Shown here piece by piece: positions 1 through 64,000 of a stretch of DNA of 64,000 bases. How positions within the stretch are numbered: position 1 is the stretch's first letter; every line of letters starts with the position of its first letter. The notes under the pieces are model-generated. The model worked only from the letters and a program-made list of their open reading frames with translations, ran no database searches and was not told the DNA's origin. The stretch is from Tetraselmis striata (Eukaryota; Chlorophyta; Chlorodendrophyceae; Chlorodendrales; Chlorodendraceae), in NCBI GenBank assembly GCA_006384855.1, contig VCJN01000207.1:62001-126000 (forward strand), written 5' to 3'. Position numbers and translations under genes: made by a program.

Positions 1-255
1 TGGTGCAGGACAGCTCGGTGCGCGCGCAGGGGGGCGTCGGCGCGGTCGCGCACGCCACCAGCGTGGACAGCGACGCGGAGGGTGGCATCGCGGCCGCGGC
101 GTCTGCGATGACCACTGCAAGCACCGGCACCACCGGCCGCCCGCCGCTCAGCGCCCCCCCCACCGCAACCACTCTGTCGGCACCGCGCCGCTGCCCATGC
201 AGCCCATGGAGCCGGCCCTCAGCACCGGCATCTGCGTACGTGCTTCGCCACCTGT

Positions 256-291
<36 letters not shown>

Positions 292-1883
292 CCCTCCACC
301 CACAAAAAAACTATGAGAAATTTATAAATGTGCCCCACAACCCTAAAAACAAATCACGAAACAGCTCCTAATTGCTCTAAATGGTAAACACCCCCAAATG
401 ACAGCTCTAAGCATACATGAAGTAAACCATAAACCCTAGTAACCCTTGTAGCCCTACCATGTACCCTTGGAGAACTTATGACTGACATACGTGCCTGGCG
501 TCACACCGCAGGCCTCGGCGGACACCGTGCAGGCGCCAGATGCCAAGCAGGAGCCGGTGGCATCGGACGTCGCAGGCATGGCGGAGAGCAAGGCGCCGCA
601 GCAGGCGGCCACCAGCGCGCCGCCGCCCACGTGGGGTGCCAGCCGCGGCGGCGGCAGCCGCAACCGGCCCGGAGGCAAGTTCAAGGGGATGGACCCCATC
701 ACGCCCGTCACGGACCCCGTCCTCCTGGACAGCATCTACACCTTTTATGGCATCCCGGAGTCCTTCCCGCTGCGCCAGCAGCTGGTCACGCGCTCCGGGG
801 AGCCGGACCGCCCCAAGCGCCTCAGCTTTGTGTCGGCAGCGGTGCGCGACGTGCTGGCTGCCGACGAGGACGAGAAGCTCAAGGTCATGATGACCGGCGT
901 GAAGGTGGGTGAGGCATGTCACGGAGTGGTAGAGGGTGACCAGCCAGTGCCTCAGTGATAATCAACACCATGTCATCTGTTTTTATGTATGTGCATGAGA
1001 TTGACACAAGCCCGGTTTGGGGATATTTTCGTGGTATGGTGTATATTTTGCTTTGGAGACATCATCACTGCTTGGAGGTACATCGCTCCGATTCCCCAGG
1101 CTCGCTGTGAGCTGCCTGGACGCGGCCTAAGACACGCTACCCGTTTCCGTGAACTGCAGGTGTTTGAGAGGCAGGAGTCGAAGGAGCTCAAGCTGCGCTG
1201 CAACTACCGCATCGCGCAGGAGGGCATGCCCTGCGTGCTTCCCTACCTGTCCAAGCAGGTCATCAGGGCCTCGCTCGGCACTTTTCTACGCCTGCTCAAG
1301 GTGGGGCTGCCGCACAACGCCTGCTAGCGTGATGTTCGCTGAGCGAGTTGCCATTTCATTCGCTTGACGGCTCTACTTGCGTGCGCAGGAGCGGCCGCTG
1401 CCGGTCCCTGCGGAGTACAAGGCGCCAGAGGCTGAAGAGATCCAGGAGAACAAGTTGCCGGCCGACAAGATGGAAAGCGAGAAGGATGCAGCTGCGGAGA
1501 AGAAATCCTCCTATCACACTGACACACCTCCGCTTGACGACCCTGACTGCTTGGCACAGATGAAGTCGATCCGGGTGAGTTGCTGTGCAATGAGCCCAGC
1601 ATGCAGCGACACTGCCATGATTTCCTCTGCAATCCCATCCATTAGAGCGTTCATGACGTGCTGCTTGGTGGCTTTGCAGCTTGGCTGCGCAATTGTCATC
1701 CTGAAGGACGCGGAGGCTGCGGCACTCGGGCTGGCAGGCAGTACGAGCGGCCTCTCTCCGATGACCATCTCTTGCTGGCGTGGAATCACCAGCATCAATA
1801 TCCTCGTGAGCAAGCAGGAGGCCGCTCAGCTGGTGGAGAAGATTGAGTTTGCGCAGAAGGCCACTGCATCGAAAACTGAGTAA
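1..1883 (+). CDS. NSUN2: NSUN2-like RNA cytosine-5 methyltransferase, C-terminal part (5' truncated by window edge)
   Basis: NSUN2/Trm4 enzymes methylate cytosine-5 in tRNAs and other RNAs using S-adenosylmethionine. Only the region after the catalytic domain lies here. Exons by GT-AG and frame are <1-239 (an Ala/Ser/Thr-rich linker; the donor could also be at 236), 512-904, 1160-1300, 1389-1574 and 1680-1883; exons 2 to 4 all join in phase 0. The protein resembles the NSUN2 C-terminus in order: PITPVTDP...FYGIPESFPL, then KVMMTGVKVFERQ, then RIAQEGMPCVLP, then CAIVILKD...ISCWRGITSINILV. The catalytic Cys motifs would lie upstream and cannot be seen. Exon 4 carries a Lys/Glu-rich acidic linker. 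Intron 1 (240-511) holds a 31-base poly(C) run and telomere-like CCCTAAA words. Identification is strong for the C-terminal block and weaker for the linker reading frame of exon 1. Confidence 0.85.
258..288 (+). repeat. Poly(C) run in NSUN2 intron 1
   Basis: Thirty-one consecutive C on the sense strand, about 20 nt after the intron donor. It belongs to the recurrent class of donor-proximal poly(C) runs in this window. Confidence 0.95.
300..462 (+). repeat. Degenerate telomere-like CCCTAAA words in intron
   Basis: AACCCTAAAAAC, AAACCCTAGTAACCC and similar words occur in the second half of NSUN2 intron 1. They match the complement of TTTAGGG or TTTTAGGG plant/algal telomere repeats but are degenerate. 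Confidence 0.5.
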
Positions 1884-2434
1884 TGAGACAGGCCATCGGT
1901 CTGCTGCCTAGCAACCATAAGCACGAAGAAATCTAGTGTAGTACGCTGTAAACCACAGTGTCCTGATACAAGTGTATCTCTTGTCTTCTGCATACATGCA
2001 ATCATTGTAGCTGAAGCGCTTCCACGTGTACTTGCGTTAGTGTGTAATGCTGCTCAGGTGCTGCTGGTCTGATGGCAGCACACCAAGGCTGTGGAAGCGG
2101 TTCACCACCATTGTCATTGTTTTAAATGTACATTCAGATTATCAAAATTGCGTTGCCTTTTCATGTCTAGAATCTGGCATTTTCGTTTGAATCGCCGCAG
2201 GGTGTTGTGTAGCATTAAGCATAGCATTGGTTCTGTTACTCCTCACATTAGCACCAGTAATGCCGCGTAGTGTCCATTTATTCTCTGATGCACATATTGG
2301 CTGATAATGTGCTCACTGTGGATCTCATCACAAACTTTAGCTGTTGGGTCTTGGCTTCCACCCCTGTTGAGTCTGCTTCTTCAGTGGGCAGTGTCGGCAG
2401 TGCGGCCACGGTGTTATGTCTCTTGCTTCAGGCT
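1884..2434. other. Tail-to-tail intergenic region
   Basis: This 550-bp gap separates the NSUN2-like gene (+) from the CotH-like gene (-), which end towards each other. It should hold both 3' UTRs. Apart from the TGTAA I see no further feature. Confidence 0.6.
1947..1951 (+). promoter_or_regulatory. Candidate poly(A) signal TGTAA
   Basis: TGTAA lies 64 nt after the NSUN2-like stop codon. TGTAA is the usual chlorophyte polyadenylation signal. The five-base word is short, so this rests on position. Confidence 0.45.
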
Positions 2435-5400
2435 TCAGTTGGTGTCAAAGGCACTGTCCAGCCACTTCAGCCGCCGCAGAAGCCACGCTCTCATTTCTGA
2501 CACGTTGTAGTCCCACTGATCCAGTGCGGGCGACTGGTTGCCGTGCGCCAAAATCTCCTCCCAGCGATCCAGGGTGCGGCCAGAGGCTGCGCGCACTTTC
2601 CGTGCTGTGCCATCAAAAATGGTCTTCACCCAGGCGTCCGTCAGCTTTCCTTGCCTGAGCTGCTGCCAGCGTTTGGAGGCTGACGATCTGAAGGCAGCGC
2701 TCTTCCACGCGGCCTGAAACCTGATGGAGACACAGGGAACAATGCCACGTGCTCACTGATGGCGCCAAAATACGACCAATGGAACTTGCCGAGAGGATTT
2801 ATTGTCATGCATGTAGAGGGTGGTGCTATCCTGATTGTGACAAGTATTGTTACGGTATTGCATTACACTGTTAAGCCAGGCACAGATATGCAGGCGTATT
2901 ATTATGCTGGAGCTGACTTCAAATTCATAAGTGAACCATAGCAGCATATAATCTGCAGATGTTGGGTGCATGGAGTGGGAAGTGAGCAGCAGGGACACAG
3001 CCATTGCAAAGGAGGGCGTGCAAGCCCTGGCAACTGCATACTGCTCTGGCGGCGCTGCATACCACCAGGAGATGCCATCCACCGGATCAAAGACGCAAAG
3101 CTTCAGGGTTGACTTCGCAGATGCGAAAGCGCCAGCCCTCTGGGGAGTTGCCAACGCCGCCTCCCTTATCATATCCCTACATGGCATCAACCACCAGCGA
3201 GTTGCAACGTCACCGCCATTCCAGCAAGTCATTAGATTCCGTTTCTGCCACTCATTGCACTTTAATGTACATTAACATTGGGAAATATAGCATGTAAGCG
3301 CTTCAGGACAATCGGCCACAACTATGTAATTCAGTACGAGCATGCCAATCTAAATCTGTCCAGGATCATTGCCGAGCCTCTGCCGTGCTTCCGTCAGACG
3401 TTCGAAGTCATATCAACTTTCTGTCACAAGGGATGTCGAGGGCGCTGACCTCAAAAGGGAACCCGCAGCACAGACCAAACGACTCGTTGTAGTCCCAGGC
3501 TGGTCCCATTTTCAGGCACCCACCACGATCCTTGTGCATGTACACTGATCCACGATATCCTGTTGACAGCAAGCCATATGAACGTGCCATTTAGACATGT
3601 ATACAGAGGGCAGCCGCGCACCGAGTTACAGAGGGCGCGAGCATCGTCTGAACTGCTGCTCAGGCACAGAAATCGACATATAGGTACATGTGATACCATA
3701 TGAAGAAATCAAACAGGTACATGATACTTGTATCAATTTTCATGAGGCATACCCCATGGAGCTCTAGCGCTCGTTGCAGTTGAGACCATGCATGAATCTA
3801 GTGTGCTGTGCAACCACATACACAGGCAGCAATAGATGTCTCATCACTCTCAATTACGATACCCGTTCTCAGTACTCAGTGGGTAGAGGGGGCATTTACT
3901 GAGCGTGAAATATCCTGTGTGTACACTGGTATAGGTGTGATTATGGTGAAGGGGGAACTACAGCGCTTTCTCCTTTCACAAGAGTGTGTAATATTCCCCT
4001 CTACGAGCTTCTGATCAATCAGGAGCTGTGTGGTATATTATAGATTGCAACTTGTGGATGCATTGACAGCTCTATCAAGAAGTCACGCTGCTCAAAACTA
4101 TGCCAGGCACATTGCAGCATAGGCGTGTGTTGATGGGCTCACCATCTGGATTCCGAGTGATTTCAGTAAGGATCATGTAGTCGATGAATGAAGGCCAGTC
4201 GATACATTGGCTCATCTGTGGGAGTACGGAGGGATCATCATCCCCGTACTTGTAAAGATCGGCAAGCTCGTCCTCCATACCACCCACCCACTGGCGAAGC
4301 CAGCTCAATGCAACTCCCGATTCGTCATTCCTGGGCTTCGGATACACCAGAACGAATTGAGAAGCTGGCTCGTAGCTGGACGGGAAGACGACATCTCCCT
4401 CATCGATGTTGTCATTGTCAAATTTGAAAATATATCCTCCTGCGGGTATAGCGGAGGCAAACATGAAGGATGAGCAGTGTTTCATGCGGCTTGGGGACAG
4501 CATACATATCAAGCTTGAATGGATTTCACAAACTTTTTTCTTGCATTTGAACTATTGCGCCACCCTGCATACTCGTATACTGAGTGTGACAGTCTGCATG
4601 CCATAATGTACCTAATAGGGAAGAAGACATACATACTGGTCACTGAAGAGGCTTGGTGTGCTGCTTATGATGCATTGTCATCAACAGACACAGAATGAAG
4701 TAAAGAACAATCACATCAAAACAATGGTATCAGGCGCAGACGCAGCTATTAGTTAGTGCTGTGAAAATGTCAGATTGGAAGTTGCTCCTCAACATGAAGG
4801 TAGCTCAGAAGGCTAATGATTGGGACCAAACTCCTTGCGCAAAGTAATATTCCTTGGCCAGGTAGATAACAAATACGTGAAGGTAGCTTGCAGTCGACTG
4901 GCAACACATGGTATATTCAATAGGGGGGGGGTGGGATGTAGCAGCAATGTGTATATGACACGATAGAGTATTGGCTGGTGATAAGCCAGACATGATAGTC
5001 CAAGCACCCGGAATGAATGTGTCCATCATGGGGTACAATCCGCACCAGACAAATCGTCGGCGCTCAGCTTCTGGATATCAACCCTCGATTCTGTGCGGCG
5101 GATGCTCTCTCCAAGGAGATACAGTCCCTGATAGTGGCTGCTTTCAAGGGGCGCGTTGAAGATATTGACACCGCTGCCTTGCAGTAAGAAGACCTCCACC
5201 CACTTGGTCCGTGAAGCATAGTGTCCGAGTGCCTCGCGGGCAATTTGATACGCCAGTTTGTTCCTCAGGCCCAGTGTCTTATCAGTCTCCGCACCAATGA
5301 GCACCCAATCATCGTCCGCAGGCATCCCTGGTCGAAAACAACCCAGGCACATGTAGCGGGAACATATCAGCAAATATGGAATGCGGAACAACTAAGAGAT

Positions 5401-7268
5401 ATCATGTTTGGGTTGGGTTTCATGGCCTTTTGCAAAGCAGTTGAAGCGAGAGATTATTCCATATCGTTATGTATGAGACCGAGATCTCTAGCAGAGGAAT
5501 GCTCTGTACATATACTGCAATAACAAGACATAAAGCTATGTATATGCATGTGTTGTTTTGGGTAACAAGCACGTTTATGATATCATTCATATCTACTTTC
5601 CCTAAGCCATGTTGCTGGTACAATGCATTTGATATTTAGCACAAACTAGATGAATAACCTGTTTTGAACGCAAGTACCTGGCACATATCTATGTAACACT
5701 GGTTCCAGTGAATATGTCAAACACGCAGCAGAACGGACAACAGGTTCAATTCGCATGGTCGAAAACTGATGCATCACAAAATGTTCAGAGTCTGACAATG
5801 CAGCACATGAAGGATTGTGCTATGCATGCTGGACTTTACTCACCTAGCAAAGAAACGTCTTCATCTTTGTCCCACTGTGGATCCTTTACCTCAAAGGCGT
5901 AAGACTTTCTTGTGTTCCGCTGTGAGCTGGATCCACGAATCTGCATTTGCATTCTGGTCTCAATATGCACATCTATTGCAGGCTGGACTTGATGTCTGGA
6001 TGCTTTAGAATGCAGCCATGCTGCCGGTTTCCAGAAGTGAGATAAGGGAGTAACATGAGCTAAGGATGTGACATAATATGATGCATGTATGAGAGAGACC
6101 ATGACATGTATCATAATCTAGAAAAGATGACTGTGTTGCAGGAGTTCAAACCCATGGGTATAGTTTCTCGTATCACCCAGCAACTCCAGATCTGGCCATT
6201 TTGAACCATCAAACCAGCAATCGCCATCTGACCATCAAACCATTTTGAACAGGTAGAAATCGGTGTAATGGATGCATAGCGCGTGTGCTCGACATGCCAG
6301 CATAATCAAAAATGATAATCTTATCCAGTCAGATAATGCAAGTTTACGGACACACAGTACACACAGGACACACAGCGCTATTGAGTAAGTTACAAGGGCT
6401 AAGAGCTGAAGAGAGGCGTCATATTACCGGACATTGTTATCGATAAAATCATGCATGATGCACACATAAAATGATGCGACTATGTTACCATGGTATGACA
6501 GAGCATTATAAAGGTGACTGCAATCCTAATACGAGCGTGGCACCTGTTGTAGTACATATGACAGCAACCAATGCTGCTGATGCCACTTTGAAGAATTCGG
6601 TAGGCCAACAAGAATTGCTTTTGGTCAATAATCAAAATATTTCTTTGACAAACATTCAAGGCGAACATCGACTCGAAATAGGACTCCAGAAATCATTTTT
6701 AATGCATATTCTAGCGAACCATATACATGTAAGAAACAGGATCATACAATGAGACGAGTTTGGGAGACAGTTTCGAAGCCGAAGTGTTTAGAATCGATAC
6801 GTTAGTAACTTGTGTAGCGCGCACTATGGAATCTGAGAGGTATATACATTTGGCAGGGGTGCATTTTGCCTCGCGCCTCACCTCGATGGTGATCGGGCCC
6901 TCGTAGTGGAGATGCCAGATATTGGCTCTCGGAGAAGACTTGTCCTCTGTATATTTCTGCAACGGGCGAGCAGCAGGTAGACATACGCATGCTAGTGCAT
7001 CCACTTTGGGTTCGTCGACGACTGTCTCGGTGGTGCGAATAACCATCACTGGAAGACGGCCTCGTGTCGGGCGGCTTTCGTCGAGGGCGGACGGGAACAT
7101 GCCTGGTGATAGACCATCGCAGCAGGATTCTGTAGCCGTTTCGTAAGACGAGCTGATCAACCTAACGGCGTCAACCGGGCGAAGCAGGCAGCAGTACAGG
7201 ACCGCCAACACAAAAATCATATGTCGAGCCGCGCCACTGACAGGGTGATTCTGTATGACTGGCACCAT
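2435..7268 (-). CDS. CotH kinase family secreted protein (one-base frame break in exon 6)
   Basis: CotH-family proteins have an atypical protein-kinase fold; the bacterial member phosphorylates spore coat proteins. Exons on the minus strand are 6882-7268, 5844-5940, 5046-5327, 4143-4439, 3450-3559, 3063-3176 and 2435-2720, about 523 aa. Family motifs appear in order across exon joins: GPITIE|IRGSSSQ, DKTLGLRNKLAYQIA, GLYLLGESIRR, RVDIQKLSADDLSG|GYIFKFD, EITRNPDG|YRGS, MGPAWDYNESFG, then SPEGWRF and DPVDGIS. The start at 7268, or the inner Met at 7220, gives a hydrophobic leader (MIFVLAVLYCCLL) that looks like a signal peptide. Exon 6 has one base too many: CGTCTTTGAT at 3089-3091 must lose a T to join NPEALRL to DPVDGIS. 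This is either a sequence error or a broken allele. Identification is firm; substrate and compartment are unknown. Confidence 0.85.
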
Positions 7269-9797
7269 GGTCTGGATCACTGTACACGATAGTGCGGTGA
7301 GCGGATGTTGAAGCAGTAGCCGATATAGTCTGTCGAACGGCCAGCGCTCCAGCAGCCCGAGCGACCACCAGGACAACTGACTGAGAGCTTGATAAATGAA
7401 CAAACTCCGAGTCGAAGCAAGGCTGAAACAAGGCGTGCTACGGAGTGTGATATGCAGCCGTTTGTATAGCACTGGAGACCATAAATTGCAGACTTGAGAG
7501 GGTTTCCTGCTCGTCGCTATTATATCGTGTTGACTGCTGTATGTGCGTTCAGTGCAGTTTTGAGCCAATATTCAGTTTCGCTCGCTATTTGGTGTGGTGG
7601 CTGATCAGGCCATTAGCGATTCAGCCCGAAGTATGACACGCGCCGTCCATATGCTGACGATTGCCGAAATACGCGTTACCAAACTGCATCAACCCTTAGC
7701 GCCAAGCTGACGATTCTGCAAAATACTACAGTGCATATTATATTAGCACATACATGCATATTATCCATCCAGCACCATAGGGCGGCTATAGAATAATATT
7801 ATTGTATTTAATATTAAACATAGCAGTCCGTTATCTGTTGGTCAGATGTCACTCGTCTGCTCGTGTTTTGGCTTATTTATCCAATATATATACGAGTCGG
7901 ATGACTTCATATACATTATTGTCAGAGGCTATTATAGTCGATGCTCGGACCTTCCGATTGCGATGACTACCATGTCCTCGTAGCGTGACCATTCAGCCAG
8001 TAGTTGGTCGCTACTCCTTTTAACAACCTCGACACTGCCAGCTCAGAGCACGTCAGTAAGGCTGTGTGACGTACATTACGGACAGCCGAAGCCCTGCCTC
8101 GGCAAGGCATGAGCAGCCATGCAGAAAGGTGCCAAGGTGGAGGACTGGAGGTTGAGGGAGTGTGATGCCTCGTTTCACAACGTATGCTAAGGGGGATATT
8201 TGGTGATAAATATTCGCAGGTATGTCGTCATGTTTCTTACTAAATTGAAAGGGATAGAAAACCCCGGCCTGAAATTTGCGTTCATTTTACAAACTCCGAG
8301 TTGAGGTTTCAAAAACATTATATCCTCGATATTATGGCGACTAGCGACTATGTATCCCATAATAACTACAAATAAAATAGCGACCAGACCGTCGTCCTGC
8401 CACGAGCTTTTCTTAATTTGAAATACATCGCTGTCTCATATGGAAGTCTTCTCGGACATAATCTGCATCGACAAGCACCAGTCGGCATTTAAGACGGAAT
8501 TATCACGAGCATATATGTGTTAGTGACCCGACACCTCGTACAAACGAATACAGGTACAGGTAGCGAGCTATATGTAATGAGCCCAGCCTCGTTGGCTCAT
8601 CTCGTCGCTCCACGGCCTTACATCACACTTAGCGCTATCTTATCAATAATCACTGGTTAGGGCTATTTTTTAAAGACATATCGCGATATATAGAAGCGAC
8701 TACTATAACCTCCCCTTCACTGGCAGTCGTCGCCAGTCATGCTGACTGCGCGCAGCGGATTACGTGACAGCCGAACGGCGAACGAGCGACGAGTCGCGCG
8801 GACGTGCTGCGCTCTATGTACTAGTACGACTAGCGACTATGCTGGGATGCTGGCCCGGCGCCGCCTGCTTGACGGTGCTGTCACTGCTTTTCGACCTCGA
8901 GTCCGGGTGGCCTGGCTCAATGACCCTATGCCAACAAGACCGTACCCGTAGGCGGCCAGGTACCGCAAAGCAATCGCCACCACCAACGTGCAACTAGCGA
9001 GCTACATCACGGTGCATTGATGGTGCTTGCTGAGAGGCAGTCGCCAGCGGATATGTGCTAGAGGGACGATTCGTCGCGTTACTGTATTACATACCGTACA
9101 GGTGCCCGCTCACCTGCCGTCGGTCAGGCTGTTGGTATCAAGTGCCAGTTACAGGCGCAACGGAAATTGATTCCTTCAGTAATTAGGCACAGCGCTCGGT
9201 AGGTGGTGTGTAAAGTCGCTGGGGGAGCACCCGCTGCTGGAAAATCGTGTCCGCGGGGCAGCGGTGGTGCGGAGCGTCTTGACCGGCGCCGGGGTTGGGT
9301 CCGGCACTTGACGAGTACGTGAGCCGGCGGGGCGCTTCGTCCTCCGTCAAGAGAGCGGGCCAGCGAAACGCTCAGACTGTGGCCGGCTAGCAGTCTCGAT
9401 TCAGGGCATCTTGGGAGCACTCACTGGATGAGCCAGTTCTGTCGGACAGGGCACTCGCCCGGCAAGGATCGGGGCGTCGTAGTTAGGCTATTCGCTTCGA
9501 TTGCGCCTCCCACTCGTTGGGCGTCGCGCCACGCATGAATAGGCGAATAGCACGCTAGTCCAGCATTCATCCGCTGAAATTCGAGTCGAACACCCGGGTG
9601 CATCGACGGCGATGGGTTACGTTAACAGATGACACACGCTGGGATGGAAATCGACCCATCGCCGTGAGCTCGTCACTGGGCCGTGCAGGGTGCTTACCAA
9701 TGGTTCAGTCTCCCTCTTGAGGGAAGTTGCTGTGTGGCAGCTAACCACTGCTTCACTGCACGGCAGATATCATCGCATGAACGCGCGCATGTTCAAC
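7269..9797. other. Divergent intergenic region, 2.5 kb
   Basis: It lies between the CotH-like gene (-) and the kinase-RING gene (+) and should hold both promoters and 5' UTRs. The sequence is mostly AT-rich up to about 8,700 and GC-richer after it. The 9-mer TAGCGACTA occurs at 8342-8350 and 8831-8839. Short open frames at 8,739-9,000 and 9,124-9,603 show no recognisable protein. Confidence 0.5.
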
Positions 9798-12560
9798 ATG
9801 CTCAGCTGCTTTGGGATATCAAAGAAGAACAGCGCGCAGGCGCCATCCGCCTACTCGCCGCCGCCGATCAGTCGGCGTGCCGCTTCAGGTGTGTCTATAT
9901 CCGCAAGTATCAATTTGCAGCCTCGGAATTCTGCATAGTACATGTTGGCTTGCTGCTATCCATGCTCCCAGAGTTGCTGAGTAAGGACTATTGTCCCTTT
10001 TGCTGAGTAAGCCCTATTGTTGCTCTGTTGTAAATGTCCAGTGCCTCCAGATGTGGGCAGCCTGCCGACCGGCGCTTCCTCCAGAAGAGACACAGAAGAG
10101 CCAGAATTCGATCCATCTTTTGCGTTTGTCTGGCTGAGGTCCATGCCGGCTATCAGCGCTTTTGACGTAGCGACACTACAGGCCGCCACTGCCAATTTTC
10201 GAAGAGACAATCTACTCGGCGAAGGAGGCTTCGGCTCAGTTTACAAGGTGTGCCATTTCAAGTGACCCATCGCCAGAGACTCGCTGCTCTGATGATACTG
10301 TGCATCTCGTCACCCTATATGATTTGTCATACCTGCGGAGCTGCTCGTCTAAGAGCTGCTCGACTCAAACAGGGCCAGCTGGCGGATGGGAGGAGGATTG
10401 CAGTGAAGAGACTGGACAGGCATGGATTACAGGGAGATAAGGTGAGCTATAGGCATGGATGTTTGCTGACCGCCAAGAGGACATGAATGCCATGTGTTAC
10501 ACATGCGGCATTGATGTGTGTGTGTTCCATTTCTACAGGAATTCATGAATGAGGTGGCGACACTGAACAGGATGTCGCACAACAGCATTCTCCGACTTCA
10601 TGGCGTCTGCGTGCAGGACCAGCATAGGTACGCCCACAGTGGATGCCTGCTATCTATCAGTGTGCCAATGTAGTACTATGTGGCCTTAATGCGTGTCCCA
10701 CTGCGTAGGATGTGTGTCCTTGCTCTGGGCCAGTGCTGCCTACGGGACGCCTTGGATTTCCGGAAAACAGGCACCGCCAGGCTGACGTGGACTCAGCGTA
10801 TCCAGATTGCATTGGATATAGCTGAAGGACTGGCCTACATGCACGAGGTGACAACAGCACTGAACCCTGCTAAGCCCCAATCGTGTGCTGAATACCCTTG
10901 CCATGATGGGAGACTGATTTGGATCGCCATTGTTGTGTGCGCTTCTAGTCTATGACGCCAGCTGTCGCGCATTGCGACATTACATCTCGGAACATCTTGG
11001 TAATGGACAACATGAGGGCTTGCATCTCGGATTTCGGACTCGCCATGGAGCTTCCCAGGGACGAGAATGTATGATGCTATTCCGTTGTTCGGTGCCCACC
11101 TGAGGTGCACTGCCACAGCAGCTGCTCGGCGTGGCTTCACATCTAATGCGCGGTTCTTGATCTGAGTGCAGGAGCAGATGACAGTTGAGGAAGTGCGGAG
11201 CACATTTGGCTACATTGCTCCTGAACTAGCGTCCATTGGCCAGCTATCCACGAAGGCGGATTCCTTCTCGTTTGGTGTGCTGCTTCTGGAGATTTTCACT
11301 GGGCAACTTCCGGTTGACACCTCACGGCCAAAGGTCAGACTTTGCTCACATGTCAAAATGCTCTAGGTGCTGTATATTTCGACATTAGTTTCATATGCCC
11401 ATGCGTGCCCTTGAACACCTTTCTGTGCTCGTGATGTGCAATGTTCAGGCCCATCACTTGCTGGTAGAACACATGCGGCAGTTGCTTGCTGGCCGCCAGG
11501 CGATTGCAGAGGTGTTGGACCCTCACATGATGAGCGATTTCCACGAGCATCCACGCGCGCAGCTGGTATTGCTGCACAGCGTGGTGTGCGCATGCCTCAG
11601 ATCGAATCCCAGTCATCGCTCCACAGTCAGCGAGGTGCTGCCACTTCTTCGAAAGCTGCAACAGGTGCGCCCCCCCCCCCCCCCCCGCCTTCCTTCCCCA
11701 TCCAGGGGCTGCATGGACATGCATGCCACAGCTGCTGACCCGTGCTGATTCACGCCATGTTGGCCAATGCTCCCCAGACTGCTCTTTTGTCAGAGAAGTC
11801 ATCAAGCATTCGTCCAAGGGACAGCGCAAGTGAGATGGCAGGACTGGCGCAGAATTTATCCTCTGCGAAAATTCGAACGGCGCGCTCGGTCCCTATGCAA
11901 CCGCAGCCCACTGCACAGCTTGTCAGCGATCAGCCACCTCAGGGACAGCCGAGGGACAGTATGACCATGTCGGCAGGCCCTGCCACATCCATCGACCATG
12001 GTGTGGCAGACAGTGCAGATGACAACCCCTTCGCTGCCCTCAGGAGCCTGGACGTCTTCTCCGCGCCTTGCAGCACCTCTCTCTTCAACCTGGACCGCCT
12101 GCGGGCTGACATTGCCCATGGCTCCGCCGGAATGCAGGAAGATCGCAATGCGCCTTCCACAACTGGAGGTCAGACCGGCGACAACAGCCGCCAATGTGCT
12201 CAGCATCATTCGGAAACTACAGTTGCTTCCGGACGGCTGGAGAACCCGCGCAGGTTGGCGCACAGAGAGCCTACCCAATCTGTGCCAGGCCAGCTCAGCA
12301 ATGACAGGCCATCCCACATGCATCGTCTTCGGAGCGACAGGCCTGGTACGTCATGGGAGCCAGCTAGCGCTTCCGTGGATATCACAAACATGTGTTTGGT
12401 GTGTGTTAGCGGGCAGAGGACCACGCGATTGGAGCCCTGCGGCCATGGCGTAGCGTGCTGCAGCTGTGCTGCGGCTCTGACTTCCATTGCAGGGCCGTGT
12501 CCCAGTTGCTCTGCCCCGGTGATAGGGTATCTGGCAGATGCTATCTCCTCGAATACCTGA
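9798..12560 (+). CDS. Receptor-like cytoplasmic kinase with C-terminal RING finger
   Basis: Nine exons (9798-9888, 10042-10247, 10373-10441, 10539-10627, 10709-10847, 10949-11068, 11172-11333, 11449-11664, 11778-12560) join in phase to give 624 aa. The kinase domain covers about residues 85-360. Visible motifs are [16 protein letters not shown] (Lys111), [18 protein letters not shown] (226-228) and APE (254-256). The catalytic loop has Cys207 where most kinases have Arg, making it a non-RD kinase. No signal peptide or transmembrane segment is seen, so it looks like a Pelle/RLCK-type kinase. A disordered linker of about 200 residues follows, then a C3HC4 RING from residue 570 (CLVC...CGHG...CCSC...CPSC), suggesting E3 ubiquitin ligase activity. 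The start [10 protein letters not shown] is chosen because RLCKs begin with short Cys-containing leaders; Met at 9690 or 9789 is possible. The exon 9 acceptor is inferred from phase. Confidence 0.85.
11670..11686 (+). repeat. Poly(C) run in kinase-RING intron 8
   Basis: Seventeen C on the sense strand, starting 5 nt after the GT donor at 11665. Confidence 0.95.
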
Positions 12561-13155
12561 CAGCGGGCACTCCCCATGTTACAACATAACCCGCACTGAT
12601 CATAGGAACACTGCAGGGCACGTGCCGCAACACGTGACCCTGCACTGCCAGACCGGAAACTGCACTGCGCAAACTACTTGCTGCAGTGGCTTCAGCAGTG
12701 TAAACGTGTAAATAATGTCCAGCAAAGTTGCTACACTTTTTGGGCCCACTGCCTCTCCACTTGGATGCAGGCGCGGGTCAATGGCCGTCCGGAAATCATG
12801 TATCAAACTTGCAACGACTGCACTGCCTGGTATGACGCTCAGTGTGTCTCACAACACAGTCTGTGACTGCATGCCAACAAAGTAGTTCCGATAAATGCTA
12901 CATATAGGCTGGCCTCGTTGCCGTGTTATTATTCGTGAGCGTGCCTTCAGCTTTCTTCATATCAGCTGCTAGCATTATCATTTGCTTCTGTGACGCCATT
13001 CCACATCAGCACATTGGCTGAGACATTGCTCCTGACAAGGTGCTGCATCTGCTCGATAGTGCGCTGCCATTCAGGAACGGAACCTACACCTTCTGGGTCG
13101 CCTCTCACAATCTGGGGAACCAGGCATTCCATGGGTCACGTGCGCATGGTCCCTA
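12561..13155. other. Tail-to-tail intergenic region
   Basis: It lies between the ends of the kinase-RING gene (+) and the SET gene (-). Apart from the two TGTAA words I see no feature. Confidence 0.5.
12699..12711 (+). promoter_or_regulatory. Candidate poly(A) signals TGTAA (two)
   Basis: TGTAA occurs at 12699-12703 and 12707-12711, about 140 nt after the kinase-RING stop codon. Position and the chlorophyte signal consensus support it. Confidence 0.4.
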
Positions 13156-14644
13156 CTACTTGTGCGCATCAGACAGATTTGATAGGGGAACTTGTTGTAC
13201 CTGCTCCATCGTCGCAAACCATGTTAGGAAGTATGGATGAGAAGGGGAGACCAGCCGTACGATCTCTTGCAGATGCTCGAGCAGCATCTCAAAATCGAAG
13301 TCCTGTGGCGCCTTGTCCAGGAAGACCCTGGCACGGTTTGAAGGCACAGGACCTTGACGTGGCATAAAAAAACAATGCCTTGGCATACTGTCTCGAGCCA
13401 GTGCACAGGTGATGGCACCCAGGTGACACCGAGCCCATACATGATTGTCATACAGATTGAGCCTCCACACGCTACTCGTGTAGCCCTGTTGATCGCCACA
13501 TGTATATAGTGGGCAATACAGACTTTCAATGATTGGCTGTTGCAAGAGCAGCAGGGTTTCACCTGAGCGCCTTGTCCCTCGCCGCATGTGTGCGCCAGTG
13601 TGACGGACCGTAGAACTGATGCGCCTCCTCGTAGATGTCAACCACGCAGGGCTGGCTATCCGACACAATGGACTCTGGCTGCATGATGACTCCTGATGTC
13701 AGCCTGCCGAATGCATCGTAGTATCTCTCGATTCCTGTGAAGCTGTCCAAATCGGGCACCGTCCTATCTTGTGCGCACCGCTGACATTCGCATTTGAATG
13801 CCCACACCGTCGTGGTGTGATGCTTGCGTGCCGACTCCAAGAGCCACAACAGATCAGAATCGTAGCAAATGCATATCTCCTCCCCTTCCGCTATATTCCG
13901 CAGTGTGTAGAGTGTTCTGGGCACCCCCAGGTGCGGCTGATCAAGAGGGCTGTCATCTGGCTCAGGCCGCTCCGACGTCGAGGCACGGCTCACGGCAGCA
14001 TTCGGAGCGCAGGAGTGGTTGCAGAAAGAGATGGCGGAGAACAATGACAGCTGCAGTGACTTGTTGGAGCTGAGGCCCCCGAATGCGTTCGCCTTCACCT
14101 GCTGCGCAGCCTTGGCGACATGTGGGCGTACACAATTAGCTGAGGACGCTAACAACGCTCAAGATTCAAGAGGATGGGGACAGGCTGACAGTACCCCTGC
14201 CACCGGGTACCTGGGGCATGTATGGCTAGTATGCTGCCGGACTACCATGTCATGTAGTTATCGCAGCACCATAGGTATGGAAGCGGCTATACTGCATGAT
14301 GAGCGCGTACTCACTGTGCTTGACGTGGCGGATGGGTTTGAGAGGTCTTCCTGGTCTGGACACCGCGTGCCGGAGGGTTGCGGAAGTCGGCAAAGGTGTG
14401 TGAAACGGCCATCGCTGCCGGGTTGAGCATCCGCTTCCAACGCGCCTGTGAGAGCCGCCAGCGCCGCTGCATCGCTGTCAGCGGCAACTACCAGTGGCCG
14501 CTCTCGGACCAAGGCGGTTCCTCCTTCGATTCCCCCGCCAGCTATCAGTGCGCGCCCCCGCCCAGGGACGTCAGCAACGTTCACTAACTTGTGGAAATGC
14601 TCCACTTGTACTCGCCACGGCTCTTCTCCGGACTGCGCGGTCAT
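13156..14644 (-). CDS. SET-domain protein, SMYD/SET5-like lysine methyltransferase
   Basis: SET proteins transfer methyl groups from S-adenosylmethionine to lysines of histones or other proteins. Three exons are supported: 14311-14644 (end also possible at 14315), about 13563-14145, and 13156-13474. Exon 1 carries the N-SET start GRGRALIAGGGIEGGTALVRERPL. Exon 2 carries NAFGG, then NHSCAPNAAV, which contains the NHSC cofactor/pseudoknot motif, then EGEEICICYD and the post-SET cysteines (FKCECQRC). Exon 3 (RLNLYDNHVWA...LVSPSH) may be a short helical tail like the C-terminus of SMYD proteins. No complete MYND zinc finger is seen between the SET halves. Substrate is unknown. The exon 1-2 border is the least certain. 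Confidence 0.78.
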
Positions 14645-15319
14645 CGCTCCTTCGTGATTCCGTCTGACGCGTGTGCAGCGTTAAATCATTATGTAAATGC
14701 TGCGCATAATGCAACTGCTGCTAAGGATTGCCCTTTGGGGACCTTCGCTGGATACCTTTGGGGAGTGCGAGACTTGAATAAATACCTAGAACCATGGAAC
14801 ACGGCGCTTGCTGGCGGGGCTGGAGCGGTGGCACTAGGCTAAATGTAGAATTATAAGCTTCGTTCGTCTCGTCCACAGCAATAATATAGTACTCGGTCGG
14901 CGGACGCCGTCCTTATTCATAAGCACCTCACGCGGCACGCAAGCCAGCAACGCCGCAATTTCCGATCGCGCGTCATCGCCATCGTCGTCGATCGTTCGTC
15001 ATCGCCAGTGCATACAAATCGTCGGGCGGCGTCAGATAAAAAACGGGCGCTGCCGTGACACTCGTATCCCATAGTACGTCTACCTGTACTGGTAGCGACT
15101 AAAAGCTTTTCTCAGAGCGCGCCGCGCGCCTATCGTGCGCACACAGCACCCGCGCAACACCGGCGCAGCAGAACAGCACATCCAACAGCATATTCGTCCC
15201 TCGCGCTCGGTCTCGCGGAGCAGGTTTTCCCTACCGGTTCGGGAAAAGACATAGGAACCAGTCTCAGATAACGCCCTTCACCGGCCGTGCTTGAGGGCAA
15301 CTGCGGAGGCGCCGGCAGG
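14645..15319. other. Bidirectional promoter region
   Basis: This 675-bp gap separates the divergent start codons of the SET gene (-) and the CSN9-like gene (+), so it must supply both promoters. One TAGCGACTA word sits at 15093-15101. No clear TATA box was recognised. Confidence 0.5.
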
Positions 15320-15529
15320 ATGAAGCCGGACTTAAGGGGAACGCCCACTATGGACGACGAGGGCGACACGATGAGCCTCAGCCTGGACGATGGTGAGAAC
15401 CTCATGCTGTCCGGGCCGGACCTGGGCCACACCCAGCAGGACAAGCTGATAGACACCGATTTCTTCAACAAGTTCAAGGATGACTTTGACGAGAGTGACA
15501 TTAAGCCTGACAAGCCGAGGAACACCTGA
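15320..15529 (+). CDS. CSN9: COP9 signalosome complex subunit 9 (CSNAP/MYEOV2-like)
   Basis: This is a 69-residue, single-exon acidic protein. It begins MKP and ends with an acidic, aromatic tail, DTDFFNKFKDDFDESDI. The human CSN9 subunit, a 57-residue acidic protein, also begins MKP and ends with a DFFNDFEDLFDDDD-type tail. CSN9 binds a cleft in the COP9 signalosome, which removes NEDD8 from cullin ubiquitin ligases in the nucleus and cytosol. The start at 15320 is preferred over the in-frame Met at 15287 because it recreates the MKP start. A candidate TGTAA occurs at about 15845. The match rests on a short tail, so certainty is moderate. Confidence 0.7.
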   Translation: MKPDLRGTPTMDDEGDTMSLSLDDGENLMLSGPDLGHTQQDKLIDTDFFNKFKDDFDESDIKPDKPRNT

Positions 15530-15942
15530 CGGAGCTAGCTGGGCAGAGCAGGGATATGGCCCAAGCAAAGGAAGGGGGGAGAGGGGTCTGCAGCACCAGT
15601 TAGCTGTGTGCGCTGCAGTCACTCAGGCAGGTTTGGGAGACTTGCCAAGCCCACTGAGCCGCCCTTCATATCCCCAAGCGTCAGAGAGGAGCAGCAGAAG
15701 GCCTGGTCAGGTTGGCATGATAGGCGATAGGCCAGGGGCTGGGCAGTGCGGCTGGCTCGCTGCCGGGCTTGCTTACGCCTAGGACTAACGCCCGGGGGAC
15801 TCGCCAGAGAAAGCGAAATCTGAGAGGCTGTCACTAGCTAGTGCATGTAAGGTACTCTTTGTGAGCGCAATCCTATCCACTGAATATCCCTCCAGCCTAC
15901 CAGTGGCAGTAGAGGAGGGGGTATTTTACAGAATGCGCCACC
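15530..15942. other. Tail-to-tail intergenic region
   Basis: It lies between the CSN9-like gene (+) and the end of the methyltransferase-like gene (-). No feature beyond a possible TGTAA near 15845 is seen. Confidence 0.45.
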
Positions 15943-17855
15943 CTATTGCACTGGGATGCTCTGCCAGTGCTCCTCATCCACACGGCCCTGATCCTGTCGG
16001 CGGAAGCTCACTGTGTGCGAATGGCGCTGGGAAAGCCAGCACTCGTCGGTGCGGCAAAGCTGCAGCGCCCTCAAATGGCACAGCTCCTGGCGCACAAAGT
16101 TGTCCGCTTCAAACGGAGCTCGCCGATCTCGCTCAGCAGAGCGGCGCCGTTTCCCTAGCGTGCCCATGCCCTGCATCTTCTCGCCAGCCGATATGCTAGG
16201 CGATGTCGCATCCCCGTCCGTGCTGTTTGCCTCAGCCTCATTCTGGCCATGGATTTCACCCGAAGAAGAGCTGCTGCTGGAGCTGTCACCCCTGCCCGCC
16301 ATAGGGCAGACGCGAGGTGGCAGACAGCAGTAGCAATATCAGAGCCCTGATGCTCCGCAGACAACATTGTTGCCGCAGAGCTTGGCCCGGGTAAGTTCTT
16401 AATTGGATGATACGTACCAACACATGCCTGGCGGGTGGTGGCCCCATGTCGCCCAGGGCTGCCCACATATCCCGTCGTCGATCTCTCCGATGAGAATATA
16501 CTCCGCCACAGAGGGAGTTGCCCTGATGGCGGCCGTCCAGTCCTGCCCAACACCCCCAGCAGGAATGCCTGAGGCAGCTCCAGTACTGCCCAAGACGTGG
16601 GGCTGCAGGATCGCATAAGCCCCGCTGGGAGGATGGGAGGGCGGAGGGGCGCTGGCCAGCCCACCTGCCCCATCGGCTGCCACGACACAAGCACCACGTC
16701 AGGCTGAAACTCCGACAGCGCTTGCTCGTAATGACTGCAGAAAGACAGTGACTCGCCTGCGGTGGGGATCCAGCGCTGCGACATTTCAGCCTCACTTAGA
16801 TGGAGGCCACTAGCACTTGATTCTACCACAGGCAGGGGGTCAACCCGGCAGGCACTCGCCGGCTTTGGTCGAGGTGGGCATGGAGCCCGCGTAAGCCGCT
16901 GTCCGTGCAGCGCAGACGCATAGAGAGCTCAACAGATCTGCTGCCAGCCTCACGACTACGGTACAAGCCATCCTGCTCCCCGGAACTAGGCTGCGCCATC
17001 CCATCAAGCTGTATGGCGGAGCAGCCGCCGGCCTCCGTTCCGAGGGCCTGAAGGGCGCGAAACAAGTGGTAGGAGAGGCGGCCATCGCCTCCCCCAAGCT
17101 GCAAGACACAACGCAATAAGCACCGCAGCAACGATCACCGACCACAGGTCAGTCAAATCTACACCAGGACTATCGCAGGGATTGTGCATTACAAGATTTA
17201 CAGCAGAGATGAGGTCGTCAGACTACATGCAGCTCGTGCACGGGCGCCAGGCAGGCACTCGCAAAGCAAAGCACATAAGGCACTTGCCTCGAGCACCTTG
17301 ACGGAGGGCATGGTAGAACATGGCTGGAAACGGCCCCTGACGGTCGTTGCACAGGACGGCCAGGCATGCACAATGCTTAGATTGCCCCCCCCCCCACCCC
17401 CCCCCCCCCACACACACACACACACATCCAAACCCCAACGCAGGGCACAGTGGTCTGCTGCTATCCCTGCTGCCATAATCATGGTCATCACCCCCTCGTG
17501 GCGTACCATATGTATGCTGCAAGTCCCCGGATGTGCTCCTCAGTGAACACTTCATACTGCGGCCAGGGAGGCCCGCCAGGGAGCTCGCCTCGCACGTATT
17601 GCTTCCATGCAACACAGCGCGCGCAGACGCACGTGACGTGGCCCTTGCCGTTCACCTGCAGACACGAGGGCGTCACAGTCGATGCTGCCTTGCAGCCGAG
17701 GCTGAGCAGTGCCCCTCCGAGTCACATCGGGGTGCCTGTGCAGGAAGGATCACCTGAGGGTCGCAACAGTCTGCAGCAGCTACGTCTGCAGGCTGAAACA
17801 GGCCGAACTGTCGCTCAAGCTCTGCTGCGGACGGAAGGGTGCCCCACCAGTCCAT
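15943..17855 (-). CDS. Putative SAM-dependent methyltransferase with Cys-rich N-terminus
   Basis: Several minus-strand exons appear to form one gene. 17754-17855 reads WWGTLPSAAELERQF. 17507-17655 holds NGKGHVTCVCARCVAW. An exon near 17,150-17,215 reads DDLISAVNLVMHN. One from about 17,098 reads LGGGDGRLSYHLFRAL, a glycine-rich motif I resembling the SAM-binding loop. Then follow HYEQALSEFQPDVVLVSWQPMG, DWTAAIRATPSVAEYILIG with GQPWATWG, and a last exon 15943-16291 with FVRQELCHLRALQLCRTDE. The SWxPxG and EYILIGE...PWxTWG blocks resemble an uncharacterised eukaryotic methyltransferase-like family that I recall but cannot name. The frame breaks between LHAHLDQS and VDPLPVVESS near 16,845-16,880 without a usable intron. 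The N-terminal Cys cluster could belong to a separate gene. No substrate can be proposed. Confidence 0.55.
17388..17427 (+). repeat. Poly(C) run followed by CA microsatellite
   Basis: A C run interrupted by single A residues is followed by about nine CA units. It lies in an intron of the minus-strand methyltransferase-like gene, so the sense strand is poly(G), unlike most intronic runs here. Confidence 0.8.
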
Positions 17856-18578
17856 TCCTGTGGTTTGCTGCCCGGCGCCGTGGCTGCCTTCGCCGCCCCC
17901 CCCCCCCCCCCCCCCCCCCCCCTACTGCATGACTTGGGACAGTATCACTTCCTGACTCTCCTCCTCAGGCTCCGAACTACCGGTAGTATGACAGCCCCAG
18001 CGTGTTTTCCACTGTCTGTATTGATCACTCACTGTCTATCTGACTGCATTTTCATTTTTATTTGGGGGGAGGGGGGGGGGGCGCCCAGCAACCACACAGC
18101 TCCTGGCGCAAATTGGACGCAGGCAGACGCTGATTATCAAACAATCCGGTACTGAGTTGGACCCAAGTCCCCAGGCAGGCAATTGGCTGTGTCCTCTGGG
18201 TATGGTCCTGCCTGTTATATGGGGATGGATACCAAGTCACCAGAGGGTCGTGGTCGCTCTTTCCAGTCTGCTATTTATTAATTCCCTTGATTCCGCTACT
18301 CGTCGTCCGCCCCCGCGGCGGTGCCAGGATACCCAGCAGTCGCAATATCATATGTACTATCAACATTTATTAGTACTGGAACGGGCAGCGACGACTAAGG
18401 ATTATTATCATCCGTATCCATCGCTCATCGGAAATATGCAACAGCATTTATTTTGTCAAGTGACGAACACTTCCTTGCTTGTCATCATCTAGTCGCTATG
18501 ATATGGGTCGCCACTACTACGGTACCGTAGCACAGCAGTCAGATAATTGCCCTCCGCACCGCGTCGTCTTCGGAGGCT
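17856..18578. other. Divergent intergenic region with poly(C) and poly(G) runs
   Basis: It lies between the methyltransferase-like gene (-) and the RAP gene (+). It holds 27 C at 17896-17922, an interrupted G run near 18,065-18,081 and TAGTCGCTA at 18490-18498. Promoters of both genes should be here. Confidence 0.5.
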
Positions 18579-21500
18579 GTGCCATCTCCCCAGCAGATGT
18601 TGGGTCGCTTGCGCTGCCTGGGGGTAGCTCACCACACTAGGAACTCACAGTCACAGCTACATAGGCCAGCAGTAGTTTCTGCTGCCGCAGCGGCGCCTGT
18701 ATGCCGTGCCTGGTCAGCCAGGCTGGGCTGGGGAGCAGCAAGCAGTTCGAGGGCACTAAGGCTTTCTGGCGATTTGCCAGCCTCTGTCGCGTCTCTGGCG
18801 ACTACACTGCGACACGTACGCCGCCATCACCCGTCGGGATCTCACTGCTCTAACGGAGCTGCGGAAACTCGTGATGCTCGTGCGTTGACACGGGCGATTT
18901 CGAGAGCGCGGGGTGGGGCGGCAGCGGTGGCGGAAATCATCAACGGGGCAGCGGGTTCGTCAGCCCGATGGAGAACCCTGGCAAACCCTATAAATGTGTC
19001 GGCGGCTATCAACCGCCTCGCTCGACACCGTCGTGACCTAGTCCCCTCTGCCATATCGACCGTCCACAACGCCGTAGAGCGCCTGGAAGAGCATGTCATC
19101 AATAATGTCGGGGTAAAATACAGCCCGCATGCTTTGGCGGTGTCTGCCGATGGTCTCTCTAAGCTCGGTGCCTTCAGATCGTTCGACGCTATCCGAGATG
19201 CCGCACTTGCCCTCCTCGGCACCAACGACGACAGCTTCAACGCCCAGGACATTGCTCTGACGGCCAACGCCTTCGCGCGACGTGCTGCTGCAGGAAAAAC
19301 CTCAAAGATAGTTTCGCTTGATATGTTTTCAATTTGGAAACGAGGCGGCAGCTTCGGTGCTTCCACAGAGACGCCAAGAGAAGCGTCACTGAAAAGTGCT
19401 CCCTGCGACGCTTGTTACGCCAAGACGACAGCGACAAGCAGAAACTGTGGAGCTGTTGACAGGCGACGCTGTGACGACCGCCCTGGCGCTGACGAAAATG
19501 GAGCACAACGGTCGACATCACGTTCCCGGTGCAGCGATGAAGATGCGGAGCTGTTCGCCGCTCTAGCGTCGGTCGCCATCGCCAAGTTGTCCAGTTTATC
19601 TGCTCAGAACTTGGCCAATCTTGCGCACGCCTGCGCGAAGGCAGGGTACGCTCATGGCCCCCTATTCGATGCAATAGCGGTGGAGGCCAACGAAAGGTTC
19701 TCCGAGTTTACCCGGCAAAACATGGTTATAACGGTGTGGGCTTTCAGCAAGGCAGGGGACCTAAGCCGGCAATCGAAGTCGCTCTTCGAACAAGTCCAGA
19801 GGCGCGTTGTCGCAGAGCGGTTTCGCGACTATGCCCCAGCAGATATCGCCATTCTCGCCTGGTCTTTTGCATCATTGCAATCTGGCTGCTGGGACGATCT
19901 CTTCTCTGGCCTAGAGCGGGTCGTTAGCAGTAAGCTTGGGAAGTTCTCACCTCATGACCTCTCCAATATCGCCTGGGCCTTTGCAAGTCTCAACCGGTCT
20001 GCGAGCCGGCGGATGACCCCGCATTTGGCAGACCTGATACCCGCAAACGAAGATGATCAAGGTTTGGCAAACCCCGTCGAATGAATATCACAGCACTGCT
20101 ACCCATCAGACTTTTTTTTTCAGCGTGTCTTTATCATATAAATAGTTGTATGCGGGTTTCTGGAAATGCTCCAGCGGCAGGTTTTTTCTTCATCTCAATA
20201 ACACCTCGTCAAAGGCCTGATGCATTCATGTATTGTGCGGATGCTGGATGGAAAATCACCCTTGGTTCTTTCCTGTTCCATGTGATAACGCCATCCCAAA
20301 AATGTGTATTGCATCACAATATCCCTTCCTTGCGCAAAACTGCGTGCATCTAGTCGTTTGCGTTTGACCGACAGCCCTTCGAAGACTACATTTTTCCAAT
20401 CTCGCACCATCTGTGGATCAACATGTTATCCCTATATTTTGACACACTGTGGCATATGTGTATGGCTCCATATGGAGTCAGCGCATTCCCCACCACAGCA
20501 TGTTGTTATAAGTCCAGGATTGCTGACTATGCTCACATGTGCTTCCTAGGTAAACATGCAAACTCGCTTGCTTCTCATACAAGTCATCGATGGAGTGCCA
20601 TGGTGTACAAGATTGGTGATCAGATGCGTCAGCGGTTGCAAGACTTCGGGCCGCAGGCCATTGCCAACACCATGCTAGCTCAGAGCAAGATGAATTGCTA
20701 CAACGCTGCGCTGTTCAATGCCGCTCCAGCCCGCATCATGCAGCTGCTTCCAAGGTTTTCAACTCAGAGCCTCTGTAGTGTTGCGGCGTCTTATGCCATG
20801 GCCCGTCATGCATCCGATCCGTTGTTCAAAGGCCATCAACGCCAGGATCATGGACCTCGGCCTTGCCAGTTTCAGTACAGCAGAGTTGGCCTCCTTGGCA
20901 TGGTCATTTGCCTCGTTGTCGGTACCAGCAGATGAGATGCTGCACAGTATAGCGCAGCAAGCCGCAGCCGCTCCTGGGCTATGGACAGCAAACTCTGATG
21001 GGCAGGACCTGGCTCTTCTGCTATGGGCGATGGGAGTATCCAACCTGCTGGATCATAGTCTCCTCCAAGTCCTGGTGAAGCCGTTACATGAATGGGGGGT
21101 AGTATCCAAGCTCGATGCGCAAAGCCTGGGCATGCTGTACCAGGTTGACCTCCTCGCTCAGTGCCGCGCTGGAGCTCCTGCCCTTTCACAGCCAAACTCG
21201 CCAGTTGGTATTGCACGGGGAGCTTCGCGATGCAGCGGCCAGTGCGTGGAAGTCCAGCTCTGAGAAGGCCCGGCCATCCCAACTTCAACTTGATGTCCTG
21301 AGGGTGCTGCAGGACATGCAGTTGCGCTGTGTCTCAGAGTGGCGAACTCCGGGGAGCGGGCTTTCTGTGGACATCCTGGTGGAGGCTGATGGAAACCGCC
21401 AGCTGCATCCCACAGCCGTTGAGGTGGATGGCCCCAGCCACTTCACGTGTAACAGCCCCGTGCGAGAGACCGGATCTACGGTGGTGAAGCGCCGGCTGCT

Positions 21501-21618
21501 GCGTGGACACTGGCCAGAGGGGCGAGTCGTCCATGTGCCATACTTCGTATGGGACCAACTTCAGGATGATTTGGCCAAGACAGGATATCTCACGCACCTG
21601 TTGCTTGATAGACAATAA
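18579..21618 (+). CDS. OPR-like repeat protein with C-terminal RAP domain (two one-base frame breaks)
   Basis: RAP-domain proteins with helical repeats bind and process chloroplast or mitochondrial RNAs. Two exons, 18579-20061 and 20550-21618, join in phase 1 at DDQ|GKHANS. The protein is about 849 aa once two extra bases in exon 2 are discounted. The N-terminus is basic and rich in Ser and Ala, like an organelle transit peptide. Repeats with SAQNLANLAHACAKAG, YAPADIAILAWSFASL, FSPHDLSNIAWAFASL and FSTAELASLAWSFASL show the helical pattern of octotricopeptide-like/FASTK-type repeats. The RAP domain at the end reads VEVDGPSHF...TGSTVVKRRLLRGHW...VPYFVWDQL. The breaks lie at 20828-20830 (TTCAAAGGCC, one A too many) and about 21160-21163 (CTCAGTGCCGCG). 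With both corrected the 1,069-nt exon stays in frame to the stop. The donor GTTTGG is weak. Confidence 0.82.
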
Positions 21619-22685
21619 AAAGTAGTTTTCCCTGCATATCCCCCCTAGGCTGACAAAGCGGGTCATGATGGTGATATTTCAACAGCCTTCACCCACACTC
21701 ATTAGTATCAAACGATACAATGACGAATCCCAGGAAGCTCACGACTCGTCAATGACGGAGATTGGCCTGTCAGATCATTTGCAGAGGAGAGATCCTGATT
21801 TCTTTAGTTGAGGGAGAGAGTTATCTACATAACTAAATACTGGGAACGAACTAATGTGCTGAGGGCAATGCTCAAACCTCTGTTTCTGACGTAAAGTCAA
21901 ACCGAGAAGTTTGAACGTTGTAATCAATGCACTCGTTTGCATACAGAAGGGAGTCTTTGTTTTTGCCCAGTACATAATCTGCACGAGTAGTCGCCTGCTG
22001 TACTGCTCACCACCGCGCATCAAGCAGCGCGCGGCGTGGTAATAGTGCCGGAAGCGGTAGCAGTCGCTAGTCGGCCACGCAGTCCTAGGCGGCATTGGCG
22101 AAGGAGCTGCGCGTTGGCATGTCGTTCGGTGCGACTGGTGACCCCAACAAGTCATCGTATGGTCGGTGCGTGAGAAAACCTAGGATAATTTATATGTAAA
22201 TCATTCTCATAAGGCTTACCTGCAATGTCATGTGGCATACCTGTGTCTGGAAGCTGGGTCAGCATGCCAAACGAAAGGCTAACACTGCAGGGTAGTCTGG
22301 ACCGGGCGGGCAACGTTACAAACGTACGTTGCAAAAGCATATTGCCTCCTTGAACCTTCAAACCGTTTTACGTTTGTGCCTTCCCAGACTAAATATGTGT
22401 CAATGTGTGAACCATCACGAGAGCTAGGACACATTGCCGTGCAGGTGGGTCAGTGTGAAACCTCGCACCGTCAGTTGTGAGGAGCAGCGACGACCAGTGC
22501 GCGCTCACTCATCGCGTCGCAGGTGCCAGCTGACTTCGGCAGTATCGCACGACGCCTATTGCGGCCTCTGCCGAACGTCGACTGTACATCACACCCGATC
22601 AGTCCCGCCCGTAGTTGCTTCTATCTTACCCACGCGAGGTTATTTCCGATTTGTGGCCCACCTTTCCTCCTCTTTTTTGCAGACA

Positions 22686-22838
22686 ATGTATTCTCTCTCG
22701 AAAGTCGTCGCCGCGGCTCTCCCGCCACCGAACCGCATACCTCGCGCGCTATATGGGTTCTCCCGTCCTCTCGCACCCCCGCTGGACCTGGGCGTCGGGC
22801 GTTACTCGACGAACATGCAAAGCATCGGACAACAGGCT
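22686..22838 (+). CDS. Possible orphan first exon (targeting-peptide-like)
   Basis: The open frame reads MYSLSKVVAAALPPPN..., about 50 residues, basic, with few acidic residues, like a mitochondrial or plastid presequence. It runs to CAACAG|GCTGCC, which could be a GC-type donor, and a poly(C) run begins about 9 nt later, as in true introns of this window. No continuation of the gene is found before the poly(G) run and unrelated sequence. It may be the 5' end of a gene cut off by a rearrangement or misassembly. Its function is unknown, and it could be chance. Confidence 0.25.
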
Positions 22839-22846
22839 GCCTTAAA

Positions 22847-22914
22847 CCCCCCCCCCCCCCCCCGTTAAGCATCGGTTATTCAACCCGGGGGGGGGGGGGG
22901 GGGGGGGGGGGGGG
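22847..22914. repeat. Poly(C)17 and poly(G)28 separated by 23 bp
   Basis: C at 22847-22863 is followed by G at 22887-22914. The two runs can pair as a C/G hairpin, or they mark a join between two oppositely oriented homopolymer tails. Confidence 0.9.
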
Positions 22915-24464
22915 TCGATGAGAGGCGGCTGCAAACCTATGTGCTATTCACATCCGTCCGCCCCTTCACCGCGTTCGATTCGCAGCAGCGAATATATAAG
23001 CCTTGCTGGTAGCTGTACGGTCGACCCGCCGTCGTGGCGGGTATTCGACGGCCTTTGTGGCCTGTTGTATCAGGCGAGCTTCTAATACAGCAGGCCACAA
23101 AGATCTATGCATGTTTTATGGGTATGATTTGGGTTTGGTCGCTTCTAAACGGTTAACCCACGCATAGTCTACGCCGTTGCAGCCATTGCGAGGATGAACG
23201 TGAAAGAGCATGCATGCACAAGTTGTGCTTTGGCCAATGCGACGGCGCGCGCGTGGCGCGCGCGATGCATGTTATGCGGCACTACCAGTATAACAAGTAT
23301 AGCACGGCGGGGGTGTGAACGGGTTGAGCGCACGGCACGCCGACATTTGGACTTAAAGAACCATGTTTTTCTCCCATGGTCGCCAAGATATATGTGTTGG
23401 CCACCTACCCCATGCCGTGCGGCGCATGGCTTGGAGTTCGTGGTCAGCTAGCGGGCTGCATGCGACATTCGCAAACTGGTTATTCGCCCGGCAAGAAGCA
23501 GTAATATCGCCGTAACGTTTTCATTCTTAACATTTCGACATTTTATCAGATCGGGCTGTAAATTAGTGCGATGAAAAGCCCGTGACTTGCGCTTTCCAAC
23601 GCAGTAACTTACAGCCAAATCTGATAAAACGTCGAAATATGGCCTGTCAAAAATATCCCCTGGTCTGTATCCCAGCCAGCCCACTCACTGTGGGTGGGGG
23701 CGCAGGATGGGGGCATGTAATGTACCCTTCCACGCAACCTCCTAGATGCGAGGACCCCTTGGATAGGTCTCCACGTCGTGCGGACCCCGTCATTATCATT
23801 CAGCTATTCCCTTTGGGTGATGGGTGACATGTGTTACAACATGCGCGCATGCCTGTGTAGCAGCGGCGACATTGTTGTCGAGGGCCGGGGCCAGCCCGCG
23901 CTTAGCCTACGATGCGGGCGACATAAACACGCACCTATGAAATCGAAGGCACTTTATGTGTGCTTTTTTCACCCTGCGAGGCGCGGCCAACGGCCCTTAC
24001 CTTGCAGCTTGGAAAAGTGTGGGATAATTATCCCCATCACGACAACGGCATTGCTGGCACACTCTTATGAAAATGCCATGCATTGCATCGGCAACGTGCA
24101 TGGATTGGGCTCAAGCTCGGTCGTCTTACAGCGCATGCATACGTCCACCCACCACCGGCAGCGCGCGGGGATATGCGACGAATGATAGCGCTACGCTGCC
24201 AAAAAACTGCCCCCTATTCATCGCCCGTGTTTTCTGTGGTTTTAGCCATGTGCCAAACAATGCCATCGCCGAAGAATAATTGTAAAATGTGATAACCAGG
24301 AGAAACGGCTGCCTCCTTGGCGTAGGAGGTTCGCATACACTAGATTACAAAACTCCATGGCCCCGTGGCCCCATGGCTTGGGCACCAAGGCGAGGATACG
24401 CGCGGATTTCTCTGTGTACAAAATTTTGTGGGCTGCAGTATATCTGCGCGCGGCGGCGCGGTCA

Positions 24465-24750
24465 CCCCATGCAATAGTCTATGCATGCGCGGCGGGACGT
24501 GCGGGACAACAACCCCAGTGGTTGTGGGGCGGGAGGGTACTGGAAACGCTCAATGTGGCGCAAGTGCCACTCGTGTAGAACACTTATTGTTAGGGCCGAA
24601 GGGCTTGCTTAAACCTTTTGGTTATTAAGGCTGAACATAAATGTGCAACATTATAGGTTTTCCGGTCACAGCCCCTAGAGTCAGCTGCGCTACTATTCGT
24701 GAATTCACATTCGACGAAAAGGGGGCCTTTGACTGATGTGGGAAGGTGTA
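24465..24750 (+). mobile_element. Single diverged copy of the foldback-element arm
   Basis: This stretch matches the right arm of the foldback element near 31,306-31,584 and ends with GTGGGAAGGTGTA, like that element's end GTGGAGGGGTGTA. Shared blocks include the GCGGCGGGACGTGCGGG word, GCGCAAGTGCCACTCG and AGGGGGCCT. It shows that the arm sequence is dispersed. Confidence 0.7.
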
Positions 24751-25326
24751 ATACCGCTGCGATACAACGACTGTATATACGTGACGACTATGATACGATG
24801 ATGACATCATATTGCGCTCCTCGTGATGTACTACATGGTATCGGTTTCGGAGCAGACGTGTATAATATGGCTCCGAAAGTGAGCCATATGAACGAGTGAC
24901 ACCGGCTACCCCTACGAGGGTTGACCACGGATATGACACTAAGACAATCAATGTTTGCTCAGCGACGGTCGACATATCATCCAATAGAGAGTTAGGAAGC
25001 GGTCCCGCTACAGGAGGCAGTTCTGCTGTATATTTGAGGCGACACAATATTCTGCGCGTGCAAAACAATGATGGTAATAATGCTTTGCGTACACTGTTAT
25101 GTTGCCTACTCAGAAGTAAAGCGTCCTGCACAATCTATTTTGTGGCCATTCCTGTTGCGAGTAATCATTTTTCGACATTGAGACCGCCATTGATTCTGCC
25201 AATGGTGCTATGTGCTGGCATAAGGACTACCTATTGTCAAATGAGTAGAAAAGGTGTGCTGCCAGGCGCTATAAGATGACAACAGCAGCCCGATGGAGCA
25301 TGCACTGCTGAAAACAGTAAGGAGTC

Positions 25327-25553
25327 TTTGTTATTTACACTTGTTCATGAGTTCTCTTGTAAATGGCGATCTTTCGCATTCTGGGCGCACGTAGCTTCTA
25401 TCAAAAAGCACAGGACCCAGCTATGCGAGCCTTAGTTTGTTATTTACAGTTGTTCATGAGTTCTCTTGTAAATGGCGATCTTTCGCATTCTGGGCGCACG
25501 TAGCTTCTATCAAAAAGCACAGGACCCAGCTATGCGAGCCTTAGTTTGTTATT
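25327..25553 (+). repeat. 109-bp tandem duplication
   Basis: Two nearly identical 109-bp units occupy 25327-25435 and 25436-25544, followed by the first 9 bases of a third. The only difference I see is ACACTTG versus ACAGTTG near the start. The near-identity implies a recent event or an assembly duplication. Confidence 0.9.
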
Positions 25554-26007
25554 ATTATGCTTTTATTGCCGTTAGTAGCCGCGCCCGCAAGGGCAGGCGT
25601 CCACCGCACGACCTGCCAGGGTCTGCGCGTGCGAGTAGCGATTTGTTGCTACAAATACTAATGAGATTGTATTGGAGGCAGTTATGGCTGGTGGCCTGAG
25701 GCACGATGCATGCATGCATATATATGTCAATGACATGCCGATATGCTTTCTCCTCTACAGCACTGGACAATCATCAGCGTTCTGCTTGCAGAAGGGGCAT
25801 TACTCGCAGAATGTATACGTTCAAAGTATGTGAAGGTATTATCATACACTGCAGAGCGCGTGGCTCCAGATGGGCTACAGAGGAGAGGCAGAAATGATGG
25901 CTGTGATGGCGCAGCCTTTTCAGGAAACTCTGTCATGCTCAGGTTCGTTCACGTACATAAAGTGAGGTATGTGTGTCCCGAATGCCCGCTGATGTGGCGC
26001 ATAGTTG

Positions 26008-27336
26008 TTAGCGCTGGATAATCCAGGCTGATGTCAGGGTGCTTGCCGCATCGTCCGCTGCCACGAGGCGCACCGTGTTGTCACCTTCGTGCCCTGCCAT
26101 CGCCATTGGGTTGCTTTCCCCTGATGCCGTGGACAGCTGCGCAGCTCGGCGCCCGTTGCCCACACGCGGCACGCCAGCGCCGGTTGCGTCTGTAATAATC
26201 CACATCATTGGGTGGTCGCCGAGGAAGACATGCCCCGCGGCCAGGTCATAGCTGAGGAAGCGGCCGGGGGCAGCACTGTGGCCCTCGGCCATGTTGTATG
26301 CAGAGGCAATTGCAACTATCTCGGCCGCCTGCTGCGCCTGCCGGATGAATATCCAGCGCTGGCTGGGCGGCCGTGAGCGCCGCTGTCTCCCCATAGTGAC
26401 TGTCTGCCGCTCTGCGTCTGCGGTGTCCACATCGAGGGCGGGGGCAGTGCCATCCCTCCACAGGTGCGCATCAGCGAGGAGTATTGTGTGGGGTGGAGAG
26501 GGTAGGGCGAGTAGGGTCCCAGGTGGGCCTGTCGGAGGGTGCCCGGCATGGAACGTCTGCGGTGAGTCTGTGAGGGAGGCATCGCGCACAGCGATGTCAA
26601 ACACACATGGCCGCTTCACGAGGTCCATCGATGCATTGCTGAACATGATGCCGTCGTGAACCTCGATGCCAGGGCAGTCGTGCACGTGGCCGAAGAGGTG
26701 GAGGGGCACGCTCAGCCTGCGCACCGCCTCCCGCAGCGGCTGGCAGCCCCAGTGGCGATAGCGGTGATGCGCCCGCCCGCAAAGGCTGCACGCTGCACTG
26801 CTACTGTTGTCTCTACGCCGCCCGTGAGTGACCAAAGCAAGGTCCATGACGAGCAGCGGCGGGCTGTGTGTGATGAGCACGTCCGTGTCGGGCGGTATGG
26901 CATTCCATTTGGCAGTACGCTGCGCAGTGCTGAACGTGAACGCCCCGCCGCTGTTATTGGCGGCGCTGCCATAAAAGCGTATCCCCATCAGAGTCACCCC
27001 CGTCCCCTCTAGCATGTGGCAGTTCTCTACGCCCGCGCACACTGTGCTGTGGCACTGCTGCAGCGTCAAGCCGTCGAGACGTAGCTCATGGTTGCCGCAG
27101 ACGATCACCTTGTGGGTGTGGGGAAGCCGCCTGAGGTACGCGTTGAAGCGGGTGACGTGCTCGGGTCTGCCCGCCTGTGTGAAGTCGCCGCTATGCACGA
27201 GGATGTCCCCGTTGGGGATGTCGTGGTCCTTCCCGTGCGTGTCGCTGATATGCACGACCCGCACTACGGCGCTGCCTCCACCTCCGCGCACTGACACCCT
27301 GGCGTAGTGCTGGCGGGATCCTCTGCGCTGGAGCAT
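26008..27336 (-). CDS. MPPED1/2-like calcineurin-type metallophosphoesterase
   Basis: Metallophosphoesterases hydrolyse phosphodiesters or phosphomonoesters with two bound metal ions. This intronless gene encodes 442 aa. The conserved metal-binding blocks are ISDTHGK (about residues 30-36), GDILVHSGDFT, VIVCGNHE, VLITHSPP and LFGHVHD, in the standard order. The phrase order GDFTQAGRPEHVTRFNAYLRRLPH...KVIVCGNHEL resembles the MPPED1/MPPED2 (UPF0046) family. GNHE and GHVHD keep their His residues, so the enzyme should be active. About 180 C-terminal residues beyond the domain have no clear homologue. No targeting signal is evident. It stands alone between repeat-rich regions. Confidence 0.88.
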   Translation of the reverse strand: MLQRRGSRQHYARVSVRGGGGSAVVRVVHISDTHGKDHDIPNGDILVHSGDFTQAGRPEHVTRFNAYLRRLPHTHKVIVCGNHELRLDGLTLQQCHSTVCAGVENCHMLEGTGVTLMGIRFYGSAANNSGGAFTFSTAQRTAKWNAIPPDTDVLITHSPPLLVMDLALVTHGRRRDNSSSAACSLCGRAHHRYRHWGCQPLREAVRRLSVPLHLFGHVHDCPGIEVHDGIMFSNASMDLVKRPCVFDIAVRDASLTDSPQTFHAGHPPTGPPGTLLALPSPPHTILLADAHLWRDGTAPALDVDTADAERQTVTMGRQRRSRPPSQRWIFIRQAQQAAEIVAIASAYNMAEGHSAAPGRFLSYDLAAGHVFLGDHPMMWIITDATGAGVPRVGNGRRAAQLSTASGESNPMAMAGHEGDNTVRLVAADDAASTLTSAWIIQR

Positions 27337-28115
27337 GGTCGCTGAGGGTATGGCCGCCGGTTAGGGCGTGAAGCCAGAGTGACGCGCAGTTGAGCAGGAC
27401 CGGCCGAGCAGGCGGGGGCGGCTGTGCAACGATTTTTGCCAGCCAGCGCAAGTGATCTCAAGTTGTCGTACCCAGTCGGTGTCAGCTGTGGCTACCTGAG
27501 CGTCGCCTGCGTCGCCAGTGCGCTCGGGAACTCGGGAAAGGGAGCGACCGCAGGGAGGCCCTGCCGCCGACATTCATCGGCCCCATCAGAACCGGAGGGC
27601 GTCCTCGTCGCCCGCCGCGCGTCCTCGCCCATTTTTGCGCTGCGCTGACATGCTGACGAGGCGGACGAGCTCGACGACGGGACGAAAGCGACTTGGTTCG
27701 TTTTTGGACTATTGTATACTTGGGTCATAAAATGACGATGCGCGCCGCCGCCTCATGTCATCAGCAGCATATGGCTTCGCGTCATCGTCCATATCATCGT
27801 CGTATTAGGTAGTCATATCGGAAGTACATACACCTCTCCACGTAAGTTCCCAGGCCCCTTTCTCGCCGAATCCGAGCTTACGAATTAGGGCAGCTGAATC
27901 TAGGGTTTATGACCTGAAATCCTGGAATGTTGCACATTTATGCTCAGACTTTATCACGATCTCGTATAAGCAAGCCCTTTGGCCCTAACAAGCGTCATAC
28001 ACGAGTGGCACTTGCGCCACACTGAGCGTTTCCACTACCCCCAATGTTAGGGTTACCACTATAACCCTACCTGCATACTCATACCACCCCGTACTCGTAA
28101 GCACATGCATGTTCG

Positions 28116-28116
<1 letters not shown>

Positions 28117-28159
<43 letters not shown>

Positions 28160-28160
28160 C
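28117..28160 (+). repeat. TA microsatellite
   Basis: About twenty TA units with one G interruption, inside the left-arm insertion of the foldback element. Confidence 0.9.
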
Positions 28161-29579
28161 TCATTTCTGTACTACCCGACATCTGCTCAATGCCCGCACG
28201 CCACCAGTACCTATTACACGTCTTACAGACGTACTGCCACGTTACGCTCGCATGCTTCTTCCAATGCCCGAGGCTGTCTGCAGCAATCCCCGATGACTTC
28301 AAGACTAGATCGCATCTCCAAGCCTAGCACCTGCTTGCAACCGGCTGCCATGCCAATAGCTGTATAAAGCCGTGTACGCCTCGGTTCACTGTAACAATTA
28401 CCTTTGCTGCAAGCCTTTTCCCTCTCTTCACTAAAGCCTTTTGCTTAAAGCTAACACCCAAACAACAGTCATGTCCCGGGGGCAGGAAAAAACGGGGGTT
28501 GATGCCCCGCACGTCCCGTCGCGCATGCATAGACCATTGCATGGTGGGATGGCCGTGGGTGAGCGAGGAAACATGAGAGGCTAGGGTATTTTTGTTTGGG
28601 GTGGGGCCATAGTGGCGCGCGCCCGTGCACGATGTGGCGTGATACCATCGCCACTGACTGCAGTGCTGCCTCGTGGTGCAGCTCTCAAACTCGCGGTATC
28701 CCTCAGTGCGTTGCGAGGAAACGTCAGCATTTTTTTTACATAAAAACCACTAACATCCACGCGAGCATAGCTACAATTTTTCTAGATTCAGCACGGTCAT
28801 CCGAGGTCCTTTAGGCACTTTTCTATTCTTTTGAAATGATTGGTGGAATCTGATGACGTGTGTGTCAGCGTGTGGTCAACACATTAGCGTGAAACTTTAC
28901 GCCAAGTGAATCTCGAAACCTGATACACGGTGGCGGGACAGTGTGTTACGTGTACTCGTGCACGGGCCACTCATACTTGGCACATGGCCCCCTTGAGCGA
29001 TGCCCACAGCCACCATGCCGGATCCCCCCTTTCACAACTTTATTTCCACCGGCATCGACGCATCAAGGTGCGTGCCATTGCCGTCCCACATGGCTCACGA
29101 TGGTGCGCTATGAGCATGTGGCCATGTACGACTATAGAAAAGCTTTGGCCTACGGCAAGGAGGCCGCGAGAACCCTCTCCCGCCTGCGCGTGCAGCGATC
29201 ACATCCACATTTTGTCCGTGACTTTGCCCATAAACCATCGTCATCGACACGTAGGGCCTGGCCCAGGTCGTGAAGGACCTAATTTCAATGCCCTGGGTGT
29301 ATGGTGGATACTTATCATACCAAGGGTGATGTGGTAGGAGTACGGGGGCAGTAGTGTCCCTATTTATGCACATGAGTGGCGCAGTTTGTGGTTTTGAAGC
29401 GCTAGCGCCATCAGCCATGCTTTGCCTAAATAAAAATGTTGACGGCAACGGCTACCGCGTGGCAGTATGGGGTGTATGAAGTAACTTGACAGTTGAATCA
29501 GCGATGCGTCGATTTTTCAGAAATTTTAAAAGAACGGGTTCTATATCACTGGCCTACAGTTCTATGAATTGCATTGCCA

Positions 29580-29735
29580 GCGCTTTGAAGTATCAGTTTT
29601 TTTTTCCATTACGAGCAGCGGGTAGCGAGTACCAGTACCAATAGCGAGCGTTCGCATTGCGCTTTGAAGTAGTCGCTACCAGAGGTTTTTTTCCCATTAC
29701 CAGCAGCGAGTAGCGAGTACCAGTACCTCCCAACC
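29580..29735 (+). repeat. Imperfect tandem repeat, about 80 bp unit
   Basis: Two units each contain GCGCTTTGAAGTA, a T run, CCATTAC and TAGCGAGTACCAGTACC. The second unit also holds TAGTCGCTA at 29670-29678. It lies in the left-arm insertion of the foldback element. Confidence 0.75.
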
Positions 29736-32359
29736 GTGAGATCGTAATCGGACGGCTGTGTAATTAAGGACCGTGGGTGGGCGGGCGGGCGGGTGGGTGG
29801 ATTATAGTACTTAGTAGATAAGCGCTTTAGTCATGCACCTATAGGCCCGATCCGCTGCACTATACGGGTACCCGTACGGCAATAAAGCTCACCGCCGAAA
29901 AATCGATGCTTCGCTGGATCACCCTATCGCGCGGCATTTCCCCCCAGCCGTACGACCCTGAGCAACATGCATGCACGCGCGCACGGTCTCAGTCCAGCCG
30001 CGTATGGGCATGCTTTGGATCGATTTCGCAAACCCCATACTTATGTGGAGGGGTGTATATGACCGCGTATGTACTGGTGACGCATATCATATATATGTCA
30101 CCACGTGTGTAATATATACATGTACATATCCAGCATGTACATATATACATATATGCACGCGCGCGCTGCTGCTTTTCATTATGTACGCGATATGATATTT
30201 ATACAGTATGCGTATATATAACTCATCCACACAAGTATGGGGTTTGCGAAATCGATCCACATGCCCATACGCGGCTGCACCGAGACCGTGCGCGCGTGCA
30301 TGCATGTTACTCAGGGTCGTACGGCTGGGGGGGAATGCCGCGATACGCGATACAACCCATATTGCCACGCGGTAGCCGTTGCCGTCGACACTTTCATGTA
30401 GGCAAAAGCATGGCTGATGGCGCTAGCGCTTCAAAACCACATTTGCGCCACAGACTCATGTGCTTAAATAGGCATGGAACACCATTGCCCCGTACTCTTA
30501 CCACATCACCCTTGGTATGATCACTAAGTATCCACCATACACCCAAGGCATCGAAATTAGGCCCTTCACAACCTGGGCCAGGCCCTACGTGTCGATGACG
30601 ATGGTTTGTGGGCAAAATCATGGACAAAATGCGGATGTGATCGCTGCACGCGCAGTCGGGAGAGGGTTCTCGCGGCCTCCTTGCCGTAGGCCAAAGCTTT
30701 TCTATAGTAGTACATGGCCGCATGCTCATAGCGCACCACGGTGACTGAGCCATGTGGGGCGGCAATGGCGTGCACCTTGATGCGTCGATGCCGGTGGAAA
30801 TAATGCTGTGAAAGGGGAAGGTCTGGCGTGGCGGCCGTGGGTATCGCTCAAGGGGGGCATGTACCAAGTTCAAGTGGCCCGGGCGCGAGTACACGTAACA
30901 CACTGTCCCGCCACCGTGTATCAGGTTTCGAGATTCACTTGGCGTAAAGTGTCACGCTAATGTGTTGACCACACGCTGACACACACGTCAGATCGACCAA
31001 TCATTTCAAAAAAACTCAGAAGTGCCTAAATAACCTCTGATCGTGTTGGGGGTAAAGAAATTGTAGCTATGCTCGCGTGGATGTTAGTGGTATTTATATA
31101 TATGAAAGTATTCCGACGTTTCATCGCAACGCACCGAGCGATATCGCGAGTTTGAGAGCTGCACCACAAGGCAGCACTGCAGTGGCGATGGTGTCACGCC
31201 ACATCGCGCACGGGCACGCGCCACTACTGCTATGGCCCCACCCCACCCAAATCTCATCTCCTAACCTCTTCGCTGACATGTTTCCTCGCTCCCCCATGGC
31301 CATCCCACCATGCAATGATCTATGCATGCGCGGCGGGACGTGCGGGGCACCAACCCCCGTTGTTGTGGAGGTTATGGAATAAACGCTCAGTGTGGCGCAA
31401 GTGCCACTCGCGCATGACACTTGTCAGAGCCAACGGGCTTGCTTACACTCTGTGGTGATAAAGGCTGAGCATGAATATGCAACATTCCAGGATTTCAGGT
31501 CATAAACCCTAGATTCAGCTGCCCTACTATTCGTAAGCTCGAATTCGGCGAGAAGGGGGCCTAAGACTCGTGTGGAGGGGTGTATAATTTGCATTTAATA
31601 CATACATTCATTAACATCGTATAATGTCAAATATAATCTGTTGTCAATAATTGCAGTGTAGTAGTCGCTATATCAGCGCTTACTAGTTTCGCTAGTTTGT
31701 GTCACCCCTTCATCCAGCACATCAACTATTTGAAATCCGAAATTTCTTAAAACTTTATTCCCGCTTAGTCTTGGATACTGCTAAACATGACAGCTGTCTT
31801 ACGGCCCGGCGGCACGAACCCGCACAGGGTCCACAAAGTGAATAGCGCCTAGCGTGCAGCCCTCCGAAGGTCAACACATCAACTAATCATCATAGAGACC
31901 AGTCGATCATGGGATACATAGTTATTCGCTCAATCATATTTGTCACAAATTGTACGGGTAGTCAGTCGTCAGACACGGCCTATCAAAGTTGTACTCTACT
32001 AGGGGCATGTTGTGCTCCTTCCGATTCGCGAACGATATTGGGCCGCCATTTGCGCTTAGTTACTGCTTCCTGCTTTGGGATCACGAGGGCTGACCAATGC
32101 AAATACCTGCTTGGCTCTACGCAACAAGTAGACACGCGACTACTGAATGATTCTTGATCTGTGTGTAGCAAAATCCGGGTATATACCTGTTCACACGACC
32201 AGACCCGCAACTTGGTAGAGCGTAGAGTTGAGGTGCCGACATGTCGGCAATAGGCACTAGGAAGGGGGCTCGACGACAAGCCGGGCGCGAGGGCTGCTAC
32301 CATGTGGCTCCATCATGAAGCTTGAAATCATGACTTTTCTTTCCAACCATACGGGTATC

Positions 32360-32390
<31 letters not shown>

Positions 32391-32410
32391 TTCTATATGT
32401 AGGTGTATAT
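32360..32410 (+). repeat. AC microsatellite grading into AT
   Basis: About thirteen AC units are followed by an AT-rich stretch. Confidence 0.85.
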
Positions 32411-33238
32411 ATCTATCATACATATGATATACATATATATGGCGCATGTATATGCACCATATATATGTAAATGTGTAAATATGCATTGACGACCAGAAAT
32501 CTCGTGTACAGCGTGGCAGTCCGGCAATGCGCGAACGTTGCGAGGGATTAACCCGTGATAAAGAGTTTTGTGCACGCGTGGAATTGTGCTATCGGGGCGT
32601 TGGAGCAGTGCATCGTGCATGGACCGTCGTGCTGCCACATCACACCCGTTGTTTAATTTCGACGACAAATCGTGTATTACCGTGCTGGGCTACAAAACAA
32701 GGCTGTGCTTACTGGTCTGATGATCATGCTCAAAGTACCGCGTGGAACCTTGCCAAACCGGAATGACGTGTCTTCATTTTTGGACGAGAGAAAAATGACG
32801 CCGAGGACATTTCTCACTACCCATCGTCGTCTTGATCATCGATATGATGTACGACACTAGGCTTTTACCACTGCACGCATACTTCTCAGCATGAAATATC
32901 ATGACAACACTCAGATGTTCACACTCGGGCGGGCCCATGCTGATGATCAACAGTAAGCTGGCCATGCAATGTGCGAGACTATATCTTAAGTTTGTTTTAG
33001 TTCGCCAGGCAACAAAGCATATATGTGATGGACGCAATCAGCACCTCTGAATAAATAGCTTGCCAGGTTTTGATGCTCGAGTGTTGAGTCTTGAAAAGCC
33101 TGCCTCGTCGCAATATTTTCCCCTCGTCACTCTCAATGTGGTTTCCCGAATTGGAAACCGGATTTGCTGGTCTAACAACATGTAGCGTTCAGTCATCATC
33201 CCATGCGTCTAGTACCCCATACTGTTTCCTGGTGGCGC

Positions 33239-33264
33239 GGGGGGGGGGGGGGGGGGAGGGGGGG
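33239..33264 (+). repeat. Poly(G) run downstream of dynein gene
   Basis: Eighteen G, one A, seven G. It lies outside any recognised intron. Confidence 0.9.
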
Positions 33265-33934
33265 ATCGCGATACGGCGGGGGCAGGGCTGGCCGTAGACA
33301 AGTCTCACATGGAGGTAAAACCGCATACAATGCGTGCGTGTGCTTGCTTATTGATTGTTGGATCAGCAACAGGATACACACATTCATGAAATGCTATTCT
33401 GATACTGAATTCTGTTATTACTGCTGCCACAAACGAGTACTCACAAGCAGATAGGTACTGATGTTTTGTGAACCACAATTGGATTCTGTTAGAAGAACTA
33501 CGGGCACTGCAGCTTGTCACTGGTATTGCCGCTGCGATACCCAATCAACAGCAGTGAACAGGAAAGATGTAGTGAACAGGAAAGATGCGGTCCTGCGCAT
33601 TTGTGGTTGGCTGCGAGCTGCTGCAGATGTCGCGATCCCGGGTGTTGAGGCGACTCGGCAGTTATTACACAGTCCAGGTGTTACTCGGATGATATGAGCA
33701 TTCATGCTGGCCGTGCTTCTACGTCACCATAATCTTTACCCCCCGGAGACTGAAAAACGAATTGTGAACTGAGTCAAATTCACAGTGGTTTGCTGCTTGG
33801 GGCATGCGTACAGAGATAAATATTGCGGCACCAGGGTGCGTCGCCGCGAGATACAAATGGATTTAGGGCAATGTTGGCTGAGCAGCGCCGAAAGTTGAGA
33901 CTAGGCGCCGCATGGAGCGTGGTGTGATGCTGCT

Positions 33935-36900
33935 CTACTGATCAATGTTGAGGCACAGCGCCACGCCCTGCAGCACCCAGTGCGAGGGGTGCTCCGTGGT
34001 GGCCAGGTCCGCCTCAAGCACGAGGCCCACGCCCATCGCATTGCGGCGCGCCTGCGTGACATACACCGGCGCCTTGAACGTGTTGGAGAGCTTCAGCTTG
34101 GACGCCTCGATGGGGACGACCTCCATGATGGGCAGCTCCGTCACGAGCACCTTGGGGTCCTGCTTCTTGAGCACGCTGCGCTTGGTGTCCCAGCCGGCGC
34201 CCTCCAGGTACAGGCCGGTGATGTAGCAACCATGCCGGGGGCGCACCTGAGGGCAAGAGAGTGACCGATGGACGGTGAGGCAATGCCGAGACTATGGCCG
34301 ACAGGCAAGGCGGGGGGGGGGGGGGGGGGGGGGAGCTGCGGAGGAGGAAGGGGCTTCACGGGTTTGGGGTTGTGTGCATGCGACGAGGCCGCTCTCACCT
34401 TGACTTGGGACGGGTCGGTGTACTTGGTGACCTTCGTGTACAGGGTGGACTTGTCCAGCGGCCAGCCCTTGTCTCGGCAGGCAGCCTGTGGGGGCAGCGT
34501 CGCCCGCGCAGATGTTAGTCCCTGAGGAGGATGGGGACAGGAACGCGGGGCGAGAGGTGGGGGATGGGGGGGAGGAGGGGGGGGGGGGGGGGGGGGCACC
34601 TGCACAAGCGCCGCGATGTAGGTCTCCGGGATGTGGAGGCCGCTGAGCCACATGACCATCGGCTCGCCCACCTCGCCCCAGTCCTTGTACTGCGTGTAGC
34701 GCCGCTGGAACCACGTCATCCAGCTGGCGAGCATCTTGTCGGTGGCAGGGTTGAGCTTGGCCCAAATGGTGGGCAGCTGGCCGTTGAAGAGCGCGTTGGA
34801 GATGTCCTCCAGCTGGCTGGAGAAGCCGATCTCGCCCACCAGCGCGCGCCGGAGGTCGCGCAGGCTGATGCGCATGCGCACGACCAGGATGTTCCAGCGC
34901 TCGATCTCCTGCAGCAGCACCACCTGCGTGGGGCTTGGGATGGGGATCTCCTTCTTGAGCATTGGCAGGTCAAAGGGCTCCGGCAGCCGCCCCTGGATGT
35001 CCTTTGCCACGCCCGCGATGAACTCCTCGCGCGTGACGCCGCCGCCGGTGCTACCGGTGCGCGGCTGCAGGTCCACCAGGTCGCGCCAGATCTGCTTGGT
35101 CGCGTTGGTGTAGTACGAGATGTCCGCGTTGGCGTGCAGCCCAAACGCCTCAGGCGTCTGCACCAGCGGTAGCCCCTCAATGGCCTGGACATAGCTCTGC
35201 CGCGGCCCGGTGGGCGGGATGTCGTACTGCACGTGCTCGTTGGCGAAAAAGTGGAACGGCTGGAAGGTGTCGAACAGAAAGTCGCCCAGGTACTCCTCCA
35301 GGTAGGTGGTCAGGATGCGCCGATCAAACGAGTCGCTGACGCGACCGCCGTACATGGCCTCGCCGATCAGGTAGCGCAGCGTGGCCCAAGGAATGCTGTC
35401 GTCCTGCGGGACACCGGGAAAAGGGGGGGGGGGGGGGGCATCAGCCGGCGCTCCGGCGGCTGTTTTGACAGCAACACAGGGGAAGGGGGCGCGAAACAAG
35501 GGCAGGCTGCTCCGAAACCATAGCACCGCTTTGATATACTGCGGCCCGCACCATCGCGGCGACTCCGCTACTAAGCGAGTATAAGCGCTTGTAATCACAG
35601 ACATGCTCAAGTATTCAAAACAGCTACACTCCCCCCCTGCGCAACAACATGGAAAGCGCCCTGGTGAACACTCTACACCTCTGATTGCGCACAGGATACC
35701 AATGATGTGGCGCAACATCGTGTGATGGCACGAGCCCCTGCGTACCTGGAACAGGTACTAAAATAATGATAATATTATATTGCAGAAATATAGTTGATAA
35801 TTAATGTATAATAACTATAATTTGTTAGTATGACAAGTTATTATAATAATATAATAATATAAATCTTAATCACATCTAAATTCGGATATTAGGAGACATT
35901 ATTACTATATTTTGTCGGCAATATGAATTCATATGAGAACGAGACACCTCCTTGCGCTCCCAGTGCTCTTTACATACGGACCGTTCTGCGCTGCCGCAGC
36001 ATGTACGACGAGTGAGTGAGCGAGCCATTGGCCCCGGGGCAGCGCGCACCTGGTTGTCAAAGGCCTTGGTGAGGTAGGTGGAGACGAGCGCCATGGAGAT
36101 GCGGAAAGTCAGTCTCGTTGAAGTCGTAGGGCACGTTCCAGCCGAGCTTGCCATACTTGCGGCGCTCCTGCACGACGGCGTGGAAAAAGGCGAGCACGTA
36201 GATGAGCGGCCGGTTGGCGGGGTGCGGGCACTCCGCCAGGATCTCCTCCGTGATCTTGCTGTAGCTGCTACGCATGTTGAGCTTGAGTCCGTTTGGCGGC
36301 TCCGTCACGATCTTGAGCGACCGCTGCAGCACGCCCAGCGGGAACCGGTCCGTGGGGTCGGTGGTCAGCCAGAGCCGGAAGTCAGGGTGCGGGTCCGTGA
36401 TCTTCTCCAGGATCTTCTCCAGCGTCTTGAGCCAGCGGGGCAGCAGGTGGCAGTTCTGCAGCATGATCCACAGCCCGCGCGTGGCGCCCTGCTCGATGAA
36501 CTCCGCGGCCTTGGGGCCCATGCCCTGCCCCAGCGCCATGTACTTGAGCTTGGTGCCGGGCTTGTAGCCCATGAACTCGCCCAGCTTGAACACGTCGAAG
36601 CTGGGGTCCGCGCCCGGCGACAGGATGAACACGATGGGCGTCGTGCTGGTGGACTGGCGGTAGATGTTGTGGTAGTCCAGCACCGGCGGCTGCACGTACT
36701 TCTCGCCCATCTTGTCGATCACGTACCGCGTGATGCCGATCGTCACGCGGTCCATGCGCACACACCTGCATGCACAGGCCCGGTGGTGAGCGCTTGGCGG
36801 CCGGGAGAGCGGGCGACAGGCCGGAGGGGCGCCTCATGTGGCCGATGGATGGGAGCATCTGCGCCACGGAACACACCCATCCTGTGGAGAGGGGCGCCCT

Positions 36901-39900
36901 GTGGCGGGTGGGGAGTCATACCTGAGCAGGCAGAGCCTCTCGAAGCTCGTGAGGTTGTCGTTGAAGGCGCCCGGGAAGGGCGTCTCCTCCGGCGCCTCCA
37001 GGTCGTAGTACGCGTGCCAGTCTATCTCATTGGCCTCGATGTGGTCCGCCACATCGTGCAGCGGCGTCAGCTCGCCGTCCGGCCGCTTGAGCGACACCAG
37101 CCGCTGCAGGTCCTCCCAGCCCTGCGCCGCAAGGTCCGAGAGTCGGCAATGCGGCGGCGTCAGTCGGGGGCGCCGTCAGGCTGGGCTAAGGGGTGGGGAC
37201 CACTGCAGATCATCGCATGTACCTGTGACATCAGAGCACGATGGCCAGGGGCGCGGGGGGGGGGGGGGGGGGGGGGGGCTTGCCTGGTCCGGGAACCAGT
37301 CGTGCGGGCGCGGGCGGGTGCTCTTCTCCAGCGAGAGGTTGCCCTTGAGGAAAAAGTCGAGCATACTCTGGTCAAGCTCGCCCTCGCCCTCCAGCACCTT
37401 GATGGTCATCTGGAAGCTGAACATAAGCTTGTGCTTCTCAAAGAGGCCAAGGCAGGTGTAGTTGTATATGTCAAAGGTGAGCGCCTCGATCACGTTGCGC
37501 AGGCGGCCCTCCAGGCTGGCGTCCTTCTTGCTAGTCGCGAGCGTGAGGCCAAAGACGGTGAGGAAGCTGGCGAGGCTGTACTCGTACATGTTGGTGATGT
37601 TGGCGAGGCTGGACATGACGAAGAAGAGGATGGCGCCGCGCTTGGCGACCGGGCGGTAGCGCATCCGCACGATCTCAATCTCGTCCTTGGTCACCGTGGC
37701 GGCCTCCAGCTTGGACTGGATGTCCACCGCGGTGCCCTTGGCTTCCTCCAGCGTCTCGATCAGCGCACCGTTGTCCAGGATGTTACCCGTCGCCGAGCTG
37801 AGCTCGCGCAGCAGCGTGTCCTCCAGCGTCTTCAGCATCGCCTTGTTCTCGCTCATCTCCTTCACGAGCTTGCTGCGCTGCGCCTCGAGGTCAGGCCGCT
37901 CGTGCGCGACCGTCACGTTGAGCAGCTGCTCGCTCAGCCCCTGCTCCGTCACACTGTAGTTGATGATCATGGTCTTGCCGCTGATCTCGGGGCCGTAGTG
38001 CGGGTTACTCAGCTTGCTCGTCATGTACAGCCGGAAGTTGGGGTCCCACTCCACGTCCTTGTCGCCCAGCTTGACCTGCTGGCGGCCGCTGGAGGCGGTG
38101 GTGAGGTTCTTCTCCAGCACGGGGTCGATCACCGGGTCGATGTACTCGTCCAGGTTCTCCAGCAGAAAGGGGAAGCCGTACTGGATGGCAAGCTCCAGCT
38201 GCTTGAGGAAGTCGGTGTCGTTGAAGGTCTTGACCTTGCCGTCCAGGTTTTTGCCCTCACGGCTCTTGATCCAGTTCACCGCCTGCATCTGCGGGTCAAT
38301 GCACAGCGGGTAGCGGCTGGCGCGCATGGTGAGGATGCCGTTCTGGACGCTCAGCTCGTCGCTGGGCAGCCCCTCCGCCGCCCACCGCCCGCACTCCACC
38401 TCGTCCGTCAGCAGCGCCTCCAGCCGGAAGCCCTCGCTATAGGGCAGCTTGCGCTCCTGGATGTCCGAGATCCAGGTCTCGAAGATGAGGCTCTGCCGAA
38501 AGTCAAAGGTGAAGGCTCCGGTGTACGACAGAAAGCCGCTGGTGAGCAGGCAGTCGCCCACGAGCGCCGTCTTCTTGGCGCCCAGCTCCTGCAGGTCTGC
38601 CGTCCAGCGGCGCCGCTCGCTGCTGAGGCCTGCAATCAGCCGCGTCGCGGCGTCCAGCCGGCGCTCCATCAGCTCCGCCTTCTCCTTCAGCTCCTGCTGC
38701 TCCGCCGTCTTCTCCGAAAACATGGCGTTGAGGCCGGCCAGCTCCGAGCTCAGCTGCACCACCTGCTCCTTGATCTGCGCCAGCTCCTTGGTCGCCAGCC
38801 GCAGCTGCTTCTCCGCCTCCGCCACCTTCTGCCGCTTGGGGTTGACCGTCTTGGCGACGCCGTAGTAGTTCACCATCGCCGTCACCCACTTGAGCAGCCC
38901 CGCGCCGGCGGTGGACACGCTCTTGATGTCCTGCACCGTGAACTTCGAGTCCTTGAAGTACTCCTTCACCTGCTTCATCTGCTTCTCCTTCAGCCCGTCC
39001 TTGTCAAAGTCCAGCAAGGACTGCAGGAAGCGGCCGTCCGCCATCATCGCCTTGGCGCCGCTCCAGCTGACGTCCTTTCAGGCCGCGCAGGATCACCACG
39101 CACTCGCACACCTGCACGCACCGGCGCGTCAGCCCCTGCCCCCCCTTCCCCCCCTTACAGCAGTGGCAACAGCAGGCCGGGCCGGGCAGCAACAGCACAG
39201 GTCCAGGGCGGAGGAGGCGCACCTTCTGCACCAGCACGTGCGGCTTGGCAAAGGATCGGATCTCCGTGATGTCGTCCTTCTTTAGGTCCAGCAGCGCGGC
39301 CGCGGCCTCCTCCAGCGCTGGGATGGCCTCCTCCAGCGCCGCCTCTGCCTCCGCCTTCTCCACCGCGATCGTCGCGCTGTCCTTGCTCAGCTGCTCCTCC
39401 TTGATCTGCGCCGCCTCCTGCTTGCTCTCCACCTCTGCGGTGTTCTTGGTGATCACCCCGATCAGCTCATTGCACTCCACCGTAGCCTTCTCCACCACCA
39501 CCTTGGCCTCCTTCAGCTCCTTCTGCATCTCGTCCACCTCCTTGGCCGCCTGGATGAGCTTCTGCAGCCCGCCGTCCAGGCGGTTGGACATCTCGTCGAT
39601 TTGGTGGCGGTTCTCGCCCAGACTGCGCTTGTAGTTGGAGATGAAGTCGAGGTAGTTCTTGGGCGTCACGTAGTTGTACCGCCGCAGCTGCTCCTGGAAG
39701 CGCGTGCTCGCGCTGCGCACGCTCTCGTGCACGAGCACAAAGTGGCTCACGATCCCCTCGCGCGCCTCCGCCGGCAGGTCCTCCGCCTCGAGGAACACGC
39801 TCGCCACGCTCTGCAGCGCCTGCTCCGGCCACGGCTCAAACCAGTCGATCACGGTGTTATTGACCATGCCGGGGAAGTTGCGGCAGCGGCTGCGCAGCGT

Positions 39901-42900
39901 CTCGCCAACAGGGCTCATCGCCAGCACGATGTGCAGGTTGTTGCGGCACTTCTGCACAAAGAACGACCAGCAGCTCTCCTTGCTCTCCGCCAGCCCCAGC
40001 GCGCGCCACCTCGTCGCGCACGCTGCTGATCATGCTGTCTTTCTCCCCATCGTCGTACAGCGCGGGCACCATGCCGCTGGTCAGCATGTTGTTGATCAGC
40101 TCCAGGAAGCCCTCGTTGGCGACATGGCTGTCCGTGAACAGGAACATCACCTTCTTGTTGTCCTGCCCCAGCATGCTGTACAGCGTCTTTAGGTCGTCGC
40201 GGAACGCCGTCTCATCGTACCTGGCCGAAGCGGGGGCAGGGCGGGCTGCATCAGCATAGCCCCACTGGCAACGACAGCCCCCAACGACTGCCATGTCAAG
40301 AGAGGCTCGGTTGGATGGGTGTATTGAGTTTTGGGGAAGGGGGGGGGGGGGGGGGGGCGCACCCTCGCGTGAGGGTGATCTCAAAGACCTCGCAGCCCGC
40401 GGTGTACGCCGCAAGCTTGGAGAGGCTCTGCTTCCCGCTGCCGCCGACGCCGACGAGCAGTGAGTTGCCCTGGGGGAGGCGCAGCGTGCGGTGGATGCGC
40501 GTCAGGTGCTCCAGCGCATCCTCGAAGAACACCAGGTTCATGTTCTTCTTCACCGCGTTGAACTCCTCCAGGATCTCCTCAAAGGTGGACTTGATGTCAG
40601 GGTAGGTGCCGAGGTCCTGCGCGTGGAGCGGGTGGATGGGGCGAAAGGAGTGGAAAAGGATCAGCAATCCCAACAATTGCGCCAAACAACCGCTGCTCGG
40701 ACTATTCCACGAGCCCAGTCAAGCCTGGCACATGGCTGCGTAGGATAGAGATAATAAAGCCAGGCGAGGCAGTCAGATTCGTATTGTGGTGTTTCGAGTG
40801 TATGGGAGGTATTGAGCAGGAACACGCGGGCCCACCACGCTCCGAAACCATATCACCAGTTGGTGGCAGCCTCGGCCGTCGACGCCTCCGACAGGACATG
40901 CACAGGGCCGGGGGGGCGCACCTGGTACAGCCGCATCTCGCCCTCCTTGAGCGCATATTTGTAGTCGCCGAAGAGGATGGGGTCGATGTTGACGGTCTCC
41001 GCGTTGGCGGAAAAGTGCTCGCTGACGAGCTCCTTCACCTTGGCCTGCACGACCTCCTTGTCCTCCTCGCAGATGAGGCGATCGTGGAAGATGCGCAGAC
41101 TCTCGTTTCGCCAGAGGCGCAGGAACTCGCCGGGCCCGGGAAAGTGGTCCTCGCAGGTGAGGAGCAGGCCCTCGTAGATGCGGCTGAGGTCGCGCAGGTT
41201 GAAGATGTAGTGGAAGCGGCTGGGAGTGGGCGGCAGCTTCTCGACAATGTAGTTGTACAGCTCTAGCGTGACGCTGGTTAGCGTCTCGCTCATGGTGCTG
41301 CGGATGCTGTCGCTCAGCTTGGCGAGATGGCGCACGAGGATGTTCTGATAGATGGTTGACAGGTTGTCGTCGCTCGGGAACTGGATCTCGAAAACGGAGA
41401 AGAGGCTGATAAAGCGCGGGTCCACGGGGTTGCGCGCCCCGCCGGGCGGCCCCATCGCGCCCACGATCTGGATGTCCTTCATGTGTTTCCAGTTGAGGTC
41501 CTTTCCGCGGTCGTACAGGCCCGCCATGGTCGTGAACAGCTTGAGCAGCGCGATCGGCTGCTGCGTGCCGTACGTGTCCACGCGCGGCATGTTCATGTCG
41601 TCCAAGAAAATGAGCAGTTTCTTGCCCATCGGCGGCCCGTAAGTGTCCTTGGTGCGCTTCTCGGTCGCGTCCTCGATCGCGCGCTGCACGTCGGCGCTGC
41701 TGGTGCGGCTGCTAAAGTTCATGTTGAGCGCGACCGCCGTGCTAGGATCCAGCCCGTTCAGGTATGCCTGGATGGTCACGCTCTTGGCGGTGCCGCTCTC
41801 GCCCACAAACAGCACCGGCTTCCCCGTCTTGGCCACCACGTCCACCAAGAAGCTGCTGCGCACAGTGTCGACCGTCGGCACCAGAATCTTGGAGAACTGC
41901 CCGTCGGCGGGCGGCATGTACTCGGTCACAAGGCTCTTCCACGCCGTCCACGTCTTGTCGCCCAGGTCGAAGCGGTACTCGTACAGGCTCTTGGCGGGCA
42001 GCTGGCTGCAGCTCACCCGCTCCCCGTCGACCGTGCCCATGCCACTGAGGTCCTTCAGGAAGTGCTCAAAGCGGTCGCGGTCGGCATATCCCGGCCGCTG
42101 CACGATCGCGGCGCCCAGGCTCCATACCGTTGCGAAGATGAACAGCGCCTCGAGCACCTGGCGAATGGAAGGGGAGCCGCGCAATGGACAATAAGTCGGC
42201 ACGTCCAGCATTGTGAGGGGGGAACGCAATCGGCCATGGCGAGCTGCAAACGGCGATGCTGTTCCTACCCAGACCCACACCTCATGTGCCAACATTGTCG
42301 CTAAACAAAAATGCACCCGCGACGGCCATACATGCAATATTGGCTGTCGTTAAGTAGGGCCCCGAATAAACCATCTCGTGGCTGATCAGCTGGCAGCAGC
42401 GGTTATGAAGGCAGGCTGTATAGCTGGGCGGCCAAAGTGAGTACAGTGAGGCGCACCTGGGGGTCCTCCACATCTTCCCCGTCGAGGAAGGTCTCCAGCA
42501 GGCTACAGAGCTGCGTGACCATGTTGAGGTTGGTCACGGGGATGGTTTGCCGCGGGCGGCGCACGAGCTCCTCGCCGTCCAGGCCCTCCAGCACCCAGTC
42601 GATCGCGGGGCCGACGTACTTCTCAAAAAGACTGCGCAGCACGTCCTGCTCCTGCTCGTTGGTGCGCGTGTTGAGCCACTTCCAGACAAAGGGCTTGTAC
42701 CCAAGGTTGCGGCTGTCCACGTACACCATGCCGCAGCGGCTGATGGTGGCGGGGCTGGCGTACTGCAAGTCAAACACCTCAAAGAGCAGCTTGCAGTGGT
42801 TCTGCAGCCGGATGCGCTCGCCGTTCGGCAGCGTCAGCAGCTTGTTGTCGTCCATCACGCTGTTCATGTTTTCCACCCACACCGCGTCCACGTCGCCGTC

Positions 42901-45900
42901 AAACACGATGTAGCGCGCCTCGTCCTTGCCCGCCGGCAGCGGCTTGTTGAGCTCGCGGAACACGTTGGACAGCAGGCCGTCCGTCCAGTCGCGCGTGTCA
43001 GGGTCCAGCACGCCGTACAGCTCCGACACCGTGATCGCCTTGGGGTTCACGATGTGCAGGCTGGTCTTCTTGCCGAGCGTGGTCTGCGAGCGCTTGAGCG
43101 TGTTGAGGATGACACTCTTGCCGCCGCCCGTCTGGCCCACCACCATTGTGGTGTGCCGCGTCATCATCGTCTCGTACAGCTGCACGATCTTGTCCACCTG
43201 CTCGCTCGCGTCTGTCATCACCTTGTATCCATTGGCGGCCAGGTCGCCCTCCACCGCGTCGTTGAAGTCAGGGTAGCGCACGCGCGGGCAGTCCATCCCG
43301 GGGAAGAGGTCGTTGATGAGGCCGAGGAAGAGCGGCACGTCGTCAAACACAAACTTGGGCAGGTTCATGTCGCGCAACGCGCGCATCAGCACCAGCTGCT
43401 CGCTCATGTCGGGGCTGCCGCGCTTGAGGCTGCCCGCCATCACCAGCACGCTCTTCAGCGCGCGCAGCCCAAAGTCGTAGTGGTGCTGCTTGGATAGCTG
43501 CTCTTTGGCCAGCTTGTACAGCACCGTCATCTTCTTTGCCAGCACCTGCAGACCATTAGCATCGCGTCAGAGCGCCCACAATAATCAGGCACAAGAAGCT
43601 GATGACAAGCTAATAATAGTAAGCTGATCGCAAGCAAACAATAAGAAGCTGATAACACAGGCTAATAATGCTAATAGTAAGCTTGGAATAAGAAGCTGAT
43701 AATAAAAGATTAAGAAGCCAATAACAGTAATAATAACAATAGTAATAAATTAATAATTAGAAGCTGACAATATGCGAACAATAAGACACTAATAATAACA
43801 AGCTAATAATAATAAAAATAATAATAAGCTGACAATAAGCGCGGAGCTGCTCGACACACATATTGGTAAAGTAAAGGCAAGAGAGGGAGGGGGGTTCAGG
43901 GGGTACCTTGGCGGTATCAAAGCCCTCGGAGAAGAGCATGATCTCGCAGATCTGCTCTAGGTCGGGCACGACCATGGTGACGGGGCGGAAGAGCGCCTTG
44001 AGGTTGTCCGGCAGCTCCGTCCGCCCGGCGTAGCCCGGGTTCATGGTGATGAAGATTCCGGTGCGGCTATCGAGCGCGATCTCCTTGCCCTCAAACTGAA
44101 ACTTGGTGAGGTCGTTCTTGAGCGCCTCCTGGATCTGCTTGATCTGGCTGCTCACCACGCTGAGCACCTCGGCCTCGATGCGGTTGAACTCGTCAAAGCA
44201 GCCCCAGGCGCCGCACTGCACGAGGCCGCTAAAGATGGAGCCCATCGCCTTGTAGTCCAGGCCCTCCCCGCAGTTGAACACCACGCACAGCAGCGCCATG
44301 CCCTTGGCCAGGTCCTTGGTCGTCTCGGTTTTGCCCGTTCCGGCGGGGCCCGCCGGCGCGCCGCCCAGGCGGTACGTCAGCGCGGTCGTCAGCGTCATGT
44401 AGCAACGGTCGGTGAGCGCGGTGATGACGAGGCGGCCGTTGATGCCCATGTACTCATAGCCGTAGAGGAAACTGACCCGTGCACTGGCGGATAAAGATGT
44501 CATCCGTGACACGGTCCCAGTAGAAGCGCAGCTGGCTCTCCCACGCAAACTCGCGCGCATCCATGATCGAGTCGCGCACAAAGATGTCGATGATGTCGCG
44601 CGCGTGCACGTCGATGATGATGAGCTGATTGACCTTGCTGCGCACCTCCTTGCTCAGGTCCGAGCGCACCATCGTGGTCAGCTCCACCAGCTGCCCTGTC
44701 AGCTTGGCGGCAAAGTCCTTCATGCCATGCTTGTTGCCCTGCCGCACGCGGCGAAACACGTCCTCCGTCTCCCATGTCCACCAGATCTGGCTCCCCGCCA
44801 GCGTGACCATGCCCAGGCTCTCCGTGATCCATTTGGTGCGGGGCAGCTTGGCGTAGTAAAACACCCCCTCCTTGCTGATAAAATATAGCGTCTTCCTCAT
44901 CTCCGCCTCCACCGCCTGCCGCACCAGCATCCACATGGGGTGTCAGGGCCGGGACAACTGGCGAGGCGGGAGGAAGCAGAGCCTTGCACGGGCGGTGGTC
45001 AGGAGGAAAGGGAGATAACATGAGTAGCAAACGAGTATGCCACTGCCCGTACGCACCGTCATCCACGCCTCCACCGCACCCTCGATGGCCACGACCGTGC
45101 GGAACTGGAAGCTTTCGCCCTCGCTGCTCTTCATGCCAACAACGCTCTTGTTGCCGCGCCCAAAGAGCAGCTCCGCGCAGTTGTCAAACAGCTTGAGCAT
45201 GTGCTCCTGCACGCTCGTAGGGTCGGAGGTGCCCAGGATGGAGAGCAGCTCGTCATCACTGATGAAGAAGAAGCGCGGGAATGAGCACCGCTTGGTGTCT
45301 AGGTACTCGCTCAGGCTCTTCTGGCACGTCTCCAGAGAGTCGCTGAGCGCCTTGAGCGTGTCCAGGCGGCCGTCTGCGCTGCAGGCCTCCAGCACGTTGG
45401 TGTTCTTGGCCACCTCGTTCATGATCTTCTTCCAGGACGCGTCAATGGAGTCGAAACGCTTAGCCTCCTGGGGCAGCTGCTGCCGGATGTCGTCGCTGCC
45501 CACAAAGATGCTCTCCAGGTACATCCACTTGCGCTGGACCTGCACCGCAAGAGGTAGACAGGGGAGTTTCAACAAATCCGCAGGGCAATGTCGTCTGGAA
45601 GCGAGGGGCGCCCTGCGCTGATTAGCCCAGCCTCCCTCCACGTGAGGGCAGGCACGTGGATGGGTAGCCCGTTGGCAGGTGCGGCATCCGAAGAGGGCCA
45701 GGGTAGCGTTGGTGATGGCGGTGATGATGGTGATGGTGATGGTGATGGTGATGGTGATGGTGATGGCTTAAACGATGGTGATAGTGATGATGGTGGCAAT
45801 GATGGTGCGGATGGTGATGATGATGGCGATGATGGTGATGATAGTGATTGTGATGGTGATGGTGGCGGTGGTGATCGTGATGGTGGTGGTGGTCATGGTG

Positions 45901-46738
45901 GTGGTGGTGATGGTGGTGGTGATGGTGGTGGTGATGATGGCGGTGATGATGGTGGTGATGATGGCGGTGATGATGGTGGTGATGGTGTTGGTGATGGCTT
46001 AAACGATGGTGACGGTGATAATGGCAGTGATGATAACGGTGGTGATGGTGACGGTGCCGGTGATGGTGCTGATGGTATTGATGATGGTGATGATGGTGGT
46101 GATGATGATGGTGATGGTGGTGGTGGTGATGATGGCGGTGATGATAACGGTGGTGATGGTGGTGATGATCATGTGCTGGTGATGGTGGCCGGTGATGGTG
46201 CTGATGGTGATGATGATGGTGGTGATGATGGTGGTGGTGATGATGGCGGTGATGATGGTGATGGTGGTGGTGGTGGTGGTGGTAATGGCGGTGATGATGG
46301 TTGTGGTGATGCTGATGGTAATGGTGGTGATGGTGATAATGGTGCTGATAATGGTGAGGATGGCGATGGCGGTGATGATGATGATGATGATGATGTGATG
46401 GTGGTGATGGTGATGATGGTGATGGTGACGGCGATGGTGGTGACGGCGATGGTGGTGCTGGCGATGGTTGTACCGATGGTGGCGGTGATGGTGATGGCGA
46501 TGGTGGTGCTGATCTTGATGGTGGTTGGTGATGATGGTGTGGTGATGGTGCTGATGATGATGATGGCGGTGATGGTGATGGTGATGGTGATGGTGATGGT
46601 GATGGTGATGGTGATGGTGATGGTGATGGTGATGGTGATGGTGATGGTGATGGTGATGGTGATGGTGATGGTGATGGTGATGGTGATGGTGGCGGTGATG
46701 ATGATTGTGATGATGCTGACGGTGACGGTGATGGTGGT

Positions 46739-46771
<33 letters not shown>

Positions 46772-49700
46772 CTCTGCCAGCTGAGGCCGCGCACCTGCAT
46801 CCAGACTTCTGTGCACTCGCCTATGAGGCTGAGCTTCTGCTCCCACTGGCGCACCTGAGGGCATGGGTGGGAATATTTGCCGCGATGTCACCCCGGCCCT
46901 TGTAAACAAAGCAACATGCACGAGGAGGCACGCAGAGGATATGCATCGCGTCAGTTGAGGAAGAGCAAAGGGGGTGATGGGGGCGGGAGCGGGGGGGGGG
47001 GGGGGGGGGGGGAGCTGCACCTGGTCCAGGAACGGCCGCACGTAGCGCGAGGCCATCATGCTCTGCAGGTTGAGCCCCATGTCCTCCAGAAGGATGTTGA
47101 TCTCATCAGTGGCACGCAGCACCCAGCCGCGGTCCTCCGCGCCCTTGGTGTACTTAGCCACACTGAACTTCTGCTCCTTCCACACCTCCGCCAGCTTCTT
47201 CAGCTCGGTCTCGATGGTGAGCTCCTTGACGGCCGCGCTGGTGATCTCGCTGATCTCCTCGGTGTACTGGTCCAGCCGCATGGCAAACATGTTGGCCAGC
47301 GTGAACACCTTGGGGTCCATGTCAAACGTCTTGCCGGTGACCTCCATGAGCTGGTCCCAGTGCCGCTTGCGCAGCGCCTCGCTCTTGAGGTCCGACATGA
47401 GAGGCAGCGAGTTCTGGAAGCCCTGGATCGTGCTCTCCACCATCTCGTACGTGGGGATGTTCTTCAGCTGCTTGAGCTTCTTCAGCGTGAGCATCACCTC
47501 GTCCGTGCTCGCGGTCATCTTGCTGATGTCCAGCTCGCTCCACAGCATGCTGGAGTAGCTGTTCACGCTGTCCACGTGGTCCTTGTAGACCGCGTAGATC
47601 TGCGCCAGCTTCTTCATTGTCGCCTCGACCGCCCCCAGCTCAGGGTAGCTCGTCAGCGGCATCCCAAACAGCTTCTCCGCCAGCACCAGCTGCTCCCGCA
47701 TCTTGCTGTGCTCCTCCAGCTCCTCCTCAAACTCACGCATGAGGTCCAAGCCCTGCAAGATGGAGAAGAGCAGGCGCGCGGGTGAGTTTGACAGGCACGG
47801 GGGCAGACGCCCGCCATACTGTTTTTTGCGCCTTCGGGACAGGACACGCATCAGTGAAACCCTTGCAGCATCTCTACGACAGCCGTTCAGGCAATAATTA
47901 AGAATCATTCATTATTTGGAAGAAAGAAACAGAAAATAGAATACAAACCACACACTCAATAAGAGATCAAATCTCAGAATGTTTTAGAAATGGAATTATG
48001 AAACTATCAAATTGGCCTCTAATTAAGCTATACCGAAAGAATCGCTATTTTTTGTTCATAATATTTTGAAATATATTCATGAACGATTTATCATCGTTTG
48101 TGCTTTTTCCTCCTTTTTAAAAATGCTTTTACCAAGTCGACGAAAATCGATCCAGTTACAGAACGCCCTGGGTAGGCGGCGCTCCCTTATAGTCATAAAT
48201 CAAATTGCCAAAGCATTTCGCACGACTGATAGGAGGCCAGCCCACCATGATGTCGCTGTTTCACATCTGCTGCAGGCCCTGAAGCTTTTCCACGCGACCG
48301 CCTGCGACAGCGAGGCGCACCTGATCGAGCGTGATGGTTGTCAGGCCAGGCCCCTCGGCCTGGAAGCGCTCCTTGAATGTGATGAGCACCTCCTGGAAGT
48401 CCTGCACCTGCTGCTTGGTTGTCTGGCTGAACTGCTTCTTAGTGTCCTCCAGCCCGGCATCCACCAGGTCCGCGGCGTCCACCAGCTGCTGCCACTTCAC
48501 CGCCACGCTGGAGGCCTCCGCGAGCTCCGCCTGAAACTCTGCGAGCTGCTCGCCACGGGCGTACAGCACCCGCGTGCGGAAGCGCTCTTCCAGGGTGGTG
48601 TAGTCCAGCTCAATCTTCATGCATGACACGCGGATGGTGTTGACCACGTTGAGCACCGCCTGCGACATGGCCAGGGAATGTGTCAGCGCACACAGGCTGC
48701 CCTACCAAGCACAACCTCAAGGCCCCTGGCTTTGCCTCAATGACCCGTGAGGTTTTACAAGCGGGGTGGGGTCGGAGCGCACCTTGAGCTCGTCAAGCGT
48801 GTCAGGCGTGTGGTGCAGCCCGTCCTTGTAGTCCAGAATGAGGTCGTTGAGTTCCTGCAGGCGCGCGAGGTCGATGTTGCGCATGACCTTGCAGATGGCT
48901 GCCACCCAGCCCAGGCACTCGTCGCGGATGCTAGTGGCGATCGAGTGGCACGAGATGCGAATGAAGTAGATGTCGTGGTTCTTGGCCTGCGTGTACATCT
49001 CTGTCGCCAGCTTGTCGTACTTGGCGAGCTTCTCCTCAAACTGGCCGTTGGTAGGGCCCTTTATGGCGAACTTGTCCAGCATGCTCGCCTTGTCCACCTT
49101 CCACAGGCTCTGCTGGTTCTTCCAGCTCTCCACGTAGCGGTTGACGCTGCTCATGGTCTTCTGGATGCTGTTATTCAGCATGAGCATTGTCTTGATGATC
49201 TGCGGGTTAGCGGCTACGTCCCAGTAAAATGTAAAGATGACTGGCTCGTCGTCCTCGTTGCCCACACGCTGCTCCGGCGTCTCGACGCATGACCCGTCCA
49301 TCCAGCGCACAAACGGCTTGGTGCTATCTGCCAGGCTGCGCACCAGGCGGCCCAGCAGCTTGTTCACCTCGTGCACCGCAGGGCTGACGACTACCTCGGG
49401 GTTGTTCAGAGACAGGCTGATGCGGAACAGCGGGTCCTGCGTCAAGACGAGACGAGAGGTGAGGGGCGGGGGCAGGGCCAGGGCGGCTCAAGGACATCGA
49501 GCGAGACACGAGAGCTCAGCAGGAAAAGCAGCGGTAGAAGCCACCCACCCGCGCGTCCGACTTCGCCGCAATGGCGATGAGGCGGTTGAACTCCATCATG
49601 CCGCTGAGCACCATGCGGTTGAGAGCGGCGAAGATGGCGCGCTCCCAGTGCTGGTAATAGCTGACCAGCTGCGGGGAGCGCCCCGTGTTAGTGCCCGCCA

Positions 49701-52700
49701 CCGCCTCCTCCACCTTGCCAAGCAGTGGCGGGATGGTGCGGTACTTCTTGAGCAGCTCGTCAACCGCCTCGATGCGCGTCTTCTCCATGTATTCGTAGAA
49801 TTCCTGTGGCGCACAGGCTCCAAACTCAGCACAAACTACGCAGACCGTACCCATGCTGTGTTCACACATGCTCCGTCAGCCCCCCTCCCTCTCTCCCCTT
49901 CCGTAAGAAATATCAAAGTTCAAATTTCAAATATATGTATATATAATTTTTATGATATGATTCGCCCTAAACAACATACCCTTACCTGCTGCTCATGCTA
50001 GGATCATGTGAGAGCCATTGAAACATAACTGCTACAGCAGCGTGGCATGTGTGTGGTTGTCTGCGTGGCTGGCAAGGGTTTATGTGCTTAGGGTGTATTT
50101 AGGTTTAGGGTTTTAGGGTTTTCAGAGCGGCTCAGACACTGCATCTGAGGAGGCGACGTGGGGAGGGCGCCAGAGGATGGTAGGAGCTTTGAACACCCCC
50201 CCCCCCCCCCCCCCCCCCACCTGCCTGCCGCCCGTAGTACTTTGCCTTCACCCGACCCGACCGCGTGTAACCAACCCCATCATGGTAGGAGTCAGCACGG
50301 TCAGAGGGTAGCGCCCGCCACCGCACCTGCAGATCCATGGTCTCCCCGTTGGCGGAGGGCGGCTCCCGCACGGTGACAGCCGAGGCGATGGCGCCCACCA
50401 CCTTGTCAATGATGCCCTGGTTCTTCTGCACCTGCTTCAGCAGGCTCTGGAAGTCGCGGATTGCGGTGTTGCAGGAGCCGATGAAGTCGGGAATTCCAAG
50501 CGAGTTCCAGTTGAGCGGGGTGAAGCCAGGGTTGAGCGCGGCGCGCAGGCCCTTGGTGCGCTCGCTCAGCAGGTCGCGCTCAACTGGGTTGAGGCTGTCC
50601 ATGACTTGGTAGTACGCGTTGAGCATTAGGTTGATGCCATCCACGCACATCTGGTACTTATCCTCCTGCAGTAGCCAATACAAGTAACCGGGCGGCGGCG
50701 GCCGAGCGTGCGGAGGGGATGTAGGACTGCAATGGAAAGGGAACCGACATAGAGGGCGCGGGGCTTGCCTGCAGTGTGACGTTGAGCGCAACCTCGGGGA
50801 TCTTGAAGCCCATGCGGTCGAGGTAGCGTGTCTCCCTGATGAGATGGATCAGATCTTCGTGGAAGTTGACGGAGATGCGGCCAGACGCGTCCTCGCGCAG
50901 GATGGGCTGCTTGAGGTGCTCCATCGCCACCTTGTCGATGGTCTCGCTCCAGTTGCTGAACCAGTGCTTCTCAAAGTACATCATCTGCTTGGCGAGGGAC
51001 ATGTACTTCTCGTGCACGTCGCGCCCCACCTGCTCATCCATCAGCTCCGTCTCCATCACCCTCAGTGAGTTGAAGGTGTGCTTCACGCGGCTGAACACGC
51101 TGCGGCTCCACTTAATGGCGCCGGCCACTGGCGGCTGGTTGCGCGTCAGCGGCGGCTTGTTCTTGTTGGTCTCAAAGATGTCCTGCGCCAGGTCAATCTC
51201 GCGGCTGAACTGCTCCAGGATGTCTACAAACTTGCTCATCATCTGTTGCTGGATAGCGCCCTTGCTCTGGATCTTCTTGAAGCTCAGGAAGAGCTCAAAG
51301 GCGCCCTCAGCACTGCGCAGCTTGCGGAAACTGGTGTCGATCAGCTCCCGTGTGGCCACCTGACGAGCGCACACCGGCACCATGTCAGAGAATCCGACCC
51401 TTCCAGCACCCATATCCCCTTGATCCCAGGTCAAGCCACCTGATGGTCTGGCACATCTGACGGGAGGTGGATGGAGGTAGGCTTGGCGTTTGGATGGACA
51501 TTTATTGTGCAAACAGAGTGGAATATGTAACAAGCAGGGACGCATTGAAAGGTGGCGATGGCTTGCCTTGATCTTTTCATTATCCTCGTAAAACTTGGCC
51601 TTGACCTGCTCCCACTCCTCCTGCTTTTCCCGCTCAAAGATGGGGAAGCCGAGCGTCTCAATGGGCTTCACCATGTCCTGCACGCGGCCGATCACAGCGT
51701 CGATTCCCTCTGTGTCGCCGGTGACAGCCTTGAGCTCGGGGCCCAGGAACTTGTAGAAATCATCCAGGATCTCCACCATCTCCATGAGGTGCGTGCAAAT
51801 CTCGCTCATGTGCGAGGTGCGGTCAAAGAGCATGGGCCGGCTGAACTCCCAGCGCGCGTCTCGCCCGTTGGCCTCGATTGTCTCGCGCACATGCATGTAC
51901 ACGTTGTACCAGCCGTCCAGCACGCTTTTGGCGACCTGGATAAGCTGCACCGCATCGGCCGCCTGCATTCGGAACAGCCTGGTCTGGTCCACAGCCATCT
52001 CCACGCGGTTGCCGATCTCGTTGGCGATGCGCGCAAAGAGGCTGCCCATGCGCGCGTCGTCGCTGTAGTGGCGAGAGATTATCCAGACCATGCGAAGCGC
52101 GTTCATCATTGGCGGAAGCGTGTCCAATATGCCGGCTGTTTCCAAAGGCGCGGCATAGGCAGACATGGTGTCAGCAAGCCAAAATTGTCAGGGGCCAATA
52201 GGCGGAGTGTGTTGCTCTGAGAGAGCCTGGGAAAGGAGTATGGACAAAAGATTGAGGGGGGGGGGGGGGGGGGGGGGGGACAGCACCAAGCGGGCCGTTT
52301 GCGATGTTTTTAAAGTGGCGCTCCAGGGTGGTGAGAAACTTGACGTTGTCACGCGCCTCAACGCACAGCTTGGTGAGCTCACTGAACTGCGCCTTGAAGC
52401 TGACGAGCAGGTTCTTGTCCTCGCTGCCCATCTCCACCACTTGAATGATCATCTTAACGGTCGGCAGGTTGAGCTGTTCGTACAGGCTGCTAAGCGCGCT
52501 GTTGCGCTCGCGCCAAAACTCGATCTCTGCGAGCGGGCTGTTGCCGACGGGGGCCTTCTCCGCCTGCGCTGCTACCGCGGCCGCCAGCGTGGAAACCCAG
52601 TCCGCCATGGAGGACTCCAAGGTGGCGACCGTGTCGTAATCCTTGATCGCGCTCTCCACATCGGTGATGTGCACGCCGGGGATGTTGAGCTGGATGTCGC

Positions 52701-53830
52701 CGGACAGCTGCTGCTTGGTGTGGCCCACCTGGCTGATAAACTTCTGCATCGAGGACAACATCTCGTTGTGCTCCTCTGTGGCCATGACGCCCGCGAGCGA
52801 CGCATGCTCCTTGCCCTGCCCCAGTAGCAGCGGCAGATACACATGCACCAGCACCTGCTCCATGGTCATCAGCTGAGGTCCGCCGATCAGCACGCCTGCC
52901 TCGAGCTCGTTCATGCCCGACGTGTCTAGCGGGTCCGCGCGCATGCGCATGAAGTAGAAGCAGCGGCTCACGATTGCATCCTCCGGCAGCAGCGTCAATG
53001 CGGCGTCCATCTTCACTACTACGCGCGTCTGGTACTCCACCACCGGCTCAGGCGGCGACATCTCGGGCACAGGCAGCGGCTCTGGCGCAGGGGCTTCGTC
53101 ACCCTCGCTGGTGGCGGCCTCTTCCCCCTCGCCTCCCGCTGCAGAAGGCTCGCCGCCGCCCGCCTCATCCTCCTCCCCGCCCTCCGGCTTTACCTGCACA
53201 AGCACGCCCAAACATCGGTCAGCATCATGGCTTTAGGGTTTTTTTAGGGTTTTAGGGTTTAGGGTTTTTTTTTAGGGCAAGAAGGGTGATCTAGCTGAGG
53301 CCATGGCTGCCCCACAAGGGGGCACTGCGCATTTGAAACTGGAGTGGACGGTGCCAGCGTCGAGTGGAAACATGGCAACAACTGGCATCGGAACAGAAGC
53401 GGACCCCCACCTCCTCGGCAGCCGCAGCGGCCTCAGCAGGCGCGGCCTCGCCTCCCTCAGCGGGCGCAGCCTCCCCGTTTTCCGCACGAGCCGCCACGCC
53501 GCCCTCCGCGGGCGCCACCTCCCCGTCTTCACCCTCCTGCTTCTCCTCGCCGCCCTTGCCGTCCTCCGACGGCACCGGCTCGGGCTCCGGCACAGGCGGC
53601 GCCTCAGGCTCCCTGATGACCTCGATGGTCTCCTCCACCACTTTCAGGTACAGAAGCAGTGTGCTGGGGGCGGAGTCGGGCTGGCTGCCGTCCAGAAACT
53701 CGGACAGGTTGGCAGCCGCCTTGCTGTTCTCCTCCAGCATGGTCTGGAAGACCTCGTACCCGATGCTCAAGCCCTTGCATGCCTTGGCTGCCAGCCACTG
53801 CACGCGCATATCATCCTCGAGCGCCGCCAT
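33935..53830 (-). CDS. DHC1: Inner-arm axonemal dynein heavy chain, 1-alpha/DNAH10 type (22 exons, four one-base frame breaks)
   Basis: Motor subunit of the ciliary I1/f inner-arm dynein. Exons: 53411-53830, 52287-53193, 51567-52135, 50769-51359, 50327-50665, 49549-49803, 48783-49436, 48321-48659, 47021-47752, 46795-46854, 45057-45539, 43907-44915, 42457-43545, 40922-42157, 40363-40616, 39223-40220, 37284-39111, 36922-37121, 36050-36765, 34600-35403, 34399-34485, 33935-34246. They give about 4,625 aa, normal for the family. The N-terminal tail ([12 protein letters not shown]...[16 protein letters not shown]) resembles DNAH10. Walker A loops follow: AAA1 GPAGTGKT near 44,340, AAA2 GQTGGGKS near 43,128, AAA3 GESGTAKS near 41,790, AAA4 GVGGSGKQ near 40,440. 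The coiled-coil stalk spans about 39,600-37,700, then AAA5/6 and the C-terminal domain. Exons 12, 16, 17 and 19 each hold one extra base (44469-44471, about 39998-40008, 39076-39078, 36105-36107), and phase closes only when it is removed. Introns 3, 4 and 17 start with GC. Confidence 0.93.
34312..34333 (+). repeat. Poly(G) (sense poly(C)) in dynein intron 21
   Basis: Twenty-two G, 65 nt from the donor at 34398. Confidence 0.95.
34577..34596 (+). repeat. Poly(G) (sense poly(C)) in dynein intron 20
   Basis: Twenty G. On the sense strand the C run starts 3 nt after the GT donor at 34599. Confidence 0.95.
35423..35438 (+). repeat. Poly(G) (sense poly(C)) at the 3' end of dynein intron 19
   Basis: Sixteen G. 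On the sense strand the C run ends about 19 nt before the acceptor at 35404, where the pyrimidine tract should be. Confidence 0.95.
35760..35890. repeat. AT-rich block in dynein intron 19
   Basis: About 130 bp of nearly pure A/T (AATAAT, TATAAT words) inside a GC-rich gene. Confidence 0.7.
37255..37278 (+). repeat. Poly(G) (sense poly(C)) in dynein intron 17
   Basis: Twenty-four G. The sense C run starts 5 nt after a GC donor at 37283. Confidence 0.95.
40339..40357 (+). repeat. Poly(G) (sense poly(C)) in dynein intron 15
   Basis: Nineteen G. The sense C run starts 5 nt after the donor at 40362. Confidence 0.95.
43590..43850. repeat. AT-rich AAGCTGATAA-like repeat in dynein intron 12
   Basis: AAGCTGATAA, AAGCTAATAATA and AATAATAA variants recur irregularly through most of the 361-bp intron. 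It is a low-complexity array with no coding content. Confidence 0.75.
45709..46738 (+). repeat. GGTGAT-type satellite, about 1 kb, in dynein intron 10
   Basis: Imperfect tandem GATGGT/GGTGAT units fill most of the 1.25-kb intron 10 (45540-46794). The last part (about 46,570-46,690) is almost perfect GGTGAT; earlier parts vary by single bases. The open frames across it (Asp/Gly/Val-, His- or Ser/Pro-rich) are consequences of the repeat. Confidence 0.95.
46741..46771 (+). repeat. Poly(G) (sense poly(C)) in dynein intron 10
   Basis: Thirty-one G next to the GGTGAT satellite. The sense C run starts 23 nt after the donor at 46794. Confidence 0.95.
46991..47012 (+). repeat. Poly(G) (sense poly(C)) in dynein intron 9
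   Basis: Twenty-two G. The sense C run starts 8 nt after the donor at 47020. Confidence 0.95.
47890..48130. repeat. AT-rich block in dynein intron 8
   Basis: About 240 bp of AT-rich sequence in the middle of intron 8 (47753-48320). No tandem unit is seen. Confidence 0.65.
50085..50125 (+). repeat. Telomere-like TTTAGGG/TTTTAGGG words in dynein intron 5
   Basis: Reads CTTAGGG, TTTAGG, TTTAGGG, TTTTAGGG in about 40 bp. On the sense (minus) strand it is CCCTAAA-type. Confidence 0.7.
50196..50218 (+). repeat. Poly(C) (sense poly(G)) in dynein intron 5
   Basis: Twenty-three C. This is one of the few intronic runs with G on the sense strand, and it is about 108 nt from the donor at 50326. Confidence 0.95.
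52256..52279 (+). repeat. Poly(G) (sense poly(C)) in dynein intron 2
   Basis: Twenty-four G. The sense C run starts 7 nt after the donor at 52286. Confidence 0.95.
53232..53277 (+). repeat. Interstitial telomere-like repeat in dynein intron 1
   Basis: Five TTTAGGG-type units in tandem (TTTAGGG, TTTTTTTAGGG, TTTTAGGG, TTTAGGG, TTTTTTTTTAGGG) in the 217-bp intron 1. The unit fits plant TTTAGGG and Chlamydomonas TTTTAGGG telomeres. Confidence 0.85.
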
Positions 53831-55498
53831 CGTGCTGGCGTCTGGGGCCGCCTGGGCAAACCCCTCAGCCCCTGGAACCCCCTTGGCCGCCTACCTACCC
53901 GGCTCCTGGTTCGCCGTCTCGTGTCAGGCCTGGCTACACTGTTAAGCTCTATGAATCACCTAGCAGCCGCCTGCGCAGCAACCGAGCTTATCAGTGCCAG
54001 CAGCCGGTACCCAAGTGCCCCAGCGTGGCTGTGTTCAGGGGCAGCAGCTGCGCAGACGCAGACACTGCTGGCGCTGGGGTCTGGCTAGCTCACACTCAAG
54101 ACCCGATTAATCCTCGAGGTGACGAGCCCAGCACCAACTAGCCGGCCCCGGGTTGCTATGCGGCTAGCAGGCGCCTCAGCAGCTGTCGCGCCCGTCTATC
54201 AAAATTGTATCTAGCGTTAGCTGGCTGGCTGGCTGGCTCATCAGCTGGCTGGCTGAGCGGCGCGCCCTTGCTTTATTCCTGGTACAGCCCACTAACGGGA
54301 TGCCCCGCTCCTGCTGAGCCCCGCCCCTCCGCAGCACAGCCTCTCTCCCCTCCCACCCCTCGCCTCCCCACCCCTCGCCTCACACTCGCCCCTCCCCGTT
54401 ACCTTACCCAGGACCATGATGACGGGGGCTGAAGGCAGCGGCACGGCGTGACATGCGCTCGACATGCGGCGCCGAACATAACGACGAATAAACGCCAGCT
54501 AGAAAAACGTACTGCTGGTCGCCGCTACCGGTCACGGAGCGTACGGGTACCCTGTACCGGCCAGCAGCACCGCGGTGCAACAAAGTACAGGGATATGGCG
54601 ACTCCCGCGCGCGAGTCCTGCTGCTGTCTGCGCCGCCGGGGGCAGCAGGGCGGGCGGGGAGCAAACAATTACGGGTACAGCAGGTACGGCAAGTTTATAT
54701 ACCGGTGAAGCGACAATACTATACAGCCCTGACGCGGGTGGTGGTGTTGTTATTTATGCCCCTCAGTACATGTCATGCCACTGGGCCGCGGCATGTCACC
54801 AAGGCGGTCGCCCGCGTCGCAAACTGGGCAGGAGCCGTGGCGAAGCGTCGAGGAGGGCGCACCTTCATCCCGTGTGCGCCTATATGGACTTCCTACACTG
54901 CTTATCCGCAGTATTGCCCTTGTCTTTGGGGGCGCGGCGGCGACGACGGGCCGAGCAGTGTGACCAGTGGGGCCCGCGATGGCCGCGGCCCTGCGGTCGC
55001 GCTTGCGGCGAGGCGCGCGGCAGCATCATCGTCATCGCAGCATGCGCGTACGGCTCAGCATAATTATGTTGCACCCGCCAGCAAACGACGGCCAAACGTG
55101 TACCCAACGTACAGGTACATTACCCGTACAGCGCGACTGAGAAAACGGCGCATCGGGTACAGTACGGGTACCTGTGTGAATTACAAAAAGGGCAGTTCCC
55201 CAGAATTAGAAAACAGGTACCTGTACCTGGATGGAATACACAAACGGTATGATCCCTGTCGGAACATGCTGATACACCCTCGTCTTCGACACGGTGTTCA
55301 CAACTCATTCGGGGACCCCGGTTGCGCCGTCCGGGACGGCACCGACAGCGCTACGAAGTTAAGCCCATATTCGAAAAGCCGCTAGATTTTTAATCCGACT
55401 TCCTAGATTATTTTGGCGATCTAGGAGACAGCGCGAGCGATCTGCAATTTTACCCCATATTCGAACAGCCGTCTCAAATCGTCATCAATTGCTCGCTG
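53831..55498. other. Upstream region of the dynein gene
   Basis: It should hold the dynein promoter and 5' UTR. A GGCT/CTGG short repeat occurs at about 54,213-54,258. From 54,500 GTACGGGTACC/GGTACCTGTACC words recur. A 226-codon open frame at 54705-55385 (+) has no recognisable domain and I do not call it a gene. Confidence 0.45.
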
Positions 55499-56093
55499 TG
55501 TTGGAATCCGCCCGATACCCTAGCACCGGCCGGGCACATGTCCCGCGCGCCTGAGCGCGCGCGTGCCTGTCTCCCGGCCCGCCGGGCGCTCTGCTTTCAC
55601 TCTCTTCCTGTCCACAGTCCCCGCAGCTCGAGCCCGGCTCGCTGCTCCCACTGTAAGACGCTCCGAGCACTTCCACTCACCATCACCTCCGTGGTTGAGC
55701 CGTTTAGGTTTTGGGCCCTCACACGTCACGTGGGCGCGAGCGAAGTGCAGGGAGAAGTCCGTGCGTTCGGCGCACGTCCGGAGTCGTTCGAAAAACGGCC
55801 GAGGCGGCTGCCACAAGGGCGCCAAAACTAGCCCACAAGGGGCGAGGGATGCACGCTGAGCCTCCGGGGCCATTACACAACCCTCCCGACACCGTATCGG
55901 GGTTAGTTCCGCCTACCGGGTCGAGAGAGCCAGCCTCCGGGGCTGCGCTCATCAACCTACCGTATCGGGGTTCCGCCTACCGGCCCGAGAGAGCCAGCCT
56001 TCCGGGGCTGCGCTCAACAGACAAGTCCCCGGGATTGTGTCGAACCCGCCGTTGTACTTAGCTATGAGATTCAAACCTTATATATTAGATTCG

Positions 56094-56146
<53 letters not shown>

Positions 56147-57309
56147 TGCGTCAACCCAGGCCGTCGCAGATCGTGGTTCCACTAGCAACATCACCGGAGG
56201 CAGACGGTGAAACAACCGGCGAGCCCGCTGGTGGCTTTTGCTCAGAGGAAGGACCGCCGGACGACCGTCGCGAAGCTGTTGTGAGCTGCTGGAGCGTTTC
56301 GGCGCGGAGCGCGTCGCTTAGAAGCCGTCCGCCAAGATCGTCGCAGCCAGCGAGAACAACAAGCAAACCGCCTAGGCACCTACCTAGCTAGGTCTCGCCT
56401 ATCTCATCCCGCATACCGGTCCCACTTATCGAAAGCAACAACATGGTGCTCTTGCCACCGACGCCGACGCGGTGCCGCGTACTGGTCATCCACTTCGTCG
56501 TGCAGTACTTAGTGTTTCGTTCAGTGCTTCGTGCTTCATACAGCGGCAACATATCGTCACAGGCCAAGGCGACTTCTCCGCGGGCCGCCCGGCGAGAACG
56601 CGCACCTATGACACCCTGCTCGTGGATCCTATGGGCAGCCGATGCGACGACCCTGGCGCCTACTGCGCAGATATTCATGGCCAACCCGATGCACCGACGG
56701 CGACTCAGATACGAGCAGTCCGCCCTCTGCTCCCCTGACTGCGTTGGCTACCAATAGCTCGTGCTCAGCAGCCCCGCCGCTCGCGGAGAGGCTGCCAGAA
56801 GCATCTTGCGCAGCGCAGCGCCCATGCCACGAAGATGACGCCCTCGCGACCCCAACACCTGCCAGCTTCGGCGGATTGAACAACACAGCGGGGCGACACT
56901 GCAGCTTGGAGTGCCATGCACGCGGGAGCGCGTCGCCCGAAGCTATCAAGGATGTATAAGGTAGTCGCTATTGATTATTGCTACTATGCGGTACTGTATT
57001 TGCGCCAGATTCCGGCCATTGTTCCAATTGCACACAGCGGTCAAACGGAGATGACCCCCGAGTACAATTGAGGGGGCTGTTGAAATCTGCCTGACACCCT
57101 AGCACCGGCCGATATACTCTAGCACAAGCCCGGCACATGTCCCGCGCGCCTGCTGAGCGCGCGCGTGCCTGTCTCGCGGCCCGCCGGGCGCTCTGCTTTC
57201 ACTCTCTTCCTGTCCACAATTCCCGCAGCTCGAGCCCGGCTCGCTGCTCCCACTGTAAGACGCTCCGAGCACTTCCACCCACCATCACCTCCGCGGTTGA
57301 GCCGTTTAC
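55499..57309 (+). mobile_element. Candidate non-autonomous LTR (TRIM-like) element
   Basis: A direct repeat of about 210-230 bp occurs at 55499-55708 and 57078-57309, both starting TGTTG[G/A]AATC. The second copy is directly preceded by ATTGAGGGGGC, like a polypurine tract before a 3' LTR. About 1.4 kb lies between the copies with no reverse transcriptase or integrase recognised. A primer-binding site was not identified, and the 3' copy diverges at 57,309, so it may be truncated. Confidence 0.5.
56095..56144 (+). repeat. AC microsatellite
   Basis: About 25 AC units, inside the candidate LTR element. Confidence 0.95.
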
Positions 57310-57654
57310 GCTGCGGCCGCGCAGCCCGCACCAGCCCCCGCCGCCGGAATTGGGCCACCAACCCAGAGGCGTTGCGGCCCGCATCACTGCTCACTGCTCA
57401 CTGTCCCACCCGCCGGCACCCAACCGCATAACCCCCTCCCCCAATTCACCGTACCCGAGCGCCAGGAGGAGCCTTACTTCCGGGTCCAGATGATCGCCAG
57501 CCGTGGTTGGCGCGGCACCAACCTCGGTCGCCATCGTGGGGACGGGTGAAGGTCGAGCGACGTGGAATAGAGCGAGCTTAACATGGTGGATGGAAACAGT
57601 CATCATGGTGACCGAGGCCCCGAAATCATGGCCTATACATGCATGGCGCCGGAC

Positions 57655-57698
57655 GGGGGGGGGGGGGGGCGGGGGGGGGGGGGGGGGGGGGGGGGGGG
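57655..57698 (+). repeat. Poly(G) run
   Basis: Forty-three G interrupted by one C, in intergenic sequence. Confidence 0.95.
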
Positions 57699-58179
57699 CG
57701 AATAGGCGGCAAGACCCGGGCGAGAGTGGTGGAGCTGTGGACTGGGTGGCATTCGCGTCGCATGGCTCGCGGGCGGGTGGCCTTGAAGGCCCAAGATTCG
57801 TACCGGATGGGCCCGAAACGCCCTCGATGCCAATCTAGGACTGCCTAGATTTTACTCGTTTTATTGTCCTAGATTTGCATTTTTAGGTCGAATCTACGAC
57901 GTCCTAGATTGAATATACGATCTGGCGGCTTTTCAAATATAGGGTTTCCCTAGATTAGCGGCGAATCTACCACTTTAGCCGATTTAGCGCGGCTTTTCGA
58001 ATACGGGCTTTAGTACGCCCTTGAGGCTTCGCCAGGATCGGCTACTTCGGTCAACGGCCCGCGCGGCCCACAGACAGATATGCGGAAATTAAAAAGTGTT
58101 CGAATACGGTTTGTTGCACCCGGAGGGTCCTAGGGGTACCAGTATGTATGACATAGTCGCTATCATATGCGACATTAAG

Positions 58180-58905
58180 TTTTTGTTTTTTATATGAAGT
58201 CCCATAGAATGTCGTGGTCGTTGTACCTTTGCGATCTTACGTTCCCGCCTTGCGGAGGTCCCTTTTGTAAACTGGGTTTGGCCTTTTCGGCATGACCCAT
58301 GACCTTCCTTTTCCCGGTTCATATGATGCCCGAAGCTTATTTGCATCAAAATCCGCATCCTCCGCATCCTCGGTCAAATGCAATAATTTCACGTTGCGCC
58401 CCCCCCCCCTTCCCCGCCTCCCCGGAGTCAGGTGACAGGGTATGTGTAGGTATTTTCCGGACAAATTTCTCCTGATGGAGCCAACGTATGAATAACCCCG
58501 TGCAATCCCCTTTTGCCGAACCCGGAGATTCACGTAATCCCGAAATAAACGCAATTTGTCTACGACACGGCTGGCAGATACCTCGGCTGCCATGGTTCAT
58601 CCCCGTTTAGATGGTACGGATTCCCGTAACTTGACCGCATGCATGTTTCCCTCCGGTGCCCCTCCGCAATCTAATAGATCCCGAATTCTATTTTCATCCG
58701 CATGTGGTGGTGTTCTTCACAAGGTTATTTCCGTCTTCGTCGTGTGGGATCTGCATTTGTATATTTTAAATGCCGAACTTGATCTGTTTTTGTCTCCTGA
58801 ATTAGTTGGAGGTAATGTGGTTCCCTTCTGCGGGTCATCATAGTTACCATGCCTTGTTGCTGATGATTGCTTGCTAAAATACACATTGACCTCCCCTTGT
58901 TTTTT
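58180..58905. repeat. Direct duplication, copy 1
   Basis: It begins with GAAGTCCCATAG and ends with AAAATACACATTGACC. The same stretch recurs, diverged, about 1.25 kb downstream. No complete gene is seen; a minus-strand open frame (58237-58593) has a counterpart in copy 2 (59594-59824) and may be a decayed element ORF. Confidence 0.75.
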
Positions 58906-59130
58906 TGGTAAGCAACAAATATTGCGCCTCCGGGTGGTTTGGCTGCGCGGTCGGCGGTGGCGGACGTCCCGGAGAGGAGATGTTGTCTCAGGTGAGATGC
59001 GGGCTTGAGGAACCATTATGTAGGGTGGGTGGGTGGGAAAAAAACGCAAAGCGAGTGTGGCGTAGCGTGCCGTGGTAGCAAGGTGGAGGTGAAGCTGGGA
59101 ACGACGATGCACTTATGTTTAGTTTGTCCT

Positions 59131-59150
59131 CCCCCCCCCCCCCCCCCCCC
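59131..59150 (+). repeat. Poly(C) run
   Basis: Twenty C between the two copies of the 58-60 kb duplication. Confidence 0.9.
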
Positions 59151-59434
59151 GCCCCCCGCTACATATGTAGCTGCGCACAGGTGTGCATAATCCTCCGCCT
59201 ACAATTTGCTCCTCTCGTCCATGTTCATGCGTCGTGTTCATGCGCAACGCTCCGAGCGTTGTTGCCGACAGCTCTCGTTGCCTGTCAGTTGCTTTTAGAT
59301 ACGTGAATATATTTGCCCGGCGACGTTTAACCTTCCACGGAGTGTACGCTGCGTCACGCTGTGATCCGTGGCGGTTGTCACGCCACATTTATCTTACCTA
59401 GGTACCTGTTACAATGCACGTGCGTGCTTCATAT

Positions 59435-60200
59435 CAATGCGATATGAAGTCCCATAGCGTGTCGTGGTCGTTGTACTTTTGCGATCCCACGTTCCCGCCC
59501 CTACGGCGGTCCCTTTTGTAAACTGGTTTGCCCTTTTCGGCATGCCCCGTGACCTTCCTTTTTCCGGTTCATATGATGCCCGAAGCTTTGCACTCAAATC
59601 ATGTAACCTCCACAGCCTTGGTCAAATGTAGTGAAGTTCAGATTGGGAGCCCCCCGCAGTCGGGTGACATGGTATGTGCATGTACTTTCAAGACAATTTC
59701 TCCTGATGAAGCCAACGTATGAATAACCCCGTGCAATCCCCTTTTGCCGAACCCGGAGATTCCCGTAATCCCCAAATAAACGCATTTTTTCTCTGAAACA
59801 GCTCGTAGACACCTCGGCTGCCATGGTTTATATCCCCGTTTAGATGGTCTGGATTCCCCTAACTTGACCGCATGCATGTTTCCCTCCGGTGCCCCTCCGC
59901 AATCTAATAGATCCCAAATTATTTTTTCATCCGCAGTTGGAGGTGTTCTTCACAAAGGTTTCCGCCTTTGTCATGTGGGATCTGCATTTGCATATTTTAA
60001 ATGCCGAACTTAATCTGTTTTTGTCACCCGACTTGGTTGGGATTGGTGTGGTACGCTTCCAAGGGACATCGCATACCCGGCCCTCAACTTCTGCCTCTCA
60101 TCCGGCTAGGCCATACTACAGCCCCTAGGGCATGATGCAGTTATCTAGCATATTTACTGCTGCTGATTATTGTTTGCTGAAATACACATTGACCTTCCCA
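59435..60200. repeat. Direct duplication, copy 2
   Basis: Second copy, with many substitutions and small indels relative to copy 1. Shared blocks include CCCTTTTGTAAACTGG, TTCATATGATGCCCGAAGC and CATGCATGTTTCCCTCCGG. Confidence 0.75.
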
Positions 60201-60704
60201 ACTATGCTCCGAGATAGGCTTTTAAGCCCCCTCGGTGTGTGTTTTGGCATTGATGTCGTTTGTAGTAAATCCCCCATATTCCCATACTCCCGGTCGCATG
60301 CCTTGCTTTTGGGTGGACTTGCCGAAATATTATTCGCACGCATGTAGTGTGGAGGGGGGACGTTATAATTTTCTGCCTATGGCTGATTGGGTGTTATTGC
60401 CATTTGCTTATCCTCGCCTTGAATAACATGGCGCTCAAGACTTGGCGCAGTCACTGCGAGCGATGCAGCGCAACGCTTTTTGGCGCAACGGGGGGTGAGT
60501 GCTTGGGGTCGCGGCGCTACCGGCAGCTCTCCGCTCTCCGTGATGGCGGCTGATTACGCTTCGCGATCACTGTGTTCACAACCTGGGTATCGTTGTACGC
60601 CAGGAGGTGGATGACATGTTCTAGCAAGCAGTGCCTCTCTCCAACACCGTACCGATGGATGCCCTCAAGGACGTTGTGCCGGACGCATAGGTATTTCTCC
60701 CGGC

Positions 60705-61267
60705 GTTATACGTCGTATCCGGGAGCTATGATCCCCGGATCTTGAAGCCCGCGCTGTTGGAGTTTAAGACTATGCGGTACGGGGTCAAGTACACTGCGGT
60801 GCCCCGGGCCACGGTTATTTTTTGATCGATTTGAGCGCTCCATGTTGGGCAACATACAACGGGGTTCGGCAGTGCGAGATGCGGCGCGGCATAACACGGA
60901 GCAGGGACACGTAGCAAGGGCCCTCTTCGAGTCAGCATGTTTGGACATGTCGAAGTACACGGGCATGATCTTCGGCATGGTGGGCGAGGTGAGCAAGGGG
61001 GTGCGCCGTGCTGCGCGGTGTCGCATGCTTATTGGCCGCGTATTGGGGTGCCCTCTCATCGCGGGGCACTCGGTGCACCACCCGGGCTCATCGGGAGGCC
61101 TTACTCGCAAGAGATTTCCTCCGGGTCCTGAGCTTGGTGGCGGCTCGAGAACGTGCTCGCTGCTGCCTCATCAAGCGGCGGAAATTCGCCCGCCATCATG
61201 TTACCGAAGCTACACAGCACATCCGTGGATCACCCTCGCACACACGTGCATGCGTGGCCCGGACTGA
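60705..61267 (+). pseudogene. Degraded ORF, possibly from a mobile element
   Basis: Protein-like sequence is spread over two frames: first GSYDPRILKPALLEFKTMR with KYTAVPRATV, then, after a T run and a TGA stop, DRFERSMLGNIQRGSAV, HNTEQGHVARALFES and GMIFGMVGEVSKGVRRAA. The composition looks like real coding sequence, but the frame break, missing start and repeat-rich surroundings point to a decayed element gene. The family was not recognised with confidence. Confidence 0.45.
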
Positions 61268-61434
61268 ACCGTGCGTGCATCACTGCATGGTCCATCCCGC
61301 CTCGTGCGGGATGCGGGCCGCCTTTATGTGGCTTGCTGTGTTAATATTTTAGTTAGCACTGCTTTTAGCGATGGATTTGTCATTGGCGGCCTTTTTGTAA
61401 CTCACATCATTACTTGTACTACTGGAACTTTTTA

Positions 61435-61645
61435 TGATCTAAACGTGTTTATGGGGTTTCCTACCGAACTATAGCTGTCCTAGTGCGACCCGTACGGTCT
61501 TAGTACTTTCAAGCCGTTACCATCGGGGTTTGGTACGGGCTACCCCATCGCCCGCGAGCCATGCGCTCCCGGCCGGAGAGCTACTTCGGACAGCCACCAG
61601 CAGCTCGTCTTCCAGCTCGCTGCCTTCGGCAGCGGCTTCGCGTAC
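61435..61645. repeat. Direct repeat, copy 1
   Basis: It starts GATCTAAACGTGTTTATGGG and includes GTTACCATCGGGGTTTGG and CAGCCACCAGCAGCTCGTC. A close copy lies about 2.09 kb downstream. Confidence 0.85.
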
Positions 61646-63521
61646 TTGTGCGCGCGAGGGTCATTGAGGCTGAACAAGTCCGCACCGAGGTTCATCCACC
61701 CGGTAGTGAGTCGTCGTGCCGCGCACATGCGTTGCAACATCAGGCAGCGACACAGCCCCTCGGTAGTGTGGTTTTCCCTACTCGTGCGCCCGTGGTCGTT
61801 TTTTTCCGTTTTTGCCCTGGCTTTGCAGCTGGGACGTTTTCGGATGGCGATGCGCACGGCAAGGAATTGGAGCTGGGGGGTCCCCGTTGGGGGGGTTTAA
61901 ACCTCAACACCCGAAGTCGAGTCGCAATACATGCCTTCGGGGCTCCCGCAGTGGAGCGCCCTCTCGCAGTAGTCAACTCTTGAGGTTTAGGTGAGGTGGA
62001 CGCGCTCGGCACCATGGCCGCTGCTCGTCACGGTTGTCAACGACGACAACTACGCCCACCGCAACAAATCGGCGCGGACGGAGGAGGAAGTCCGTGTCGT
62101 CGGGGCGACCACTTGTTGTCCCGCAAGACACTGCAACCCAGTCCCCGTGTCCTCGCAGCAGGGCGCCGTGGCAGCAACGGTCGTTACATGCGTGGTTTTC
62201 CGGAACTACTCGCGTAATTGGCATGTTACATGGGTGGCGCCGCTCACGCGCCGGTGTTTTTGAGAGGGCTCGTTGCCCTCGCCCCAATGAAGCTTCAGCA
62301 ACGTTTGCTGTGGTCGCAATGGGAGGCGTTTGTGCGGCCCGTGCCGATGCGTCTCCAACGTCTCCTACTCCAACGTCGTCGTCACAAGGACCATGACAAC
62401 CTGCAGCTGCCCGCCGGGGGGCAGCTCTACCACCTGGCGTGCCCGGCGTCTCGTGGTGTATGTAACCACCCTTGGCCAACTCTGGGTTTGGGACTTCGGC
62501 GGCCGTCGCTGGTGCAGCAGCAGCGGCCGCCTCGTCGTCACCCTCGCCCCGACATCATTGGCATCGTTACGGGCCGGCATAGGCTACAAGGGCCTCTACG
62601 CCGGCCAACCCGCTTCCAACGTCACGGCAACGCATCTGTGACAACACGAGCTGCCCGCCGGGGGACAGCTCCGCCACCTAACGCGACTTGTGCGTTTCGT
62701 GGCATCATCCTAAGCCTACGCTTTGTGGGTTGGTCAGCAGCCGTCGATGGTGCAGCAACGGCGGTCGGCTCACCGCTCTCCGCGAAGAAAGACCCACGGC
62801 GACAACAAACCGAGTCGGCGGGTCTTCTGCGACGTCGCCGACAACCGACCCCGACACACCTGAACCGGTACGGCACGACCACATAGGGTCCCACATTTCC
62901 GCGCCCTCAGGGATGTGCGTTTCACCCGCCGCTCTTCGCGCAAGGGGGCGAAACAACCACCGCTGGTGATGACAGCAGCAGTACATCGCTGTCATCGCGA
63001 GTTGTTGCGTGTCCACCCCTCGTAACGTGCATCGCCAGTACAGGTACAGGGTACGAGTTACCATCGCGTCGGGTACAGTGCACCAGTACTTCACCTGACT
63101 GTACTCGGCGCGCTCGCGCGCTCGTGCGCGCAGCTGTACTCGTCCTACTCGGGCATGTGCCGCTGCTTTGCTGGGCGCTCGTCGCCAACTTGGGCTTTGC
63201 TACCCCTGCTGCTTCTACTGGCCTGCAGTTCCGGCTCGTGCCGCACGCCACCATGGCGCGCAACCAATGCTATAGGGCGCCGTCGGGAGACGGCGCCTTA
63301 ATTCCGCGACACGTCCGGCCTATGTCATGCCGGCGTCAACATCTCCCGCCCGCGTCTGATGCGCCTGCGCCTCGATCGAGGTCCTCTTGGCGCGAGACCC
63401 CTCTACAACTCAAGACATCTTCCGCCTTCGTCTGGTCGGCACGCCTGCCGACTGCCCACGCTCGCAGTCGTAAACGAACCGCGTGTAAAATTGGCAAAAC
63501 CAGACTCGAATGCATGATTGA
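61646..63521. other. GC-rich region between direct repeats
   Basis: Several overlapping short open frames occur on both strands, Arg/Pro-rich, with no recognisable domain. GTACAGGTACAGGGTACG words recur near 63,040. No gene is called. Confidence 0.4.
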
Positions 63522-63735
63522 AATGATCTAAACGTGTTTATGGGGTTTCCTAACGGACTATAGCTGTCCTAGTGCGACCCGTACGGTCTGTAGTGGTTTC
63601 AAGCCGTTACCATCGGGGTTTGGTACGGGCTACCCCATCGCCCGCGAGCCCTGCGCTCCCGGCCGGGGAGCTATTTAGGACAGCCACCAGCAGCTCGTCT
63701 GCCATCTTCCAGCTCGCTGCCTTCGGCAGCGCCCT
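63522..63735. repeat. Direct repeat, copy 2
   Basis: It matches copy 1 with scattered substitutions and a short insertion near the end (CTGCCAT before CTTCCAGCTCG). The pair could be the ends of an LTR-like or other element spanning 61.4-63.7 kb. Confidence 0.85.
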
Positions 63736-64000
63736 CCCGTTTTCCGCCTCCGCCCTGCGGGCTCCTCCGACATTCCCTCCCCTTTCGCTGAACCTTCCTA
63801 GCCATAAAATGGCGCTTTTCCGTGTAAAACAGCCTCCGCACCTTTTTTGGCAAAACCAGACTCGAATGCATGATTGTATCATCTGTGCTTTACATAACTA
63901 AAAACAGAACTAAAAGCAATTGTGAAAGGTTGCCAGCAAAAGAGAGATATAAGCATGAAACCAAATGTCAAGCGGGCATGGGAGCCAAGAACCAAAGACG

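Follow-up and report, generated by a model that had tools for sequence, protein, structure and literature searches.

Introns of the chlorophyte alga Tetraselmis striata carry long, uninterrupted C runs that concentrate on the sense strand just past the 5′ splice site. Among 114 introns of a sample of this genome, 17 sense-C runs of at least 12 nt lie within 30 nt of the donor, against 0 sense-G runs. The explanation that we tentatively prefer, at slightly less than an even call, is that of a C-rich element linked to splicing after the 5′ splice site, lengthened by slippage and possibly recognised by a KH protein of PCBP type, a function that we infer from the sequence. In such a mechanism, the C-rich first ~30 nt of introns would act as a splicing element, probably read by a PCBP/hnRNP-K-like KH protein aiding donor definition. 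Slippage would extend C seeds to runs of 15-40 nt, which would be tolerated or favoured beside donors, and G runs would be removed near donors because they could fold onto or mimic them.

Runs in the window and their gene context

The window, a stretch of 64,000 nt of contig VCJN01000207.1, had already been described in an earlier note as holding donor-proximal C runs, and the runs listed there do exist. On the plus strand, a C31 run in an intron of an NSUN2-like gene (258..288) starts either 18 or 22 nt past the donor, depending on the choice between two overlapping GT sites (GTGCTT at 240 and GTACGT at 236), in keeping with the distance of ~20 nt proposed earlier; the PUA domain of NSUN2 is present in a reading frame downstream of the run. 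In the kinase-RING gene, a C17 run (11670..11686, plus strand) begins 5 nt past CAG/GTGCG, as previously stated, where a kinase-like exon finishes; the reading frame of this exon, judging by its motif, presumably corresponds to the end of a kinase domain. For this intron only the donor is considered, and it stands outside the intron counts.

Most of the runs with a gene context belong to a dynein gene on the minus strand, whose donors were fixed by aligning the spliced junctions to PDB chain 8glv_Cn, a solved axonemal dynein. The aligned junctions place a C24 run (52256-52279) 7 nt past the donor GTGCTG of intron 2 (52136..52286), a C22 run (46991-47012) 8 nt past the donor GTGCAG of intron 9 (46855..47020), and a C31 run (46741-46771), followed by ~1 kb of a TGGTGA-type repeat, 23 nt past the donor GTGCGC of intron 10 (45540..46794). 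Intron 15 (40221..40362) has a C19 run (40339-40357) at 5 nt, and intron 17 (37122..37283), a GC-AG intron with donor CAG/GCAAG, a C24 run (37255-37278) also at 5 nt. In intron 20 (34486..34599; donor CAG/GTG) a C20 run (34577-34596) starts after 3 nt, and in intron 21 (34247..34398) a C22 run (34312-34333) after 65 nt. All seven distances agree with those given earlier. The alignment is gap-free at the junctions of introns 2, 9, 15, 17, 20 and 21, whereas that of intron 10 shows a 14-residue gap, the exon start that it lacks being located in the DNA next to the true acceptor. A first gene model had misplaced the three introns with runs at 37255, 46741 and 52256, and its placements were replaced using homology. 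Two further introns are located by the gene model only: intron 19 (35404..36049), where a C16 run (35423-35438) lies 19 nt upstream of the acceptor, and intron 5 (49804..50326), whose sense-G23 run (50196-50218), 108 nt from the donor, is an exception to the strand rule.

Other runs, to which no strand was assigned, comprise a C27 run (17896..17922) and an inverted pair of C17 and G28 (22847..22914), both without a trusted gene context, as well as G15 C G28 (57655..57698) and C20 (59131..59150), outside modelled genes. In all, four runs of the window fall outside modelled genes (33239, 57655, 57671 and 59131). A scan of the window against Rfam gave 0 matches at gathering scores.

Homopolymers are error-prone, and the run lengths given here are as assembled. 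An assembly or base-calling artefact is nonetheless highly improbable, since sequencing cannot set the strand or position of a run relative to genes; moreover, two copies of the NSUN2 gene both carry runs, of differing lengths (C40 and C31).

Position and strand across a genome sample

Distances to donors were compared by strand for runs of at least 12 nt, using 251.5 kb of the same genome (about 0.1% of it) with modelled donors. A scan with the trained donor matrix alone (threshold 3) was rejected as an argument because donor-like sites were enriched upstream of both kinds of run: 20 sites in the 15-nt bin nearest to C runs against 12.6 expected, and 22 and 24 in the two bins nearest to G runs, where run edges such as GTGGGG probably imitate donors. 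Since that scan was ambiguous, introns were called by a gene model trained on the sample with the runs masked; donors outside the dynein gene are thus gene-model donors. The supported set was drawn from 254 flanked modelled introns, with length limits of 50-1200 nt and a required score above 5 for the exon on either side, and together with 18 dynein introns it makes up the 114. This count leaves out nine weak modelled dynein introns, none flagged with a run, which were removed by hand, as well as all four introns from the second copy of NSUN2, among them the window's own NSUN2 intron. Counts for donor strength and +5G use 118 introns, with both NSUN2 copies.

Over its roughly 252 kb, the sample has 104 runs of C or G that reach 12 nt or more, whereas A/T runs of 10 nt or longer number 0; of the 104, 40 lie within the 114 introns and 64 elsewhere. 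Modelled exons hold 4 of the 104, two of which are in dynein stretches later shown to be intronic. Sense-C runs fall within 30 nt of the donor in 17 of 28 cases, where 4.7 are expected (p=5e-6), a result reproduced separately by the dynein introns (6/8, expected 1.5, p=5e-4) and the modelled introns (11/20, expected 3.2, p=6e-5). By comparison, when random windows masked in the same way were placed in modelled introns (exon-score filter off), 11 of the 139 decoys lay so close to a donor. The density of long sense-C runs is 4.97 per kb in the first 30 nt and 0.37 per kb in the rest of the intron, a 13.3-fold difference, and about 15% of the introns (17/114) have a donor-adjacent C run.

Farther than 30 nt from the donor, 11 sense-C and 12 sense-G runs are found, which differs from the 17:0 near donors with p=3e-4 (Fisher). 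Some stretches had been chosen with knowledge of runs: those of contig C2 were picked once C2 had turned up in a listing of runs, and L003, L006, L011 and L015 came from the same run search. Without all of these pieces the counts are 11 C : 0 G near donors and 11 C : 4 G deeper. With all modelled introns, unfiltered, they become 20 C : 1 G and 38 C : 33 G, respectively, the only G run close to a donor (1/34) lying in L041, 14 nt past the weakly supported donor GTGGGG. The former claim that the strand of the run follows the gene holds within 30 nt of donors but, in the full set, does not extend deeper into the introns, where the even ratio hinges on contig C2.

Several loci fetched by homology, outside the count, also carry runs. 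A KH gene has C26 starting 3 nt past CAG/GTG, and a dynein paralogue shows C17 and C21 at 13 and 6 nt past apparent donors; these loci add one C and one G run farther into introns. Two dynein-like fragment copies (L055 and L056, 99.3% identical) have no run of at least 9 nt.

The strand data bear on a DNA-level effect of transcription, such as R-loop avoidance, i-motif formation or pausing at a template-strand G4, that would favour sense C. The deep ratio of 11:4 in the reduced set is in line with such an effect and raised the likelihood that we give it from very slight to slight; it leaves room for a weaker transcription-linked bias. In the full set, however, deep introns have no strand bias, and the effect does not predict a concentration beside donors, so that the R-loop or i-motif origin put forward before is not favoured and we regard it as unlikely. 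A close parallel is found in Caenorhabditis, where passages of one study (PMC2211496) describe introns and intergenic DNA holding long poly(G)/poly(C) tracts, the intragenic ones of C. elegans being biased in the same direction (84 with the G on the non-coding strand and 47 the other way). Here too, C/G runs of at least 18 nt are over-represented in non-coding DNA. The two systems differ in abundance, with 396 tracts of at least 18 nt in 100 Mb according to those passages versus 72 in 251.5 kb (286 per Mb) in our sample, and in position, which is described as unbiased within worm introns and is concentrated at donors here. In mammals, G-rich motifs with G4 potential are also enriched near 5′ splice sites, more so at weaker ones, but the portion of the source at hand (PMC9065059) reports the G preferentially on the non-template strand, which is the reverse of the algal orientation and contrary to a transcription effect favouring sense C. 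Sense-G runs of the mammalian type near donors are 0/12 in the supported set and 1/34 in all modelled introns.

A mobile origin, by which introners would have carried the run with them, was also raised earlier. Parts of one report (PMC9860276) report introners chiefly from lineages that evolve fast, green algae among them. No family of near-identical introns appears among 118 introns, though, and the NSUN2 copies reflect a tandem duplication. Apart from these copies, the run-bearing matches amount to one weak 25-nt pair (E=0.002) and one of 19 nt to a run-less intron; of the 104 run flanks, only 11, including those of the two NSUN2 copies, are similar to any other sampled flank. We consider this origin extremely remote.

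Possible seeding, slippage and selection near donors

The length spectrum of the runs has a trough at ~9-14 nt and a second hump at ~15-28 nt, from which we infer that repeat slippage pushes C/G tracts past a threshold. The main alternative to a splicing element starts from the same process. On this view, the abundance of C in the donor flank has an unrelated cause (the consensus GTGCGC itself leads into C), slippage then lengthens the seeds, and the resulting runs serve no function. C seeds do exist at the same place in introns lacking runs: in 69 of these, C makes up 393 of 966 positions at +7..+20 (41%) versus 4106 of 14824 (28%) mid-intron (p=6e-17), and C tracts of at least 4 nt are enriched 3.8-fold in the first 30 nt, against 1.2-fold for G tracts. 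Run-to-donor distances start at 3, 5, 5, 5, 5, 7, 7 and 7 nt, several runs coming directly after the donor consensus, and the same type of run is found outside modelled genes. Against this purely mutational origin, the enrichment of long runs (13.3-fold) exceeds that of their seeds in run-less introns (3.8-fold), and the C-richness of the donor zone is left without a cause. Among C tracts, long ones likewise make up a larger share near donors, 17:50 versus 11:134 elsewhere (p=8e-4), but with seeds of at least 6 nt the excess is not significant (17:10 versus 11:15, p=0.17), and therefore seeding alone may suffice. Altogether, we judge a functionless origin somewhat unlikely. The link to splicing proposed in the earlier note gains from the fact that C runs, and not G runs, cluster at donors, and that run-less introns share a milder C-rich zone.

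Alternatively, selection might be negative only, with G runs near donors purged as decoy or folded donors and the C runs simply left over. Besides the absence of sense-G runs within 30 nt (0/12, 1.09 expected), folding predictions for six introns agree with this idea, as replacing the run with G brought the predicted accessibility of the donor down, on average, from 0.27 to 0.16, although it rose in one of the six. Yet zero runs are unsurprising by chance when 1.09 are expected, and purging G cannot lift the density of C runs 13-fold, which makes such a scheme quite improbable. Nor do the same predictions (n=6) give the C run any gain in accessibility over neutral sequence: the value was 0.27 with the run, 0.29 with a sequence of intron composition and 0.23 with the run deleted.

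Regarding a C-rich element linked to splicing, the strength of the donor shows no correlation with C content in 74 run-less introns (rho -0.08). Donors near runs have G at +5 in 9 of 18 cases versus 75 of 100 for the others (p=0.046); a generic matrix rates them as weaker (p=0.005), whereas the trained matrix does not (p=0.16).

Possible splicing enhancers and a putative KH reader

Passages of two mammalian studies offer a model for this element. C-rich pentamers just 3′ of the 5′ splice site boosted splicing of a human minigene (PMC8789036), and exons enhanced by alphaCP are flanked by C-rich motifs, most of them 5′ of the exon, the motif being only 3′ in 42 of 749 exons (PMC4797308). The alga resembles these PCBP (alphaCP) enhancers in having sense-strand, C-rich intronic sequence near splice sites, both as runs (17 C : 0 G) and as the zone of the 69 run-less introns, together with a PCBP-like KH gene. 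It differs in that the mammalian elements, as far as those passages go (PMC8789036, PMC4797308), sit mainly at the 3′ polypyrimidine tract, whereas here uninterrupted runs of 15-40 nt lie beside donors and have a putative function.

The candidate reader is a multi-KH gene of this genome whose best PDB match is PCBP2 (E=8.7e-17). It gives the earlier suggestion of PCBP-like factors a candidate gene, but KH genes are widespread and its presence discriminates little. Another KH locus, L051, which we take by its motif to be FUBP-like, was set aside.

TIA-1 binds a U-rich element downstream of 5′ splice sites. The algal runs are similar in forming a homopolymer-like pyrimidine tract just past the donor, and different in being made of C instead of U. 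The best matches of text searches in the open-access literature did not include any description of poly(C) next to splice donors in an alga.

Extrapolation from the sample gives an estimated 53,500 runs of at least 20 nt genome-wide. A broader proposal, which we consider doubtful, is that a length-variable poly(C) tract acts throughout the genome as a putative donor-defining enhancer, recognised by a PCBP-like protein with several KH domains, with tract length tuning the splicing of thousands of introns. If so, slippage would turn tract length into a fast-evolving, tunable modifier of splicing. Extended poly(C)/poly(G) tracts tend to be regarded as rare hazards, and here they are abundant and one-stranded beside donors, which makes this genome a natural test bed for homopolymer expansion, its cellular tolerance, and the C-rich definition of 5′ splice sites outside animals.

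Load of C and G runs in the genome

In about 252 kb of the genome of T. striata (224 Mb, 2903 contigs), made up of the window and further stretches, 104 uninterrupted C or G runs of at least 12 nt were found, in a sample that was partly non-random, as 40 kb of contig C2 were picked after C2 turned up in a run listing and four 3-kb pieces (L003, L006, L011 and L015, holding five runs together) were run-search matches. No A or T run of at least 10 nt occurred there, homopolymer expansion in this sample being confined to C and G. The runs are real sequence features lying far above chance expectation, and their length spectrum drops steeply to a trough at about 9–14 nt before a second hump at 15–28 nt. 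Runs of at least 18 nt numbered 72, or 286 per Mb, whereas the figures quoted in PMC2211496 are 396 per 100 Mb for C. elegans and 200 per 3.3 Gb for human. Across all contigs, C20 starts at 133,329 + 131,439 = 264,768 positions, a figure near the 251,229 predicted from the sample that suggests, by extrapolation, about 53,500 runs of at least 20 nt in the whole genome. Other features of the window include C17 and G28 runs at 22847–22914, inverted with 23 nt between them, which could form a long C/G hairpin and where AAGCATCGG flanks the C run on either side, and a 109-bp unit at 25327–25553 (2.1 copies, 99% identity).

Position and strand of the runs within introns

The axonemal dynein heavy chain gene of the minus strand has chain 8glv_Cn as its best PDB match (628.6 bits for one reading frame); the 8glv entry is the Chlamydomonas axoneme. 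Spliced junctions of introns 2, 9, 10, 15, 17, 20 and 21 align to this chain, which bears out the distances from donor to run given in the earlier note: 7, 8, 23, 5, 5 and 3 nt for the first six and 65 nt for intron 21. At the intron 10 junction there is a 14-residue alignment gap, as the query was without the start of the next exon, and DNA for the missing piece lies directly after the true acceptor. Intron 17 (37122–37283) is of the GC-AG type, its donor being CAG|GCAAG. In intron 10, the C31 run is directly followed by a degenerate TGGTGA-type repeat of about 1 kb (45710–46736), and the first modelled intron carries a short telomere-like string of TTTAGGG and TTTTAGGG units (53230–53275).

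A two-strand gene model in which C/G runs were made neutral, keeping introns supported on both sides, gave together with 18 dynein introns a set of 114, the second NSUN2 copy being dropped. These introns held 28 sense-C and 12 sense-G runs, small counts with predicted donors outside dynein and uncertain exact run lengths. Within 30 nt of the donor there were 17 sense-C runs and no sense-G run, against 4.73 and 1.09 expected from uniform placement, and none of 200,000 simulations reached 17. The excess was seen separately in dynein (6 of 8 C runs near the donor, p=5e-4) and in modelled introns (11 of 20, p=6e-5). It is not produced by masking, since only 11 of 139 masked decoy windows fell near donors and the equally masked G runs had no excess. 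A sequence artefact, to which the strand of the gene is invisible, is unlikely; in this regard, the NSUN2-like gene has a tandem duplication of its 3′ half (window 1–2301 and L035 from 843 onward, same contig; 95.7% identical over 2.4 kb), and the run is present in both copies at different length, C31 (258–288, plus strand) and C40. The mobile-intron origin raised in the earlier note is not supported, as the run-bearing introns of the sample have no common sequence except these copies and one weak 25-nt match.

The strand rule of that note stands near donors and is not seen deeper in the full set, where 11 C and 12 G runs were counted; all modelled introns, unfiltered and before dynein correction, gave 20 C vs 1 G near donors and 38 C vs 33 G deeper. 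When C2 and the four pieces from the run search are set aside, 77 introns remain, in which the donor effect persists (11 C vs 0 G) and the deeper runs are 11 C vs 4 G. The even deep ratio is thus largely due to C2, and a weaker strand bias deep in introns is therefore possible. Many sense-G runs lie deep in the introns of C2 (L031–L034), other loci differing, so that the strand mix may vary by region. An effect of R-loops (also proposed in the earlier note) or of G4 on transcripts does not predict concentration at donors, and the mammalian G4 bias near donors described in PMC9065059 sits on the opposite strand; because of the C2-free deep ratio we keep this reading, as an improbable one.

Five further runs, outside the main counts, came from fragments fetched by KH and dynein homology irrespective of any run, with apparent donors taken from exon matches rather than spliced alignment: C17 and C21 in L054 (13 and 6 nt after the donor), G21 and C22 in L053 (43 and about 100 nt), and C26 in L052, 3 nt after CAG|GTG. 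No runs occurred in the fetched fragments L051, L055 and L056; the last two, dynein-like and 99.3% identical on two contigs, are perhaps haplotigs or a recent duplication.

Donor-proximal C preference and its possible reader

In 69 run-less introns, C content was 40.7% at +7 to +20 vs 27.7% mid-intron, and within the first 30 nt C tracts of at least 4 were enriched 3.8-fold, G tracts 1.2-fold and A and T tracts not at all. Since this C-rich zone exists in introns lacking runs, the long runs look like the extreme of a general C preference beside donors. On whether slippage of donor-proximal C seeds accounts for everything the evidence is divided: long C runs are 13-fold enriched there and the long-to-short tract ratio is higher near donors with seeds of at least 4 (p=8e-4) or 5 (p=0.026), but with seeds of at least 6 no significant excess was found (p=0.17).

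Two other roles were unsupported, namely compensation of weak donors (donor-strength results were mixed) and improved donor accessibility (by accessibility prediction). The genome has 18 KH_1 matches, and KH proteins, including the product of a gene on contig C4 whose best PDB match is PCBP2, are candidate readers of C-rich RNA. This C4 gene has its own run, the C26 of L052. In a human minigene, poly-C of at least 4 past the 5′ splice site is placed in a strong-enhancer class in PMC8789036. Both the C preference and the strand specificity are shown on this sample to peak beside donors; as to a splicing role such as the earlier note suggested, we infer that a factor favouring C-rich RNA would aid donor recognition.
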